Below, piece by piece: positions 1-64,000 of a DNA stretch of 64,000 bases (positions are counted from its first letter, which is position 1; every line of letters begins with the position of its first letter). Made by a program: the position numbers and the translations under genes. The notes beneath the pieces are model-generated. The model was not told where the DNA came from, did no database searches, and saw nothing but the letters and a program-made list of their open reading frames with translations. Origin of the DNA: Bactericera cockerelli (taxonomy: Eukaryota; Arthropoda; Insecta; Hemiptera; Triozidae); assembly GCA_024516035.1 (NCBI GenBank), contig CM044961.1, positions 36,607,112 through 36,671,111 of the forward strand. The letters are read 5' to 3'.

Positions 1-178
1 GCCCGAGCTGGGGTCCTTGCTTCAGTGTATTCTCAACTCTCGTACCGTTCGGACCTCGATACTTTTAAAAGTGCTCTAGCTTTTGGTATCGGGCAAAATT
101 TTCATTTATTTTTCAAATTATTTTTTCTATGTGCCGCACGTCGTCAATCTTTAAAGGTAAGTTCTCTCTTTTCATTAA
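1..178. other. Unassigned flank
   Basis: No gene, RNA or repeat unit is recognised here. It leads directly into the 137-bp array. Confidence 0.4.
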
Positions 179-1751
179 GCAGCTCTTTTAATTCATTGCG
201 CCTGACGGCCTTTGAACTTACTCTTACGGCCTCTGAGTGGCTTTCGCATGCGATTGCCTAAATGCTTCACCGGGGAGAGTCTCCATCTTCTGCCTTGTGC
301 AGTTGACCGGTGGCAGCTCAGTTTAATTCATTGCGCCTGACGGGCCTTTCAACTTTCTCTCACGGCCTCTGAGTGGCTTTCGCATGCGATTGCCTAAATG
401 CTTCGCCGGGGAGAGTCTCCATCTTCTGCCTTGTGCAGTTGACCGGTGGGCAGCTCAGTTTAATTCATTGCGCCTGACGGGCCTTTGAACTTTCTCTCAC
501 GGCCTCTGAGTGGCTTTCGCATGCGATTGCCTAAATGCTTCACCGGGGAGAGTCTCCATCTTCTGCCTTGTGCAGTTGACCGGTGGGCAGCTCAGTTTAA
601 TTCATTGCGCCTGACGGGCCTTTGAACTTTCTCTCACAGCCTCTGAGTGGCTTTCGCATGCGATTGCCTAAATGCTTCACCGGGGAGAGTCTCCATCTTC
701 TGCCTTGTGCAGTTGACCGGTGGGCAGCTCAGTTTAATTCATTGCGCCTGACGGGCCTTTGAACTTTCTCTTACGGCCTGTGAGTGGCTTTCGCAAGCGA
801 CTGCCTAAATGCTTCACCGAGGAGAGTCTGCATCTTCTGCCTTGTGCAGTTGACCGGTGGCAGCTGTGTTTAATTCATTGCGCCTGACGGGCCTTTGAAC
901 ATTCTCTTACGGCCTCTGAGTAGCTTTTGCATGCGATTGCCTAAATGCTTCACCGGGAGAGTCTCCATCTTCTGCCTTGTGCAGTTGACCGGTGGGCAGC
1001 TCAGATTAATTCATTGCGCCTGACGGGCCTTTGAACTTTCTCTTACGGCCTGTGAGTGGCTTTCGCAAGCGACTGCCTAAATGCTTCACCGAGGAGAATC
1101 TCCATTTTCTGCTTTGTGCAGTTGACCGGTGAGCAGCTCAGTTTAATTCATTGCGCCTGACGGGCCTTTGAACTTTCTTGTGGTCTCCGAGTGGCTTTCG
1201 CATGCGATTGCCTAAATGCTTCACCGGGAGAGTCTCCATCTTCTGCTTTGTGCAGTTGACCGGTGAGCAGCTCAGTTTAATTCATTGCGCCTGACGGGCC
1301 TTTGAACTTTCTTGTGGTCTCTTAGTGGCTTTCGCATGCGATTGCCTAAATGCTTCACCGGGGAGAGTCTCCATCTTCTGCTTGGTGCAGTTGACCGGTG
1401 AGCAGCTCAGTTTAATTCATTGCGCCTGACGGGCCTTTGAACTTTCTTGTGGTCTCTGAGTGCTTTCGTATGCGATTGCCTAAATGCTTCACCGGGGGAG
1501 AGTCTCCATCTTCTGCTTTGTTGCAGTTGACCGGTGAGCAGCTCAGTTTAATTCATTGCGCCTGACGGGCCTTTGAACTTTCTTGTGGTCTCTGAGTGGC
1601 TTTCGCATGCGATTGCCTAAATGCTTCACCGGGGAGAGTCTCCATCTTCTGCTTTGTGCAGTTGACCGGTGAGCAGCTCAGGTTAATTCATTGCGCCTGA
1701 CGGCCTTTGAACTTTTTTCTTGCGGTCTCTGTGTGGCTTTCGCATGCGATT
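179..1751. repeat. 137-bp tandem satellite, about 11.5 copies
   Basis: The landmark ATTCATTGCGCCTGACGG recurs at about 191, 326, 463, 600 and 737 and onward, giving a 135-137-bp period up to about 1690. Each unit also carries GCATGCGATTGCCTAAATGC and TTGACCGGTGGGCAGCTCAG. Units in the second half share variants (TTGTGGTCTC in place of CTCACGGCCT), so neighbouring copies are more alike, as expected for unequal exchange. No open reading frame spans the array convincingly. Confidence 0.93.
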
Positions 1752-1964
1752 GATCTCTTTTGATTTTTGACCTAGTAACAACAATTTATTGTGCAATCTT
1801 TTTTGTCTTTATATGGTGAAAGTTAATCAATTCACGGCCCGTTTCCGAGCCGTGTCCATATATTTTCAAGTGGCATTTTGATAAGTTCCAGTCTGTTATA
1901 TTCCAGCGCTACAGAAGTTCTTTTCCTTATTTTTCATTTTGGGCTCATGAGTTTTGATTTCCTT

Positions 1965-2650
1965 GTGCCTCGGTACAAGTCGAGCCGTTACTCAAGATTT
2001 TGAGCCTTGGAGTTGACTTTGTCCTCCGTCTTTGGCGGGTGCGTCTCCCCAGACCCTCAGCCTGTCTCCTGGTACCTATGCTTTTGGTACCAGTCGAGCC
2101 ATTGCTCAATATTTGAGCCGTGGAGTTGACCTTGTCCTCCCTCTTGGCGGGTGCGTCTCTCAGACCCCTTGCCTGTCTCCTTGTACCTATGCCATCGGTA
2201 GAAGTTGCGCAGTTGCTCAAAATTTTGAACCGTGTGCTGGACTCCGTACCTCCTTGGCTTGGGTGCTTCCTTAGACCCCTTGCCTGTCTCCTGGTGCCTA
2301 GGCCATTGGTAACAGTCGAGTCGTTGCTCAAAATTTTGAGCCCTGGGCTGGACTCGGTCCTTACTTGGTTTGGGTGCGTCTCCTTAGACCCCTTACCCGT
2401 CTCTTGGTGGTTAGACCCCTGGTATCATTCGAGCCGTTGCTAAAATATTTGATCTGTGGGCTGGACTCTTTCCCTCCTTGGCTTAGGTGTGTCTCTCTAG
2501 ACCCCTCGGCTGTCTCCTGGTACCTATATCTTTGGAACCAGTCGAGCCGTTGCTCAGGATTTCAGGCATGAAGTGGTTCTTCGTCTGCCTTTCGCTTGGG
2601 CGCGTCTCCCTGATCCCCTTCTCCTTTCTGGTCGAGCCTTGCTTCGGATA
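1965..2650. repeat. Degenerate tandem repeat, ~113-bp unit, 6 copies
   Basis: A block resembling CGAGCCGTTGCTCAAAATTT recurs at about 1981, 2095, 2208, 2318, 2430 and 2543, each followed by a GTCTCCTTAGACCCC-like stretch and GTCTCCTGGTACC. Copies differ at many positions, so this is an older array than the one before it. Short open frames on both strands are a by-product of the repeat. Confidence 0.8.
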
Positions 2651-2749
2651 TTGCATCGTTGTTCAATAATTTAAGCCGTTCAAGAGTCCAAATACAGCCA
2701 ATACTCACTGTTTGCCTAGTATTCTTGTGAGATGTCTACGGCAACATCT

Positions 2750-2970
2750 TTATAATAATTCTCTTAAGTGGAAGTTATCCACCAGGCGAGGTTAATGCTC
2801 AAAGCATCTTCTACCACCTAACCCTCGGAGTCTTATCATTATGTGCTCACAAACTCAAATTAATGAGGAAAAAATTCATGCACTGGGCGGGATTCGAACC
2901 AACGGATCCATACGCCACCTGGATTACCAGACTAGCGCATTATCCCCACTTGACTACCAATGCTCGATAG
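2750..2970 (-). mobile_element. tRNA-derived SINE (family with AGGGTTAGGTGG tail domain)
   Basis: Read on the minus strand, a tRNA-like head has GGTAGTCAAGTGGGGATAATG as a weak A box and GGTTCGAATCC as a perfect B box. It is followed by a body containing GGGTTAGGTGGTAGAAGATG and CATTAACCTCGCCTGGTGG, then an ATTATTATAAAG tail. A second copy lies at about 47165-47370. It is a SINE rather than a working tRNA gene because the cloverleaf is poor and the body is shared with the other copy. Confidence 0.75.
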
Positions 2971-3079
2971 TCTTTGGGGGCTCTCTGTGACCTGCCATCT
3001 GACAATGACGTCCTGTCTCGACTGAAGGATGTGTAAAAAAAAAAAAAAAAAGTTTCTACCTGATGGCTGGTGAGATTGG

Positions 3080-3179
3080 NNNNNNNNNNNNNNNNNNNNN
3101 NNNNNNNNNNNNNNNNNNNNNNNNNNNNNNNNNNNNNNNNNNNNNNNNNNNNNNNNNNNNNNNNNNNNNNNNNNNNNNN
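3080..3179. other. Assembly gap (100 N)
   Basis: Exactly 100 N, the conventional size for a gap of unknown length. It sits at the edge of the 37-bp minisatellite, so the array length on that side is unknown. Confidence 0.99.
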
Positions 3180-4183
3180 CATTTTCCCCTTTATTTCACT
3201 ATTTCTCCGCTATACCCATTTCCCTTTTTTTCACTATTTCTTATACCTTTTTTCCCTTTTTTTCCCATATTTCTCCGCTTCCCCATTTTTCCTTTTTTTC
3301 ACTTTTCCCGCTATACCCATTTTCTCCTTTTTTTCACTTTTTCTCCGCTATACTCATTTTCTCCTTTATTTCACTATTTCTCCGCTATACCCATTTTCTC
3401 CTTTTTTTCACTATTTCTCCGCTATACCCATTTTCTCCTTTATTTCACTATTTCTCCGCTATACCCATTTTCTCCTTAATTTCACTATTTCTCCGCTATA
3501 CCCATTTTCTCCTTTATTTCACTATTTCTCCGCTATACCCATTTTCTCCTTTATTTCACTGTTTCACCGCTATACCCATTTTCTCCTTTTTTTCTCTATT
3601 TCCCCGCTATACCCATTTTCTCCTATATTTCACTATTTCTCCGCTATACCCATTTTCTCCTTTTTTCTCTATTTCCCCGCTATACCCATTTTCTCCTTTA
3701 TTTCACTATTTCTCCGCTATACCCATTTTCTCCTTAATTTCACTATTTCTCCGCTATACCTATTTTCTCCTTTATTTCACTATTTCTCCGCTATACCCAT
3801 TTTCTCCTTTATTTCACTATTTCACCGCTATACCCATTTTCTCCTTTTTTTCTCTATTTCCCCGCTATACCCATTTTCTCCTTTTTTTCACTTTTTCTCC
3901 GCTATACTCATTTTCTCCTTTATTTCACTATTTCTCCGCTATACCCATTTTCTCCTTTTTTTCACTATTTCTCCGCTATACCCATTTTCTCCTTTATTTC
4001 ACTATTTCTCCGCTATACCCATTTTCTCCTTAATTTCACTATTTCTCCGCTATACCCATTTTCTCCTTTATTTCACTATTTCCCCGCTATACCCATTTTC
4101 TCCTTTTTTTCTCTATTTCCCCGCTATACCCATTTTCTCCTTTATTTCACTATTTCTCCGCTATACCCATTTTCTCCTTTTTT
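3180..4183. repeat. 37-bp minisatellite, ~27 copies
   Basis: The unit CCGCTATACCCATTTTCTCC plus TTTATTTCACTATTT recurs every 37 bp (for example GCTATA at 3421, 3458 and 3495). Copies near the gap are more degenerate. A 374-residue open frame runs through it only because the low-complexity units lack stops. Confidence 0.93.
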
Positions 4184-4186
4184 TAG

Positions 4187-4277
4187 TAACTTAGGGAGAA
4201 AACAGGAAAACAGTTCGGTTGCGAGATCAAAATTATAACTGAATGTATTTGGTAGAATTTCAACTGGCCACATTACA
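4187..4277 (-). mobile_element. Partial 3' LTR of the Ty3/gypsy element
   Basis: On the minus strand the gypsy polyprotein stop overlaps a TGTAATG start typical of an LTR at 4277, preceded by the purine-rich GTGGAGGAG, a plausible polypurine tract. The LTR runs only about 90 bp before the minisatellite replaces it, so it is truncated or the minisatellite has grown inside it. Confidence 0.5.
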
Positions 4278-6008
4278 GCACTCCTCCACGGCAAGATAAA
4301 AGTATTTCTTCCTTTCTTTTTAAACAATAAAACAAATCAGCCCCAAGTTTATCATAAGTAAGTTTTTGAGGTTGTTTGATATTCCTCTTTGGTAATGGTG
4401 TAGGAACAATAAGAGGAGGATTCATATTGCACGACCTAGGTATGTCAGGTATTATTTCGTTTGGATTTAATTGACTATCTTTATCATTTGGCATAGAACT
4501 AGGAGAAGACAGAGAAATATTATCATTATGTGCATTGTTCACAGTACTGGGTGAATTATCATTACTTGGTAGCAGTGGTGCTGGTGGATCACCATGAAGA
4601 TCTAAATCATCAAACAAAATGTCCCTACAACTATCATTACTATTCGAACTGAACTTGATGAGTTGATCGACATGTCTTTTTACTACATTACCATCCAAAA
4701 GCCTAACCAAGTAAATAACATTACCAATCCTTTTAACCACAGTAGCTTTTACCCATTTTACCTGACTGTGAATTTCATAACTACGTACATAGACTGCCTC
4801 ACCAGGAAGAAAAGTCACATTCCTTTTCCCTTCTAATGAAGATTGAACAGGAAAATTCTGAGAAACGGGATCGGGTTTTCGAATGAAATCTAGCCTAGTC
4901 CTTACCTTCCTTCCAAGGAACAACTCTGTTGGTGATTTCCCGGTAAGCCATTGAGGTGTACTCCTATAAGTTAGTAAATATCTACTTACCAAAGTACTTA
5001 GTGAATCAGCACTTTCATTGTTTAAAATCATTTTAGTAAGGCTTTGCTTGAAAGACTTGACAGCCACCTCAGCAGCGCCATTACTATTAGGGTGATACAC
5101 CGGAGACGTAATATGTCGAATTTTATTATTATTACAAAAGTTTTGAAACTTACTTGACTGGAAAGGTGGCCCATTATCTGAAATCAAAGTTAGAGGCAGA
5201 CCAAACCTTGCAAAAATCTCACGTAGTGTGTCCAAAGTACTATCAACGTCAGTGCGATTCATTCGTATGACCTCTGGCCATTTAGAAAATGAATCAGTCA
5301 ATATCAGATACTTATTACCTTTTAAATCAAGAAAATCTATGTGAACACGTTCAAAAGGTGAATTCGATTCAGGCCACTTACTTTGCAGCTGGGGAGGGTT
5401 TTGTCGCATAGATAAACACACAGGACACTTATTCGAAAATTTCTCTACTTCCTCGTCTAAATGAGGCCACCAAAAATATGAACGAGCCAAAGCTTTCATT
5501 TTGGAAGCCCCCATATGAGTTGAGTGAAGCTCTTGTAGTAAAGATAAGCGACAATTCTCGGGTATAATCAACCTATAACCCCACATAATTACATCAGAAT
5601 CAACGGATAATTCATTTTTCTTTAGAAAATAAGGACGTAAATTATCATCTTTACAAGATGTTGGCCAACCATTTACAATGAATGATTTTACCTTTCCTAG
5701 AAGCTTATCTACATTAGTAGATTTTTTAATGACTTCAAAATCAATTGATGTAGAATTTTTAACAAAATTTACATATTCACAGATTTTATCATCAATAGTA
5801 ATTTTGTTATTATCATTACCGAGGGGAAATCTAGAAAACCAATCCGCAATATTTTCTTTCCCCTTAATATATTCTAAATTATAATCAAATTCGGAAAGAA
5901 CTAGAGCCCACCTTTGAAGTCTACTTGCCCCCATGACAGGAATACCTTGATTTTCACCAAAAAGTGCCAAAAGCGGTTTATGATCGGAAGCTAAAATAAA
6001 TTTTCGGG
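4273..6008 (-). pseudogene. Ty3/gypsy pol 3' part: RNase H C-terminus, integrase
   Basis: This is the downstream half of a Ty3/gypsy pol. It starts inside RNase H (FILASDHKPL, then YIKGKENIADWFSR, which holds the late RNase H acidic region). The integrase follows with its zinc-binding HH-CC (HSTHMG...CPVC), the catalytic core (HIDF, ISDNG, and the Glu in GAAEVAVKS) and a C-terminal region with YVRSYE. The frame is open for about 570 codons, so this half has decayed little. Its 5' half lies 8.2 kb away at 14.24-15.18 kb on the same strand. The break falls between the LLGR and KFILASD blocks, which are adjacent in intact elements. It is not a working element, because pol is split, frameshifted and lacks an intact LTR pair. 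Confidence 0.9.
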
Positions 6009-6299
6009 TCTGCCTAATCGCTTGACCACGAAAAACGTTGACCAGATCGAAAAACTCGGACCCGGAGGGGAATTCCTATTATCATGAGATTTCATTCAAC
6101 AACACCCTCTTTTTACAACCTTACGTGATTAACCCTGGTCAGCATGTGTTCAACGGAATTACATGGCTAAAATACAGTTTTTTTTAAATTTATGATTTAT
6201 TCATGATGTATAAAGCCTATAAGTTTTATGAATACTCAATAAAGATGATTTTTAAATATCATCCCGATCGCAAGTATGTACAAAAAATAAGATTTTTTT

Positions 6300-7720
6300 T
6301 TTTTTTTTTTTTTTTTTCCACTATTCTGTATGACCCATTACTGCGGCCCTGAATGTTGTAATGTGCTCAGAAGAAGAGAATCATAAGGGATTACAACAAA
6401 GATAATACCCACAAAGTTTCATCTCGGTCGGCCGTATAGTATGCTCTGACAGAAAACATTGACCAGATGGGAGGGACCTCAAAAATCTGGCCCTGTTGTT
6501 TGTGAAGATCTGAATTTTTTTACACAAACTTATATACAGTGCTGCTATATTCATGCAAAAAATTAAAACGCTATAAGCTACGGCGTGACCTACAGAGAAG
6601 CCATTGACTGGCCCTTGTAAGGCCCATAGCTGCGGCCCTGAATGTTGTAATGTGCTCAGATCAAGGGAATCATAAGGGATTATAACTAAGATAATACCCA
6701 CAAAGTTTCATCTCGGTCGGCCGTATAGTATGCTCTGACAGAAAACATTGACCAGATGGGAGGGACCTCAAAAATCTGGCCCTGTTGTTTGTGAAGATCT
6801 GAATTTTTTTACACAAACTTATATACAGTGCTGCTATATTCATGCAAAAAATTAAAACGCTATAAGCTACGGCGTGACTACAGAGAAGCCATTGACTGGC
6901 CCTTGTAAGGCCATAGCTGCGGCCCTGAATGTTGTAATGTGCTCAGATCAAGGGAATCATAAGGGATTATAACTAAGATAATACCCACAAAGTTTCATCT
7001 CGGTCGGCCGTATAGTATGCTTGACAGAAAACATTGACCAGATGGGAGGGACCTCAAAAATCTGCCCCTGTTGTTTGTGAAGATTGAATTTTTTACACAA
7101 ACTTATATACAGTGCTGCTATATTCATGCAAAAAATTAAAACGCTATAAGCTACGGCGTGACCTACAGAGAAGCCATTGACTGGCCCTTTTTAAGGCCCA
7201 TAGCTGCGGCCCTGAATGTTGTAATGTGCTCAGATCAAGGGAATCATAAGGGATTATAACTAAGATAATACCCACAAAGTTTCATCTCGGTCGGCCGTAT
7301 AGTATGCTCTGACAGAAAACATTGACCAGATGGGAGGGACCTCAAAAATCTGCCCCTGTTGTTTGTGAAGATCTGAATTTTTTTACACAAACTTATATAC
7401 AGTGCTGCTATATTCATGCAAAAAATTAAAACGCTATAAGCTACGGCGTGACCTACAGAGAAGCCATTGACTGGCCCTTGTAAGGCCCATAGCTGCGGCC
7501 CTGAATGTTGTAATGTGCTCAGATCAAGGGAATCATAATGGATTACAACAGAGATAATACCCACAAAGTTTCATCTTGGTCGGCCGTATAGTATGCTCTG
7601 ACAGAAAACATTGACCAGATGGGAGGGACCTCAAAAATCTGCCCCTGTTGTTTGTGAAGATCTGAATTTTTTTACACAAACTTATATATAGTGCTGCTTA
7701 GGGTGGCCCTTAGCTATAGA
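6300..7720 (-). repeat. 289-bp monomer array, left (inverted) arm, ~4.7 copies
   Basis: Complementary copies of the monomer seen at 9.8-12.9 kb, recognised by AATCATAAGGGATTA at about 6381, 6669, 6958 and 7242 and a variant near 7530. Each unit contains GACCAGATGGGAGGGACC and ATTCATGCAAAAAATTAAAA. A more diverged monomer follows at about 7700-7900 (CTATAAAGTTTTAGCTCGAT). A T-rich run at 6293-6317 marks the outer edge. Confidence 0.9.
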
Positions 7721-7899
7721 GGTGAGAAAAAAATCTGAGTATTTTTCTGAGCTCCCCCCCTCAAATGGTTCCAATTCATAAAAAAATGATACCTATAAAG
7801 TTTTAGCTCGATCGGAAATTGTTAACACGTGCCGCCGGGAGCTTAAAGTTTAGATATGCTAATTAAAGGGGCAATATACGTTTTTCCGCACTTCTTGTT

Positions 7900-8370
7900 A
7901 ATTTTCTCTGTAATAGATTAACTTAGAATAAAAATTCAAAAAGTGATAGAATTGTAACAAAACTATCTAACAAATTTATTCATATCAAATTTCCTCTTAA
8001 ACCAACAGTTCTTTGGCAAATCAATAACAAAGGCAGATTTTTGCTCTACCCCTCTGTATGTCGCTAGCAAAACTGTAAAATATGTCTAGAAAAAAAAAAT
8101 ATCCAAGATAATTAAAGGAAGCAGGTAAGTTCAATTATTTTATACAAACAAAATACAGTTCTTTTATATTTTTAATCAATAATAAGAACAAAGTAATATT
8201 GAATAATGTTATATTTACTAATATACCAATATCCGTTTCTTCCTTTCAAGATGCCTTTTTCTGTAGTCTTTTACTATTTGAATAATGAACTGTTTTTGAT
8301 CTGCATTATTAGTAATATATGTTATTACGTATTAACTCAATTACTCATCCAATAATTTCACCCCCTTTAT
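7900..8370. other. Unassigned interior of the foldback-like insertion
   Basis: AT-rich sequence between the left monomer arm and the first tRNA-Gly-like SINE. I see no gene, RNA or repeat unit in it. Confidence 0.4.
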
Positions 8371-8640
8371 AATTTTTGTGGTTAAGCACTCGCTTGCCAT
8401 GCGGAAGGTCCTGGGTTCGAACTCCCACGCCGACTAAAATTTGTAATAAAAATTTGGTTACAGTTGTTTGTAAGGGATACCTTTCGGTGCACTCGTGTGA
8501 CCCAACACCTAAATGGGAAGTATTGTGTCACTTCTGGCCCATCAGAAGGGAGGCATACTACGGGATGGACAGGCTTCAACACAGACCACAAAACGACTAC
8601 GGTAGCTCCTGTTTCATGGCTACCAAATAACAAGGCTGTG
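8371..8640 (+). mobile_element. tRNA-Gly-like SINE, copy 1
   Basis: The head GTGGTTAAGCACTCGC (A box) and GGGTTCGAACTCCCAC (B box) surround CTTGCCATGCGG, which resembles the tRNA-Gly(GCC) anticodon arm. The body runs AAATGGGAAGTATTGTGTCA, GGGAGGCATACTACGGGATGG and GGTAGCTCCTGTTTCATGGC. The same body appears on the opposite strand at 13110-13372, which establishes a family. Confidence 0.85.
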
Positions 8641-9430
8641 AAACACTTGGCTTTCTTTAAATTACCTTCTCTTTTCTTATCATCAATCCAGTATCTGTTC
8701 TACTTGATAATTCTTTCTTGAGTTCGTTTTTCAACCGCTAATGAAAGTGTTATTTTTTAAACTATAATTAATTTTTTATATTAATTTCTGTATTCCTTAA
8801 TAGCATCTTTTTAAAAAATTGTACAAAAGAATATGTGCTAACGTTATTTCTAACACAAAAATAAATGTCTTTTTATTGTGGCAGTATACTCGTATGTTGA
8901 AGATTGGTATTAAGCTCCCAAGGTAATTAAATCACCAAAGGGACACTTAACTTGTAAAAGAAAAAAAAAATCATCAGCTTCCAAAACATACTCGTAGATA
9001 AAGATATGGCTGCTATTAAAAAGATTGTTAACCATCTGTGGTAGTTAGGCCAAGAAGCTGTAGGTCCAGCATGAAGAGGTACCATCTAATACGAAACAAA
9101 GATGGTTATTGATTATGAGAAGGATACAAATAAAAAATATGAATGCAAAGTAACCGAACTTGCAACTTTAGTGAAAAAAAAATCTAGATTTTTTGGTTTC
9201 ACGAGAAACAAAAACTTTCTTCAAAAGATTAGATCAAAGTACATCATTCTTAAAGTACCCGCCAACATCCTGGTCAACGAATAAAGATTACCTTGTAGGA
9301 AAAAACTTCTTGAAACATCTCAAAGTTGTTAATGGTACAGCAGAAAGGGGAGTAAAATTAATGGATGAGTATTAATAACATACTTACTAAAAATGAAAAT
9401 CAAAAAACAGTTCATTATTAAAGTAATAAT
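8641..9430. other. Unassigned spacer of the foldback-like insertion
   Basis: AT-rich single-copy sequence between the arms. The longest ATG-started frame is about 60 codons, at 9102-9284. It is lysine-rich and has no motif I recognise. No transposase signature is seen. Confidence 0.4.
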
Positions 9431-9778
9431 AATTCCGTGCCCGTGCAACAGGCAAAGATACCTATATCACGGTGGTGAGAAGAATATATGGACGCCCAGA
9501 TCCAATGTCTAGGCTCCTTTCATGTCATTGATTCTACTTGGTTTTTATGTCCTGATTTGAGATAGTGAGGACGGGGGTTTTACCCTTTATCGCTGGGAAT
9601 CGTACCAGCAACCCACATTAACCTCACTCACCCTGGGTAGGGCTGGAAATGCCAACCCTCGTGTTCGGAGGGAACAGGATTTTCTATGCGAAAATTCTGC
9701 CCAAACCGGGGATCGAACTAAGGGATCTCTGGACTACGGGAAGTAGTCATAACCGTTACGCCACAGAGGCTGGCAAGT
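9430..9778 (-). mobile_element. tRNA-derived SINE with conserved central domain
   Basis: On the minus strand the head has TGGCGTAACGGTTATGACTA (A box) and AGTTCGATCCC (B box). The body then carries GGGTGAGTGAGGTTAATGTG and AAGGGTAAAACCCCCGTC. These two blocks recur in the 5S-headed SINE at 15376-15650, so SINEs with different heads share this central domain. Confidence 0.8.
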
Positions 9779-9829
9779 AGTAAATGACTACAGAACAAGG
9801 TATCCTGACAGCAAAAAAACGGAAATCGG

Positions 9830-12800
9830 TTATCTTTGTTGTAATCCCTTATGATTCCCTTCATCTGAGCACATTACAACATTCAGGGCCGCAGCTAAGG
9901 GCCTTACAAGGGCCAGTCAATGGCTTCTCTGTAGGTCACGCCGTAGCTTATTGCGTTATGGATTTTTTGCATGAATATAGCAGCACTGTATATAAGTTTG
10001 TGTAAAAAAAATTCAAATCTTCACAAACAACAGGGACAGATTTTTGAGGTCCCTCCCATCTGGTCAATGTTTTCTGTCAGAGCATAATATACGGCCGACC
10101 GAGATGAAACTTTGTGGGTATTATCTTTGTTGTAATCCCTTATGATTCCCTTCATCTGAGCACATTACAACATTCAGGACCGCAGCTAAGGGCCTTACAA
10201 GGGCCAGTCAATGGCTTCTCTGTAGGTCACGCCGTAGCTTATAGCGTTATGATTTTTTGCATGAATATAGCAGCACTGTATATAAGTTTGTGTAAAAAAA
10301 TTCAGATCTTCACAAACAACAGGGGCAGATTTTTGAGGTCCCTCCCATCTGGTCAATGTTTTCCGTCAGAGCATACTATACGGCCGACCGAGATGAAACT
10401 TTGTGGGTATTATCTTTTGTTGTAATCCCTTATGATTCCCTTGATCTGAGCACATTACAACATTCAGGGCCGCAGCTATGGGCCTTACAAGGGCCAGTCA
10501 ATGGCTTCTCTGTAGGTCACGCCGTAGCTTATAGCGTTTTAATTTTTTGCATGAATATAGCAGCACTGTATATAAGTTTGGGTAAAAAAATTCAGATCTT
10601 CACAAACAACAGGGGCAGATTTTTGAGGTCCCTCCCATCTGGTCAATGTTTTCTGTCAGAGCATACTATACAGCTGACCGAGATGAAACTTTGTGGGTAT
10701 CATCTTTGTTGTAATCCCTTATGATTCCCTTTATCTGAGCACAATACAACTTTCAGGGCCGCAGCTAAGGGCCTTACAAGGGCCAGTCAATGGCTTCTCT
10801 GTAGGTCACGCCGTAGCCTATAGCGTTATGATTTTTTGCATGAATATAGCAGCACTGTATATAACTTTGTGTAAAAAAAATCAGATCTTCACAAACAACA
10901 GGGGCAGATTTTTGAGGTCCCTCCCATCTGGTCAATGTTTTCTGTCAGAGCATACTATACGGCCGACCGAGATGAAACTCTGTGGGTATTATCTTTGTTG
11001 TAATCCCTTATGATTCCCTTGATCTGAGCACATTACAACATTCAGGGCCGCAGCTATGGGCCTTACAAGGGCCAGTCAATGGCTTCTCTGTAGGTCACGC
11101 CGTAGCTTATAGCGTTTTAATTTTTTGCATGAATATAGCAGCACTGTATATAAGTTTGTGTAAAAAAATCAGATCGTCACAAACAACAGGGGCAGATTTT
11201 TGAGGTCCCTCCCATCTGGTCAATGTTTTCTGTCAGAGCATACTATACGGCCGACCGAGATGAAACTTTGTGGGTATTATCTTTGTTGTAATCCCTTATG
11301 ATTCCCTTCCTCTGAGCACATTACAACATTCAGGGCCGCAGCTATGGGCCTTACAAGGGCCAGTCAATGGCTTCTCTGTAGGTCACGCCGTAGCTTATAG
11401 TGTTATGATTTTGATTTTTTGCATGAATATAGCAGCACTGTATATATAAGTTTGTGTAAAAAAATTCAGATCTTCACAAACAACAGGGGTAGATTTTTGA
11501 GGTCCCTCCCATCTGGTCAATGTTTTCTGTCAGAGCATACTATACAGCCGACCGAGATGAAACTTTGTCGGTATTATCTTTGTTGTAATCCCTTATGATT
11601 CCCTTGATCTGAGCACGTTACAACATTCAGGGCCGCAGCTAAGGGCCTTACAAGGGCCAGTCAATGGCTTCTCTGTAGGTCACGCCGTAGCTTATAGCGT
11701 TATGATTTTTTGCATGAATATAGCAGCACTGTATATAAGTTTGTGTATAAAAATTCAGATCTTCACAAACAACAGGGGCAGATTTTTGAGGTCCCTCCCA
11801 TCTGGTCAATGTTTTCTGTCAGAGCATACTATACAGCCGACCGAGATGAAACTTTGTGGGTATTATCTTTGTTATAATCCCTTATGATTCCCTTGATCTG
11901 AGCACATTACAACATTCAGGGCCGCAGCTATGGGCCTTACAAGGGCCAGTCAATGGCTTCTCTGTAGGTCACGCCGTAGCTTATTGCGTTTTAATTTTTT
12001 GCATGAATATAGCAGCTCTGTATATAAGTTTGTGTAAAAAAATTCAGATCTTCACAAACAACAGGGGCAGATTTTTGAGGTCCCTCCCATCTGGTCAATG
12101 TTTTCTGTCAGAGCATACTATACAGCCGACCGAGATGAAACTTTGTCGGTATTATCTTTGTTGTAATCCCTTATGATTCCCTTCCTCTGAGCACATTACA
12201 ACATTCAGGGCCGCAGCTAAGGGCCTTACAAGGGCCAGTCAATGGCTTCTCTGTAGGTCATGCCGTAGCTTATAGCGTTATGATTTTGATTTTTTGCATG
12301 AATATAGCAGCACTGTATATAAGTTTGTGTAAAAAAAAATCAGATCTTCACAAACAACAGGGGCAGATTTTTGAGGTCCCTCCCATCTGGTCAATGTTTT
12401 CTGTCAGAGCATACTATACGGCCGACCAAGATGAAACTTTGTGGGTATTATCTCTGTTGTAATCCATTATGATTCCCTTGATCTGAGCACATTACAACAT
12501 TCAGGGCCGCAGCTATGGGCCTTACAAGGGCCAGTCAATGGCTTCTCTGTAGGTCACGCCGTAGCTTATAGCGTTTTAATTTTTTGCATGAATATAGCAG
12601 CACTGTATATAAGTTTGTGTAAAAAAATTCAGATCTTCACAAACAACAGGGGCAGATTTTTGAGGTCCCTCCCATCTGGTCAAAGTTTTCTGTACAAGCA
12701 TACCACACGGCCGACCAAGATGAAACTTTCTGGGTATTATCTTTGTGGTAATCCCTTATGATTCCCTTGATCTGAGCACATTAGAATATTCAGGGCCGCA

Positions 12801-12945
12801 GTTAGGGGCCCTACAAGGGTCAATCATTGGTATCTCTGTAGGTCAGTGCGTAGCTTATAGCGTTATGATTTTTTGTATGAATATAGCAGCACTGATAAAG
12901 CAGCAGCTTATAGCGTTTTGTTTTTTTTCCGTAGCATTTTAATTG
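9830..12945 (+). repeat. 289-bp monomer array, right arm, ~11 copies
   Basis: The landmark GTAATCCCTTATGATTCCCT starts at about 9841, 10132, 10422, 10711, 11000, 11288, 11585, 11874, 12163, 12459 and 12748. The period is 288-291 bp. Two units are longer, by 7-8 bp, because of an extra GATTTT and, in one, an extra TATA. Copies are very similar, so the array is recently homogenised. A 106-codon open frame recurs in every unit but crosses unit boundaries and has a period that is not a multiple of three, so I do not call a gene. Confidence 0.95.
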
Positions 12946-13109
12946 AATATAGCAGTAATGTAGGAAAGTATACCTGGGAAATTTCAGCACATCACTTATA
13001 CCAGGAGCAGAGATAAGGGGCGTTCCCTCTGTTCACAGTTTTCTGTACGAGAATATCATACGACCGACCGAATTCTGTTTTATTCTTTTATCTTTAAAAA
13101 ATGAGTTTT

Positions 13110-13372
13110 ATCACAGGCTTTTTTATTTCTTAGCCATGAAACAGGAGCTACCGTTGACGCTTGTGGTCTGTGGGTTAGCCTACCCATCCCGTAGTATGCC
13201 TCCCCTCTGATGTGCGAGAAGTGACACAATACTTCCCATTTAGGTGCTGGGTCAACCCGGTCAACTTTAACCAAATTTTTAATACAACTTTTTGTCGGCG
13301 CGGGGGTTCGAACCTAGGACCTTCCGCACGACAAGTGAGTGCTTGACAACTGAGCTACACGTGCGCTTCATT
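13110..13372 (-). mobile_element. tRNA-Gly-like SINE, copy 2
   Basis: This is the reverse complement of the SINE at 8371-8640. Its head has TAGCTCAGTTGTCAAGCACT (A box) and AGGTTCGAACCCCCGC (B box), and the body has the same AAATGGGAAGTATTGTGTCA and GGAGGCATACTACGGGATGG. It is inserted among degenerate 289-bp monomers. Confidence 0.85.
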
Positions 13373-13489
13373 TAATGGACAGTCAACGTTTTCTGTTCAG
13401 ATCCCGCCGCGTCGTAAGCTTTAGCGTTCTCATTTTTCGTATGAATATAGCAGTAATGTAGATTATTATTATTATTATACAATGCTTTA

Positions 13490-13744
13490 TCTCTATATAT
13501 AAATGTCAAAGACACTCACTGACCACTGACCACTGACCACTGACCACTGACTGATCATCGCTCTACAGCCCAAACCGTAAGTCCTAGGAAGCTGAAATTT
13601 GGTAGGTAGCTTTGTCTTATGGTCTAGATGTGCAATAAGACGGGATTTTTCGAAATTCCCACTACAACACCTGCCATTGGCGAAAAAGGACTTTTTGCTT
13701 TCACGGCCATGCCTCGGCCCGCAAAGCGGGCGACAGCCCGCTAG
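13490..13744 (+). mobile_element. Non-autonomous Helitron
   Basis: The element starts TCTCTATATATAAATG immediately after an A and ends CTAG immediately before a T, matching Helitron A|T insertion. The hairpin GCCCGCAAAGCGGGC (13717-13731) lies just upstream of the 3' end, the classic Helitron terminator. There is a short internal tandem ACTGACC repeat and no coding capacity. At 255 bp it must depend on a Rep/helicase supplied elsewhere. Confidence 0.82.
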
Positions 13745-13749
13745 TTAGG

Positions 13750-14050
13750 TATAAATGGACATTATGTACATACAAATAATTAATTTAACAATGAAAAAAA
13801 ATGGAAACAATATATACAATGAAAATGAAAAAGAATAGAAAATATTTAAAAACATAAGTCCTAACTAAAGGGCGGGGTTATTGCCTATGGCAATCTCTTC
13901 CACCCAACCCTTACCTCAGGTAGATAAGCTTACCTGAGAAATTTCAGAGATTTACCATTATCAGGGGGAGAGATATGAGATCGCTCCCATCCGGTCAATG
14001 TTTTCTATCAATTTACAATGATACAACTCTTGGCTACAAGGGTTAAGTAG
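13750..14050. repeat. Degenerate monomers and a decayed short retroposon
   Basis: 13750-13920 contains, on the minus strand, GGGTTGGGTGGAAGAG and TTGCCATAGGCAATAACCCC, matching the tail family at 39117. 13920-14020 retains the monomer blocks TACCTGAGAAATTTCAG and CGGTCAATGTTTTCTATCA. Nothing codes. Confidence 0.5.
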
Positions 14051-14239
14051 GGGAAGTGAAGATGTAAACAATACAAATATATAGAAATAACAGAGTACCA
14101 TCATATACATAACATTCGAGTCAACGTTTTTCGAAAGAAATTTTATACGAAAAACCCGGACCCATGTATTCCTTATGGCGGGTCAATGTTTTTCAATCGA
14201 GTCAATCTTTTCTGTCGGGTCCGGGTTTTAGTATCGCCC

Positions 14240-15184
14240 TAAATCTGCCAAGAAGATACTGGTCAAATTTTAAAACACTCCAATAAATCGCTAAAGCTTC
14301 TCTATGAATAACAGAATAATTTCTTTCACAAGGAGTTAAGGTTCTTGATGCGAAACAGATAGGTCGTTCTTCACCTGATGGAAAAATTTGTAATAGGACA
14401 CCAGAAATACCTACAGCAGAAGCGTCAGTGACCAATTTCACTTGAAGAGAAGGATCATAATGTACCAAGGAAAAAAAAAAGATCTTAAATTTGAAATATG
14501 TTCTTCGTCAGATTCACCAGTTACCACAATATCATCAAAATAATTCTTAGTACCTTTACAACCCTGGAGGACTTTTTCAATTTTACTCTGAAAAATAGAA
14601 CAAGCTGTTTTGGGGCCAAAAGGTAATCTCGTTGGCATGTAAATACCCTTATGAGTACTCCAAGCTAATAACTCACCTGTAGCTTGAGATATTGGCAATT
14701 GATTATAAGCACAAGAAAAATCAAGTTTAGTAAATCTCTTACCTCCCCTCAGAGCATGGAATAAATCTTCCACTCGAGGAATAGGGTGATTGAAATCCTC
14801 TAAGTATTTATTTACAGTTACCTTGTAATCAACACATAAACGTATCTTACCGTTAGGCTTTAAAACGGGAACTAAAGGAGTACCCCAGTTACTATGCTCA
14901 ACTTTCACTATAACACCCTGGGTTTCTAAATTTTCAAGTTCCTCCTCAACTTTGGATCTGAACGCAATAGGTACCTGTCGTGGTTTACAAAATATAGGTC
15001 TTACCTGAGGATCTTTCAGTTTCAAATCTATTACCTCATACTTATAAGTACCTAACTCGTCATTGAATAAATGTTTAAATTCATAAATCAGATCTTCCAA
15101 GATTTTATCTCTATCAACAGCATGTGAAGCTTGGACTCTGAATGAAGAATTAGAGAATAATATAACAGCATTTGAGTTTTGGTG
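14240..15184 (-). pseudogene. Ty3/gypsy pol 5' part: reverse transcriptase, start of RNase H
   Basis: On the minus strand this begins near KHLFNDELG and reads through RT blocks: GTPLVPVLKPNGKIRLCVDY, FTKLDFSCAYNQL, the LPFG motif, and YFDDIVV as the catalytic box. After EEHISNL the frame breaks at an A/T run near 14470 and jumps straight to VHYDPSLQVKLVTDAS, the RNase H N-terminus. The RT thumb and connection (roughly a hundred residues in relatives) is therefore deleted and the frame shifted. RNase H is then cut at LLGR by the 8.2-kb insertion. The upstream side ends at the LINE fragment at 15185. Confidence 0.9.
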
Positions 15185-15375
15185 CTACCGCAGAATACTC
15201 AAAATCAGCTGGCGAGACATGGTAACAAATATAGAAGTACTGAGGAGAATGAAGTTACTTAAAACAAATGTACTAACATCAATAAAACAAAGGAAAGCAA
15301 GATACGCAGGGCATGTTATACGTGGATCAAGTGGACCCCTCTTGGCACAAATTATTGAAGGCAAAGTAGAAGGAA
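15185..15375 (+). pseudogene. LINE ORF2 C-terminal fragment, first half
   Basis: The plus-strand translation has the LINE C-terminal landmarks YRRILKISWRD, LRRMK, KARYAGHVIRG and IIEGKVEG. It is 5'-truncated at the gypsy boundary and interrupted by the 5S-derived SINE. It continues at 15664. Confidence 0.8.
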
Positions 15376-15622
15376 GCCAGCGTCGATGGCATGTTGAATA
15401 CACCGGTTCCCTTCAGAACACCGAAGTTAAGCGACATCCAGCGAGGTTAAGACTTGGATGGGTGACCATTCAAATTCTAATTCTCGTGACGCTGGCTTTT
15501 CCCGGCCCCACTCAGGCTGGGTGAGGTCAATGTGAGTAGCAGGTTTGTGAGTTTCCTGCGAATGGAGGGTAAAACCCCCGTCGTGATATGACCATGGCAG
15601 TTGAAAGCGACGTTAAACCCCA

Positions 15623-15650
<28 letters not shown>
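15376..15650 (+). mobile_element. 5S-rRNA-derived SINE (SINE3-like)
   Basis: The first ~100 bp match 5S rRNA, including its internal promoter: GCCAGCG, CATGTTGAATACACCGGTT, CACCGAAGTTAAGCGACATC and ACTTGGATGGGTGACC. A body with GGGTGAGGTCAATGTGAGTA and GGAGGGTAAAACCCCCGTC follows, then GTTAAACCCCACTT and an A tail. The flanks repeat AAAGTAGAAGGAA (15363-15375 and 15651-15663), an 11-13 bp target-site duplication that shows LINE-type integration. Confidence 0.92.
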
Positions 15651-15656
<6 letters not shown>

Positions 15657-15663
15657 GAAGGAA

Positions 15664-15850
15664 TGAGAGGAAGAGGAAGACCAAGGAAGAAATGGATAGA
15701 CAACATCTTGGAATGGATGAACACACCAAATTTTGAAGAATGTAAGAGAATGGCAGAAGATAGAATCCAATGGAGACAGAATGTTTGGAGAATAATATAG
15801 CAACCTTCTGAATTAGAAGAAGCTACCTGTAATGTAATGTAATGTAAATG
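15664..15850 (+). pseudogene. LINE ORF2 C-terminal fragment, second half, with pentamer tail
   Basis: Resumes the LINE frame after the SINE: RGRGRPRKKWIDNI, then WMNTPNFEE and DRIQWRQNVWRII before a TAG stop, with an (ATGTA)n tail at about 15825-15846. The wording is typical of the C-terminal end of jockey/RTE-group ORF2 proteins. The clade cannot be fixed from this fragment. Confidence 0.8.
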
Positions 15851-16230
15851 AAAAGTGCGTGTGTATTCATTATAGAAACACTCTCTATTCTTGTTATCGA
15901 AAAAATTAAACGAACTTGAGTTATTCGAGATTTAGAAAAAAAATTGGTCGAAAAAAAACCACCCTGTATGTAAAATTTTTGTTTAAAAAAGTATTCAGGA
16001 ACCATTTAGAAGAAAAATTATCAAATAAAATTCAGGTCGATCCATTTAAAAATCCAAAGTTGACACCTCAATTTCTGACTTTTGAACCACCCTGTATAAA
16101 AAAAAATTTCATGACTGAAACCGCATAATTAGGACATGTACCCTAGGATTTTTTATTTTTCAAAAACTCTTTCAGGGGCCGAGTAATTTGAGGTATCCAA
16201 CTTTGGTGGGACACCCTGTATATGATTCAG
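15851..16230. repeat. Probable dispersed repeat with CACCCTGTATA blocks
   Basis: CCACCCTGTAT appears near 15959 and 16088, and ACACCCTGTATATGA near 16210. Such blocks are common at the ends of insect dispersed repeats. I cannot define termini or a family. Confidence 0.35.
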
Positions 16231-16919
16231 GACTTTCATCGATGCGATGTTGTCCGGCTTTGAATTCCTCTTTCATATTGCCCCCGGAGATGACTCGCCA
16301 GTCTTGCCTTTGATCTGCAACGTCAGCCGCACATACATACAAACAGCTTTTTTTATAAATATAGATATTACATAACAGAATGTTGATTGTTAATACACTT
16401 GAGTAACTGCACTAGAACTGGTGTGTTCAACGTGCCATCGTTGCGCCACACTGGAGTAGTACTCACTAGTAGGTCTAGAAGAATTCGAATAGAAGAAAAA
16501 ACGAGTTTTCAAGGAAATTGTAAATAATATTATTTGTATTTGTGTCATATAACTTTTTCATCTATGCCTCTATCGCTACAATGAAGTACACTGTACAAAA
16601 CAATTACATGATTACATTAGGGAGGGATTATCTAGAGAAAACATAATTTTATTTCTTCTTTACACAAACTACTCAGCCATAGATTTGACGTTGCAGTAGA
16701 CTAAATATGAGTTTTTAAAACAATAGTTACATGGCCAATTCAAGTTTGATGAGGATGAGCATTTTACCATATAAAATCTATGAATCCAATTCTTTTCTGT
16801 CTAGTGTAGAAACTTTAAGCTCAAACCAAATAAAAACAATATCTTTCGCCTTAATTTACGCCATCTATGAAACTTTATAACTTGGACCATATATGTTTCT
16901 GCCTCAGTCCCGGTAGATC

Positions 16920-17005
16920 AGAGGTCAAGGCGTCGTACATCAGTCTGGTAATCTAAAGGTCAAGGATTCGAAACCCAACCGGACACTTTGGGATTTTGAT
17001 CTCAT
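16920..17005 (+). mobile_element. tRNA-like SINE head
   Basis: CCCGGTAGATCAGAGGTCAAG (A-box region) and AAGGATTCGAAACCC (B box) lie about 45 bp apart, ending CCAACCGGAC. The arm TCTGGTAATCTAAAGG resembles the one in the SINE at 2750. The body behind it is not resolved. Confidence 0.55.
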
Positions 17006-18017
17006 GGGCTTATTGCTGGAATAATTGGACTCCTTTGTCCTAATCGAGCAGGATTCACTTTTTGTACAGACTGCAACGCTAAGTACTCGGGTACTTATCA
17101 ATAAAAAATAAGGAGATTTAAAAACAAAAGATTATTTAAGATACAAAGTAAGTAAATGGACGATTGTATAAACCATGCACATTGCACAAGTATATACTAG
17201 ACATAGACTGAAGTTTCAATTAGTAATATAACAATTGAATGTTAAGGAAAAAGTCCATCTCAAAAATTGTACACCAATTTTCAGAACCAATGCTTTGAAA
17301 GTTTTTTTATTTCAGTTATGAACAAATTTGGATATGGAGCAATCACTCCACTAACTGCTGTTTTTCTATGACCTTTTTCATTATTTAGTTTGTGAATATG
17401 TTTACTTAAATGTTCAAGTTGGCATTTGGTTGAGACAAAATATTTTCATTGATGTAATAGGGAAGTGCTCTGTGTGGGGATTATGTCTTTTGAAAAAGTT
17501 TTCCTTTTCATAAGAAATAGGGGGGGGGGGGCATTTGTTTGGTTTTAGTTTTTATTTAGAAAAACTTTTAGTATTACTCGTAATTGATAATATTTTGTAT
17601 AGTTAAAATAAAAATGTATAGGAAGATTTTAAAAACAAAGAAACAAACTGTCGACAGTAAACATATTCTAATACATAATATTATATAAGTACTATTAATT
17701 GAAATATTTTCACCTAATAATTTATGAAACAAGGTACATAATATTGTTCGTAAAAACTAAGAACATTTAAAACGATTCGAAACATAAAAAAAGGTTTCCA
17801 TAAATTTAAACACTAGAAGACAATAATTAGATAAACCTAAAATAATTTGTACAAAGTCGATCACTTATGCCTTTGGACGGAACGACTTGAGAAGAGAAAT
17901 ATTTGAATTTCATTTCAAACACTTGGGAGATTTCATTAATAAATTACACAGCAATGTTCAAAATGGATGAGATACATTCATCTTCCACTCTAGTCCTACT
18001 TCACAACCATTTCATAA
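17006..18017. other. Intergenic DNA downstream of LMTK
   Basis: AT-rich with a G run at about 17519-17531. No open frame or repeat that I can name. Confidence 0.4.
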
Positions 18018-18023
18018 TTTATT
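18018..18023 (-). terminator. LMTK: Candidate poly(A) signal of LMTK
   Basis: AATAAA on the minus strand, 59 nt past the LMTK stop codon. It is the first canonical hexamer after the stop, but later ones exist, so use of this one is inferred. Confidence 0.45.
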
Positions 18024-18081
18024 TTTGCATTTGAAAATTTTACTATTTTAGATCTACATCATGAACAAATACATGTATATA

Positions 18082-19697
18082 CTAAACACAGTGTCTCCGT
18101 AACTCTAAACTATCAGTCAAATCGTTGAATTTATTACTGCTCCCCTCATCATTTATAGAATCTTTCTTGTTTGAATGAACGTGGATCGAATCATTTGGTA
18201 GATAAAAATCCGATATAAGTGGGGAAGTGTTGAATTCTCCATTGCAAACATTGCTTTTCTTAATATTAGTATTGGTGTTGGTTGCTATTTCTTCAATTTT
18301 ATCATCTGTTATTTTGGATTGTGACAATTTTTCATCAAAACATGAGTTTTCTTTACTATCTACAAGGGAGCTGCTGGAAACATCTAAATCATTCTGTATT
18401 AGATTTGGACTAGTGTACATGCTAAGGTTTCCTGAACTTTCATCTGAATCTAAGCTATTAATAACTAAATTGCTACTATTATTACAAAATATGTCAAGAG
18501 ATTTTTTTGCTTCTTCTCTTTTCTCTCGCGAGTTCATTGTATCTTCAAGAGGGGGATGGAATCCATTTCTCACTTCATCTACAGGTTTACTTTCCGCACT
18601 AGGAAGAGTGAATATATCTAAACAGGACGGTATACGAGGTTTCTTACTACTTTGTGGCGTTATCAACTCAACACCAGAGAGATTACTTTCATCTCTTTGT
18701 GGCGTTATCAACTCAACAGCAGAAAGATTACTTTCATCTCTTTGTGGCGTTATCAACTCAACAGCAGAAAGATTACTTTCATCTCTTTGTGGCGTTATCA
18801 ACTCAACACCAGAGAGATTACTTTCATTACTTTGCGGCGTTATCAACTCAACACCAGAAGGAGTACTTTCATTACTTTGCGGCGTTATCAACTCAACATC
18901 AGAGGGAGTACTATCATTACTTTGCGGCTTCAACAAATCAACAACAGAAGGAGTACTTTCCTTACTTTGCGGCTTCAACAAATCAACAACAGAAGGAGTA
19001 CTATCATTACTTTGCGGCGTTGTCAAGTCAACACCAGAGGGAGTACTTTCCTTACTTTGCGGCTTCAACAAATCAACAACAGAAGGAGTACTTTCATTAC
19101 TTTTCGGCGTTATCAACTTAACACCAGAAGGAATATCACTACTTTGAGGCTTTGTCACCTCAACATCACAAGAAGTACTTTCATTCGTTTGCGGTGTTAT
19201 CAACTCAACACAAGAAGGAATACTTTTATTACCTTGAGGCTTTGTCAACTCAACACCACAAAAAGTATATTCATTACTTTGCGGTGTTCTGAACTCAACA
19301 TCACAAGGAGTGATCTTACCACTTTGAGGGTCTGACAAGTCAACACTATAACTGGTGGATTGGAAGAAGGTAATATCGTCATCATCTTCCTCTTCATCAA
19401 ATAATTTGTGATTTTGTTTTCTCATTGATTCCCCGCTTGCACTTTCAAACTTATCTGCATTGGCTTTAAGGAAATCTAAATCCATGGTTGATTTGAGGAA
19501 GTTGAACTCTGTCTTGTGGCTGGGTAGAGGCAGAGGGGAGGTCTGGGTGAGAGGCGACACCAGGTCTAGCTTGAGTTTCTGCTTGGTGTGGCACAGCTCG
19601 CCCAGGGTAGACGTGGAAGGGGGGGAAGCCTCCACGTCATCTGTGGAGCGGAAACTGGTGACCGATTCCTCACCAGCCTCGGGTCCGCTTGCATCCG
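18082..19697 (-). CDS. LMTK: LMTK exon 15 (last coding exon, stop)
   Basis: The acceptor CCCCAG at 19698-19703 is followed in phase 1 by DASGPEAGEESVTSF. It codes residues about 1847-2384: a Ser/Thr/Pro-rich start with TSPLPLPSHK, LDFLKANADKFESASG, an acidic DEEEDDDD stretch, 16 tandem 15-residue repeats, and a Ser/Asn-rich end. It terminates with TAG. No domain beyond disorder is visible in the final 200 residues. Confidence 0.9.
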
Positions 19698-22600
19698 CTG
19701 GGGATAAGAGCAAATAAGAAACTAGTGGGTGACACAATTTGTCAAATTACATTTAAAAAAACTAATTTACAGTTTAATTAAAACCATAAATAGACAACAC
19801 AATAACACACCTTTTAAAGTGAAAAAGAAGACGATTACTTTCACATTAAATCAAGCCCAAAATATCATTGAAAAGACATAGACTTTTAAAAACAAGTCTC
19901 AAAATAGAAAAAAGAGAGATAAAGAGCAAGTTATGTGTGTTATTATGTCACAATTTTTAGTGGGTAGCATCGACATTACTCGAACTAATGCTAATGCATC
20001 CATACCTCCAACCAACTATCATATTCCAATATCAATCTCTTAATGCCGCCACTGGTTGTTGCCTACTATACATGTAACCTAACATAACCGAATTGTCCTC
20101 ACGAGGCTAGGGTAGGGCTCGACATCCAAAGTACAGAGCCGAAAAAAATTCGACTCCGCTGGAATTCAAACCCAGGTCACCTGGAGTGCAAGCCGAGCAT
20201 GCTACCGCTAGTCCAAGGTGACAACTCAAAAGACATCGACACCTGTAATGGATTATAAAAAATAGAACTCAAGAGCATGATGTCTAGAAGTTTGCCTTAC
20301 GCTGAAAGAAGAAGCTGTTGGGATAGTCTCCGACGAAGAACTCCGAGGAAGTGTTGTGGAATGGCCTCAGAGATGAGCTGATGAAGAACTCGCCATCCTC
20401 CGTGCTCATGGGACTGGAGAACTGGACATAGTCAAAGTTGAGGCTGCTAGGGGTCGGTCTGGAGGCCTTGCACTCGCTGGGGTCTCGCGGGTACTCGTAC
20501 ACACAGTGGTAGTGCTGCTTCTTGAAGCTCACGTTCTTCTTGGGTTCCTGGAGATAGAGAAACGGAATAGGTGGGGTGGTTATCAAGCCCTCACTTCATC
20601 TTGTCTGTACAAGACAATTTATTTTGAGTCTCACCCCTATGCTAAGTCAGTATTTGTACAATGTCCGCCATTGATCATGAACCATTTTGAAATGCCTCTA
20701 TTTTCGAGACTGGATTTGTAGATCTTAGTAGACACTATCCCTTAACTTTCACCTTGTCAACAACTGTAGAGGTCATATCGTAGCTGTATATTACTTCTGT
20801 GGCGCAACAGAGCTGCCTTATTACAATAAATGGCATTTTGTTTACTAGCAGCATTCCATCAAAGAAAAATTCATTACGAAATATCAGTTTTATGGAAAAT
20901 ATAGGCATTTCAAAATGGTTCATGATCAATGGCGGACCCTGTATTTGTTCAGGCCCTGTATCTTCAGGATTTTTTATTTTAAATTCTTCTAAAATTGAAG
21001 TAGGTAATATAATACCATTACATTCAAAATGCACACAGAAAGCACTATTACACAAATATGAAACTTACATTGCTGTCTGGCTTGTTAATTTTGAGTAGGG
21101 ATTTCGCAGGCACTGCATCAGAGTTCCAAGAGGAAGGAACAAACTCCTCATCACTATCTGAATGTTGCTCTACATCTTCACTGGGGGAGAGTGGATTCTG
21201 TGAGAAATAATCATTACTTTAGTTTCTCATTGAAATAGAAAGAAGTTAGTGTAAATGTTGCTCTACATCTTCACTGGGGGAGAGTGGATTCTGTGAGAAG
21301 TTAATCATTACTTTAGTTTCTCATTGAAATAGAAAGAAGTTAGTGTAAATGTTGCTCTACATCTTCACTGGGGGAGAGTGGATTCTGTGAGAAGTTAATC
21401 ATTACTTTAGTTTCTCATTGAAATAGAAAGAAGTTAGTGTAAATGTTGCTCTACATCTTCACTGGGGGAGAGTGGATTCTGTGAGAAGTTAATCATTACT
21501 TTAGTTTCTCATTGAAATAGAAAGAAGTTAGTGTAAATGTTGCTCTACATCTTCACTGGGGGAGAGTGGATTCTGTGAGAAGTTAATCATTACTTTAGTT
21601 TCTCATTGAAATAGAAAGAAGTTAGTGTAAATGTTGCTCTACATCTTCACTGGGGGAGAGTGGATTCTGTGAGAAGTTAATCATTACTTTAGTTTCTCAT
21701 TGAAATAGAAAGAAGTTAGTGTAAATGTTGCTCTACATCTTCACTGGGGGAGAGTGGATTCTGTGAGAAATAATCATTACTTTAGTTTCTCATTGAAATA
21801 GAAAGAAGTTAGTGTAAATGTTGCTCTACATCTTCACTGGGGGAGAGTGGATTCTGTGAGAAGTTAATCATTACTTTAGTTTCTCATTGAAATAGAAAGA
21901 AGTTAGTGTAAATGTTGCTCTACATCTTCACTGGGGGAGAGTGGATTCTGTGAGAAGTTAATCATTACTTTAGTTTCTCATTGCAATAGAAAGAAGTGTA
22001 AAAGTCCAATTTTATTGTTGTTTTAAGTGAGAAAAAAAACAACAAATAAACAGTGAAGTTTGTAGGTTCTATTTACCATTTCAGGTTGTTGAGAAACATG
22101 ACAACACGGTTTTTCTAGGTAGACGGGACATTCCTCTGTTTTGCGTCTGGTAACCCAATTTAAAATAAGTAATCTATGTGTCTCTCGATGGTTGTATTTT
22201 TTTTTTTTTTTACACATAAAGTGTAGTACCATTCAGTTAATTCATTTATCATTCGTGCCTTTGAGTATCTTTGACGCTTTACATGATGTCACGAGGAATT
22301 AACTTTACACAGGTACGTCGTTCTAGTCAGAATACTCATGTTAAGCAACATCGAGCATGGATGACAAATTTCGCGCACAAGTCCATTTGTTTCTCTTAGT
22401 ACCAGAATCAGCTCAGCCTGGCTGAGGTTAATGACTGGAGCTGGATTCTTATTGTTAATAGCCCATGTAATTGAAAAACACGCTAAGTCCAAATAAAAAA
22501 CAACCTTGTCTCCTATGTTATTTTATAGTTCATGATTATTAGTTATAGTTCATGATAGATATGAGAAAATTTTGTTTTTACTATTCATATTGATTGAATT

Positions 22601-25600
22601 TTTTAACCCATGCATGGAAACTTGTTTTTAAATTCGAAAACACTTACCGTCCATATGAACTCTGTGCTTCCATTGTCCGAGGATGAAGAGGGACTAGTGG
22701 ATTCAGCGTCATCCACTTTGGTGACAATGAAGTTCCTGAACCTGGAGCTGACCACTGCATCCACAGAGCAAGACCTACTGGCAGGCGAGAGCTCCTCACT
22801 GTCCAGATGTTGTAGTGTGGGCCAGCTCTTGCTATTGACGGAATGCCGGAGACCTTTGCTTGGGGACTCCTGTGTGACTTCATCCTTAGTACCATTCTCC
22901 ACACTAATAAGAGTATCACCTAAGGCTAGAGGTTTCAAAAATTCTTCAGAAAAAGTTTTTAATTCTTTGTTTTCTGTTTCATCTACTTTTGAACCATTTT
23001 GGGTGAGTAATTCATCAATGTTTTGAACAGCGTTTTTCATCTGATCTTCTTTATCAAAGGGAGAGTTATGATTTAGTGAGCTGACAGGAGACCATTGTCC
23101 AGTTTTGATTTCTATTTCAGCATCCTCATTGCTGACGGGTAGAACAGGCAAACTGAGTAAGTCATCAATGTTTTGAACAGCGTTTTTCATTTGATGTTGT
23201 CTTATGTTTGCGGTTTCATCTTCTTTGTCAAAACAGCGGAGATTCTCTTTAATTATTGACTGGTTCATTGTGTCAATTAGAAATGGGTTAGTAGAATAGT
23301 TCATCGTATTGCAGGTCTCATCTGGGCTGTGAAAAGGATTAAGACCTTGAGAGTGAAGAAAAGGATTATGACTAGGTACTCGTACATCACCCCTTATGAA
23401 AGGGTTTTGAGTTTCTTGCATTCTGTTTGCATATGCCTCTGAGCAAGACTTACTATCACATGCTTTGATTAGGTTTTCTACCAGATCAGTGCTTTCAACA
23501 CTTTTGTTTTCTTGAAAGCTATTGCATGTTGCATTACTTGTAGCGTTTGCATGACACATTTCTTTGTTGCTATTGATTGGTTCGTCAAACACATTTGTGA
23601 ACAGCTCCTCATTGCCAATCAAACACTTTTGACTCAGTGGACTTGATATATCTTTATCATAGCAGAGAACATTTCTTCTGAGAATATCGTCCAGTGGGGT
23701 CTCTAAGCCTTGATTCTGCTCACTAGAATCATCGAAAGGATCGTTCAAGTTTGTGAATATTCGTATACATGAGGGTGAGTCGGACTCAATAGTAAAGTCC
23801 CGTAGGTTATTGCTGATAATATTCTCGTCCAGTTCATTATTCTTGTTCAGGGTAGACAAAATTTCCTCAAATATGACATTGTCTGTTTCACTGGAACAAG
23901 ATTGACTCTTCAACTCAGGAGCTGCAGAGTGTTTGGGTGTATCCAACTGATCTGTAAGAGTAAGTTGTGAACTAGTCTTGTTCTGATGTTGGGGAGACAG
24001 AGTTTCGTCAAAGTTGACATTGTAGAGTGTCTCACTGGAACAAGATTGACTTTTCAACTCAGAGGCTGCAGAGAGTTTAGGAGTATCCAACTGATCTGTA
24101 AGAGTAAGTTGTGAACTAGTCTTGTTCTGATGTTGGGGAGACAGAGTTTCGTCAAAGTTGACATTGTAGAGTGTCTCACTGGAACAAGATTGACTTTTCA
24201 ACTGAGAGGCTGCAGAGAGTTTGGGTGTATCCAATTGATCAGTGGATGACTCATCTTGGAGTGTGAGTGAATTGTGACTCAAGTCGTAGATTTCAAAGTT
24301 AGGTAAGGTAGGAACATCTTGCGATTTCTCATCGTAGGAGGGGAGCGAGGCGGGTTCAGAAACTGACAGAGAGACGGTGTAGTGAGAGTGTGACGGGGAT
24401 GAAGAGAGACTATCTGGGGATAGAGACCTCTCTGATTCACTGCAGTCTACCTCCAGAGGTGCCCTGGGACTGAGCAGGGTGGCTTCATTAGACTGAGTGT
24501 CTACAATGAGAATATCCTCTTCCTCTTCAGTGTCAGAATCACTGGCTCTCTTATTAAAGGGAACCAAGTTTAATACTAAACTTGATTGATCCTCATCTTC
24601 TACAGATTCGTATTCTGTTTCACTCTCTTCTAAAATCGGACTTAGACTCTTTGGGTATTGCACGTACAGGGTTCTGGTTTCAAGTGTCTCGTCTTCTTCT
24701 TCTACTTCTTCACTATGAGTGACATTTGTGTTGCTACTGGAGGGTAGTTTATCACTCAGCTCCTTCCTCAACGCCTCTGCTACATCAGAATTGAGCAGAA
24801 ACTTCCTGTCGTCTCTCCACCACTCTTCTTCATCAGAGCTGCTTGCTTCATAATCTTCTACATACAGGGTGTCCTTGTTTATAATGGAAGCGTCGTCATC
24901 ACTGGGGGGCTCATGCAGGTACCACCCTGTCTTTACACTCGCCGAACTCAACAAGTCCTGAAAGAGACCATCTTCAATGTCATTCAGATTGTACTCTTCA
25001 CTCTCGAGGAGCTTGTGCTGGGGATCCAGTGTGATTTCATCATTGTTATCAGAGAGGTCATTATCCGAGAGACTGCCTTTATCACGGAATCCCGAGTCAC
25101 AGCTATGATCTTCATCCGGGGTGATGATACTCTTGTAATCCGACGGGTTTCTGTCTTCCTCAGTTTTGTAACTGCGACTATCATCGTCTGTTTTGTAACT
25201 TTTCTCGTCATCCGTGGTGCGAGAGCTTCTATCATCTTCGAGGGTTAGTTTGGGTTCCAGGTCTAGCTGAGAGAACATCTTATCTTCCTCACTGACTGTC
25301 TTGAGCGGGGTTGTAAAGTCCAAGCTAAACTCATCGCAGCAGCCAATGATCACTGAGCTCGCGCTTTCTTCTGCTTCGCAGCGCGATGGCTTGAGAATGA
25401 ACTGCGAGTGCTTTGTGCTGTCATCGCTATCCTCGTCATTCTCACTCGAGGAAGCAAAGTTCACAATGCGCACGTTACTTTTGTAGTAGAGAGGAGGCGG
25501 ATGTACAGGATCGCACAACTCTTCATCACTCACTTGTGCAGGTTCAGATTCTGAAATGATAATTTTGGGTACACTATCACTTGTTTCGCTAGGACTAGAT

Positions 25601-26533
25601 TTGATCGCCACATCAAATGGTTGGTTGTTGGTTTGTTCCGAGGCACTATGGTCTAAAAAATGGTTCCCAGGAACAGGAGGCTCGCGTGATCTGTACGGGA
25701 GAGAAACAAAATCTTCCTGCACCATGGAGAATCGCTTCCCCGTGTCCTCGCACTGGACACGGTCCAGAATGTTAGAGTCACTAGAGGCACGTCGCACCAG
25801 GTACTTCTTGGGTTTACTCGCAGCATGCAGCTCGAGTGAAGACTCGCTGCTTCCACTACTGGCGTCAATGTGAGTGAGCACCATGAGATCCGCCACTGAC
25901 TTGGATTTCTCCTTCACCTTCTCGCTGAACTCACAACGCTCCAACCGTTTCCTCCACATCTCATCTTCAGTGTCCGTGTCCAGTAGTGAATTGTTTGTAC
26001 TCCGCAGCTGGTAGGGTAAGCTGAGACTGTCAGCTTCATTATCTGCGTAGCTGGGAGACGATTTGAGCATGCTGGTGCTGCTCGACACAGGACCTGAAAT
26101 ACAACAACACCATATGTTGTAGCCCACCATGACACAATACACGGATTACCAGAAATGGAAGGTGAGTTTGATTCAATCTGAAATGGAAGGTGAGTTTGAT
26201 ACAATCTTAAATGGAGGGTGAGTTTGATTCAATCTGAAATGGAAGGTAAGTTTGATACAATCTTAAATGGAGGGTGAGTTTGATTCAATCTGAAATGGAA
26301 GGTGAGTTTGATTCAATCTGAAATGGAAGGTGAGTTTGATTCAATCTGAAATGGAAGGTGAGTTTGATTCAATCTGAAATGGAAGGTGAGTTTGATTCAA
26401 TCTTTTTTTTTTTTTTTTTTTTTTTATCAAAATATACTTCAATTTATTCAAATTGTTTGTATGTTACATAATAAAATTATAAAAAACAAAATACATTAAA
26501 ATTAAACTTAAAATACTTATACACAAGAATAAC

Positions 26534-26573
<40 letters not shown>

Positions 26574-29500
26574 GAGAGAGAGAGGAGAGAGAGAGAGAGA
26601 GAGAGAAAGAAGAAGAGGGAGAGAGAAAAAAAAAGAGGGAGAGAGAAAAAAGAGAGGAGAGAAAAGAGAGGGAGAGAGGAGAGGGAGAGAGGAGGGAGGG
26701 AGAGAGAGGGAGGGAGAGAGAGAGAGAGAGGGAGGGAGGGAAAGAGAAAGGAAGAAGAGAGAGAAAGAAGAAGAGGAAGAGAGAGAGAGAGAGAGAGAGC
26801 GACTGAGAAAGAAAAGGTGAGAGACAGAGAGAGATAATGGGTAAGTTGTTTATAGGATTATATAATTAATACACAATAAAATCATTATTATTTATACTAA
26901 TTATTTGCACCTAAATCGGAACTGAGGAACTCTTCAATGGAATAAAATGCTTTTTTAAGTAGATAGTCTTCGATGTATAATTTGAATGCTCTATCTGGTA
27001 ATTCTCGGATGTTATTGGGTAGTTTGTTATAGAACTTCACTCCGTGATAGTTACTACCATTTCTAGCTGCATTTACGCGGTGTCGTATAGGTATAAGATT
27101 TTGTTTGTTGCGGGTATTGTACGAGTGAAAAGTATCTGGAGTTCGGTAATTGGAGAGATTGTTCTTGACACTTAGCAGACATCTAAGAATGAATAATGAT
27201 GGGAGTGTCAAGATACCTTGATTTATAAATAAAGGCTTAGCATGGTCCCTGCTCTTGGCATAACTAATTAAGCGTACGGCGCATTTCTGAATTATAAAAA
27301 GTTGCTGAGAGCTTGAAGTGTGGCCCCACAACAAAACACCATAGGAAATGATTGAGTGAATAAGCCCATAGTAAGCATTTTTTAATATTGGGGGAGACAC
27401 TTCTTTCTGCAACCGCCGTAAAAGAAAGATTCTACTGCTTAAAAGGTTGGAAACGTAATTAATATGGGATTGCCAATTTAAGTGAGGGTCAACGTAGAAG
27501 CCTAGTAACTTGACAGATGTTGGGTTATGTGGGACAGATATCTTTTTAAGACTTATCATAATTCTTTGAGTTTTATTCCGATTTAGGTGCAATCTATTTG
27601 CATCGAACCACGCCTGTGCATATGACAGAACTATGTCCCCTTTTCTAACTGCCTCAGCTTCGTTTTTATCCTCTACGTATAACGTAGAGTCATCCGCGAA
27701 AATGGTGGCTTTTCCGTAGGTGGGTAGATTTGATGGTAAATCGTTGATATAGAGTAGGAACATCAACGGCCCCAATATGGAACCGGTGGTTATTCCTGTA
27801 TTAACTCTTTGAGGGTCTGAGAGATGTTCATTCAATTTCACAATGTGTACCCTATTTTCGAGATAAGATTTCAAAAAAATAATGCTGGAGGGTTGGAATT
27901 TATAATGTGAAAGTTTAAGTAACAATATATCATGATTTAACAGCTCGAATGCCCTGGAAAGGTCGCACATGGTAGCGTAGGTGTATGCATTATTATTAAA
28001 GCTATCAGAAATAAATGTGTTGAAAAAATTAACCGCATCCGTTGTGGAAAGAGTTTTCCTGAATCCAAACTGAGAGGACGAAAAAATATTATAGTATGCG
28101 ATATATTGCGTGATTTGATCTGCAATGATTCTTTCTATTATTTTTCCCAGAATAGGTAAAATCGAAATTGGTCGATAATTTGATGGCTTATTTCTTTCTC
28201 CTTTTTTGAAAACAGGGTGTATTAAGCCAGTTTTGAGGCAGTTAGGGAAAGTAGATTCTCTGAAGCAAAGATTAATGAGGTTAGCCAGCACAGGCGCGGT
28301 AAGGTCACATATGCACAAAAGTATATCAAGATTGAGACCATAAATATCTCTACCCTTTTTCCTAGCTAAAGAGGCCATGGCATTTTTAACTGTATCAGTG
28401 GTTACTTCTTGTAAGGAGAATTCCTCGTCTATATGTGTGACGTCTACTTTAGTGATTAGATCCCGCGGGTCAGTGTCTGAGGGTGGTAAAGCGTTAATAA
28501 TCGTCAGTGGTGCCTCGCTGAAGTTTTTATTAAACTCATCTGGAGTTATTTCACTGTTAACAGCTGGATTTTCCCTCGCACTATTCTGCTTGATTATTTC
28601 CCACGCTGTTTTGTTGGGATTAGCGGAGCGCTCCATACGTCCATCATTTGCCTGTTTTTTTGCTTTTGTCAGTTGACTTCTATATTTTTTCCTAACAGTA
28701 CTCTTTCTTATAGCAAGTTCCGCGGAAGGAGAGGATTTGTACAGACGCGCGATTTTGTGTAAATCCCTCCGCAGCTGTTTCAATTCAGGAGTAAAATTAA
28801 AAGCAGAACAACCAGTACCTGAATTAGGCTTCTGTATTTTTGTTTTTTCAATGAACGCAATTTTTGCCGCATCGGAAAGATTATTTTGGAAAATTTCGAA
28901 TTTTTCATCGACACATTTATTGCTCTCGGAGATAAAACTCCAATCCAGTTGCATTACAATATTGCGAAAACATAATTTGCCGGCCTCAGTAATGGGCCTT
29001 GTTTTTATTAGTTTGGTATGATGGCTAGAAAAATAAGGCATAGGAACACTTACTAATTGAGCTGAATGGTCAGAGTAACCTAAATCGAAGACAGCCGCGG
29101 AAAAATCATCAGTGTTAAAATTAATAAATATGTTATCTATACAGTTATCGAGTCTTGTAGGTTGCATAGTGGTTTGTATGAAGCCATAAGACGTGATCAG
29201 GTTAAGAAATGCCATGGTCTCTGGGTTATGATGATTATTAAGATGAATATTTATATCACCACAAATACATAGTTTATGGTCCAGTCCATACGTAGACAGC
29301 ATTTTTTCAAATATACTAAGAAATTGTTGCAAATTACTTTGTTCAGGGGTTCTATAAACAACAACAATTAGGATATTATATTCCGTTAATTTAATTCCAG
29401 TTAACTCACATACCGAATCTTTCGCGAGAGATTCCAGCTGGTCTAGAATTTTAAATTTGAAATCCGAGCTTTTCTTGAGATATATTAACACTCCCCCGTG

Positions 29501-32500
29501 TGAAATATTATTGCGTGATAATGACCGTGAGCGGGATGTTACTACGTTATAATCCTGCATGTTACAATAAATTTCATCACCGCGTGATAACCAGTGTTCT
29601 GTAATGCAGACTACTTGTGGCTGTGGTTTATGTCCTAGTAAAAACGCTTCTAACATATTTATCTTATTTCTTAGGGAGCTAATATTTAAATGGAATAGCG
29701 TCAAAACGTTGTTGGAATTCAGTAAATTACCACCAGAGGGAGTCGAACCCTTGGCATGTGTGCCAGTTAAAGTGGTTAAGTGTTGGAAATTGGGCCCTGT
29801 TTGTTGAAATTTATGTTTGTTTTGGGTCGAAGACCATTTACAGTTTCAGTAAGTTTTCCACTCTGCATAATTGTTGGGGTTTCTAGGGAGGCGTCAGTTA
29901 CAGGCAAGGGACTGCTATGAATTACATTTGAGAAACTATGTGTGAGATTTGTCAATCTGTACATAGGTGAGTGACTCTCACTTAGAAGAATATCATTGAC
30001 ACGTTGAGGAAAGTTTGGGGTGTCGAGAAGTGATTCTGACGGGTCAGCCAGTAATACAGTATTATTAACAGTAGAATCAGAGAAGAGTGGGGGGTCCACA
30101 GAGAATGTAGAATCATCATCCAATTCTATGAGGTTCTCGATCTCAGGTAACGTTTCAAAGTGAGAAGCACGATGATCATCAGGCACAGAAGTCACAGGGG
30201 GGAGGTTCGCAGGGGGAGAGGTCTGGGTGAGGACGTTCCTTATTTTTCTACACAGTTTGTTTTTTCCAGAATAATTCAAGTGTAATTTGTCTTTAGTAGA
30301 ATAGTCACTTGGTTTTAGAAATTTATTGGGGTCTATGAATTGAACGCTTTGGGTTATTTTTACAGATTTAACACAGTACCTAATTTTATTATTAAGGCGA
30401 GTTATGTGGTGTCGTGAACGGAGTTCACGAATCAAAAGTTTCGGCCAGCGAATTTTTAACTTTTCCTATAAAAGCTTCTGCATCGAGTGCCCAAAGTGCA
30501 TTCGATCATTCCAATAAATTTATTTGATACCGTTTCTAGTTGTTCACATCATTCTCAATAAAAATCGACTATTCTTTCCGTACTCATTCGTTCGTTTCAA
30601 TTCAATTCCTATACACCAACCTAGGACCTTTCGATTATCGACACAAGTTTTTTATGGTAGCAGAGCGTGGTTCCTGGGTTGGTCTGCCAGCAAGATGGCA
30701 GTACCGATGTCTATAAAGAGGTCTTATAAACAAGCCATAATACAGTTAAACCTGCAGAAGAAAGAATTAGGAGAGTTATTGAAGACAGAAATATCTGCCA
30801 ACAACGTCTTTCAAATAAAATCGTATGTCCAAACAGCTGACAAATCCATAGCCGAATTCGAAGATAAGCTAGAGGCCCTAGAAGAAGCCGCCCCAGACGA
30901 GGATACCTTTAAAATATATGTAAAGGATATCGATTTGGAAGACAGCATTTCACTCAAACAGCTTATTTCGAATCTCAATGCATCCATCGAGCAGTACGAG
31001 AAACGAGAAGCAAAAGAACAACTTCTCATAGACCGTCACGAGGAGCTTCAATCGGAGCGTGAATTCCGATTGCAGAAAGAGGAATTGGAATTCAAGCTGA
31101 AGGAGTTTCAAATCAATGCGAAGAAAGAAGTTGACTTAAAGAGTATCATGTGGCAGCAGTTGACGATTGCAGCCCCAAGTTTCCGGTGTCCAAATGATGA
31201 TTCGTCGTTACACACTGTTGAGAGTTGCGACGGATCACCGTTCCAGAGTCGTCATTCATCACCTGAGCCACTACACCACCTTGATCGTCCGTCACCCACC
31301 ACTGATCGTCCTTCGCCCACCTCTGATCATCCTTCGCCCACCTCTGATCATCCTTCGCCCGCCTATGATCGTCCGTCGCCCACCTCTGATCGTCCTTCGC
31401 CCACCTCTGATCGTCCGTCGCCCACCTATGATCATCCGTCGCCCGCCTATGATCGTCCGTCACTCGTCCATGATCGTCCGTCGCCCGCCTCTGATCATCC
31501 GTCGCCCACCTATGATCGTCCGTTGCCCACCTATGATCGTCCGTCGCCCACCTATGATCGTCCGTCGCCCGCCTATGATCGTCCGTCGCCCGCCTATGAT
31601 CGTCCGTCGCCCACCTGTAATCGTCCGTCGGCCGCCTGTGATCGTCCTTCAGATATTCGAGCTGCATTGAATCCTAATCAGGTTGTAATCCTTTCTAAAC
31701 CTGAAGAAAATGTAGGAGTAGGACAGCTAGGTAATTTACCAAAAATAAATTTAAAAACTTTCTCAGGCTATAATTTACAAGAGTTTCAAGAATTCTGGGA
31801 CATTTTTAACTGTACCATTCATGGTAGAAATGATTTAAGTAATATTCAAAAGCTTACATATTTGAAATCAATTTTGTCAGGAAAAGCAGCAAAATTGCTG
31901 ACTTCTGTTCGTCTCACCGACAATAATTATCATGTGGCTATTCAAATTCTAAGGGAGCACTATGATATACCCCAGATAACGACCGTTAGGATTTATAACG
32001 AAATTACAAATTTAAAACCAGAATCAGACAAAATTTCAGATATGCATAACTTCTACCTAGAACTTGAGATTCGTTTTAAATTGCTTGAAAATCAAAACTG
32101 TAACTTGGAAAATCCTATTTTAATTAACAATACGTTTCAAAAATTGTCACCTAAACTTCAAGAAAAATTGGTAAATAATCATGGCGTAACAATGACAATA
32201 AGAAATATTCGTGACATTATGAATAGCGATTTAATCATGCATAGAACTTTATCCTCTTTAAAAAACGAAATTGATTCTGATTTTTCACATAAACGTAAGG
32301 ATTACCGTAGTTATAATGGTCCTAATAATTATCATGGTCCTAATAATGGCAAGTTATATCATTATGGTAAGGATAAAAAACCCAATATCTTTACATCCTC
32401 TACTTTAGTGTCTCACTCAAACGATAACAATAACGTAAAACAGTATACACAACACTGTGTTTTTTGCAAAAGTATCGATCACAAAAGTTATGACTGTGAC

Positions 32501-35500
32501 AAATATTCAACTTATGAAGATAGGCGTGAACGTATGTCAGGGTGTTGTTTCTTATGTCTCTCTGATAAACATTTGTTTTCACATTGTACCAAGAAACATT
32601 TCAAGTGTAGATACTGCCAACAGAGAGGCCATCATAACAGTGCTATTTGTCCTAAGCAATTTCAGTTTAAAAATGTAACTGGTCATAAAACTGCCGGAAA
32701 ATCAAATTCCAATCAGTGTGTTTCAGTCTCCTATTCTGATTCGAAATTATTAAGTAGTAATGATGGTAGCGAAACAAATCTGTACAATAATGTAAAGTCT
32801 AAAGTTTTCCTACAGACAGCAAGTATCTATATATTAAATCCTGTGACAAAAACGGGATGTATGATTAGAGCCATTTTGGATAGTGGTGCCACGGCAAGTT
32901 ACATAACTCAGAGACTTTTCGACAGGTTAGGTATCAAAAATAAATATTCTAAAAATGTTAACGTCTTTACTTTCACTGAAAAACACCCCAAGAGCATGAC
33001 AGTACACGGAGCGACCATCATGTTATACGACAAGGACGGCAACTCATACAATATCGATGTTAGCGTTGTACCGACTTTAGTGGGACGTATGCGACAGTCA
33101 GGTGACGACTTGGACCTATTGAAAAGGATCGGCGAAACCTACACTCTAGCAGACATAAATCATTACTCCGGTGATGACCAAGAATTCGACTTACTGATTG
33201 GTAATGATTATTATACCCAATTCCTGTTAGGTGAGAAAGTACAGGTACTAGAAAACCTATACTTATTAAATTCGGTTTTTGGATATCTGATAAGTGGTAA
33301 ACTTGCGTACGCATCGGACTGTGACACTTCTCTTGACTCTGACACTTCATTATTTATTCAAGTAGATGAACCCGCACAGCATTTACAAGACTTACGTAGC
33401 TTTTGGGATCTTGACACATTAGCTATACGTGACTGCCCATACCAAAATGATGACGACAAAGCTCTGGTAGATTTTCAACGAAAGGTTAAGTTCGAGGAAG
33501 ATAGGTATTTTGTTCAATTTCCATGGAAAGATGACTCACGTGACGTACAAACTAATTTCGGTTTAGCTTACGGTAGACTAAGTTCAGTTATCAAACGCCA
33601 TAAGACTGACGGTGTACTTCAAGCTTGTAAAAAAACCTTTGACGAACAGTTAAAAACTGGTGTTCTTGAACAAATAGAAAACGAACCTACTGAAAATTGC
33701 CATTACCTACCGTTTCACGCAGTCGTGAAAACCGACCCTCAGACAACAACGAAAATTCGGTTTGTGATGGACGCATCTGCCAGACAGGATAGAAAGAAAC
33801 CAAGTTTAAATGACTTACTCTACCGTGGACCTGTTTTATTAGAAAATCTATGTGGTATGTTATTACGCTTTCGACTAAATAAATATGGACTTATCGCTGA
33901 CATAGAGAAGGCATTTCTCAACGTAGGTTTACAAATAGAAGATCGCGACTTCACCAGAATTTTATTTCTAAAAAATCCTGACCTACCTCTTTCATATGAG
34001 AATTTAGTTGTTTATCGACATTGCCGTATACCTTTCGGAGTAGTTTCCTCTCCATTCTTACTTGCCGGTGTTTTAGATACACATCTTGCAAAGTACGACA
34101 AAGATAGGTACGTAGAATTACTATCTCGCGACATTTACGTTGACAATTTAGTTACTACACTGAACAATGGTTGTGACGTAGTGGAATTTATACAGAGATC
34201 TCGGGAAATATTTTCCGAAGCTTCTATGAATTTACGTTCATGGTCAACTAATTATGTTGGTACTGATTATGACTATCTACCTCCTGACATAAAAAGTGAC
34301 TCACTTGTACAGAAGGTACTAGGTATCGAATGGAACATTGAGACTGACATGATTTATGTAAGAGACACATTTAAATATCCTAATAACATAATTACTAAAC
34401 GCATTTTACTAAGTTTCTATGGTTCAATTTATGACGTCATGGGTCTGTGGAGTCCAGCCCTTGTACCTTTAAAATTACTTATACAAGAGTCTTGGAAACT
34501 TAGTAAAGATTGGGACGTAGAGCTAGGCAGTGAGGAAAAAAGTACTTTCAATAAGGTATTAAATGACATCAAACTCATACCTACTTATAGGTTACCTCGC
34601 GTACTGACTGAAATTAATAATGAAACTGTATATGAGTTACATGGTTTTTCTGACGCGTGTCAAAAAGCTTATTCAGCAGTTGTATATTTGAGGTGTCAAT
34701 CAAATTCAAAAACAGATACAAAATTAGTTTTTTCGAAAGTACGTCTTTGTCCGATAAAAGAAGTTTCACTGCCGAGATGTGAGCTCCTAGGTATGCTAAT
34801 TACTTATCGTAGTATGGAATTTGTTAAGAAATCATTAGGCATAAAAATAGCTAAATCGTACCTTTGGTGTGATAATCAATGCGTCTTGCACTGGGTAAAC
34901 TCTAAAAAAGTACTACCGACATTTGTACAAAATCGTGTGAAAGAAATTCGTACGAATACAATGCAATTAAATTTCAAATACGTACCTACCGATTCAAATC
35001 CCGCGGATATTGCTTGTCGATCGCAAAGCGCTGAAATTCTTAAAAATAATTCCATGTGGTGGAATGGACCCCGTTGGCTTAACCAGCCATTCGAATGTTG
35101 GCCTCATTATAATTTAGATAGTTGGCCGGAAGAAGAAAATGATGTAGAACTTATAACAACTGTTGTAAATATAATCCCCGTCACAAAACCGGTACCTATT
35201 GATGAAAACAAATTTCAATCTTTCAATAAATTGGTTAATGTTACCGCCTATGTTTTAAAGGCTGTATCAGTTCTTACTAAGCGTAACATAAATGCTCGTG
35301 GTCCTATTACTTCCGACGAATTTGCTCATAGTAAACAAAAATGGTTAAAATACCTACAAGAGAAATATTTTTCTGATACTTTTAATTCTTTAAAACAAAA
35401 CAAAAAGAATTCTCTAGCAGTTAATTTGTGTTTAGAATTAGTTGACGGACTTCTGGTTTGTAAAGGTAGATTTCTAGAACTTCAAATCGATGGTAAACAT

Positions 35501-38500
35501 ATTTTCCCGATTCTGCTTCCGCGTAAAGATCACTTGACAAAAATTATTACTCTCGATATACACAAAAAAGTTTTTCATCTTGGTACGAACCAAACTTTAT
35601 CTCAACTTAGGTTAGAATACTGGATACCTAGTGGTAGAACTGAGGTAAAAAGTATCTTGCACAAATGTCCTACTTGTACCAAATTCCGAGTTAATCCTTA
35701 CCAGACTCCTGAATTTTCTAGTTATCCCGCATATCGATTAAATAAAAACGTAGCTTTTACTTATACTGGAATTGATTATTTTGGCCCTCTGTATGTGAAA
35801 GAGGGGAATAAAACACGTAAGATTTGGTGCATTATTTTTACTTGTTTGACTGTTAGGGCAGTTCATTTTGAACTTACTGACTCTCAAAACACAACCGACT
35901 TACTCCTGGCATTCCGTAGATTTATTGCCAGACGTGGAGGATGCCAGGAGATACTTTCCGACAATGCGACACAATTTCATTTGTTCAAAAAGACAATGTA
36001 CGCTATTTACGACTCTAATAACTTACACAACTTGCTTAATGAACATAAAATTCAATATAAGTTCACTCCTAGTTTAAGTCCGTGGGCAGGTGGCTGTTAT
36101 GAACGATTAATAGGTATCACAAAACAATGCCTACGTAAGACACTAGGAAAACTGACACTGACTAACAGACAGTTAGAAACATTGATGACTGAAATAGAAC
36201 AGACTATCAACTCTAGACCTCTAGGATACTTTGGAGAAGAAGATATGATTCTGACTCCAAACTGTTTTCTGGGAATAAAACATGATGGTCTGCTTCCGGA
36301 TGCTTCTGCTTGTAGAGAGAAAAAATATGATACATCTTTTAATGTTCTTCTGAAAGAATGGAAGAAGGGTAACAAATACCTCGATATGTTCTGGTCTAAG
36401 TGGAGGTCACAGTACATTAATTATCTCCGAGAAAGAAACGACATTAACTTTAAAGGTAAAAAATGTAGCAAGTTCTCACCTTGCCTAGGAGATGTGGTAC
36501 TCATCCGCCAGGTAAAGCAAAAGAGAACAAACTGGCCTTACGGGGTAGTTGTGAAACTTCATGAGGGGAGAGATAAGAGGATTCGATACGTTGATGTTCG
36601 AAACTCTTTAGGACATATTGTCACTCGACCTGTAAGCTGGTTATTTCCATTTGAAAATGGGTTTTAAGAAATGTAAATATCTGCTGATACATGCCAGGAC
36701 CTTATTGTTATTTTTTATTATGTACCTACTTATTTAATTGGACTTAATATTTCAGAATTTATCGATGTTTTTTTTGTGCATTTTTTTTGAGCACATATGA
36801 ATCTATCATGTTTATGTTATGTACCTACTTATTTAATTGTACTCAATATTTCAGAATTTATCGATGTTTTTTTTGTGCATTTTTTTGAGCACTCGATTCA
36901 ATTTTTTTGTTGTTGTTTTTTATTGCCCGCTGGTAATGTCGTGAACGGAGTTCACGAATCAAAAGTTTCGGCCAGCGAATTTTTAACTTTTCCTATAAAA
37001 GCTTCTGCATCGAGTGCCCAAAGTGCATTCGATCATTCCAATAAATTTATTTGATACCGTTTCTAGTTGTTCACATCATTCTCAATAAAAATCGACTATT
37101 CTTTCCGTACTCATTCGTTCGTTTCAATTCAATTCCTATACACCAACCTAGGACCTTTCGATTATCGACATGTGGTAATTGAGTTTTTTATTGTCATATC
37201 TATGTGGTACGCCAATAAAGTAGAGAGATTGGCACGGCTGGAATTTTTTTGTAATTTTATTAATGGCTTCTTGTATGGATTCCCATTGCGTGATGCACAC
37301 ATCATTAGTCCCACACATAACTATCACCGCATCGGATGGCTTAGGCTTGACGAGATTGGGTTGTTGGGCATGGGTTTCTGCGATTTCCTCAAATCCGGCT
37401 CCAGGGTGAAACACTGCTTGTGTTGTGCTACCTAGAGGTAACATTTCCTTCAGTTTTTCACTGAGGTGCCGCACGTGGCTGTCACCTATAATATGACAGG
37501 AAATTGAACTCTTGCTCTTGATTTGGTGAGTATCTAAAGTTTTCTGATTAGTCTGTTCATTTTTAGTGTCTTTGGATTTCAGTAACTCCTCGAGTGAACT
37601 GATTTTGTCTCTCAAAGCATGGATGGTAAATTCTTGCTGTGATATTTGCATTGTTAGTTTCACTATAAGTTCATTATCATTATCCCACCCCTGGGTTTGA
37701 GTACCTGTTGTTATGAGAGGTGTTGATGTACTATTGCATACTTTCGGAATATTGAGGCTATTTGTCACTTGTTTAATTGAGGGAGATTTGGGGGCGGCAT
37801 GTGGAGTTTCATGTGTAGGTGTGCTTGACTTTTTCGGGGATTTATTTTTGTTAATTTTAGTTGAACTAACAGTGCAATTATCTTTATTTTTGCTTGTGTC
37901 TCTAATATTACTGCCAACACTAATGTCTTTAGTTTTTATGTTAGACCGATTTGGCGGAGTCTTCACTGTTGGGACCTTTTTTGGTGCTTGAGGGTCATTC
38001 ACTGAGTTTGTTTTTTTAGATGCTGCTCTTAATCTATCTTTTATGGGAATGGTTATGGATTTGTTTGTAGACAGACTCATTTTTTAGGATTATTCAGACT
38101 AAAAAATCTTTCAAAAGTTCTTCGAATACTGTTGGGTGTAGTAGGTATAGATTATCCAGAAATAAAGATTAAACACGGTTTCACGAAAAACATACAATTT
38201 CAGGTATAGAACAAAAAAAAAAAAAAAAAAAAATTATTGGTCCAAATAATAAACACAACAAAGAACACGAACACAGTTTATCGTAGGACACGTCAACAAT
38301 TAATTAAGAAAAACGTAGTTTACAAAAGAGGGGAACGATTATTGAATTTGACACACGAGCCGCATCAAAAGTTCCAAATTGTCATAGAAAAATTACGATG
38401 TGAGATCAAGAAAATATAAATTAATTTAAAAAAAGATATTTTTGTTGTTAAAATTTATTAATACGTCATAAGTTGAATTAAAAAATATCAAAATGCACAG

Positions 38501-41500
38501 ATTTTTTATCTTCTATACTAGTTAAAATTATTATATCAGGACCTAAATTATAACAAAGTTAAACACATTTTTTGACATTTTATACAAACACGAAACATTG
38601 TCACTTCGATCAGGTGTTCTATCAGCAACTGAAATGGAGGGTGAGTTTGATACAATCTGAAAAGGAAGGTGAGTTTGATTCAATCTGAAATGGAAGGTAA
38701 GTTTGATTCAATCTGAAATGAAGGGTGAGTTTGATTCAATCTGAAATGGAGGGTGAGTTTGATTCAATCTGAAATGGAGGGTGAGTTTGATTCAATCTGA
38801 AATGGAAGGTGAGTTTGATTCAATCTGAAAAGGAAGGTGAGTTTGATTCAATCTGAAATGGAGGGTGAGTTTGATTCAATCTGAAATGGAAGGTGAGTTT
38901 GATTCAATCTGAAATGGAAGGTGAGTTTGATTCAATCTGAAAAGGAAGGTGAGATTGATTCAATCTGAAATGGAAGGTGAGTTTGATTCAATCTGAAATG
39001 GAGGGTGAGTTTGATTCAATCTGAAATGGAGGGTGAGTTTGATTCAATCTGAAATGGAGGGTGAGTTTGATTCAATCTGAAAAGGAAAGTGAGTTTGATT
39101 CAATCTGAAATGTAGGGTTAAGTGGTAGAGAATGCCTAAGGCATTAACTTCGCCCCGGATTACAATACATTGTACATTTAAATTTCAATATTTTTTTTTT
39201 TTTTTTTTTTTTTTTCTTCTTCTATATCTTATTTTGTAAATATTTTTTTTTTTTTATCTTTGTTAATAATTTATTGTTGTATGTATTGTATAAAAAATAA
39301 AGTGTAAATAAATAAATAAATAAATAGGGTGAGTTTGATTCAATCTGAAATGGAGGGTGAGTTTGATTCAATCTGAAATGGAAGGTGAGTTCTTACCGAG
39401 TTGAAAGTCGACAGGAGGTAGCGAGGGCTGCGCGGAACTTGCATTACCTTCTCTGAGTTGTGACACGGAGGAGATGGCAAGCCAGGAGTGGTCCGTGAGA
39501 TTCTCCAGCGATCCTGTGAAGCGAGGCATAAATACCGACTCAAATATTGTACGGTAGAGGAAATCATAGTAGAACGACTTTAAAAATCTGAATGTAAGAT
39601 ATTATGGACACCAAAGCATTGAAGTAAATAGACATTGGACACACTGAAATATTTATTTTTCTTTTGTTAGTTATTAATAGGTTTAGGTTTGTCCGTCAAA
39701 CTACTTTGACTTAGAAATGCTGTATTCCAAAATATACTGGTTGACTGAGACTAAAGAGTAGTTTACCTGTGAAGTTCTCGAGACTCGGACTCTTGGCAAC
39801 ACTGGGGCAGGACTGAAGCTAAAGAGTAGTTTACCTGTGAAGTTCTCGAGACTCGGACTCTTGGCAACACTGGGGCAGGACTTGGACACCTGGTCCAGGT
39901 TCAGGAAGCTCTCCATGCTCTTCCTCTGTTCTGAGCCGAGGCCAGAGTCCCTGTCATCACTCAGCGTGCGGTTCGGCTTGTACATCCCCCACTTGCGATT
40001 GAAATCTCCCGGCCCCTGCTGCTCTCCGCTCAGGACGTAAGTGAGCCGCGTTAGAACATCGGACATCGTCACCCCTTGCCTCCAGCACTGCTCCATCATG
40101 TTGAACCTGGGGAATACAATATTAATCATGTCACTATGTCAAGACTATTGTCAAGAAAAGAAAAACAAAAACTCGCCTAGTCTTACTTTACAAGGTTTTA
40201 TGTAACTCGTCCATGAATAAACTCGTCTCTTTTGGTCTCGGAATATTTCAAAAGTCTTCTAAAATAAAATAAGCTGTAAATCCAGAGTAAATCGAAATAG
40301 TATACGTCCGGAAAACAAAAAGCGTCCGGCTGGGGGACGTTCAACAGAGAACAGTCTAGCCAACTCTTACAAGCTAGGCTAGCTTGCAGTTTCCTAAGGG
40401 TTTAATGGCTTAAGAAAAGTCCAAGTCCTCGTGATGGTTGATCGCACATAGAAATATGTGGTTCAGGACGAGCCAATTTTGAAATGAAGTTGGCTGGAGA
40501 CCATCACTCCCCCCTCCCGCTGTAGCCAAGCTGGCTACAACAACAACACAAAAATAGAAATTTGAGAAAGAAAAGAAGATTAACTGCCAGTTTACTCGTA
40601 GTCCACCAAAACGAACTAGGAATTCCCCTACTTTAACTTCTTGCAACAACAACAAAAAAATTGCAATTTTTCCGCTCATTTCATTGTCTTGAAGTGAGAG
40701 AGAACTTACACTTGAGTGCTGGCGGCAGCAGGGGCTGCTAGGCGAAGTGCCTCTGGCCCAAACACCCGCGTGATGACTTGATCATCCGACAGCTCTGAGT
40801 AGGGCAACTTTCCGAACTCGAATATCTCCCACAGGAGAACGCCGAAGCTCCACACATTGCATTTCTCTGTGACCTGCAATTCAATCATGGAAAATATAAA
40901 TAACATTATTGTAAAGTAGTATACATACCGAATCCTAAGTAGAACCAATCAGTTTCCAATATCATCACATATTCACTTATTGTGTAGGTAACTACTGAAC
41001 CAACAAGCTCAAGAGCACTCATAAATATTTTCCATAAAAAAATTCTTTAACCAAGCACCCAGATAAGTAATATAGCCAAGTCAAACTTATCCGAGCAAAA
41101 CCAAACTAACATTTGTGTGTGGGGACATTCGGTTTCAATTGATAAAGGTTTAAGCCTTCAAATCCCTGATTGTAGAGAAAAGCGTTGCATACTCACAGGA
41201 CAGGTCTGGATGGATGTGTCGGAACACACAAGGGACTGGGGTGCACACCAGCGGATGGGCAGCGCCACCTCTCCGTTCACGTAGTAATCCCTCGGGTACT
41301 TGTCTATGCTAGACCCGGTGTCTCCTATCTTCACCCTCAGCTCTGACGTGACTAGACAGTTACGCGCCGCAACATCCCTGAGGAGAAATAGAATGATAGT
41401 CACTTGTCTATGCTAGACCCGGTGTCTCCTATCTTCACCCTCAGCTCTGACGTGACTAGACACTGAGGAGAAATAGAATGATAGTCACTTGTCTATGCTA

Positions 41501-44500
41501 GACCCGGTGTCTCCTATCTTCACCCTCAGCTCTGACGTGACTAGACACTGAGGAGAAACAGAATGATAGTCACTTGTCTATGCTAGACCCGGTGTCTCCT
41601 ATCTTCACCCTCAGCTCTGACGTGACTAGACACTGAGGAGAAATAGAATGATAGTCACTTGTCTATGCTAGACCCGGTGTCTCCTATCTTCACCCTCAGC
41701 TCTGACGTGACTAGACACTGAGGAGAAATAGAACTTACGTGTGAATGAAGTCATTGTCTATCATATGACTGAGCCCCGTAGCTACATCTATCGCCATCCT
41801 AATGGCGATACCTTGCTCCAGCAGAACATTTCTGCTTATCTCATTGCTCAGGAGGAATTCTTTAAGATCACCCTGCGGAAAACAAACAAGCATCATGAGG
41901 CATATTACTAAATAAAATAAACTATATTTCACGAGAAATACTGAAAGGTTATCATCTTTATGTTAAGCATAAGAGTCACTTCTCAAACCTGATTTTATTC
42001 TGAATTTTAAGAAATATTTTGACAACTGAAATTTTTATACATAAGCAACACAATACATCACACACAGAACACGGAAGGAGTCCAGAAAATTGCTTCTGGG
42101 CGTCCAAAGGGGTTAATACCTCATCAGTACTTCCCCCATCATGACAAAACATGAACAGGGAAATATTTCTCAAATCCGCCTCAATAAATTCGCACAAAAT
42201 GTGGACTTCTAGGACCCTTCAATCATCCTACAAGTTACAAGCTAGTTTACAATTTAGAAATTCAGACACATGAACTTGAGTAAATAAACAATTTTCCTGG
42301 TGGGTGCGTCTTAAAGCACACTTGTATTTCATTTTTATCGGTTGGTGTTTTCTAAATTTTAAATTCATCTGTCTAAATCAATAAATTTCTAAACTGTACG
42401 TTGACCAATGACTAGTCGAGTGAGCATCACAAGTGTCGCACAAGGCTCGGACAAGGGAGAAGGTGCACTCGTAGTCAAGAGGTTAACGCCCTAGTCTGGG
42501 ATGCAGTCCTCTTGTTTTGTGGGGTAGTTTCATTTCTTAAAATGTTATTATAATGTTATTGTTATTATAATGTTACCCGTGCGCAGGACTCGAAGAGCAG
42601 CAGGTAGGGATCCGTCTCGATGCAGGCGCCCAGGAGGCGGAGGATGTTGCTGTGGCGCAGCTGCCTGTAGGGGCGCGCCTCGTGCAGGAAGAACAGCTTC
42701 TCCGCCTGCGCCGCCTCCTCCTTGAGTATGCGCACAAACACTTTGGTGCGGCGCTGCGCATCTTCTAGTCCTCGCGCCTCTCCCTCCACCACCTGGCAAC
42801 AGTTATTCACCAGTATTATTATTCTTACACTCCTTGAGTATGCGCACAAACACTTTGGTGCGGCGCTGCGCATCTTCTAGTCCTCTCGCCTCTCCCTCCA
42901 CCACCTGGCAACAGTTATTCACCAGTATTATTATTCTTACACATTAACACACATAATCTAGGAATGTAACCAGTATTATTATTCTTACACATTAACATAC
43001 ATAATATAGGAATGTAACCAGTATTATTATTCTTACACATTAACATACATAATCTAGGAATGTAACCGGTATTATTATTCTTACACATTAATAAAATATA
43101 AATATATAAATTTAAAACTGAGTGAGGGTTAGGTGGAAGAGAAAGCCACAGGCTTCAAACTCGCTCTTTTTTTCATTACTTATTTATTTACATTACAAAT
43201 ATGTACATATTCTGTCTGTGTTATGTACATTTAATTAACTAAAAATATATAAAATATAATTATTGTTATTTTTTGGCATTGATAGGCAAAGCCATTTCAT
43301 ACAGCCTTCATATTATAACAATAAAAACAATAATAATACAAAGGAAAACAATTAGAAGTAAATTTTGAAGAAGAAAATGTGCAAGGAAATTGACTGAAGC
43401 AATCTCTTCGTAATCTCTTCCACCTAGAACCTCTGAAATGTGTTTGGGCCCTGTTTGTTCTTCCCACACGAAACCATAGCCCATCTCTTACTTCCATCTG
43501 GTGAGTGCTTTCCACCATTTGTTAAGACTCGAAATGAAAAAAAAGGATGGAACCACCACGAAAGTGTCTAAACAAATTGTTAAGTCTGCAGATGACAACA
43601 AAAACAGGAGGTAATAAGCAGTAGTGGCTCTAAAAGTTATCATATTTGTGTTAATCACTTTCGTGATATCACAACTACTCAAACTTGCTTTACTAAATCT
43701 ACGCTGAAACCAGGACTTGAACCACCGACCTCCAGGTTAAAAGTCCGCCGCCTTATCAATCAAGCTACTGAGGTCGGTAATAACCAGTAGTGGCTTTGGT
43801 ACTTGCCGCGCCCCTACAACAACATACAATAAAATACAATATTCTGTTTCTCCTGCGAGAATGAAACTGAAGAATCCCTTTACTCTCACAGTCAACATAA
43901 TCATGGTCTTGTGAATAAATGTGAGGAGAAGCAGCAGAGAATATGAAGTGACACCCTGAATAGCGCAGGGTGTGGTCCTCAGTGTATAATGTGCCTGTCC
44001 ATCACCACAGCTCCATTAGGGACAGGTATACACAATATTACACATGAATGTAACTTTATCATTGTAATTATAAAGGTAAACAAAACATGGTAACGTAGTA
44101 TTATAAAGTTAGACATGGCATTTTAAATACACCAGTGCCCTGTTCAAGAAACACTCTCCACTCTAAAAATCCCAGAATCTCCTTGTTAACCGTCACACAA
44201 CGCACTCTGATTGTAATTGCGTTCAAATTAACCAATCAGGGTGTGTTGTGTGACAGTTGAAACGGAGATTCGGGAATTTTGAGAGTAGAGAGTGATTCTG
44301 GAACGGTGCACAGATCTCGTAAGATGGTCGAAGTTAGATAACGTTATGCTAGGGTTGTTGGTTGAATATCGATGCTGGACCCCTCAACACCTAGGATCGG
44401 TGAGATTTATAGCAGTGTTTCACATAAAATAAGTATACAGGATAGAATTACCTTCACAAACCAGCCTCGTCCTATCTCCTTCACGTAATGCAACTGAATG

Positions 44501-47500
44501 ATGCACTAGCTGCAGTGTTTCACATAAAATAAGTATACAGGATAGAATTACCTTCCCAAACCAGCCTCGTCCTATCTCCTTCACGTAATGCAACTGAATG
44601 ATGCACTAGCTGCAGTGTTTCACATAAAATAAGTATACAGGATAGAATTACCTTCCCAAACCAGCCTCGTCCTATCTCCTTCACGTAATGCAACTGCTGC
44701 CGCGGAAACTGGAACCCCGAGTCATCTGAAATCAAATAAGACATTAAGACGAAACTGTGTGACATTTCATATCAAAAGTTTCATCGTATCATATCATTGA
44801 GAAAAAAAAAAAATCACAATTTTCTCTGAGTATATTAACATAATATACTTTTACTTCCGAGAAATGTCTAATATTAAAAATCGGAAGTATTGTGTTCGTT
44901 TTTGTAAAAAAATAATAATAATAATATTTTTTGCTCCGATTTCAATTCTTTCATTTTTTTGGACATTTAATTTTATTTATTTTTTTGACCCGCAACCTCC
45001 GGGTCAGCTACCCATATTCTCTACCACTAAGCCACGGAGGTACTCGTATATTAACATATACTAGGAAGGTAACACTAGGTACAGAAAATACACACTATTC
45101 TATTTTGCCTTTGTTTAGCAAGTAGGAACTTACCGAACCAGCTCTGCATGGACAGCTGCTGGACCAGGGCCTCGCTGTAGGCGGGGGGCCGCTTCACCAG
45201 GCTGTGCTGGGGGGGCACCAAGGTGGGCAGGGGCTCGAAGGAGATGATGGAGTGGGGGCCGCCGGGGGGAGGGAAGATGGAGAGCTCGGGGGAGCAGGAG
45301 AGCGGGTTCACGAAACCTATCTGGTTGAGTGAGTGTGTGCTGTTGCGGAACTCCTGCAAGCAGAACCAAGTGGAGACACAGCTTTCTTGTTATTGTTTCT
45401 TACAGCTTTCTCATTTATTGTTGTCCAATACACGAGTCCATCAGAACTTGGGCTCATTATTTACCTGTCTTCAGTACGCTACTTCATTATGTAACGCTCA
45501 TTAATAAGAACTGCACGCCACATCACATTCAGAATAAACAGATTAGGATTAGCTAATTCTAATTCCATGCTGATACTACTTCACACGAACATAAATATAT
45601 AGGGTAGCATGTGAACGGTAACATCATACAGATTACTATGAAGACGATTCTGCTACTTGACTTGAGTGCACGAATTGCGTACAACATGCGAGTTGTCCAG
45701 TGATAGAAGTATAGGCAGAGAGTGAAATTATGATGGGGCTGACTGCGATGTGTCTATAGTACGAAGTACTCGTACTTGAGTTCAAAACTGGAGGCGTTTT
45801 TTTTTAATGTTTATAATAATTTAATAATTAAAAAAAAAAATCATTCTATTAAATTAATAACATCAATAACAAAAACTCCTGTATGAAGAGTTGAAGACCA
45901 TAGTTATCATCACACCTCACTCATCTGAACACTGTTTGAACTGAACACACACAAACTCCTGTATGAAGAACATAGTTATCATCTGACCTCACTCATCTGA
46001 ACATTGTTTGAACTGAACACACACAAACTCCTGTATGAAGAACATAGTTATCATCACACCTCGCTCATCTGAACATTGTTTGAACTGAACACACACAAAC
46101 TCCTGTATGAAGAACATAGTTATCATCTGACCTCACTCATCTGAACATTGTTTGAACTGAACACACACAAACTCCTGTATGAAGAACATAGTTATCATCA
46201 CACCTCGCTCATCTGAACATTGTTTGAACTGAACACACAGAAACTCCTGTATGAAGAACATAGCTATCATCACACCTCACTCATCTGAACATTGTTTGAA
46301 CTGAACACACACAAACTCCTGTATGAAGAACATAGCTATCATTACACCTCACTCATCTGAACATTGTTTGAACTGAACACACACAAACTCCTGTATGAAG
46401 AACATAGCTGTTATCATCACACCTCACTCATCTGAACATTGTTTGAACTAAAGATAGACCAAGTGAAAGTGAGAATCGTCATGCAGGCATTGAGACGGAA
46501 AAATCATTCTGCCTGATATTGTACTCCTATTCCTATTCCTGATCCTGACCAGTGACCACGGAGCTCTCTGTGATGCGTTGCAAAGTACATTATCAGCATC
46601 AGCACTCATTACATAAACTACACTAGTCTACACCTTGCGCATACACAATTTGAAGCCGGATCATTCCATTCATTCAATAATCATTACACACATGTAAATA
46701 TACATTTAAATCAACAATCAATAATCATTATACACAAGAAAATACATAATGTTTTAAATAGGCACATGAAAATCTGAGCGCACGGCAGTGAAAAATGCAG
46801 GCAGAAAAAATTAATATAATACCTAGAACATAATTTAAAATGAGAGAAAAAAAATGTCCGAGGGAATCTCTTCCATGTTGTGTGAAACACACGGCAATGC
46901 ATGAGCCGCAGGTAGTCCAGCACAACTCAGGCTGGTTGAGGTTGATGTGAGTAACTGAACGGATAAATTTCCCACAGTGGGTCCCTAAACGCTTTGACTT
47001 TATAGAACCATATGAAAAGAGGAATCAAAAGAAACATCTCAATCTATAAAAAATCTTTTTTTGGGTTTCTTAGAAGTGTCAAAGCACCCCCCACTTTTAG
47101 AACAAAAGTTACCACACCTAAATTTTAATTTCATCGCACGTTAATAACCAAGAAAATGGAGGTAGTCTCTATAATAATAATAAAACTCTTTAGTGGAAGG
47201 TTACCACCAGGCGAGGTTAATGCTCAAAGCATTTTCTACCACCTAACCCTCAAACTATTATTATTATGTGGTCATTAACTAAAATTCATGAAGGAAAATG
47301 CATGCACTGGGTTGGATTTGAACCAACGGATCCCTATGCTACCTGGATTACCAGACTAGCGCGTTCAAGAGTAGAGTCTAGCTCTAGATACTCTAGAACA
47401 TATATTGCTCCTGGCCCTTCCTCCACCACCTGAAAAAAACAACTGAGGAAAGTAAAAGAGAAGAAAGGCTTTGTTCAGAATGACAAAAGATAATTCAAGG

Positions 47501-50500
47501 GATGCTTGAGTTTTCAAAGCTCTCTCGAGTCTTCTGTCTGAGGGGTGCTACAGAAGATAAGAACAGCTAGGTTAGTTTCTAAAACGCACAATGAATGCAT
47601 TATGAAAATTTATATGACGTACTTTGTGAAATTAAAGTGTAGCTAAACTACATAGTAGTACATATTTGACAAGATATTAATCAAGTGACAATCATCTTAA
47701 TACATAATGTCTAATTCACCCGAACTGTAGGCTACATACCATGTATCCACTCAGGAGTACAATATTTATGACTTATGACGTTTTCTGAACATGAACGCAA
47801 GTTCTAATATATTTTACAGGTTGACTTCACTACCTAGAGAGTCAGTGTTCAGTCCATGTCTTTAGAGTTGTGAAGAAACAAATTAGAACAAGCAAATTAG
47901 ACAAAAATGAACATGTTTCCGAAAATTCCCACAAAACTGGAAACTTTTAATGCAAATTAGAGCAAAAAATATTTTATTTTACAACAACGAACACAATACT
48001 TCCAATTTCTAATATTAGAAATTATCGGAAGTAAATGAAGTTCAGAATATATCCGATAGTGAATTTTTATAGCCATAATTAGCAGTGAATTGCTAATTTG
48101 TACTTGAAATCTATTATTTCTCGGTATTTTAAACCATTAATGCCTCAACTTTTTAATTGTTCTTTAGTTGACATATCCTATTAACCTCATAAATCATGTT
48201 TTTTTCCTCATAGCTTTCTTATTGTTGGTACTTCTAATGAACCGTGTTGATCCAATTTCAGGGACGGCCGATAGATTTAGTGAACTTTTCTTATAGCTAC
48301 CCCTCGTGGGATTCCCAATATTTTAATCTGTTTGAAATCTGATTGCTGCATTATTATTTCAACGTTTATGGTCTAAAGGCCAGCGTAAACTTCTTCCCAA
48401 TTTTCTCTCCGGAAGAAATTTCCTGAAGGAGACGAGTCAGTGTCATCACCCAACTCAGCCAGAGTTCCACTGCATTTCCCAACTCTCCAGCAGTTGCCAA
48501 AGAACTCAAAAGTTGCATATTATGTGTCAACTCATTATCTAATTTTTGGGACAAAGTATTATTACTTTCTGTTAACTGTAAGTTATAGACAGTATTCTTT
48601 ATGGTTCTTTTTGCTTACCAGTTCTATTTCCCTTATGTTTTCAATTTGTGTTTTTAAACAACTCCAAGTTCTTTCGTGCGCTGAACCATCGTTCTTACAC
48701 TTTACTTTCTAATAGTCCATTTTTGCCCTTACACGCTCGTCCACAGCAGTGTCCAATTTGGGAGATTTTGGGTCATAAAAAATAAAAATGAAGCAACCAA
48801 AGGTCAGCGCTCGTCACAAAAAAATATCTTACTTGGAATCATCCCAGCGTTGTTGGAATTTTTGGGAAGCATATGACTAATTTGCTTGCTCTATTACAAC
48901 TATTTTTTTAGTACTGTTGTAAAATTCATGTTATATTTTTTTAAATATAAAAAAACTTGTTATCTACAAATAGAACTTTCTTATCTACAAATAGAATAAA
49001 ATATTTTCTTTGACAAGTGTTTGTACAAACTACAGAGCAAGAAAATAACTAAAACTTGATCAATCTTACCTGAGGTTTAAAAAATCAATACTGTTACTGG
49101 AATAAGGAGTGATGAGGATGAGCTAGATAAGAGAATCAAGTGGCCACTCACCACAGACCCAATGTATAGCCTCGCCCATGCCAAAGTAATCTACAATTAC
49201 TTGAGAAAAACATACAGTTGTGAGTACAATTCATTAACGATACAACTCAAGGACGTATCATGAGAGCTCAGTTAATGATTCATAAAAAAGCGTGTAGACA
49301 CTGCAGCGTGTTGAGATTCCGAGGTGGAATTGTTGTGCCGATCCAGAGATATCAGAGCTTGTGTAACTTATTCTGGTTTCCAGTCGCAACTCAACATACC
49401 TGACGCATGAGAACTTACCTACCGTTCGGTTTCAAGAAAAATCCTGATTTGTAGCTCCAGAATTTACTAGTAAGTATAACAAAACAAATATCTAGGAACT
49501 ACGGAAATACAGCGAAAATAAGAAAAGAAATAGATAATGAAAATAATAATAAAAAAAACTGCATTTGAACTACATCAAGCCATGCAAAAGGTTAGTGTTT
49601 GCGGGGCAGGTTACCTCTGGGTTAGTGTCACAACCGTCACCAGTTACACAACTCAAGCTAACAACTATTTCAATTTCCTCGTCTTTCTGAGAGGGAGGCG
49701 CCGGCGGTGCTTCACTACAGTGAGTTGAGGGTTCGATATCCGTGAGCGGTGAAGTTTTAGGCTGCGTGAAAACAGAGAGGACGGACACAGATGGTGACAT
49801 GTTTACATAGAGGCAGAGTAACAACTGAGTGGTAAGCAAAAGGATACAACCAACACAGGTAGAGCTCATGATAAGAAAACTGCTAGCGAAGAGGGACTTC
49901 CGTCCCACGCCGGCCGGCAGTATAAGTATATAAGTATAAGTAAAGTATTTGTAATTATAATGATCGATATTACACTTTCGGAAAATTCATGTTTGCAGTG
50001 GCAAGACATGTCTCAGTCCACTACGATACAAGTTCTTGTTCCTACATGTCATTCTGTTGTTATTTCACTGCAGAGTTCTACTAGTAGTGGCTGTGATCAG
50101 ATCATCATTCTCTTCTTCCCGCCTTGCTTTCTATTTCTATTATTATACCTGACGTGTATTCCAATCCTCCTGCTTTCTGTCGTTATGAGATCTACTTCCC
50201 ACTTTATTCTACTCGAGTATCATAACAGTCATTAAACCAAAAGTTAAACATTAGATAGTACACGCAACTCTATTCTAGGTATACAATTAGTACAAAATGT
50301 TCCCATTTTTCAGTAGTCCCTATATACTAAACAGATCATAGAATTAATAGTAGATAAAGACTCTTTACTGAGTGGCAGAAAGACACAATCCTGCGAACTC
50401 CTCTGTTCTGGTTGAATCTAGTATGAAACAAGAGTTCCTCCTACACAGTAAATGTCCTTGGCTGAATGCATTGAAATGATGAGAGCTTCATTGGTGACAA

Positions 50501-53500
50501 AGAAGTCAGAAACTGCTATGAAAAGAAAATCTCGGTCTGGAGTCTATTGAACCAAACCAACGAGGAGCCCAACTACTCAGTGGTGTCTAAATCTAAATAG
50601 TCCTTCCTTCATCATTGCAGTACAATCTAATCTAGACATTCAAGTAACTAGAGACAACTTGCTTTTGTATTATTTAAACAAATAAACATTCTCATTTCCT
50701 AATCAATGCATTCCAAGTAGGGGCTTTCAAGTAATGTCAGCATGAGTAACAGAATATCTTGCTTCAAATTTGTTCAATTAAATAAACATATATACAATGG
50801 ACTCTGATTTATTGTGTCAAGTTTAATCACATGTAGTAGAATGCCCACCTGAGTCACAGTTTAAGAACTACTGTTCTCCTGGTCCTGACTCCTGACTAGA
50901 GTGAATATCCTGGGTCCTAGTTAACAATAATTGTAATTATCCACGCTTGTATACTGCTAGGTAACACCTATACTAGCAAGGTATAGCCACATCTCTTCAC
51001 TTTTCACTTGTAATATACAAACTATTACCGAGAATCCTCTCGACTAGTAATATTTTTACCTATCACCTACAGAAATAGATGTCTTGTGTACGAGTGTGTT
51101 CGAGCAAAACTTTCAACTGCATGTAGGTACATGTTCTTGATTTGTTTTAATTAATTCACTAAAATAGGTAGATAACAACTTATTTGTGTAACAAAGCTCT
51201 CAGTCGGCGGTCGTGTAGAAAATAGTAGCAGACATCTTTGAAATGTATGCCCTAAAAGTGCTAAAATAATAAATAAATGCCAGTGATTAAACAATGCGAG
51301 GTCGGCAGTAACACACACATGATGTCCAATCGTGTAGATGCATAGGTCATAGGCTTGTCTATTGATAACAAGTAATTTAGCATGGCAAGGTACGCCCTAC
51401 ATACAGGTCAATTGAAGACACGGACCATCCTCTATATAATTATACATACCCAGTTACCCACTCTATTCTCTTTGCAAGATAATTCATATTGTCACCAATT
51501 TGCTGCTTGTCGTCTGTACCGAACAGTTCACAAGGCCAAACATGAAAAACAATTCATCCTAGTACTACCTATGTGTTGAGATATTCTGTTATCATCGATT
51601 GTAAATGATGACATATGAAAATTGAATGTCCAATCGCATCAAATTGATCTCCTTACCCTTATTTCCTACTGATCCATATTCTGTTTTAGTCTGATCCATA
51701 CCCTGTTTTAGTCATACTTTTTAAACAATGGAAAAATGTTAAAAGATTAGAAATGTATGCAAAACTATTTCAGAAAAAATATAGTTTTATTTAAGCTCAC
51801 CCGAAACTGAGGGGAAGAAGCTTTCCTTCTGTTGCAACAGAGACAGCCCAGCAGCAGGAAGACAGTGGAGGTGAAGACAGCCACACTGATGAGCACCCAT
51901 AGCTCTGCTCCTGACGTAACAGGAGAATCTGTAACACATGAGATGAATAAATAATAATAAATAGTATCTGTGCAAGACAGTGGAGGTGAAGACAGCCACA
52001 CTGATGAGCACCCATAGCTCTGCTCCTGACGTAACAGGAGAATCTGTAACACATGAGATGAATAAATAATAATAAATAGTATCTGTGCAAGACAGTGGAG
52101 GTGAAGACAGCCACACTGATGAGCACCCATAGCTCTGCTCCTGACGTAACAGGAGAATCTGTAACACATGAGGTGAATAAATAATAATAAATAGTATCTG
52201 TGCAAGACAGTGGAGGTGAAGACAGCCACACTGATGAGCACCCATAGCTCTGCTCCTGACGTAACAGGAGAATCTGTAACACATGAGATGAATAAATAAT
52301 AATAAATAGTATCTGTGCAAGACAGTGGAGGTGAAGACAGCCACACTGATGAGCACCCATAGCTCTGCTCCTGACGTAACAGGAGAATCTGTAACACATG
52401 AGATGAATAAATAATAATAAATAGTATCTGTGCAAGACAGTGGAGGTGAACACAGCCACACTGATGAGCACCCATAGCTCTGCTCCTGACGTAACAGGAG
52501 AATCTGTAACACATGAGATGAATAAATAATAATAAATAGTATCTGTGCAAGACAGTGGAGGTGAACACAGCCACACTGATGAGCACCCATAGCTCTGCTC
52601 CTGACGTAACAGGAGAATCTGTAACACATGAGATGAATAAATAATAATAAATAGTATCTGTGCAAGACAGTGGAGGTGAAGACAGCCACACTGATGAGCA
52701 CCCATAGCTCTGCTCCTGACGTAACAGGAGAATCTGTAACACATGAGATGAATAAATAATAATAAATAGTATCTGTGCAAGACAGTGGAGGTGAAGACAG
52801 CCACACTGATGAGCACCCATTGAGCACTTAATGTCAAATAACTGTTGATCTACATAAGTATGTATAACTGAAAGATCTTACTTTTACCTTTAGGTAAGTT
52901 TGAACTTACTATTTATAAACTAGCCGCGTCGGGCCTAGCCCTATGTCGCCGTTGATATAGCTATGGCCAACCGTGGATTCAATATTGAAATATAACGCGA
53001 CAGTATTTGTTTTGTGGGCTAGGACGAACTGAGATTTGCTTTCATCAGTCAAACCAGCGAGATAATGTAATGTCACTTCTGGCGGTGACAGTAAAGCCAA
53101 TAAGCCTCTAGTTTATCTACAACTGTACAGTCTACAACTATTCTCGCCATTGATATTTGAGAAAAAAAAATTGTCTAATACCCTGTAAAATATTTCAAAA
53201 TTTTATACAGGTGAATATGCCTTGTTATGCAACGAATACAATAACAAGTATTTCATGTGAATTAGGTAGATATATCATTTATCTCAAGAGAGTGGTGAGA
53301 TCAAGGGCATCAAACCAATAATCTGTTCTTGTCTTATAAAGTCCTCACATTAAATCACTTTGAAATCAATCCACAGCAATATTTAATAATGATCATCGGT
53401 ACTAATATGTACTTGTGCTTTTTTTGTTGATATGGGCATATTTTTTTGCATATAATTTCACAACTTTCACAAGTATCCATTCAAATCGCCCTAGCTATTG

Positions 53501-56500
53501 GCCAAGGGATCCCTCATACTTCTAGTCTACTTTGTTTTGTCATTTAGTGCTATCAAGTGAACACGACGGTACCTGGCATACGTTTAATGATGCCTAATAC
53601 TTAAAACTTTGACCATATTATAAGTTTATTTCATGTAATGATGAGAGTAGCAATAATAGCAAACTTTTGAGTTCAGAAAATCTCAGGTGAGCCCACTTCT
53701 GATGTTTTGAAAAAGTCATCCCTTGCCCGGAAGTGAACACGTGGTGTCTCTACTGCCAGGCGGGCGAGTTGTTAGGATTAGAGTCCACACACAAGTACTT
53801 ATCAACAAGCTTTGAATCTCTAATCCGGAGATATGGTTAGATAGTTAGTCACTTGGGTTGTGGGTGTTGTGTATGAACCGAGAATTGCATTCCCATGGTC
53901 AGAAACAGAACAATGCCAGAGATCTATGTACATGTTCTTTCTCATCATTCTTCTCTTTCTAAATGGATGATTATTTGTGAAGTCATCCCATTCAGATTTC
54001 ATCATGCATGAGAGACGCTACTATTTCTGAACTTATCACTCTGTCTGTATCCATGTGCCTGTTTTCAATATAAAGTACTAATCTTCAGAGCAGTTCAGAG
54101 CCTGAGATACAAAACTGCGCACTGGAGACTGGAGATACAAACCTGCGCACTGGAGACTGGAGATACAAACCTGCGCACTGGAGACTGGAGATACAAACCT
54201 GCGCACTGGAGGCTGGAGATACAAACCTGCGCACTGGAGACTGGAGATACAAACCCGCGCACTGGAGACTGGAGATACAAACCTGCGCACTGGAGATACA
54301 AACCTGCGCACTGGAGGCTGGAGATACAAACCTGCGCACTGGAGGCTGGAGATACAAACCTGCGCACTGGAGGCTGGAGATACAAACCTGCGCACTGGAG
54401 ACTGGAGATACAAACCTGCGCACTGGAGACTGGAGATACAAACCTGCGCACTGGAGACTGGAGATACAAACCTGCGCACTGGAGGCTGGAGATACAAACC
54501 TGCGCACTGGAGGCTGGAGATACAAACCTGCGCACTGGAGACTGAGATACAAACCTACGCATTGGAGGCTGGAGATACAAACCTACGCATTGGAGGCTGG
54601 AGATACAAACACCGCGACTCTGACTGACGTGTGACAGATCCTTGCAATCCAGTTTTATAATAGCTAGGTGTACTGTTATCCTGACCGAGATGATACTACC
54701 AGCTGTTCTCAAACCTACAGATCGCGGGATATCCTGATACCACCAGCAGTTCTCAAACCTTAAGTTCGCGTGCAGCTGTTCTTTAAATCAACTGGTGATG
54801 TAGGAATTGTAGAGAAATACCTACATCTCCCTTATGATGATTTTTCTACGTATTTTTCAGTTATCTATGTTTGTGTCTACTTATCAAAGACCAAATGTTT
54901 CTGTTGATGAGTTTGTTTCCAGTAGAACTAGAGAACCAGGTGGGAATCAAAATCATAACCTGGTTGTTCAGAGATAGGTCTTATATCTTGGCTATGTTGA
55001 CTTTCGTACAATAACAACTAATGATTATAAATTATCAACTAAACTTCAAAGGAAACATAATTTTTTCAGTTTGCATACTTGTTTACTCACACTTTGATGA
55101 CCACTTGGACCTCATCAAGTAGATAGGTATCATTTTACATCTTCAATCATTATTCCTTCCCTCTTTTCCTATCTGGCTTGAAACCAGACAATAGCCTCGG
55201 GCTCTGGGTAAGCTACTCAATACTATGTAGTAAAGCTCATACGGGAATGGCACTGGTTTGTAAGGTCATCTTACACTTTTTACAGGGTCACCAAGAAACA
55301 TAGGTAATTATAAATTTCTTTTTCTATAAACGTTCTAGGTATAAAATTAAAGCAAAGAAGAAGAAATGAGAAAGAAAATAGTGTATGAGGTTATGAACTC
55401 TCTTATGAGGGCAGCTATTGTTTCAATAGCTGCCTTCATAAGAGGAGCAAAACAATGAAAATTTGGGGAAGTGCTTACTATGCCAAAGCTTGCAAAATTG
55501 AACTCAGATAATAACTGTAAGACATTGATTTTTTGTTCCACATTTCACTTTATTTAAAGTGGCAGGATTCTCCTGATGGAGCTCTTTCATCCAGCCACTA
55601 AATAATTCATTCATTCCCAGATTTTAGGTAGGTATCTCACAAGGGATGCCTTGAAGTAGCCCAAATCAGGTGAGTCCCTAATGTCAATATGAAGAGAATT
55701 CCACAGCCTAGCCGCGGACACATGGTAAGAGTCACATTTATATTTGCAATATTATTTAAGATCCAAAATTAAAATCTACTAAGAGAAACCTTCTACAGAT
55801 TGGCTGGCTTTTTTCACTCCTAATTAATGTTTCCTCAATTGAATATTTATATGATCAGGAATGGGTGAGTAGAAGAACCAGGAATGTCAAAAATCGACTT
55901 TTCAGGAAAGCACAAATAAGATTTGTCTTATTTTTGCTTTCCTGATGCTAATGAGTATAATAAAATTAAATTTTACATTCCTTGTTATTCAACAAGATTC
56001 TCACAACTAACAGGTACTAATACCGCTAGCAAAAGTGGTCAGTGATTTTGTTACATTCCTTATTTTACATCAGATTTTTTTTCCGCTTCCCCCACTTTAA
56101 AATCGAAAAAAATTATACTTTTAAGGGGTATTTCTCCTTCATATTCACAGAGATGATAGAAAAGAGTACATTCCTTCTTATTCTACGAAGAAAAAAAAAT
56201 CGATTTTTGACATTCCTGGTTCTTCTAGGTACTCACCCATTCAGTTATTGTTCATAGGTACCTACCTATTCTTAATAAATAGTGGATAACACAGATTTTA
56301 AGTGGCAAAAATATGAAATTTTTCATATTTTTGCCTAGTGTCAAGTATTATGATATTACCTATGGCTGAAAATGTAGAATGAAATAGCTCTAGAAATTGA
56401 ATAATATTTCAATGACCTGTAACCTTTACACTCTTTGACTAACTAATAAATCAATATTCTATAAATACAGTTTGCTTTAAATTGAATCATGTCCATCAGA

Positions 56501-58689
56501 CCATTTTTTCAAGGAGTGAGAGAGGTACCTACATTTGAAACTTTGTTGTTTATTAATTGCTATGATTTACAATATTGTATGATCAAAATTAAAAAAATAA
56601 AAATACTTAACCTTTGGTGAAAATTTCAATCTGCATTGTACCTACAATGAACAAATCAGGGGTAAACAATAAACTTGCTGCCTTCTATGGACATAAATAT
56701 TATTTTAAAAAAATATTTTTAATGGTAATAGGTGAAACCTTCAAGTAGAAATTATATAATATAATTATGTAAATTTAAGAGGTTTTACCTACAGTACTAC
56801 TGTAGTAAATTATGTTTCACAATAGCATTTTCAAGCTGGCATTCTTCTTCTTTCATTTTACCTTTTTCCAAACCTACTTGGGGTCAACACTGATCAACCT
56901 CATGGTTTAGGTTGTGCTTTTATCAAATGTTATTACATATTCTTAACAATACTTCCTTGTGATTGTGGTCAACATTGAATGCACTTGTCAAATGTGAGAT
57001 TTTATACTGAATCACTTGTATTCTCCAAAACTTCTGAACCAATTCTCTTCAAATTGTGTTATTTGGTAGCATACTTTGGGTCCTACATTTTAGATTCTAC
57101 AAAGAAAAATTTGTATCAGCAAGTCATAGACCTAATTTTTTCACTTTATTGTTCAACATTTTGGTTTTTCTAAATATCAGAGCCCAATCTTAAAAAATAA
57201 TTACAAATGCACAAACATGAAACACCAATATGCAGATACATATAAAGTTTCATTAAAATTGGGTGTATGGTTCACAATAGTGTATACGTAAAAAGTTAGA
57301 GGTCTGGCACATGGTGCCTGAATTTAAAATGGGATCATCTACAATATGTCTCCTATATTTACATAAAGTTTTGTTGAAGTCCTATCAACCAGTTTCTGAG
57401 ATATACATGTTACAATGAATGTATTTAACAGACCAATAGGTAGATCAACAGACAGACACAAAAACCAAAATTGCTCAGGAGGTTTGAAACATCCAGAAAA
57501 AATTGCAATCAGTGCAAAAAAATATTTTTTTTTTATAAAAACAAACACAATACCTATAGGTAAGTACTTTTGATTTCTAATATTAATATTTTGTGGAAGT
57601 AAAAGATTGTGTTTCTTGAAAAGGCAACATTTCCACACAACCTACCTAGAAAATTTCTGTTTCAGATACTTTACAATTTACAAAGAAATAAAAATATGTA
57701 CACTTCTTTTTTTGCCAACTAGTATGAAGTAAAAAAATACCTATGGTATGACAAAAATTCTTAGAACCATTTTTGCTGCTGTAGTAAATGGATCACTTGC
57801 ACCTACTTTTTTACTGACTTCATAGAAAGCATTCATCTGGATATTTATAGTATTTTTTTTTAACGGTAAACATTAGAAATTTGAAGAATTTTTTTTTTAA
57901 TGCCAGTCACTATTCCTGCTGTTAAAACCAATTAGGTTAGGTGCTATAAAACTTGCTATATTACATACTAAAAATCGTAGATAAGTTAGCTACTCAAAAT
58001 TACAAATGACAGTTCTGATGGCAGAATTTTTTTCTTCTTATTTTAGTTACATCTCAAGTTGTGCAAACAGTATGACATATAGCTCAATGTTCCACACCCG
58101 TGTACAAATATGAAGAAAAAAAACAATTCCACTGTGCATACGATAATTTTTCAGGTGCTTATTTCTGACTTCCACAATCAAATAAGAAAATGGTACATGA
58201 CTTTTTGATGTGACTTGAATACCTTGGTGTGTAAAATTCACCAAAAAATTTGATGCCACTTACTTAATGAATTCACCTGTGAGATAAAAAGTGATATTCA
58301 ACCACAAGCAGGCTAACTCTCAGTTGTACATAGCTGATGGGGTTTGAACCTGAGTTCATGGATTAAGAGTACTACATTCAGCATTGTGTACATTGCCTGA
58401 TGTGTGTAAAGGATTTAGAATAGTGAAGGATGCTCTTCACAATGCTGAGCTACCATTTGGGTGGATAATTCATATTATATCAACGGAACTGTCTGATTCA
58501 ATTTATAGACCAAGAAAATGATACCTTTTGCACAGAAATCATTTGCTTAGGTATCTCGGTTGCTTGGACTGTAGGTTTCTGAAGCACAAATTTAATAGTT
58601 TGTGGTGGTGAAACAAAAAACTTACCAGTGAGGCCTAGGGGTCTTGCATTTAGAAGATCAAACAAACAGCACAGCACCAAGTACCACAT
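18082..58689 (-). CDS. LMTK: Lemur-tail-kinase family receptor-like kinase, 15 coding exons (whole-gene span)
   Basis: Join on the minus strand: 58689-58626, 51928-51801, 49761-49615, 45353-45134, 44725-44652, 42792-42577, 41872-41739, 41377-41197, 40873-40710, 40106-39835, 39513-39397, 26093-22648, 21197-21069, 20547-20301, 19697-18082. All introns are GT-AG, all phases match, and the length is 7155 nt (2384 residues). Order: signal peptide 1-15, TM 31-53, kinase about 198-480, acidic tail to the end. Family-specific features are the G-loop GRGWFGK, an H-x-D loop with DVAARN, the KIGD start of the activation segment, DYYV and RWCAP, NVWSFGVLLWE, and a huge Ser/Asp/Glu tail with a late KNVSF motif. 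In vertebrates LMTK proteins act on endosomes, trafficking and PP1 binding; such roles here are inferred. Other RTKs are excluded by the tiny ectodomain and the tail. A noncoding 5' exon may lie further upstream. Confidence 0.93.
18650..19335 (-). repeat. LMTK: In-frame 45-bp repeat in LMTK exon 15, ~16 copies
   Basis: The protein unit PQSNESTPSGVELIT (15 residues) recurs about 16 times, with sub-types PQRDESNLSAVELIT and PQSKESTPSVVDLLK in clusters. Being 45 bp, it keeps the frame, except that one unit lost a codon (PQSSDIPSGVKLIT). Most units offer S/T-P or T-P-Q phosphorylation sites. Terminal copies are diverged while central copies are nearly identical, so the array expands from the middle. 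Confidence 0.95.
20105..20225 (-). mobile_element. tRNA-like SINE head in LMTK intron 14
   Basis: On the minus strand GGACTAGCGGTAGCATGC (A box) and GGGTTTGAATTCC (B box) are separated by a normal tRNA distance. It lies in the intron between exons 14 and 15. The body is unresolved, and it is unlikely to be an active tRNA because it lacks a clean acceptor stem. Confidence 0.55.
20301..20547 (-). CDS. LMTK: LMTK exon 14 (RVxF-like PP1 motif)
   Basis: The acceptor CTCCAG precedes EPKKNVSFKKQ. KNVSF (residues 1768-1772) fits the RVxF phosphatase-1 docking pattern, and the position matches the KAVSF region of vertebrate LMTK tails. YEYPRDPSE follows. The donor is GTAAGG after CTTTCAGC, leaving phase 1. 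If unspliced, the frame would stop six codons later, giving a short isoform. Confidence 0.88.
20657..20943. mobile_element. 287-bp MITE in LMTK intron 13
   Basis: Terminal inverted repeats of about 48 bp: TACAATGTCCGCCATTGATC at the left and, on the opposite strand at the right, TACAGGGTCCGCCATTGATC, both continuing through ATGAACCATTTTGAAATGCC. The flanks repeat TTTG (20653-20656 and 20944-20947). There is no coding capacity. Confidence 0.85.
21069..21197 (-). CDS. LMTK: LMTK exon 13
   Basis: 43 codons in phase 0: NPLSPSEDVEQHSDSDEEFV, then PSSWNSDA and KSLLKINKPDSN. The acceptor is TTTCTCACAG and the donor GTAAG. The acidic DSDEEFVPSSWNS block is the sort of conserved tail island seen in LMTK proteins. 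Its first 37 nt and the acceptor are copied eight more times upstream in the intron. Confidence 0.9.
21161..21995 (-). repeat. 94-bp array copying the exon 13 acceptor, 9 copies
   Basis: AATGTTGCTCTACATCTTCA starts at 21161, 21254, 21348, 21442, 21536, 21630, 21724, 21817 and 21911. Each unit contains 37 nt of exon 13, the CAG acceptor with its TTTCTCACAG tract, and about 57 nt of intron. Copies 1 and 7 have GAGAAATAATC (93 bp); the others have GAGAAGTTAATC (94 bp), which points to a six-unit block duplication. Confidence 0.96.
22023..22647. other. Remainder of intron 12, with a decayed 5S-derived SINE
   Basis: At about 22325-22460, ACTCATGTTAAGCAACATCG and AGCATGG resemble the 5S internal promoter, and AGCTCAGCCTGGCTGAGGTT resembles the central domain of the SINE at 15376. 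The rest is AT-rich with a T run at 22199. Confidence 0.5.
22648..26093 (-). CDS. LMTK: LMTK exon 12 (giant tail exon)
   Basis: 3446 nt, residues about 573-1721, from PVSSSTSMLKSSPSYAD to STEFIWT. Acceptor TTTCAG at 26094-26099, donor GTAAG. Almost wholly acidic and Ser-rich, consistent with disorder. It contains islands shared with LMTK tails such as SGWYLHEPPSDDDA-like (VKTGWYLHEPPSDD), EEWWRDDRKFLL, QNPFIRGDVRVPSHNPFL with repeated NPF (EH-domain-binding tripeptides, suggesting endocytic partners), and SPILEESETEYES. There is a 48-residue tandem repeat near the middle. The single long exon is typical for this family. Confidence 0.93.
23880..24245 (-). repeat. LMTK: In-frame 144-bp repeat in LMTK exon 12, ~2.5 copies
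   Basis: TDQLDTPKLSAASELKSQSC and SSETLYNVNFDETLSPQHQN recur at a 144-bp (48-residue) period; ATCCAACTGATC starts at 23941 and 24085, with ATCCAATTGATC at 24229. Copies two and three are almost identical. The length is a multiple of three, so the frame survives. Confidence 0.93.
26153..26402. repeat. 28-bp minisatellite, left block, ~9 copies
   Basis: The unit GGTGAGTTTGATTCAATCTG plus AAATGGAA lies 60 bp upstream of the exon 12 acceptor. It matches the block at 38629-39391 on the other side of the LINE, so the LINE split one array. On the minus strand each unit reads CTTCCATTTCAG, a good 3' splice-site look-alike. Confidence 0.95.
26520..26840. repeat. GA-rich microsatellite in the LINE 3' UTR
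   Basis: About 300 bp of (GA)n with GGA and AAAGA interruptions lies between the ORF2 stop and the poly(A) tail. Because it lies inside the LINE, it either travelled with the element or grew after insertion. Confidence 0.9.
26897..29704 (-). CDS. CR1-like LINE ORF2: endonuclease and reverse transcriptase
   Basis: About 935 codons remain open. The N-terminus is an APE-type endonuclease (FHLNISSLRNK, EHWL, YRTPEQ, CGDINIHL, YSDHSAQ). The RT follows with YRPISILPILGKIIERII, SQFGFRK, GSILGPLMFLLYINDLP and the catalytic FADDST. The C-terminal region (SYNTRNKQN, VKFYNKLPNNI, FYSIEEFL) is typical of CR1/L2/Daphne-group elements, and there is no RNase H. The left coordinate is a TTG. The frame is open further upstream into ORF1 and the first in-frame ATG is 16 codons later, so the real start is uncertain and may depend on reinitiation after ORF1. 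No stops or frameshifts are seen. Confidence 0.9.
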   Translation of the reverse strand: MTLFHLNISSLRNKINMLEAFLLGHKPQPQVVCITEHWLSRGDEIYCNMQDYNVVTSRSRSLSRNNISHGGVLIYLKKSSDFKFKILDQLESLAKDSVCELTGIKLTEYNILIVVVYRTPEQSNLQQFLSIFEKMLSTYGLDHKLCICGDINIHLNNHHNPETMAFLNLITSYGFIQTTMQPTRLDNCIDNIFINFNTDDFSAAVFDLGYSDHSAQLVSVPMPYFSSHHTKLIKTRPITEAGKLCFRNIVMQLDWSFISESNKCVDEKFEIFQNNLSDAAKIAFIEKTKIQKPNSGTGCSAFNFTPELKQLRRDLHKIARLYKSSPSAELAIRKSTVRKKYRSQLTKAKKQANDGRMERSANPNKTAWEIIKQNSARENPAVNSEITPDEFNKNFSEAPLTIINALPPSDTDPRDLITKVDVTHIDEEFSLQEVTTDTVKNAMASLARKKGRDIYGLNLDILLCICDLTAPVLANLINLCFRESTFPNCLKTGLIHPVFKKGERNKPSNYRPISILPILGKIIERIIADQITQYIAYYNIFSSSQFGFRKTLSTTDAVNFFNTFISDSFNNNAYTYATMCDLSRAFELLNHDILLLKLSHYKFQPSSIIFLKSYLENRVHIVKLNEHLSDPQRVNTGITTGSILGPLMFLLYINDLPSNLPTYGKATIFADDSTLYVEDKNEAEAVRKGDIVLSYAQAWFDANRLHLNRNKTQRIMISLKKISVPHNPTSVKLLGFYVDPHLNWQSHINYVSNLLSSRIFLLRRLQKEVSPPILKNAYYGLIHSIISYGVLLWGHTSSSQQLFIIQKCAVRLISYAKSRDHAKPLFINQGILTLPSLFILRCLLSVKNNLSNYRTPDTFHSYNTRNKQNLIPIRHRVNAARNGSNYHGVKFYNKLPNNIRELPDRAFKLYIEDYLLKKAFYSIEEFLSSDLGANN
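29776..30409 (-). pseudogene. CR1-like LINE ORF1, 3' portion
   Basis: Continuation of ORF1 after the BEL insertion, ending NKQGPISNT. It carries the DxxH box (KDKLHLN) that would complete the SGNH-type hydrolase begun in the other portion, then a Pro/Ser-rich tail. Bases 30405-30409 (TGTGG) are the second copy of the target duplication. Excluding that copy, the two portions total 1539 nt, exactly 513 codons including the stop. Confidence 0.88.
30410..30643 (+). repeat. BEL 5' LTR (234 bp)
   Basis: Runs from TGTCGTGAAC to ATTATCGACA. It contains CTATAAAAGC (TATA box-like) near 30466 and AATAAATTTA downstream as a possible poly(A) signal. By eye, no difference from the 3' LTR. Confidence 0.96.
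30655..30672 (+). promoter_or_regulatory. Primer binding site, initiator-tRNA-Met type
   Basis: TGGTAGCAGAGCGTGGTT, 11 bp past the LTR, is complementary to a tRNA 3' end of the form CUCUGCUACCA, the acceptor end of eukaryotic initiator tRNA-Met. The first 12 bases fit best and the last few less well. Confidence 0.7.
30695..36667 (+). CDS. BEL/Pao Gag-Pol polyprotein, 1990 residues
   Basis: The ATG at 30695 (MAVPMSIKRSY) is chosen because upstream codons lie in the LTR and primer site. Order: coiled Gag N-terminus; a 7-residue YDRPSPT repeat (31270-31650); DUF1759-like Gag (LPKINLKTFSGYNLQEFQEF); zinc knuckles (CVFCKSIDHKSYDC, CRYCQQRGHHNSAIC); aspartic protease (LDSGATASYI); RT (RFVMDASA, PFGVVSSPF, catalytic box YVDN); RNase H (FSDACQKAYSAV, RCELLG, WCDNQCVLHW); integrase with H-H-C-C zinc site (CPTCTKF), GIDYFGP and LSDNATQF; and a C-terminal DUF5641-like domain (GDVVLIRQ, RPVSWLFPFE). 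No stop or frameshift. Plausibly active, apart from the unusual YVDN. Confidence 0.95.
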   Translation: MAVPMSIKRSYKQAIIQLNLQKKELGELLKTEISANNVFQIKSYVQTADKSIAEFEDKLEALEEAAPDEDTFKIYVKDIDLEDSISLKQLISNLNASIEQYEKREAKEQLLIDRHEELQSEREFRLQKEELEFKLKEFQINAKKEVDLKSIMWQQLTIAAPSFRCPNDDSSLHTVESCDGSPFQSRHSSPEPLHHLDRPSPTTDRPSPTSDHPSPTSDHPSPAYDRPSPTSDRPSPTSDRPSPTYDHPSPAYDRPSLVHDRPSPASDHPSPTYDRPLPTYDRPSPTYDRPSPAYDRPSPAYDRPSPTCNRPSAACDRPSDIRAALNPNQVVILSKPEENVGVGQLGNLPKINLKTFSGYNLQEFQEFWDIFNCTIHGRNDLSNIQKLTYLKSILSGKAAKLLTSVRLTDNNYHVAIQILREHYDIPQITTVRIYNEITNLKPESDKISDMHNFYLELEIRFKLLENQNCNLENPILINNTFQKLSPKLQEKLVNNHGVTMTIRNIRDIMNSDLIMHRTLSSLKNEIDSDFSHKRKDYRSYNGPNNYHGPNNGKLYHYGKDKKPNIFTSSTLVSHSNDNNNVKQYTQHCVFCKSIDHKSYDCDKYSTYEDRRERMSGCCFLCLSDKHLFSHCTKKHFKCRYCQQRGHHNSAICPKQFQFKNVTGHKTAGKSNSNQCVSVSYSDSKLLSSNDGSETNLYNNVKSKVFLQTASIYILNPVTKTGCMIRAILDSGATASYITQRLFDRLGIKNKYSKNVNVFTFTEKHPKSMTVHGATIMLYDKDGNSYNIDVSVVPTLVGRMRQSGDDLDLLKRIGETYTLADINHYSGDDQEFDLLIGNDYYTQFLLGEKVQVLENLYLLNSVFGYLISGKLAYASDCDTSLDSDTSLFIQVDEPAQHLQDLRSFWDLDTLAIRDCPYQNDDDKALVDFQRKVKFEEDRYFVQFPWKDDSRDVQTNFGLAYGRLSSVIKRHKTDGVLQACKKTFDEQLKTGVLEQIENEPTENCHYLPFHAVVKTDPQTTTKIRFVMDASARQDRKKPSLNDLLYRGPVLLENLCGMLLRFRLNKYGLIADIEKAFLNVGLQIEDRDFTRILFLKNPDLPLSYENLVVYRHCRIPFGVVSSPFLLAGVLDTHLAKYDKDRYVELLSRDIYVDNLVTTLNNGCDVVEFIQRSREIFSEASMNLRSWSTNYVGTDYDYLPPDIKSDSLVQKVLGIEWNIETDMIYVRDTFKYPNNIITKRILLSFYGSIYDVMGLWSPALVPLKLLIQESWKLSKDWDVELGSEEKSTFNKVLNDIKLIPTYRLPRVLTEINNETVYELHGFSDACQKAYSAVVYLRCQSNSKTDTKLVFSKVRLCPIKEVSLPRCELLGMLITYRSMEFVKKSLGIKIAKSYLWCDNQCVLHWVNSKKVLPTFVQNRVKEIRTNTMQLNFKYVPTDSNPADIACRSQSAEILKNNSMWWNGPRWLNQPFECWPHYNLDSWPEEENDVELITTVVNIIPVTKPVPIDENKFQSFNKLVNVTAYVLKAVSVLTKRNINARGPITSDEFAHSKQKWLKYLQEKYFSDTFNSLKQNKKNSLAVNLCLELVDGLLVCKGRFLELQIDGKHIFPILLPRKDHLTKIITLDIHKKVFHLGTNQTLSQLRLEYWIPSGRTEVKSILHKCPTCTKFRVNPYQTPEFSSYPAYRLNKNVAFTYTGIDYFGPLYVKEGNKTRKIWCIIFTCLTVRAVHFELTDSQNTTDLLLAFRRFIARRGGCQEILSDNATQFHLFKKTMYAIYDSNNLHNLLNEHKIQYKFTPSLSPWAGGCYERLIGITKQCLRKTLGKLTLTNRQLETLMTEIEQTINSRPLGYFGEEDMILTPNCFLGIKHDGLLPDASACREKKYDTSFNVLLKEWKKGNKYLDMFWSKWRSQYINYLRERNDINFKGKKCSKFSPCLGDVVLIRQVKQKRTNWPYGVVVKLHEGRDKRIRYVDVRNSLGHIVTRPVSWLFPFENGF
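31270..31650 (+). repeat. 21-bp in-frame repeat inside BEL gag, ~17 copies
   Basis: The unit encodes D-R/H-P-S-P-T/A-Y/S and repeats without frame loss. It is a proline-rich linker between the coiled N-terminus and the conserved Gag domain. Third-position and Arg/His variation show several rounds of duplication. Confidence 0.95.
36937..37170 (+). repeat. BEL 3' LTR (234 bp)
   Basis: Same start and end as the 5' LTR. It is preceded by a near-duplicated stretch (two copies of TGTACCTACTTATTTAATTG, at 36720 and 36820) rather than a convincing polypurine tract. Confidence 0.96.
37171..38080 (-). pseudogene. CR1-like LINE ORF1, 5' portion
   Basis: Starts MSLSTNKSITIPIK at 38080. The first ~150 residues are Lys/Ser/Pro-rich, then a short coiled stretch (ISSLEELLKSKD). 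An SGNH/GDSL-type hydrolase domain begins with CHIIGDSHVRHL (the nucleophile block) and includes MCGTNDV. Esterase-like ORF1 domains are known in CR1-clade LINEs. The frame is cut at 37171 by the BEL LTR, and the catalytic DxxH lies in the other portion. The truncated frame runs a few codons into the LTR before stopping. Confidence 0.88.
38629..39391. repeat. 28-bp minisatellite, right block, ~19 copies
   Basis: Same unit as at 26153-26402, with AATGGAAGG, AATGGAGGG and AAAGGAAGG sub-types intermixed. It runs directly into the exon 11 donor: the last unit ends GGTGAGTT and the next bases are CTTAC, the donor itself. A retroposon interrupts it at 39117-39326. Confidence 0.95.
39117..39326 (+). 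mobile_element. Short retroposon inside the minisatellite
   Basis: Starts GGGTTAAGTGGTAGAGAATG and CCTAAGGCATTAACTTCGCC, continues with T-rich DNA, and ends in (AAAT)n. GGGT occurs at both edges. Related sequence occurs at 13750-13920 and about 43118-43345. The family lacks a recognisable head. Confidence 0.6.
39397..39513 (-). CDS. LMTK: LMTK exon 11
   Basis: 117 nt, phase 1 at both ends: GSLENLTDHSWLAISSVSQL, then REGNASSAQPSLPPVDFQL. Acceptor CTTCACAG, donor GTAAG. It links the post-kinase region to the giant tail exon. It is the only short exon whose donor is followed immediately by the minisatellite. Confidence 0.88.
39751..39880 (-). repeat. 68-bp duplication of the exon 10 donor, 2 copies
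   Basis: CTAAAGAGTAGTTTACCTGT begins at 39751 and again at 39819, both continuing into GAAGTTCTCGAGACTCGG. Both copies contain the last part of exon 10 and its GTAAAC donor. Using the outer donor would add 68 nt and shift the frame. Confidence 0.93.
39835..40106 (-). CDS. LMTK: LMTK exon 10 (end of kinase domain)
   Basis: Begins VFNMMEQCWRQGVTMSDVLT, the kinase subdomain XI region. The usual Arg-Pro-Thr after CW is missing (CWRQGVTMSD). It then continues FNRKWGMYKPNRTLSDDRDS and SLENFTG. Acceptor TTCCCCAG, donor GTAAAC, phase 2 to 1. Confidence 0.9.
40710..40873 (-). CDS. LMTK: LMTK exon 9 (kinase C-lobe)
   Basis: VTEKCNVWSFGVLLWEIFEF, then GKLPYSELSDDQVITRV and FGPEALRLAAPAAASTQ. NVWSFGV corresponds to the DVWSFG box of kinases, with Asn for Asp as in other LMTK proteins. 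Acceptor TTGCAG, donor GTAAG. Confidence 0.92.
41197..41377 (-). CDS. LMTK: LMTK exon 8 (catalytic loop, activation segment)
   Basis: DVAARNCLVTSELRVKIGDT, then GSSIDKYPRDYYVNGEVALP and IRWCAPQSLV. The loop Asp329 and Asn334 and the metal-binding Asp347 are present, but HRD reads HTD and DFG reads DTG. Acceptor CTCCTCAG, donor GTGAG. Confidence 0.92.
41378..41738 (-). repeat. 85-bp array filling intron 7, 4 copies
   Basis: TGTCTATGCTAGACCCGGTG begins at 41301 in exon 8 itself and again at 41405, 41490, 41575 and 41660. Each extra copy has an internal piece of exon 8 fused to the acceptor tract TTTCTCCTCAG, lacking the exon's first 20 or so bases. The array occupies the whole intron, up to the exon 7 donor. 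Confidence 0.96.
41739..41872 (-). CDS. LMTK: LMTK exon 7 (kinase hinge to catalytic loop)
   Basis: GDLKEFLLSNEISRNVLLEQ, then GIAIRMAIDVATGLSHMIDN and DFIH. Acceptor TTCCGCAG, donor GTAAG, ending in phase 2 inside the Thr codon of HTD. Confidence 0.92.
42577..42792 (-). CDS. LMTK: LMTK exon 6 (kinase N-lobe)
   Basis: VVEGEARGLEDAQRRTKVFV then RILKEEAAQAEKLFFLHEAR and PYRQLRHSNILRLLGACIET. The beta-3 Lys position aligns with Arg232 (KVFVR, where vertebrate LMTKs have VVVK, with equal spacing to the EA-PYR block). GC-rich compared with its surroundings. Acceptor TTGCCAG, donor GTAAC. Confidence 0.9.
42719..42942 (-). repeat. 112-bp duplication of the exon 6 acceptor, 2 copies
   Basis: TCCTTGAGTATGCGCACAAA begins at 42719 and 42831. 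The second copy includes 74 nt of exon 6, its acceptor and intron DNA, with one C/T difference (CCTCTCGCC for CCTCGCGCC). Confidence 0.95.
42920..43090. repeat. 48-bp intronic minisatellite, ~3.5 copies
   Basis: CAGTATTATTATTCTTACAC, then ATTAACATACATAATCTAGG, repeats directly behind the duplicated exon 6 fragment. Its first unit derives from the intron part of the 112-bp unit. Confidence 0.85.
43118..43345 (+). mobile_element. Short retroposon, related to that at 39117
   Basis: GAGGGTTAGGTGGAAGAGAA and CCACAGGCTTC echo the 39117 element start, followed by T-rich DNA and AATAATAATAC. Boundaries are approximate. Confidence 0.4.
43700..43790 (-). mobile_element. tRNA-like SINE head in intron 5
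   Basis: On the minus strand TAGCTTGATTGATAAGGCG (A box) and GGTGGTTCAAGTCC (B box) are spaced as in a tRNA, with CTTTTAACC between them as an anticodon-like loop. The body is unresolved. Confidence 0.5.
44410..44700 (-). repeat. 100-bp array copying the exon 5 donor, 3 copies
   Basis: GATAGAATTACCTTC starts at 44441, 44541 and 44641 (the last is the real exon). Each unit carries 45 nt of exon 5 (the G-loop coding part), its GTAAT donor and intron DNA. The outermost copy has CTTCACAAA for CTTCCCAAA, so it is diverging. Confidence 0.96.
44652..44725 (-). CDS. LMTK: LMTK exon 5 (glycine-rich loop)
   Basis: DDSGFQFPRQQLHYVKEIGR then GWFGK. GRGWFGK is the LMTK form of the ATP-binding loop. Acceptor TTTCAG, donor GTAAT, phase 1 to 0. 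The downstream donors in the two extra copies are equally good. Confidence 0.92.
44965..45055 (-). mobile_element. tRNA-like SINE head in intron 4
   Basis: On the minus strand CCTCCGTGGCTTAGTGGTAG (A box) and GGAGGTTGCGGGTCAA (B-box position), followed by an A/T-rich body. A complete SINE is likely but the tail is not defined. Confidence 0.55.
45134..45353 (-). CDS. LMTK: LMTK exon 4 (juxtamembrane)
   Basis: EFRNSTHSLNQIGFVNPLSC, then a Pro-rich stretch with PPPGGPHSIISFEPLPTLVP and RPPAYSEALVQQLSMQSWF. RPPAY resembles a PPxY-like WW-binding motif. Acceptor TTGCAG, donor GTAAG, phase 0 to 1. Confidence 0.88.
45870..46450. repeat. 72-bp minisatellite in intron 3, ~8 copies
   Basis: ACTCCTGTATGAAGAACATA starts at about 45955, 46027, 46099, 46171, 46243, 46315 and 46387, after a longer first unit at 45875. 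It includes no exon sequence. Alternating TCTGACC and TCACACC variants suggest a two-unit duplication phase. Confidence 0.95.
46850..46985. mobile_element. Decayed SINE with central domain
   Basis: CACAACTCAGGCTGGTTGAG then GTTGATGTGAGTAACTG matches the central domain of the SINEs at 9430 and 15376. The head is not recognisable. Confidence 0.5.
47165..47370 (-). mobile_element. tRNA-derived SINE, second copy of the 2750 family
   Basis: The minus strand shares GCGCTAGTCTGGTAATCCAG, GGATCCGTTGGTTC and the AGGGTTAGGTGGTAGAAAAT body with the SINE at 2750-2970. The head is 5'-truncated and the B box has decayed (GGTTCAAATCC). Confidence 0.75.
47400..49614. other. Remainder of intron 3
   Basis: AT-rich DNA with no repeat or exon that I can support. 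CTTCCTCCACCACCTG at about 47419 resembles the exon 6 boundary but continues differently. Confidence 0.4.
49615..49761 (-). CDS. LMTK: LMTK exon 3
   Basis: 49 codons, phase 0: PKTSPLTDIEPSTHCSEAPP then APPSQKDEEIEIVVSLSC and DGCDTNPE. Cytosolic juxtamembrane. The acceptor has a strong tract (CTCTGTTTTCACGCAG); the donor is GTAAC. Confidence 0.88.
49762..51800. other. LMTK: LMTK intron 2
   Basis: About 2.0 kb of AT-rich DNA, with no exon, RNA or repeat that I can support. Confidence 0.6.
51801..51928 (-). CDS. LMTK: LMTK exon 2 (transmembrane helix)
   Basis: SPVTSGAELWVLISVAVFTS, then TVFLLLGCLCCNRRKASS. The hydrophobic span is residues 31-53, flanked inside by a di-cysteine and basic NRRK stop-transfer, so type I topology with a very short ectodomain. 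Acceptor GTTACAG, donor GTGAG, phase 1 to 0. Confidence 0.92.
51861..52820 (-). repeat. 115-bp array copying the exon 2 acceptor, 9 units
   Basis: GACAGTGGAGGTGAAGACAG starts at 51861 (real exon), then 51976, 52091, 52206, 52321, 52436, 52551, 52666 and 52781 (truncated), with GAACACAG in the adjacent copies at 52436 and 52551. Each unit holds the first 70 nt or so of exon 2 with its GTTACAG acceptor, but no donor. As 115 is not a multiple of three, all three frames stay open across the array and produce spurious ~350-residue frames. Confidence 0.97.
52830..54090. other. Part of LMTK intron 1
   Basis: AT-rich DNA with no supported gene or repeat. Confidence 0.4.
54098..54611. repeat. 28-bp minisatellite in intron 1, ~17 copies
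   Basis: GCGCACTGGAGACTGGAGAT plus ACAAACCT, with GACT/GGCT variants; one unit has lost 10 bp (near 54291) and the last two are diverged (ACGCATTGG). It yields false open frames in all minus frames. Confidence 0.95.
54620..55858. other. Part of LMTK intron 1, with a short hairpin
   Basis: AT-rich. CTTATGAGGGCAGCTATTG (55402-55420) is followed after TTTC by AATAGCTGCCTTCATAAG, an 18-bp stem with a tiny loop. Nothing codes. Confidence 0.55.
55859..56243. mobile_element. ~385-bp MITE in intron 1
   Basis: Terminal inverted repeats of about 38 bp: GAATGGGTGAGTAGAAGAAC at the left and, on the other strand, GAATGGGTGAGTACCTAGAA at the right, both leading into CCAGGAATGTCAAAAATCGA. An internal hairpin AGGAAAGCACAAATAAGA/TCTTATTTTTGCTTTCCT sits just inside the left end. 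No target duplication could be fixed. Confidence 0.8.
56250..58300. other. Part of LMTK intron 1
   Basis: AT-rich with TAGGTACCTAC-like short motifs. I see no gene, RNA or defined repeat. Confidence 0.4.
58626..58689 (-). CDS. LMTK: LMTK exon 1 (start codon, signal peptide)
   Basis: The ATG at 58689 opens MWYLVLCCLFDLLNA, a short signal peptide, then RPLGLT and a phase-1 donor GTAAG. An in-frame TAA lies a few codons upstream, so this is the first possible ATG. Phase 1 joins exon 2 exactly. The small size makes this the least certain exon, but signal, phase and upstream stop agree. Confidence 0.75.
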
Positions 58690-58699
58690 ACCTAGCACT

Positions 58700-60300
58700 G
58701 TATTTTACACTCCTGATAAAACACTTTCCAATAAAACAAAACACATAGTTACCTACTTGGAGAACAACTGATTAACAAATAAAAATACATTTTAACTGAG
58801 ATTTCATTTGTTATACAATCACAGAACTTTACATTATTATTACAGAGCATCAGCAAGATACTTTATCTTTAGATACACAGGTCACTTTAGTTGACAAATT
58901 AATGCAATCATTTTCTTCATAATGGATGGAAGCAAAGATTATGGCTATGGAATAAAAAATTTGACAATAGGGTAAATATGATGAAAAATTCAGTATTAAT
59001 TGGAGGGTTAAATTTCAGAATTACAATAATAATTACTTATAAATAGTTTGCTAGGTAGTTATATGAATGAGAAATAATATTTAAACAATATTAAATTTAA
59101 TAAAACAACTAATTTTTAAAAAAACATAATTCCTGGCCAGAAAACTCAAAGAAGAGTCATTGAGTCACATCTGATTCTGATTGGAGACAAGAGATACATG
59201 GAGGAATAAGTAATGGATAATTCTTAATGCCTCTTAAGCTGTCACGTAAACAAACTGATAACAGCTATCCAATATGGCTACCATTATTACTTTTTTTAAT
59301 TCTAACGTAGCTCTCAACGGCATGATCATAAATTATCACGACCATAGATTTTTCTAAATCTATGGTCACGACGCGCGACGCGACGCGACGAAGGTTTTAC
59401 CTTCTATTCGCTGGAGACTTATAAACCAGCTACTCAGATTAACCTCTACCAGCCTTAATTACTATTCCATTTTATATGTCTGTAAGATTTTATCTGTGGT
59501 GAAGCACAAAGCCTCTTCAAAATTTTTGTAGGTGGCGCAGCATTACTAAGAGCCTCCTTCACTTTTCGAATTCTATTACATTAATTTCTTTTTACTCACA
59601 ATGCGTGCAATGCCTAGCGCGCTAACTGACTCGGCAACGGTGACTGCAATATTACATTTTATATTATGAAAAAATTTCACCACTAAAGTGCTAGATTATA
59701 TTTACCAAAAAAATTCATTGAAAAGCATGTAAAAAAATGCTATTGTTGCAAAGGCCTAGGGTGGAATTACTAGACGTTTTTTAATAGTTCTGTGGCGCTA
59801 AGTCTCAAATTGTCTAAGAGAGGGAAAACCTGCTAAGCAATGACTTAAGTTATCGATTTTGTCAATTATTTCGCCATAAGTCTTTGTATTGTTGTAATTT
59901 CCAGTGTTCCAGCCTATCCATAATGGCTGATTTTATGTGCCAGGTTTATCACCCATGAAATATACGTTATGAGTTATCCATTTCTTATGCCTCCATGGAA
60001 AGATAATAGGAAATCACAGTGTTGCCAAAACATTTTACTTTCTAATTTGGTGTTGCCGGAAAATGTTTATACTTTCTAATTCAGTGTTGCCAGTGTTTTT
60101 TACCTACTATTTTACTGAACTATTTCTACTTTTTAACTTTCTTTAGTTATATACCAGAATAATAATACCATAGAGATATTTTATATTGGTACATAGGTTC
60201 CTTCAGTATAAGTTTAGAACACTATCCCAAAATAGCTCTCCTTACCCCCGTTCCTACGAAACGCCGTGCCGGGTTAGCAAACCCTGACTCGAGTGTTTGA
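58700..60300. other. Upstream region of LMTK
   Basis: No clear promoter element. GACCATAGATTT/AAATCTATGGTC (59339-59366) is a short palindrome, followed by a CGCGACGCGACGCGACG run (59373). TTTCTAATTTGGTGTTGCC recurs imperfectly near 60039-60090. Confidence 0.4.
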
Positions 60301-60800
60301 CAGAGAGTTAGTACTAGTGGTTCTATGAACTGTAAACCTCACGCAGTTTAAACTATCGCATTATAAATGTTCAATCAAGCATGAGGACATCGAGACCTTT
60401 CATTCAATACTCCACTCGATAGGTTTTAATTAAAAAGATCAACCGACCCATTTTTGTTGGCCCTTATTCAATTTTTTACCACAGTGCGGCCCCCTTAGCT
60501 GTCACAATTACCAAATTTCACTACAAAATTCAAATATATTTTTTCAACGACTCTACAAAATTTCAAGAGCCTTGCTTTATTAAATAAAAATAGAAAAATT
60601 GTTTTCAATTTTCACCAAAACGGCCATCATTTGGCCCCGAGTGGCCTAATTCGGCCCAAAAACTATAGGTAAAATTCTAAGACATCAATGAAGATGTATA
60701 CAAAATTTCATCTATTTTAAAAAATCCGTTTGAGAGTTATCGCGAAACAGACAGACACACAGACAGACAAACGAAAGCCAATTCGTCCAGTATGAAAGTT

Positions 60801-61079
60801 GAGGAGCATACGTGCAAAAATGAATATCTCCAAAAATACAAAAATAGAGTTAGGAATTGATTCTAACAGTTTATACTGAGCAGAATTCAAAAATTAAACA
60901 ATAAACTACCTTACTCGATTACATCACATAGTAATTGCGCTTTCAAAATGACCGCATCAATCAAATCTGAACAGATTCATACTTGTTTCTATATTGTTTT
61001 ACTTTTCATAATATGTGTTTTTCCTTCATACTGAAAATTTATATTTCTGGAAATGTTCATTTTTGCACGTATGCTCCTC
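60801..61079. mobile_element. 279-bp MITE in the left arm
   Basis: Inverted ends GAGGAGCATACGTGCAAAAA and, on the other strand, GAGGAGCATACGTGCAAAAA, continuing ATGAA. Flanks repeat AGTT (60797-60800, 61080-61083). The other arm lacks it at the matching site, which confirms the insertion. Confidence 0.85.
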
Positions 61080-61111
61080 AGTTAAAACAGAAGCTCACTG
61101 TGTTCGGTTAA

Positions 61112-61698
61112 TAGTTAATACAAGTAAGTGCATCAGTAGTCACGGCAAGAAACAGTATTTTTTGCCGTGACTGATGCATCTTCATCAATCTTTCCATGTA
61201 TGGGTATTTTTTCGATTAAGATATCTCAGTACCCTCATCTTTTTGCAATTTTTGAATACCACACATAAAACCCTAAATATCCATACAGCACCCTAAATAT
61301 CCAAAACCACCAAAAACTCTTTTTTTCCTTCATTTTTTGTACCCTCATCGTTTTTCCCGTGTGGTCTTCATATGGTATTGTTCGATTCCCAGAATTTGCA
61401 ACCAAATTTTTATTATATCGTTTCATATTTTTGTGAGCCGTTTTTTTTTATCTATTCGAGTACCTACGTGACCACAAAATAAGAATAAGACTCTGAGGAT
61501 TAGGTAGTAGAAAATGCTTCAATCATTAACCTGACGACTGACCTGGTTGGCACATGTGATGGGTTCAATACCCCTGAAACCTAAAGATTTTAATGTTTTT
61601 TTTTTTTTTTTTTTTTTTTCTTTTTTAACGATGATGATTTTTTTAAAACGATGTCAATATCAGTTTATTATTTATTCTAAAAATTGATTCAACTTTTA
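61112..61698. other. Loop of the long inverted-repeat element
   Basis: Contains the hairpin GTCACGGCAAG/TTGCCGTGAC (about 61138-61172), and at about 61490-61600 a SINE-like stretch (GATTAGGTAGTAGAAAATGC and GATGGGTTCAATACCCC) ending in a T run at 61596-61619. Confidence 0.5.
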
Positions 61699-62130
61699 AT
61701 AAACCGAACACAGTGAGGTAGCGAAGCAACCTCACAAAGTGAGGTTCTGTTTTAAATTGCATACTGGACGATTTGGTTTTCGTTTATTTGTCTGTCTGTT
61801 CCGCGATAACTCTCGAACGGATTCTTCAAAATAGATGAAATTTTGTATACATGTTTATTGGGGTCCTAAAATTTTACTTATAGTTTTTGGGTCGTAAAAG
61901 GCCACTCGAGGCCAAATGGGAGCCGTTTAGGGTAAAATTGAAAACGATTCTTCTATTGTTATTTAATAAAGCAAGGCTCTTGAAATTTTGTAGAGTCGTT
62001 GAGAATATAAATTTAAATTCAGTAGTAAAAAATTTTTGTAGTCAAAGCTAAGGGGGTTGCACTGTGGTAAAAAATTGAAAAAGGGCCAAAAAAAGGGCCG
62101 GTTGATATTTTTTAATTAAAACCTATCGAG

Positions 62131-63328
62131 TAGAGATGTGTAAAGAGTGAGTGAGTCATAAAAAAGAGTTACTCATTTCAGTGAGGTACTCAGCGAAAGA
62201 GTCGCATCCTAAAACATGTGACTCACTCATCAGCTCTCTGTGTAGAAGTGGCAGTAACTGAGTAAACTGACAGACTGAAGGCTATTGAGCGCGCTACCTC
62301 TCTTCTCTCTCTCTCTGAGTCAAGAGTTGCAATTTACAATCACTCAGCGAGGCAGAGGCAGAGTACCTCACTATCTCAGATCAGTGCCTCAGTTAGCTTT
62401 AGCTAAGCGGAGAGTAGAGGGGAAATTATTCGTATGATTGTGATGCAATTTCATGAATGAGAATGACGATGTTTTTCACGTAATTTTTTACGTGATAAAA
62501 AAAAATCATGATCAAATAAATTTGATCTGATATTAATGTGAGGCATGTATTTTCAGAAAATTTTAAAGAGAGGGGGAAAAAATTAAATTATAAATTAGAG
62601 CCGTTGGTTGGGAGTAATAGGTAAATTAAAAATTATTACCTACCTAATTTATGAAATTGAAGTGATACCTATTTAACTCCCTTAAGCCTTCTTACCACGA
62701 CAAGGTGGCTCTGTGAAGAAGGGTTTTTTATGTTTTTTTTTCTAGGTTTTATTTGGTTTTTATTTTTTTTTTTGTATTTTTTTATTTTATCGTTTTTTTG
62801 TTTTTTTTTCAAGTTTTTATGATTTTTACAAGACCTTTGTCTTGGAGGCATGATGAATAAGTAGCAAAACAAAGAAGAGATAGTATAGTGGCAATGAGTA
62901 ATATCAGCACCAGGCGCACCAGCAGAATGTAGACAGTAGAAAAGTAGAATACAGAATTTAACTTGTAGTGAGCTGTGATATTTTCTATCTCTGTCTTTCC
63001 GCCTCAGAGTGAGAGAGATGGAAAAATGGATTATGAAATGTGAAACAGAAGAGCTGACCGGTAAAAACCAAAACTGCGCATGCGTGATTTTTTTCTCTCT
63101 TCGGAGAAAAAAAATTGAAATCGAAGTTAGAAATCAAAATATCGCTCATGCGCATACAACACGGCGGGAATTCAACTCAAACAGCTGTGTTCTGTTCTTC
63201 ACTTCTTCTCCGTGTCGAGACTTTGAGAGTCAAGAGTTGCTGAGTGAGTTACATAAATGAGTCACTCATTTTAGTGAGTGAGTTGCTTGTGAGTTATTCA
63301 CCAAGATGAGTCAAAAGTCGCATCTCTA
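62131..63328. mobile_element. hAT-like non-autonomous transposon, 1198 bp
   Basis: Ends TAGAGATG and CATCTCTA are inverted repeats (imperfect further in, with GAGTGAGTGAGTC-like subrepeats), flanked by an 8-bp duplication CTATCGAG (62123-62130, 63329-63336), the hAT hallmark. The left arm of the host element has one uninterrupted copy of the site (60418-60425), which proves insertion. No transposase frame. Confidence 0.88.
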
Positions 63329-63449
63329 CTATCGAGTGGAGTACCAGCTATTGAATGAGAGGTCTCGATGTCCTCATATTTGATTGAACATTTATAATGC
63401 GATAGTTGAATTTGTGTGAGGTTTACAGTTCATAGAACCACTAGTAGTA

Positions 63450-64000
63450 TATTTTGGAACATGTAAGTTTTGTACAGCACAACCAAAGAGGTATCTCCAG
63501 ACCCTGCCAATTTTATTTATCTGCAGCGGAGGTTTCTTGAAACTGGAAAGTTATTTGAGAAGACAACACTGTAAACTTATCAAATTTCAAATGTTATCTC
63601 CAATTCAAATTCAAATTTGTTATCTCCACAAAATATTTTTGTCAATTTTGAATTTTGATTCCATTATCAATCTCATTATTCTTGTACCACTTAATATATT
63701 TTTCATTACATCCATTACTACATTTTTACAGTATGCTAAGTAAGTACCTACATAGTAAGTCATTGGTGCATTGTGTATTCCATCAATTCACCAAGGCAGT
63801 TTTCAAGTATGCTAAACTGAAATTAGCTTCACCTAAAAGACACAAGTCATATTATGCTTTAAAATTTACTGTAATAATTATTTATAATAATAATAATAAT
63901 AAATATAAAAATATTATAAAAAATATCATGGTAGTTGAAGTATCTAGATCCATGACGCTCTTTCTATGTTCAACAAATCATATTTTGGTTTTATGTTATT
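63450..64000. other. Unassigned right flank
   Basis: AT-rich, ending with an (AAT)n run at 63886-63901. No gene or defined repeat recognised. Confidence 0.4.

Follow-up and report, generated by a model that had tools for sequence, protein, structure and literature searches.

Separate tandem arrays lie at six of the 28 splice sites of an LMTK kinase gene in Bactericera cockerelli, the splice site in use being inside the array in five cases and directly against it in one. Within this single gene, which was picked for its oddity, there is an excess of arrays at splice sites. On the sequence evidence, and by analogy with published cases, these arrays appear to be of a known kind, i.e. the duplicated exon-intron boundaries named 'mirages' in amphioxus, encountered here in an insect, with six in one gene being unusual. 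We consider it probable that all six are exon-edge minisatellites of this mirage type, each started by one local duplication and enlarged by unequal exchange.

The LMTK gene model

The window, i.e. the whole stretch of 64,000 nucleotides that was analysed (GenBank assembly GCA_024516035.1, contig CM044961.1, positions 36,607,112 to 36,671,111 of the forward strand), is animal DNA, and the gene, which runs on the minus strand from 58689 down to 18082, is of the insect LMTK kinase type. Its model comprises 15 coding exons, with GT and AG at all 14 introns and a single terminal stop, and encodes 2405 aa:

58626-58689, minus strand, LMTK exon 1
51801-51928, minus strand, LMTK exon 2
49615-49824, minus strand, LMTK exon 3
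45134-45353, minus strand, LMTK exon 4
44652-44725, minus strand, LMTK exon 5
42577-42792, minus strand, LMTK exon 6
41739-41872, minus strand, LMTK exon 7
41197-41377, minus strand, LMTK exon 8
40710-40873, minus strand, LMTK exon 9
39835-40106, minus strand, LMTK exon 10
39397-39513, minus strand, LMTK exon 11
22648-26093, minus strand, LMTK exon 12
21069-21197, minus strand, LMTK exon 13
20301-20547, minus strand, LMTK exon 14
18082-19697, minus strand, LMTK exon 15

In protein searches the nearest named relatives, among the best 120 of 386 matches, are those of psyllids, and include Diaphorina citri P0034 (82% over 51% of the 652-aa query) and Cacopsylla melanoneura P0061 (70% over 27% of the same query); a further D. 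citri protein, P0154 (3403 aa), stands among the best 120 of 436 matches with 62% over 53% of the searched region. A 14-exon model that lacked exon 3 was ruled out by a D. citri protein match at 49797-49627. Exon 3 (49615-49824) is nevertheless likely to be a cassette exon, since both its ends are in phase 0, its omission also leaves the frame open, and it is present in D. citri P0034 and absent from D. citri P0154. Most kinases carry the motifs HRD and DFG; this LMTK kinase has HTD and DTG (in the exons at 41197-41377 and 41739-41872), of which HTD is common to the relatives compared and DTG is found also in D. citri P0034.

Arrays at six splice sites

Arrays were located with Tandem Repeats Finder together with an offset-identity check. 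Those at splice sites affect four acceptors (exons 2, 6, 8 and 13) and two donors (exons 5 and 10), and consist of near-identical units of 68-115 bp in 2.0-8.9 copies:

51859-52820, minus strand, exon 2 acceptor array, 115-bp unit (45 bp of intron end and 70 bp of exon), 8.37 copies
44412-44696, minus strand, exon 5 donor array, 100-bp unit, 2.85 copies
42718-42942, minus strand, exon 6 acceptor array, 112-bp unit, 2.01 copies; authentic acceptor 42792/42793
41378-41733, minus strand, exon 8 acceptor array, 85-bp unit (24 bp of intron end and 61 bp of inner exon 8), 4.19 copies
39743-39882, minus strand, exon 10 donor array, 68-bp unit, 2.06 copies, AGTC at both ends; authentic donor 39835/39834
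21161-21997, minus strand, exon 13 acceptor array, 94-bp unit, 8.90 copies; authentic acceptor 21197/21198

The initial annotation had reported boundary-crossing arrays at six of 15 exons, and these are real in the assembly, with the exon count, units and copy numbers holding. Its description of every unit as a piece of exon plus splice site plus intron is accurate for exons 2, 5, 6, 10 and 13 and has to be amended for exon 8, where the array ends exactly at the used acceptor, touching rather than crossing it, and where each copy has, behind the same intron end, 61 bp from inside exon 8 that leave out the exon's first 19 bp. Apart from its first 5 bases, intron 7 consists of this array. The outermost copy of each array continues unbroken into the rest of the exon, save in exon 8, where the array stops at the acceptor; in exon 2 the outermost copy is the one that bears the authentic acceptor (51928/51929). 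The splice AG or GT is intact in every copy, giving 8, 3, 2, 5, 2 and 9 motifs for exons 2, 5, 6, 8, 10 and 13, respectively; the motif is TGTGTTACAG in exon 2 (intact 8 times), GAAGGTAATT in exon 5 (3 times) and TTCTCACAGAATCC in exon 13 (9 times).

The internal structure of the arrays bears on how they may have formed. The exon 5 unit is made up of an 85-bp duplicated piece and a 15-bp filler, with the authentic donor at 44652/44651. Repeats at the array ends measure 1 bp in exon 6, 4 bp (AGTC) in exon 10 and 16 bp in exon 8, and are longer in exon 2 (42 bp) and in exons 5 and 13 (85 bp each). Three kinds of unit occur among the seven full units of the exon 2 array (four, two and one) and two kinds among eight in the exon 13 array (six and two), the rarer of the latter at non-adjacent places. 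In mirages the inner copies are homogenised and the edge copies less so; in the LMTK arrays unit kinds are few and variants are common to non-adjacent copies, the differences being too few for edge and inner copies to be compared. A first duplication at short homology or with filler would fit the end repeats and the 15-bp filler of exon 5, and unequal exchange or conversion would fit the small number of unit kinds and the non-adjacent positions of the rarer exon 13 kind.

The same features speak to the possibility that the local tandem copies are false products of assembly. False tandem duplications have been reported in D. citri assemblies (PMC11659978), a mirage of amphioxus came out wrongly assembled in the draft genome (PMC3087553), and the two-copy arrays of exons 6 and 10 are the least defensible here. 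Nevertheless, we regard an artefact as highly improbable overall, given the several unit lengths, the copy numbers of up to 8.9 and the substitutions proper to individual copies; moreover, the D. citri false duplications are ascribed in PMC11659978 to heterologous loci, and would be expected to be larger than 68-115 bp. Judged from these sequence features, the long arrays are unlikely to be assembly errors, and the two-copy ones are the least safe.

The six arrays do not appear to be one repeat that has moved. When the 15 exons with 60-bp flanks were compared with the window by BLAST, each exon-edge piece matched its own array only, as the initial annotation had maintained in calling the arrays mutually unrelated. 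The remaining links were 22 bp common to the exon 6 unit and a 48-bp array in intron 5, and a weak alignment between exon 12 and intron 2 (69% over 55 bp, E 0.008). A mobile insert or introner was considered as a source and rejected, no sequence common to the exon-edge arrays having been found by BLAST within the window.

Placement of the arrays in the gene

Other tandem arrays of the gene lie in introns or within coding exons:

54104-54610, minus strand, 28-bp minisatellite in intron 1, no splice site
45892-46449, minus strand, 72-bp array in intron 3, no splice site of the model
42921-43091, minus strand, 48-bp array in intron 5, overlapping the exon 6 array and having 22 bp in common with its unit
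39326-39391, minus strand, 28-bp minisatellite in intron 11, starting 5 bp inside the intron
23884-24240, minus strand, 144-bp coding repeat in exon 12, 2.5 copies
18648-19311, minus strand, 45-bp coding repeat in exon 15, 14.8 copies

The two coding repeats are in frame, as previously noted. The 28-bp minisatellite, which had been said to abut both the exon 11 donor and the exon 12 acceptor, does occur towards both ends of intron 11, with further pieces at 38629-39112 and 26152-26403; its far part, beyond about 12 kb of retroelements, ends 58 bp short of the exon 12 acceptor. None of the six unit lengths at exon edges is a multiple of three, whereas both coding units (144 and 45 bp) are, which is in line with the edge arrays being untranslated, the numbers being small.

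To compare the observed placement with chance, 13 arrays of the gene were counted, each collapsed to one unit, and the retroelement block (26404-38628) was removed, leaving 24171 bp with 28 splice sites. The 13 do not include runs of a single base or of two bases, two further repeats (one of 17 bp, one of 42 bp and rich in T), additional rows for an array already counted, or rows lying inside the retroelement block; the 28-bp minisatellite was entered a single time, its distant pieces being passed over. Six of the 13 span or adjoin a splice site, where 1.07 would be expected under random placement (P 0.00028, 200000 runs, for a gene chosen for its oddity); with units of at least 48 bp the figure is six of nine against 0.93 expected (P 0.000075, random placement, with the same choice of gene). 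Four of the six edge arrays sit in a 5192-bp block dense in exons, where 15 of the 28 sites are found, and circular shifts and a stratified simulation were accordingly run. Circular shifts of the sites reached six in 74 of 24170 cases with 13 arrays and in 61 of 24170 with nine; stratification for the exon-dense block (nine arrays) gave 1.40 expected and a P of 0.0004. The earlier impression that the arrays are centred on the exon edges of this gene is borne out to this extent, and seven of the 13 arrays touch no splice site.

It could be argued that nothing beyond chance is at work, i.e. that in a repeat-rich genome with arrays everywhere this gene is one of many with several arrays on exon edges, and that it was noticed by a reader seeking oddities. 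Tandem repeats abound elsewhere in the window as well, seven of the gene's 13 arrays lie off splice sites, and four of the six are in the exon-dense block. Six was, however, reached in only 0.028% of random runs, 0.04% of stratified runs and 0.3% of circular shifts, and we regard chance as a somewhat unlikely explanation. A process directed at exon edges, in which transcription or splicing (through R-loops, or forks stalled at a step in GC content) duplicates the edges, would account for the splice-site excess in this gene and would agree with the exons being mostly higher in GC than their flanks. Such a process is, in our view, unlikely, arrays being present also in introns and inside coding exons, and the excess being known from one gene only. 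That the preference for exon edges might stem from the contrast between GC-rich exons and AT-rich introns is only a guess.

Predicted splicing, known parallels and origin

Use of the authentic sites leaves the frame open, and at junctions 1/2, 5/6, 7/8 and 10/11 no array sequence is added relative to the related proteins, junction 1/2 being poorly conserved in this comparison. Of the 23 possible extensions of an exon to the site of another copy, 21 run into an early stop; the two exceptions, both in exon 2, lie three and six units upstream. From the open frame, the unaltered junctions and these early stops, it is most likely that the outermost site is used and that the extra copies are removed with the intron. 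The role of splice-site buffer that had been proposed for the arrays is unsupported. The exon 12/13 junction is not colinear with the relatives, D. citri P0154 and Cacopsylla P0176 having about 30 or more further residues there, and the exon 13 array may therefore have been accompanied by a loss of coding sequence.

Two arrays only, those of exons 5 and 2, are possible sources of isoforms. In the second copy of the exon 5 array a 42-nt in-frame piece lies between AG and GT (44593-44552), after a would-be intron of 58 nt, and repeats LHYVKEIGRGWFGK of the glycine-rich loop. The 115-bp unit of exon 2 is free of stops in all three sense frames and has many in the antisense frames; only 6 of 5000 dinucleotide shuffles of the whole unit were stop-free in three frames. 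Functional splice arrays that yield isoforms, e.g. by doubling the kinase glycine-rich loop with the 42-nt copy or by extending exon 2, would be consistent with these features and with the open frame across the exon 5 candidate, and have a counterpart in a human minisatellite with alternative donors (IFI6, cited in PMC4526556). We nevertheless think this reading improbable: nearly all of the possible exon extensions run into stops, and the relatives are without such insertions at junctions 5/6 and 1/2. In addition, shuffling the intron part alone of the exon 2 unit left 99 of 5000 sequences stop-free, and six arrays had been looked at, for which reasons a coding function of the exon 2 array is not claimed.

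The initial annotation knew of no described system of this kind; such systems have in fact been described in several amphioxus genes. The term 'mirage' was used there for tandem duplications of exon-intron boundaries in Adh3 and the globins (PMC3087553), and in lancelet PGBD5 repeats of 60 and 108 bp lie over splice sites, with TnC named as a further case (PMC3902484). Mirage units of 10-72 bp are given for Adh3 and of 150-160 bp for the globins BflGb6 and BflGb9, and instability is reported for some of these mirages (Adh3, globins); the authors' Adh3 data and globin RT-PCR suggest undisturbed splicing, and mirages are proposed to be able to give rise to new introns (PMC3087553). The LMTK arrays resemble those described in PMC3087553 and PMC3902484 in that a unit of tens of bp to about 160 bp extends across the boundary between exon and intron, whether at a donor or an acceptor, and in that the splice signals are kept in many copies. 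They differ in the insect host and in the presence of six in one gene, and are known here from the sequence of one assembly. No insect case of the mirage type was found among the titles and abstract beginnings listed in the literature search, most subscription papers being outside its scope.

Other parallels are closer in some respects than in others. In a potato RdRp gene, as described from genome and RNA reads in PMC4974935, duplication over an intron-exon boundary produced a new intron; its authors count few proven recent cases of boundary duplication as a source of introns. There, as in LMTK, an intron end and an exon start are duplicated and carry the splice signals along. The potato gene, however, has two copies and uses the new intron, whereas the LMTK arrays have up to 8.9 copies, with the 42-nt piece of exon 5 as the sole candidate for an inner copy that might be used. 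The human IFI6 (6-16) minisatellite, which provides multiple splice donor sites, likewise places repeat units at a donor, and differs in involving a single array and a single donor and in having transcript variants that are known (all as cited in PMC4526556). The minisatellites near alternative exons of C. elegans were rejected as a parallel; as described in PMC4039745 these are intronic repeats that do not lie on exon edges.

For the mirage-type origin of the six arrays that we favour, the following sequence of events is suggested. Where a fork stalls or the DNA breaks close to an exon edge, repair would copy nearby DNA, sometimes adding a few filler bases; the direct repeats so formed could then recombine and multiply through unequal exchange. 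The spliceosome would take the outermost, authentic site, the other copies would go out with the intron, and the protein would thus be unchanged, so that the arrays are tolerated. Unit lengths near those of the amphioxus mirages support this reading, whilst the seven arrays off splice sites and the lack of colinearity at the exon 12/13 junction count against it, and the two-copy arrays of exons 6 and 10 could be plain duplications. A broader proposal, that exon edges in this insect lineage are especially prone to tandem duplication, where a recurring edge-directed process would seed splice-site arrays in one gene, rebuild introns (as in intron 7) and offer mini-exons (as with the 42-nt piece), so that new introns and isoforms arise, is in our estimate quite unlikely.

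Duplicated exon-intron boundaries have been put forward as one origin of new introns and splice variants. With six such arrays, two of them at two copies and others at four to nine, this gene would set next to one another the likely stages between a single duplication and a long array. Were the excess at exon edges to hold throughout the genome, what causes such duplications could be tested in an insect group for which relatives have been sequenced.

Some further elements were recorded in the window. The sole match to known RNA elements in the window is a 5S rRNA (Rfam RF00001, 65 bits) at 15376-15497 on the plus strand, outside the gene and adjoining retroelement pieces. Long arrays also outside the gene (1-12894) have units of 137 bp (11.6 copies), 113 bp (5.2 copies) and 37 bp (27.5 copies), and arrays of opposite orientation in the same region have units of 289 bp (4.8 and 10.5 copies). 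The retroelements of intron 11 include a non-LTR reverse transcriptase frame (26897-29845, minus strand) and a Pao/BEL polyprotein (30518-36667, plus strand). The 28-bp minisatellite of this intron (26152-39391) is split by the approximately 12 kb of retroelements, and therefore likely predates their insertion.
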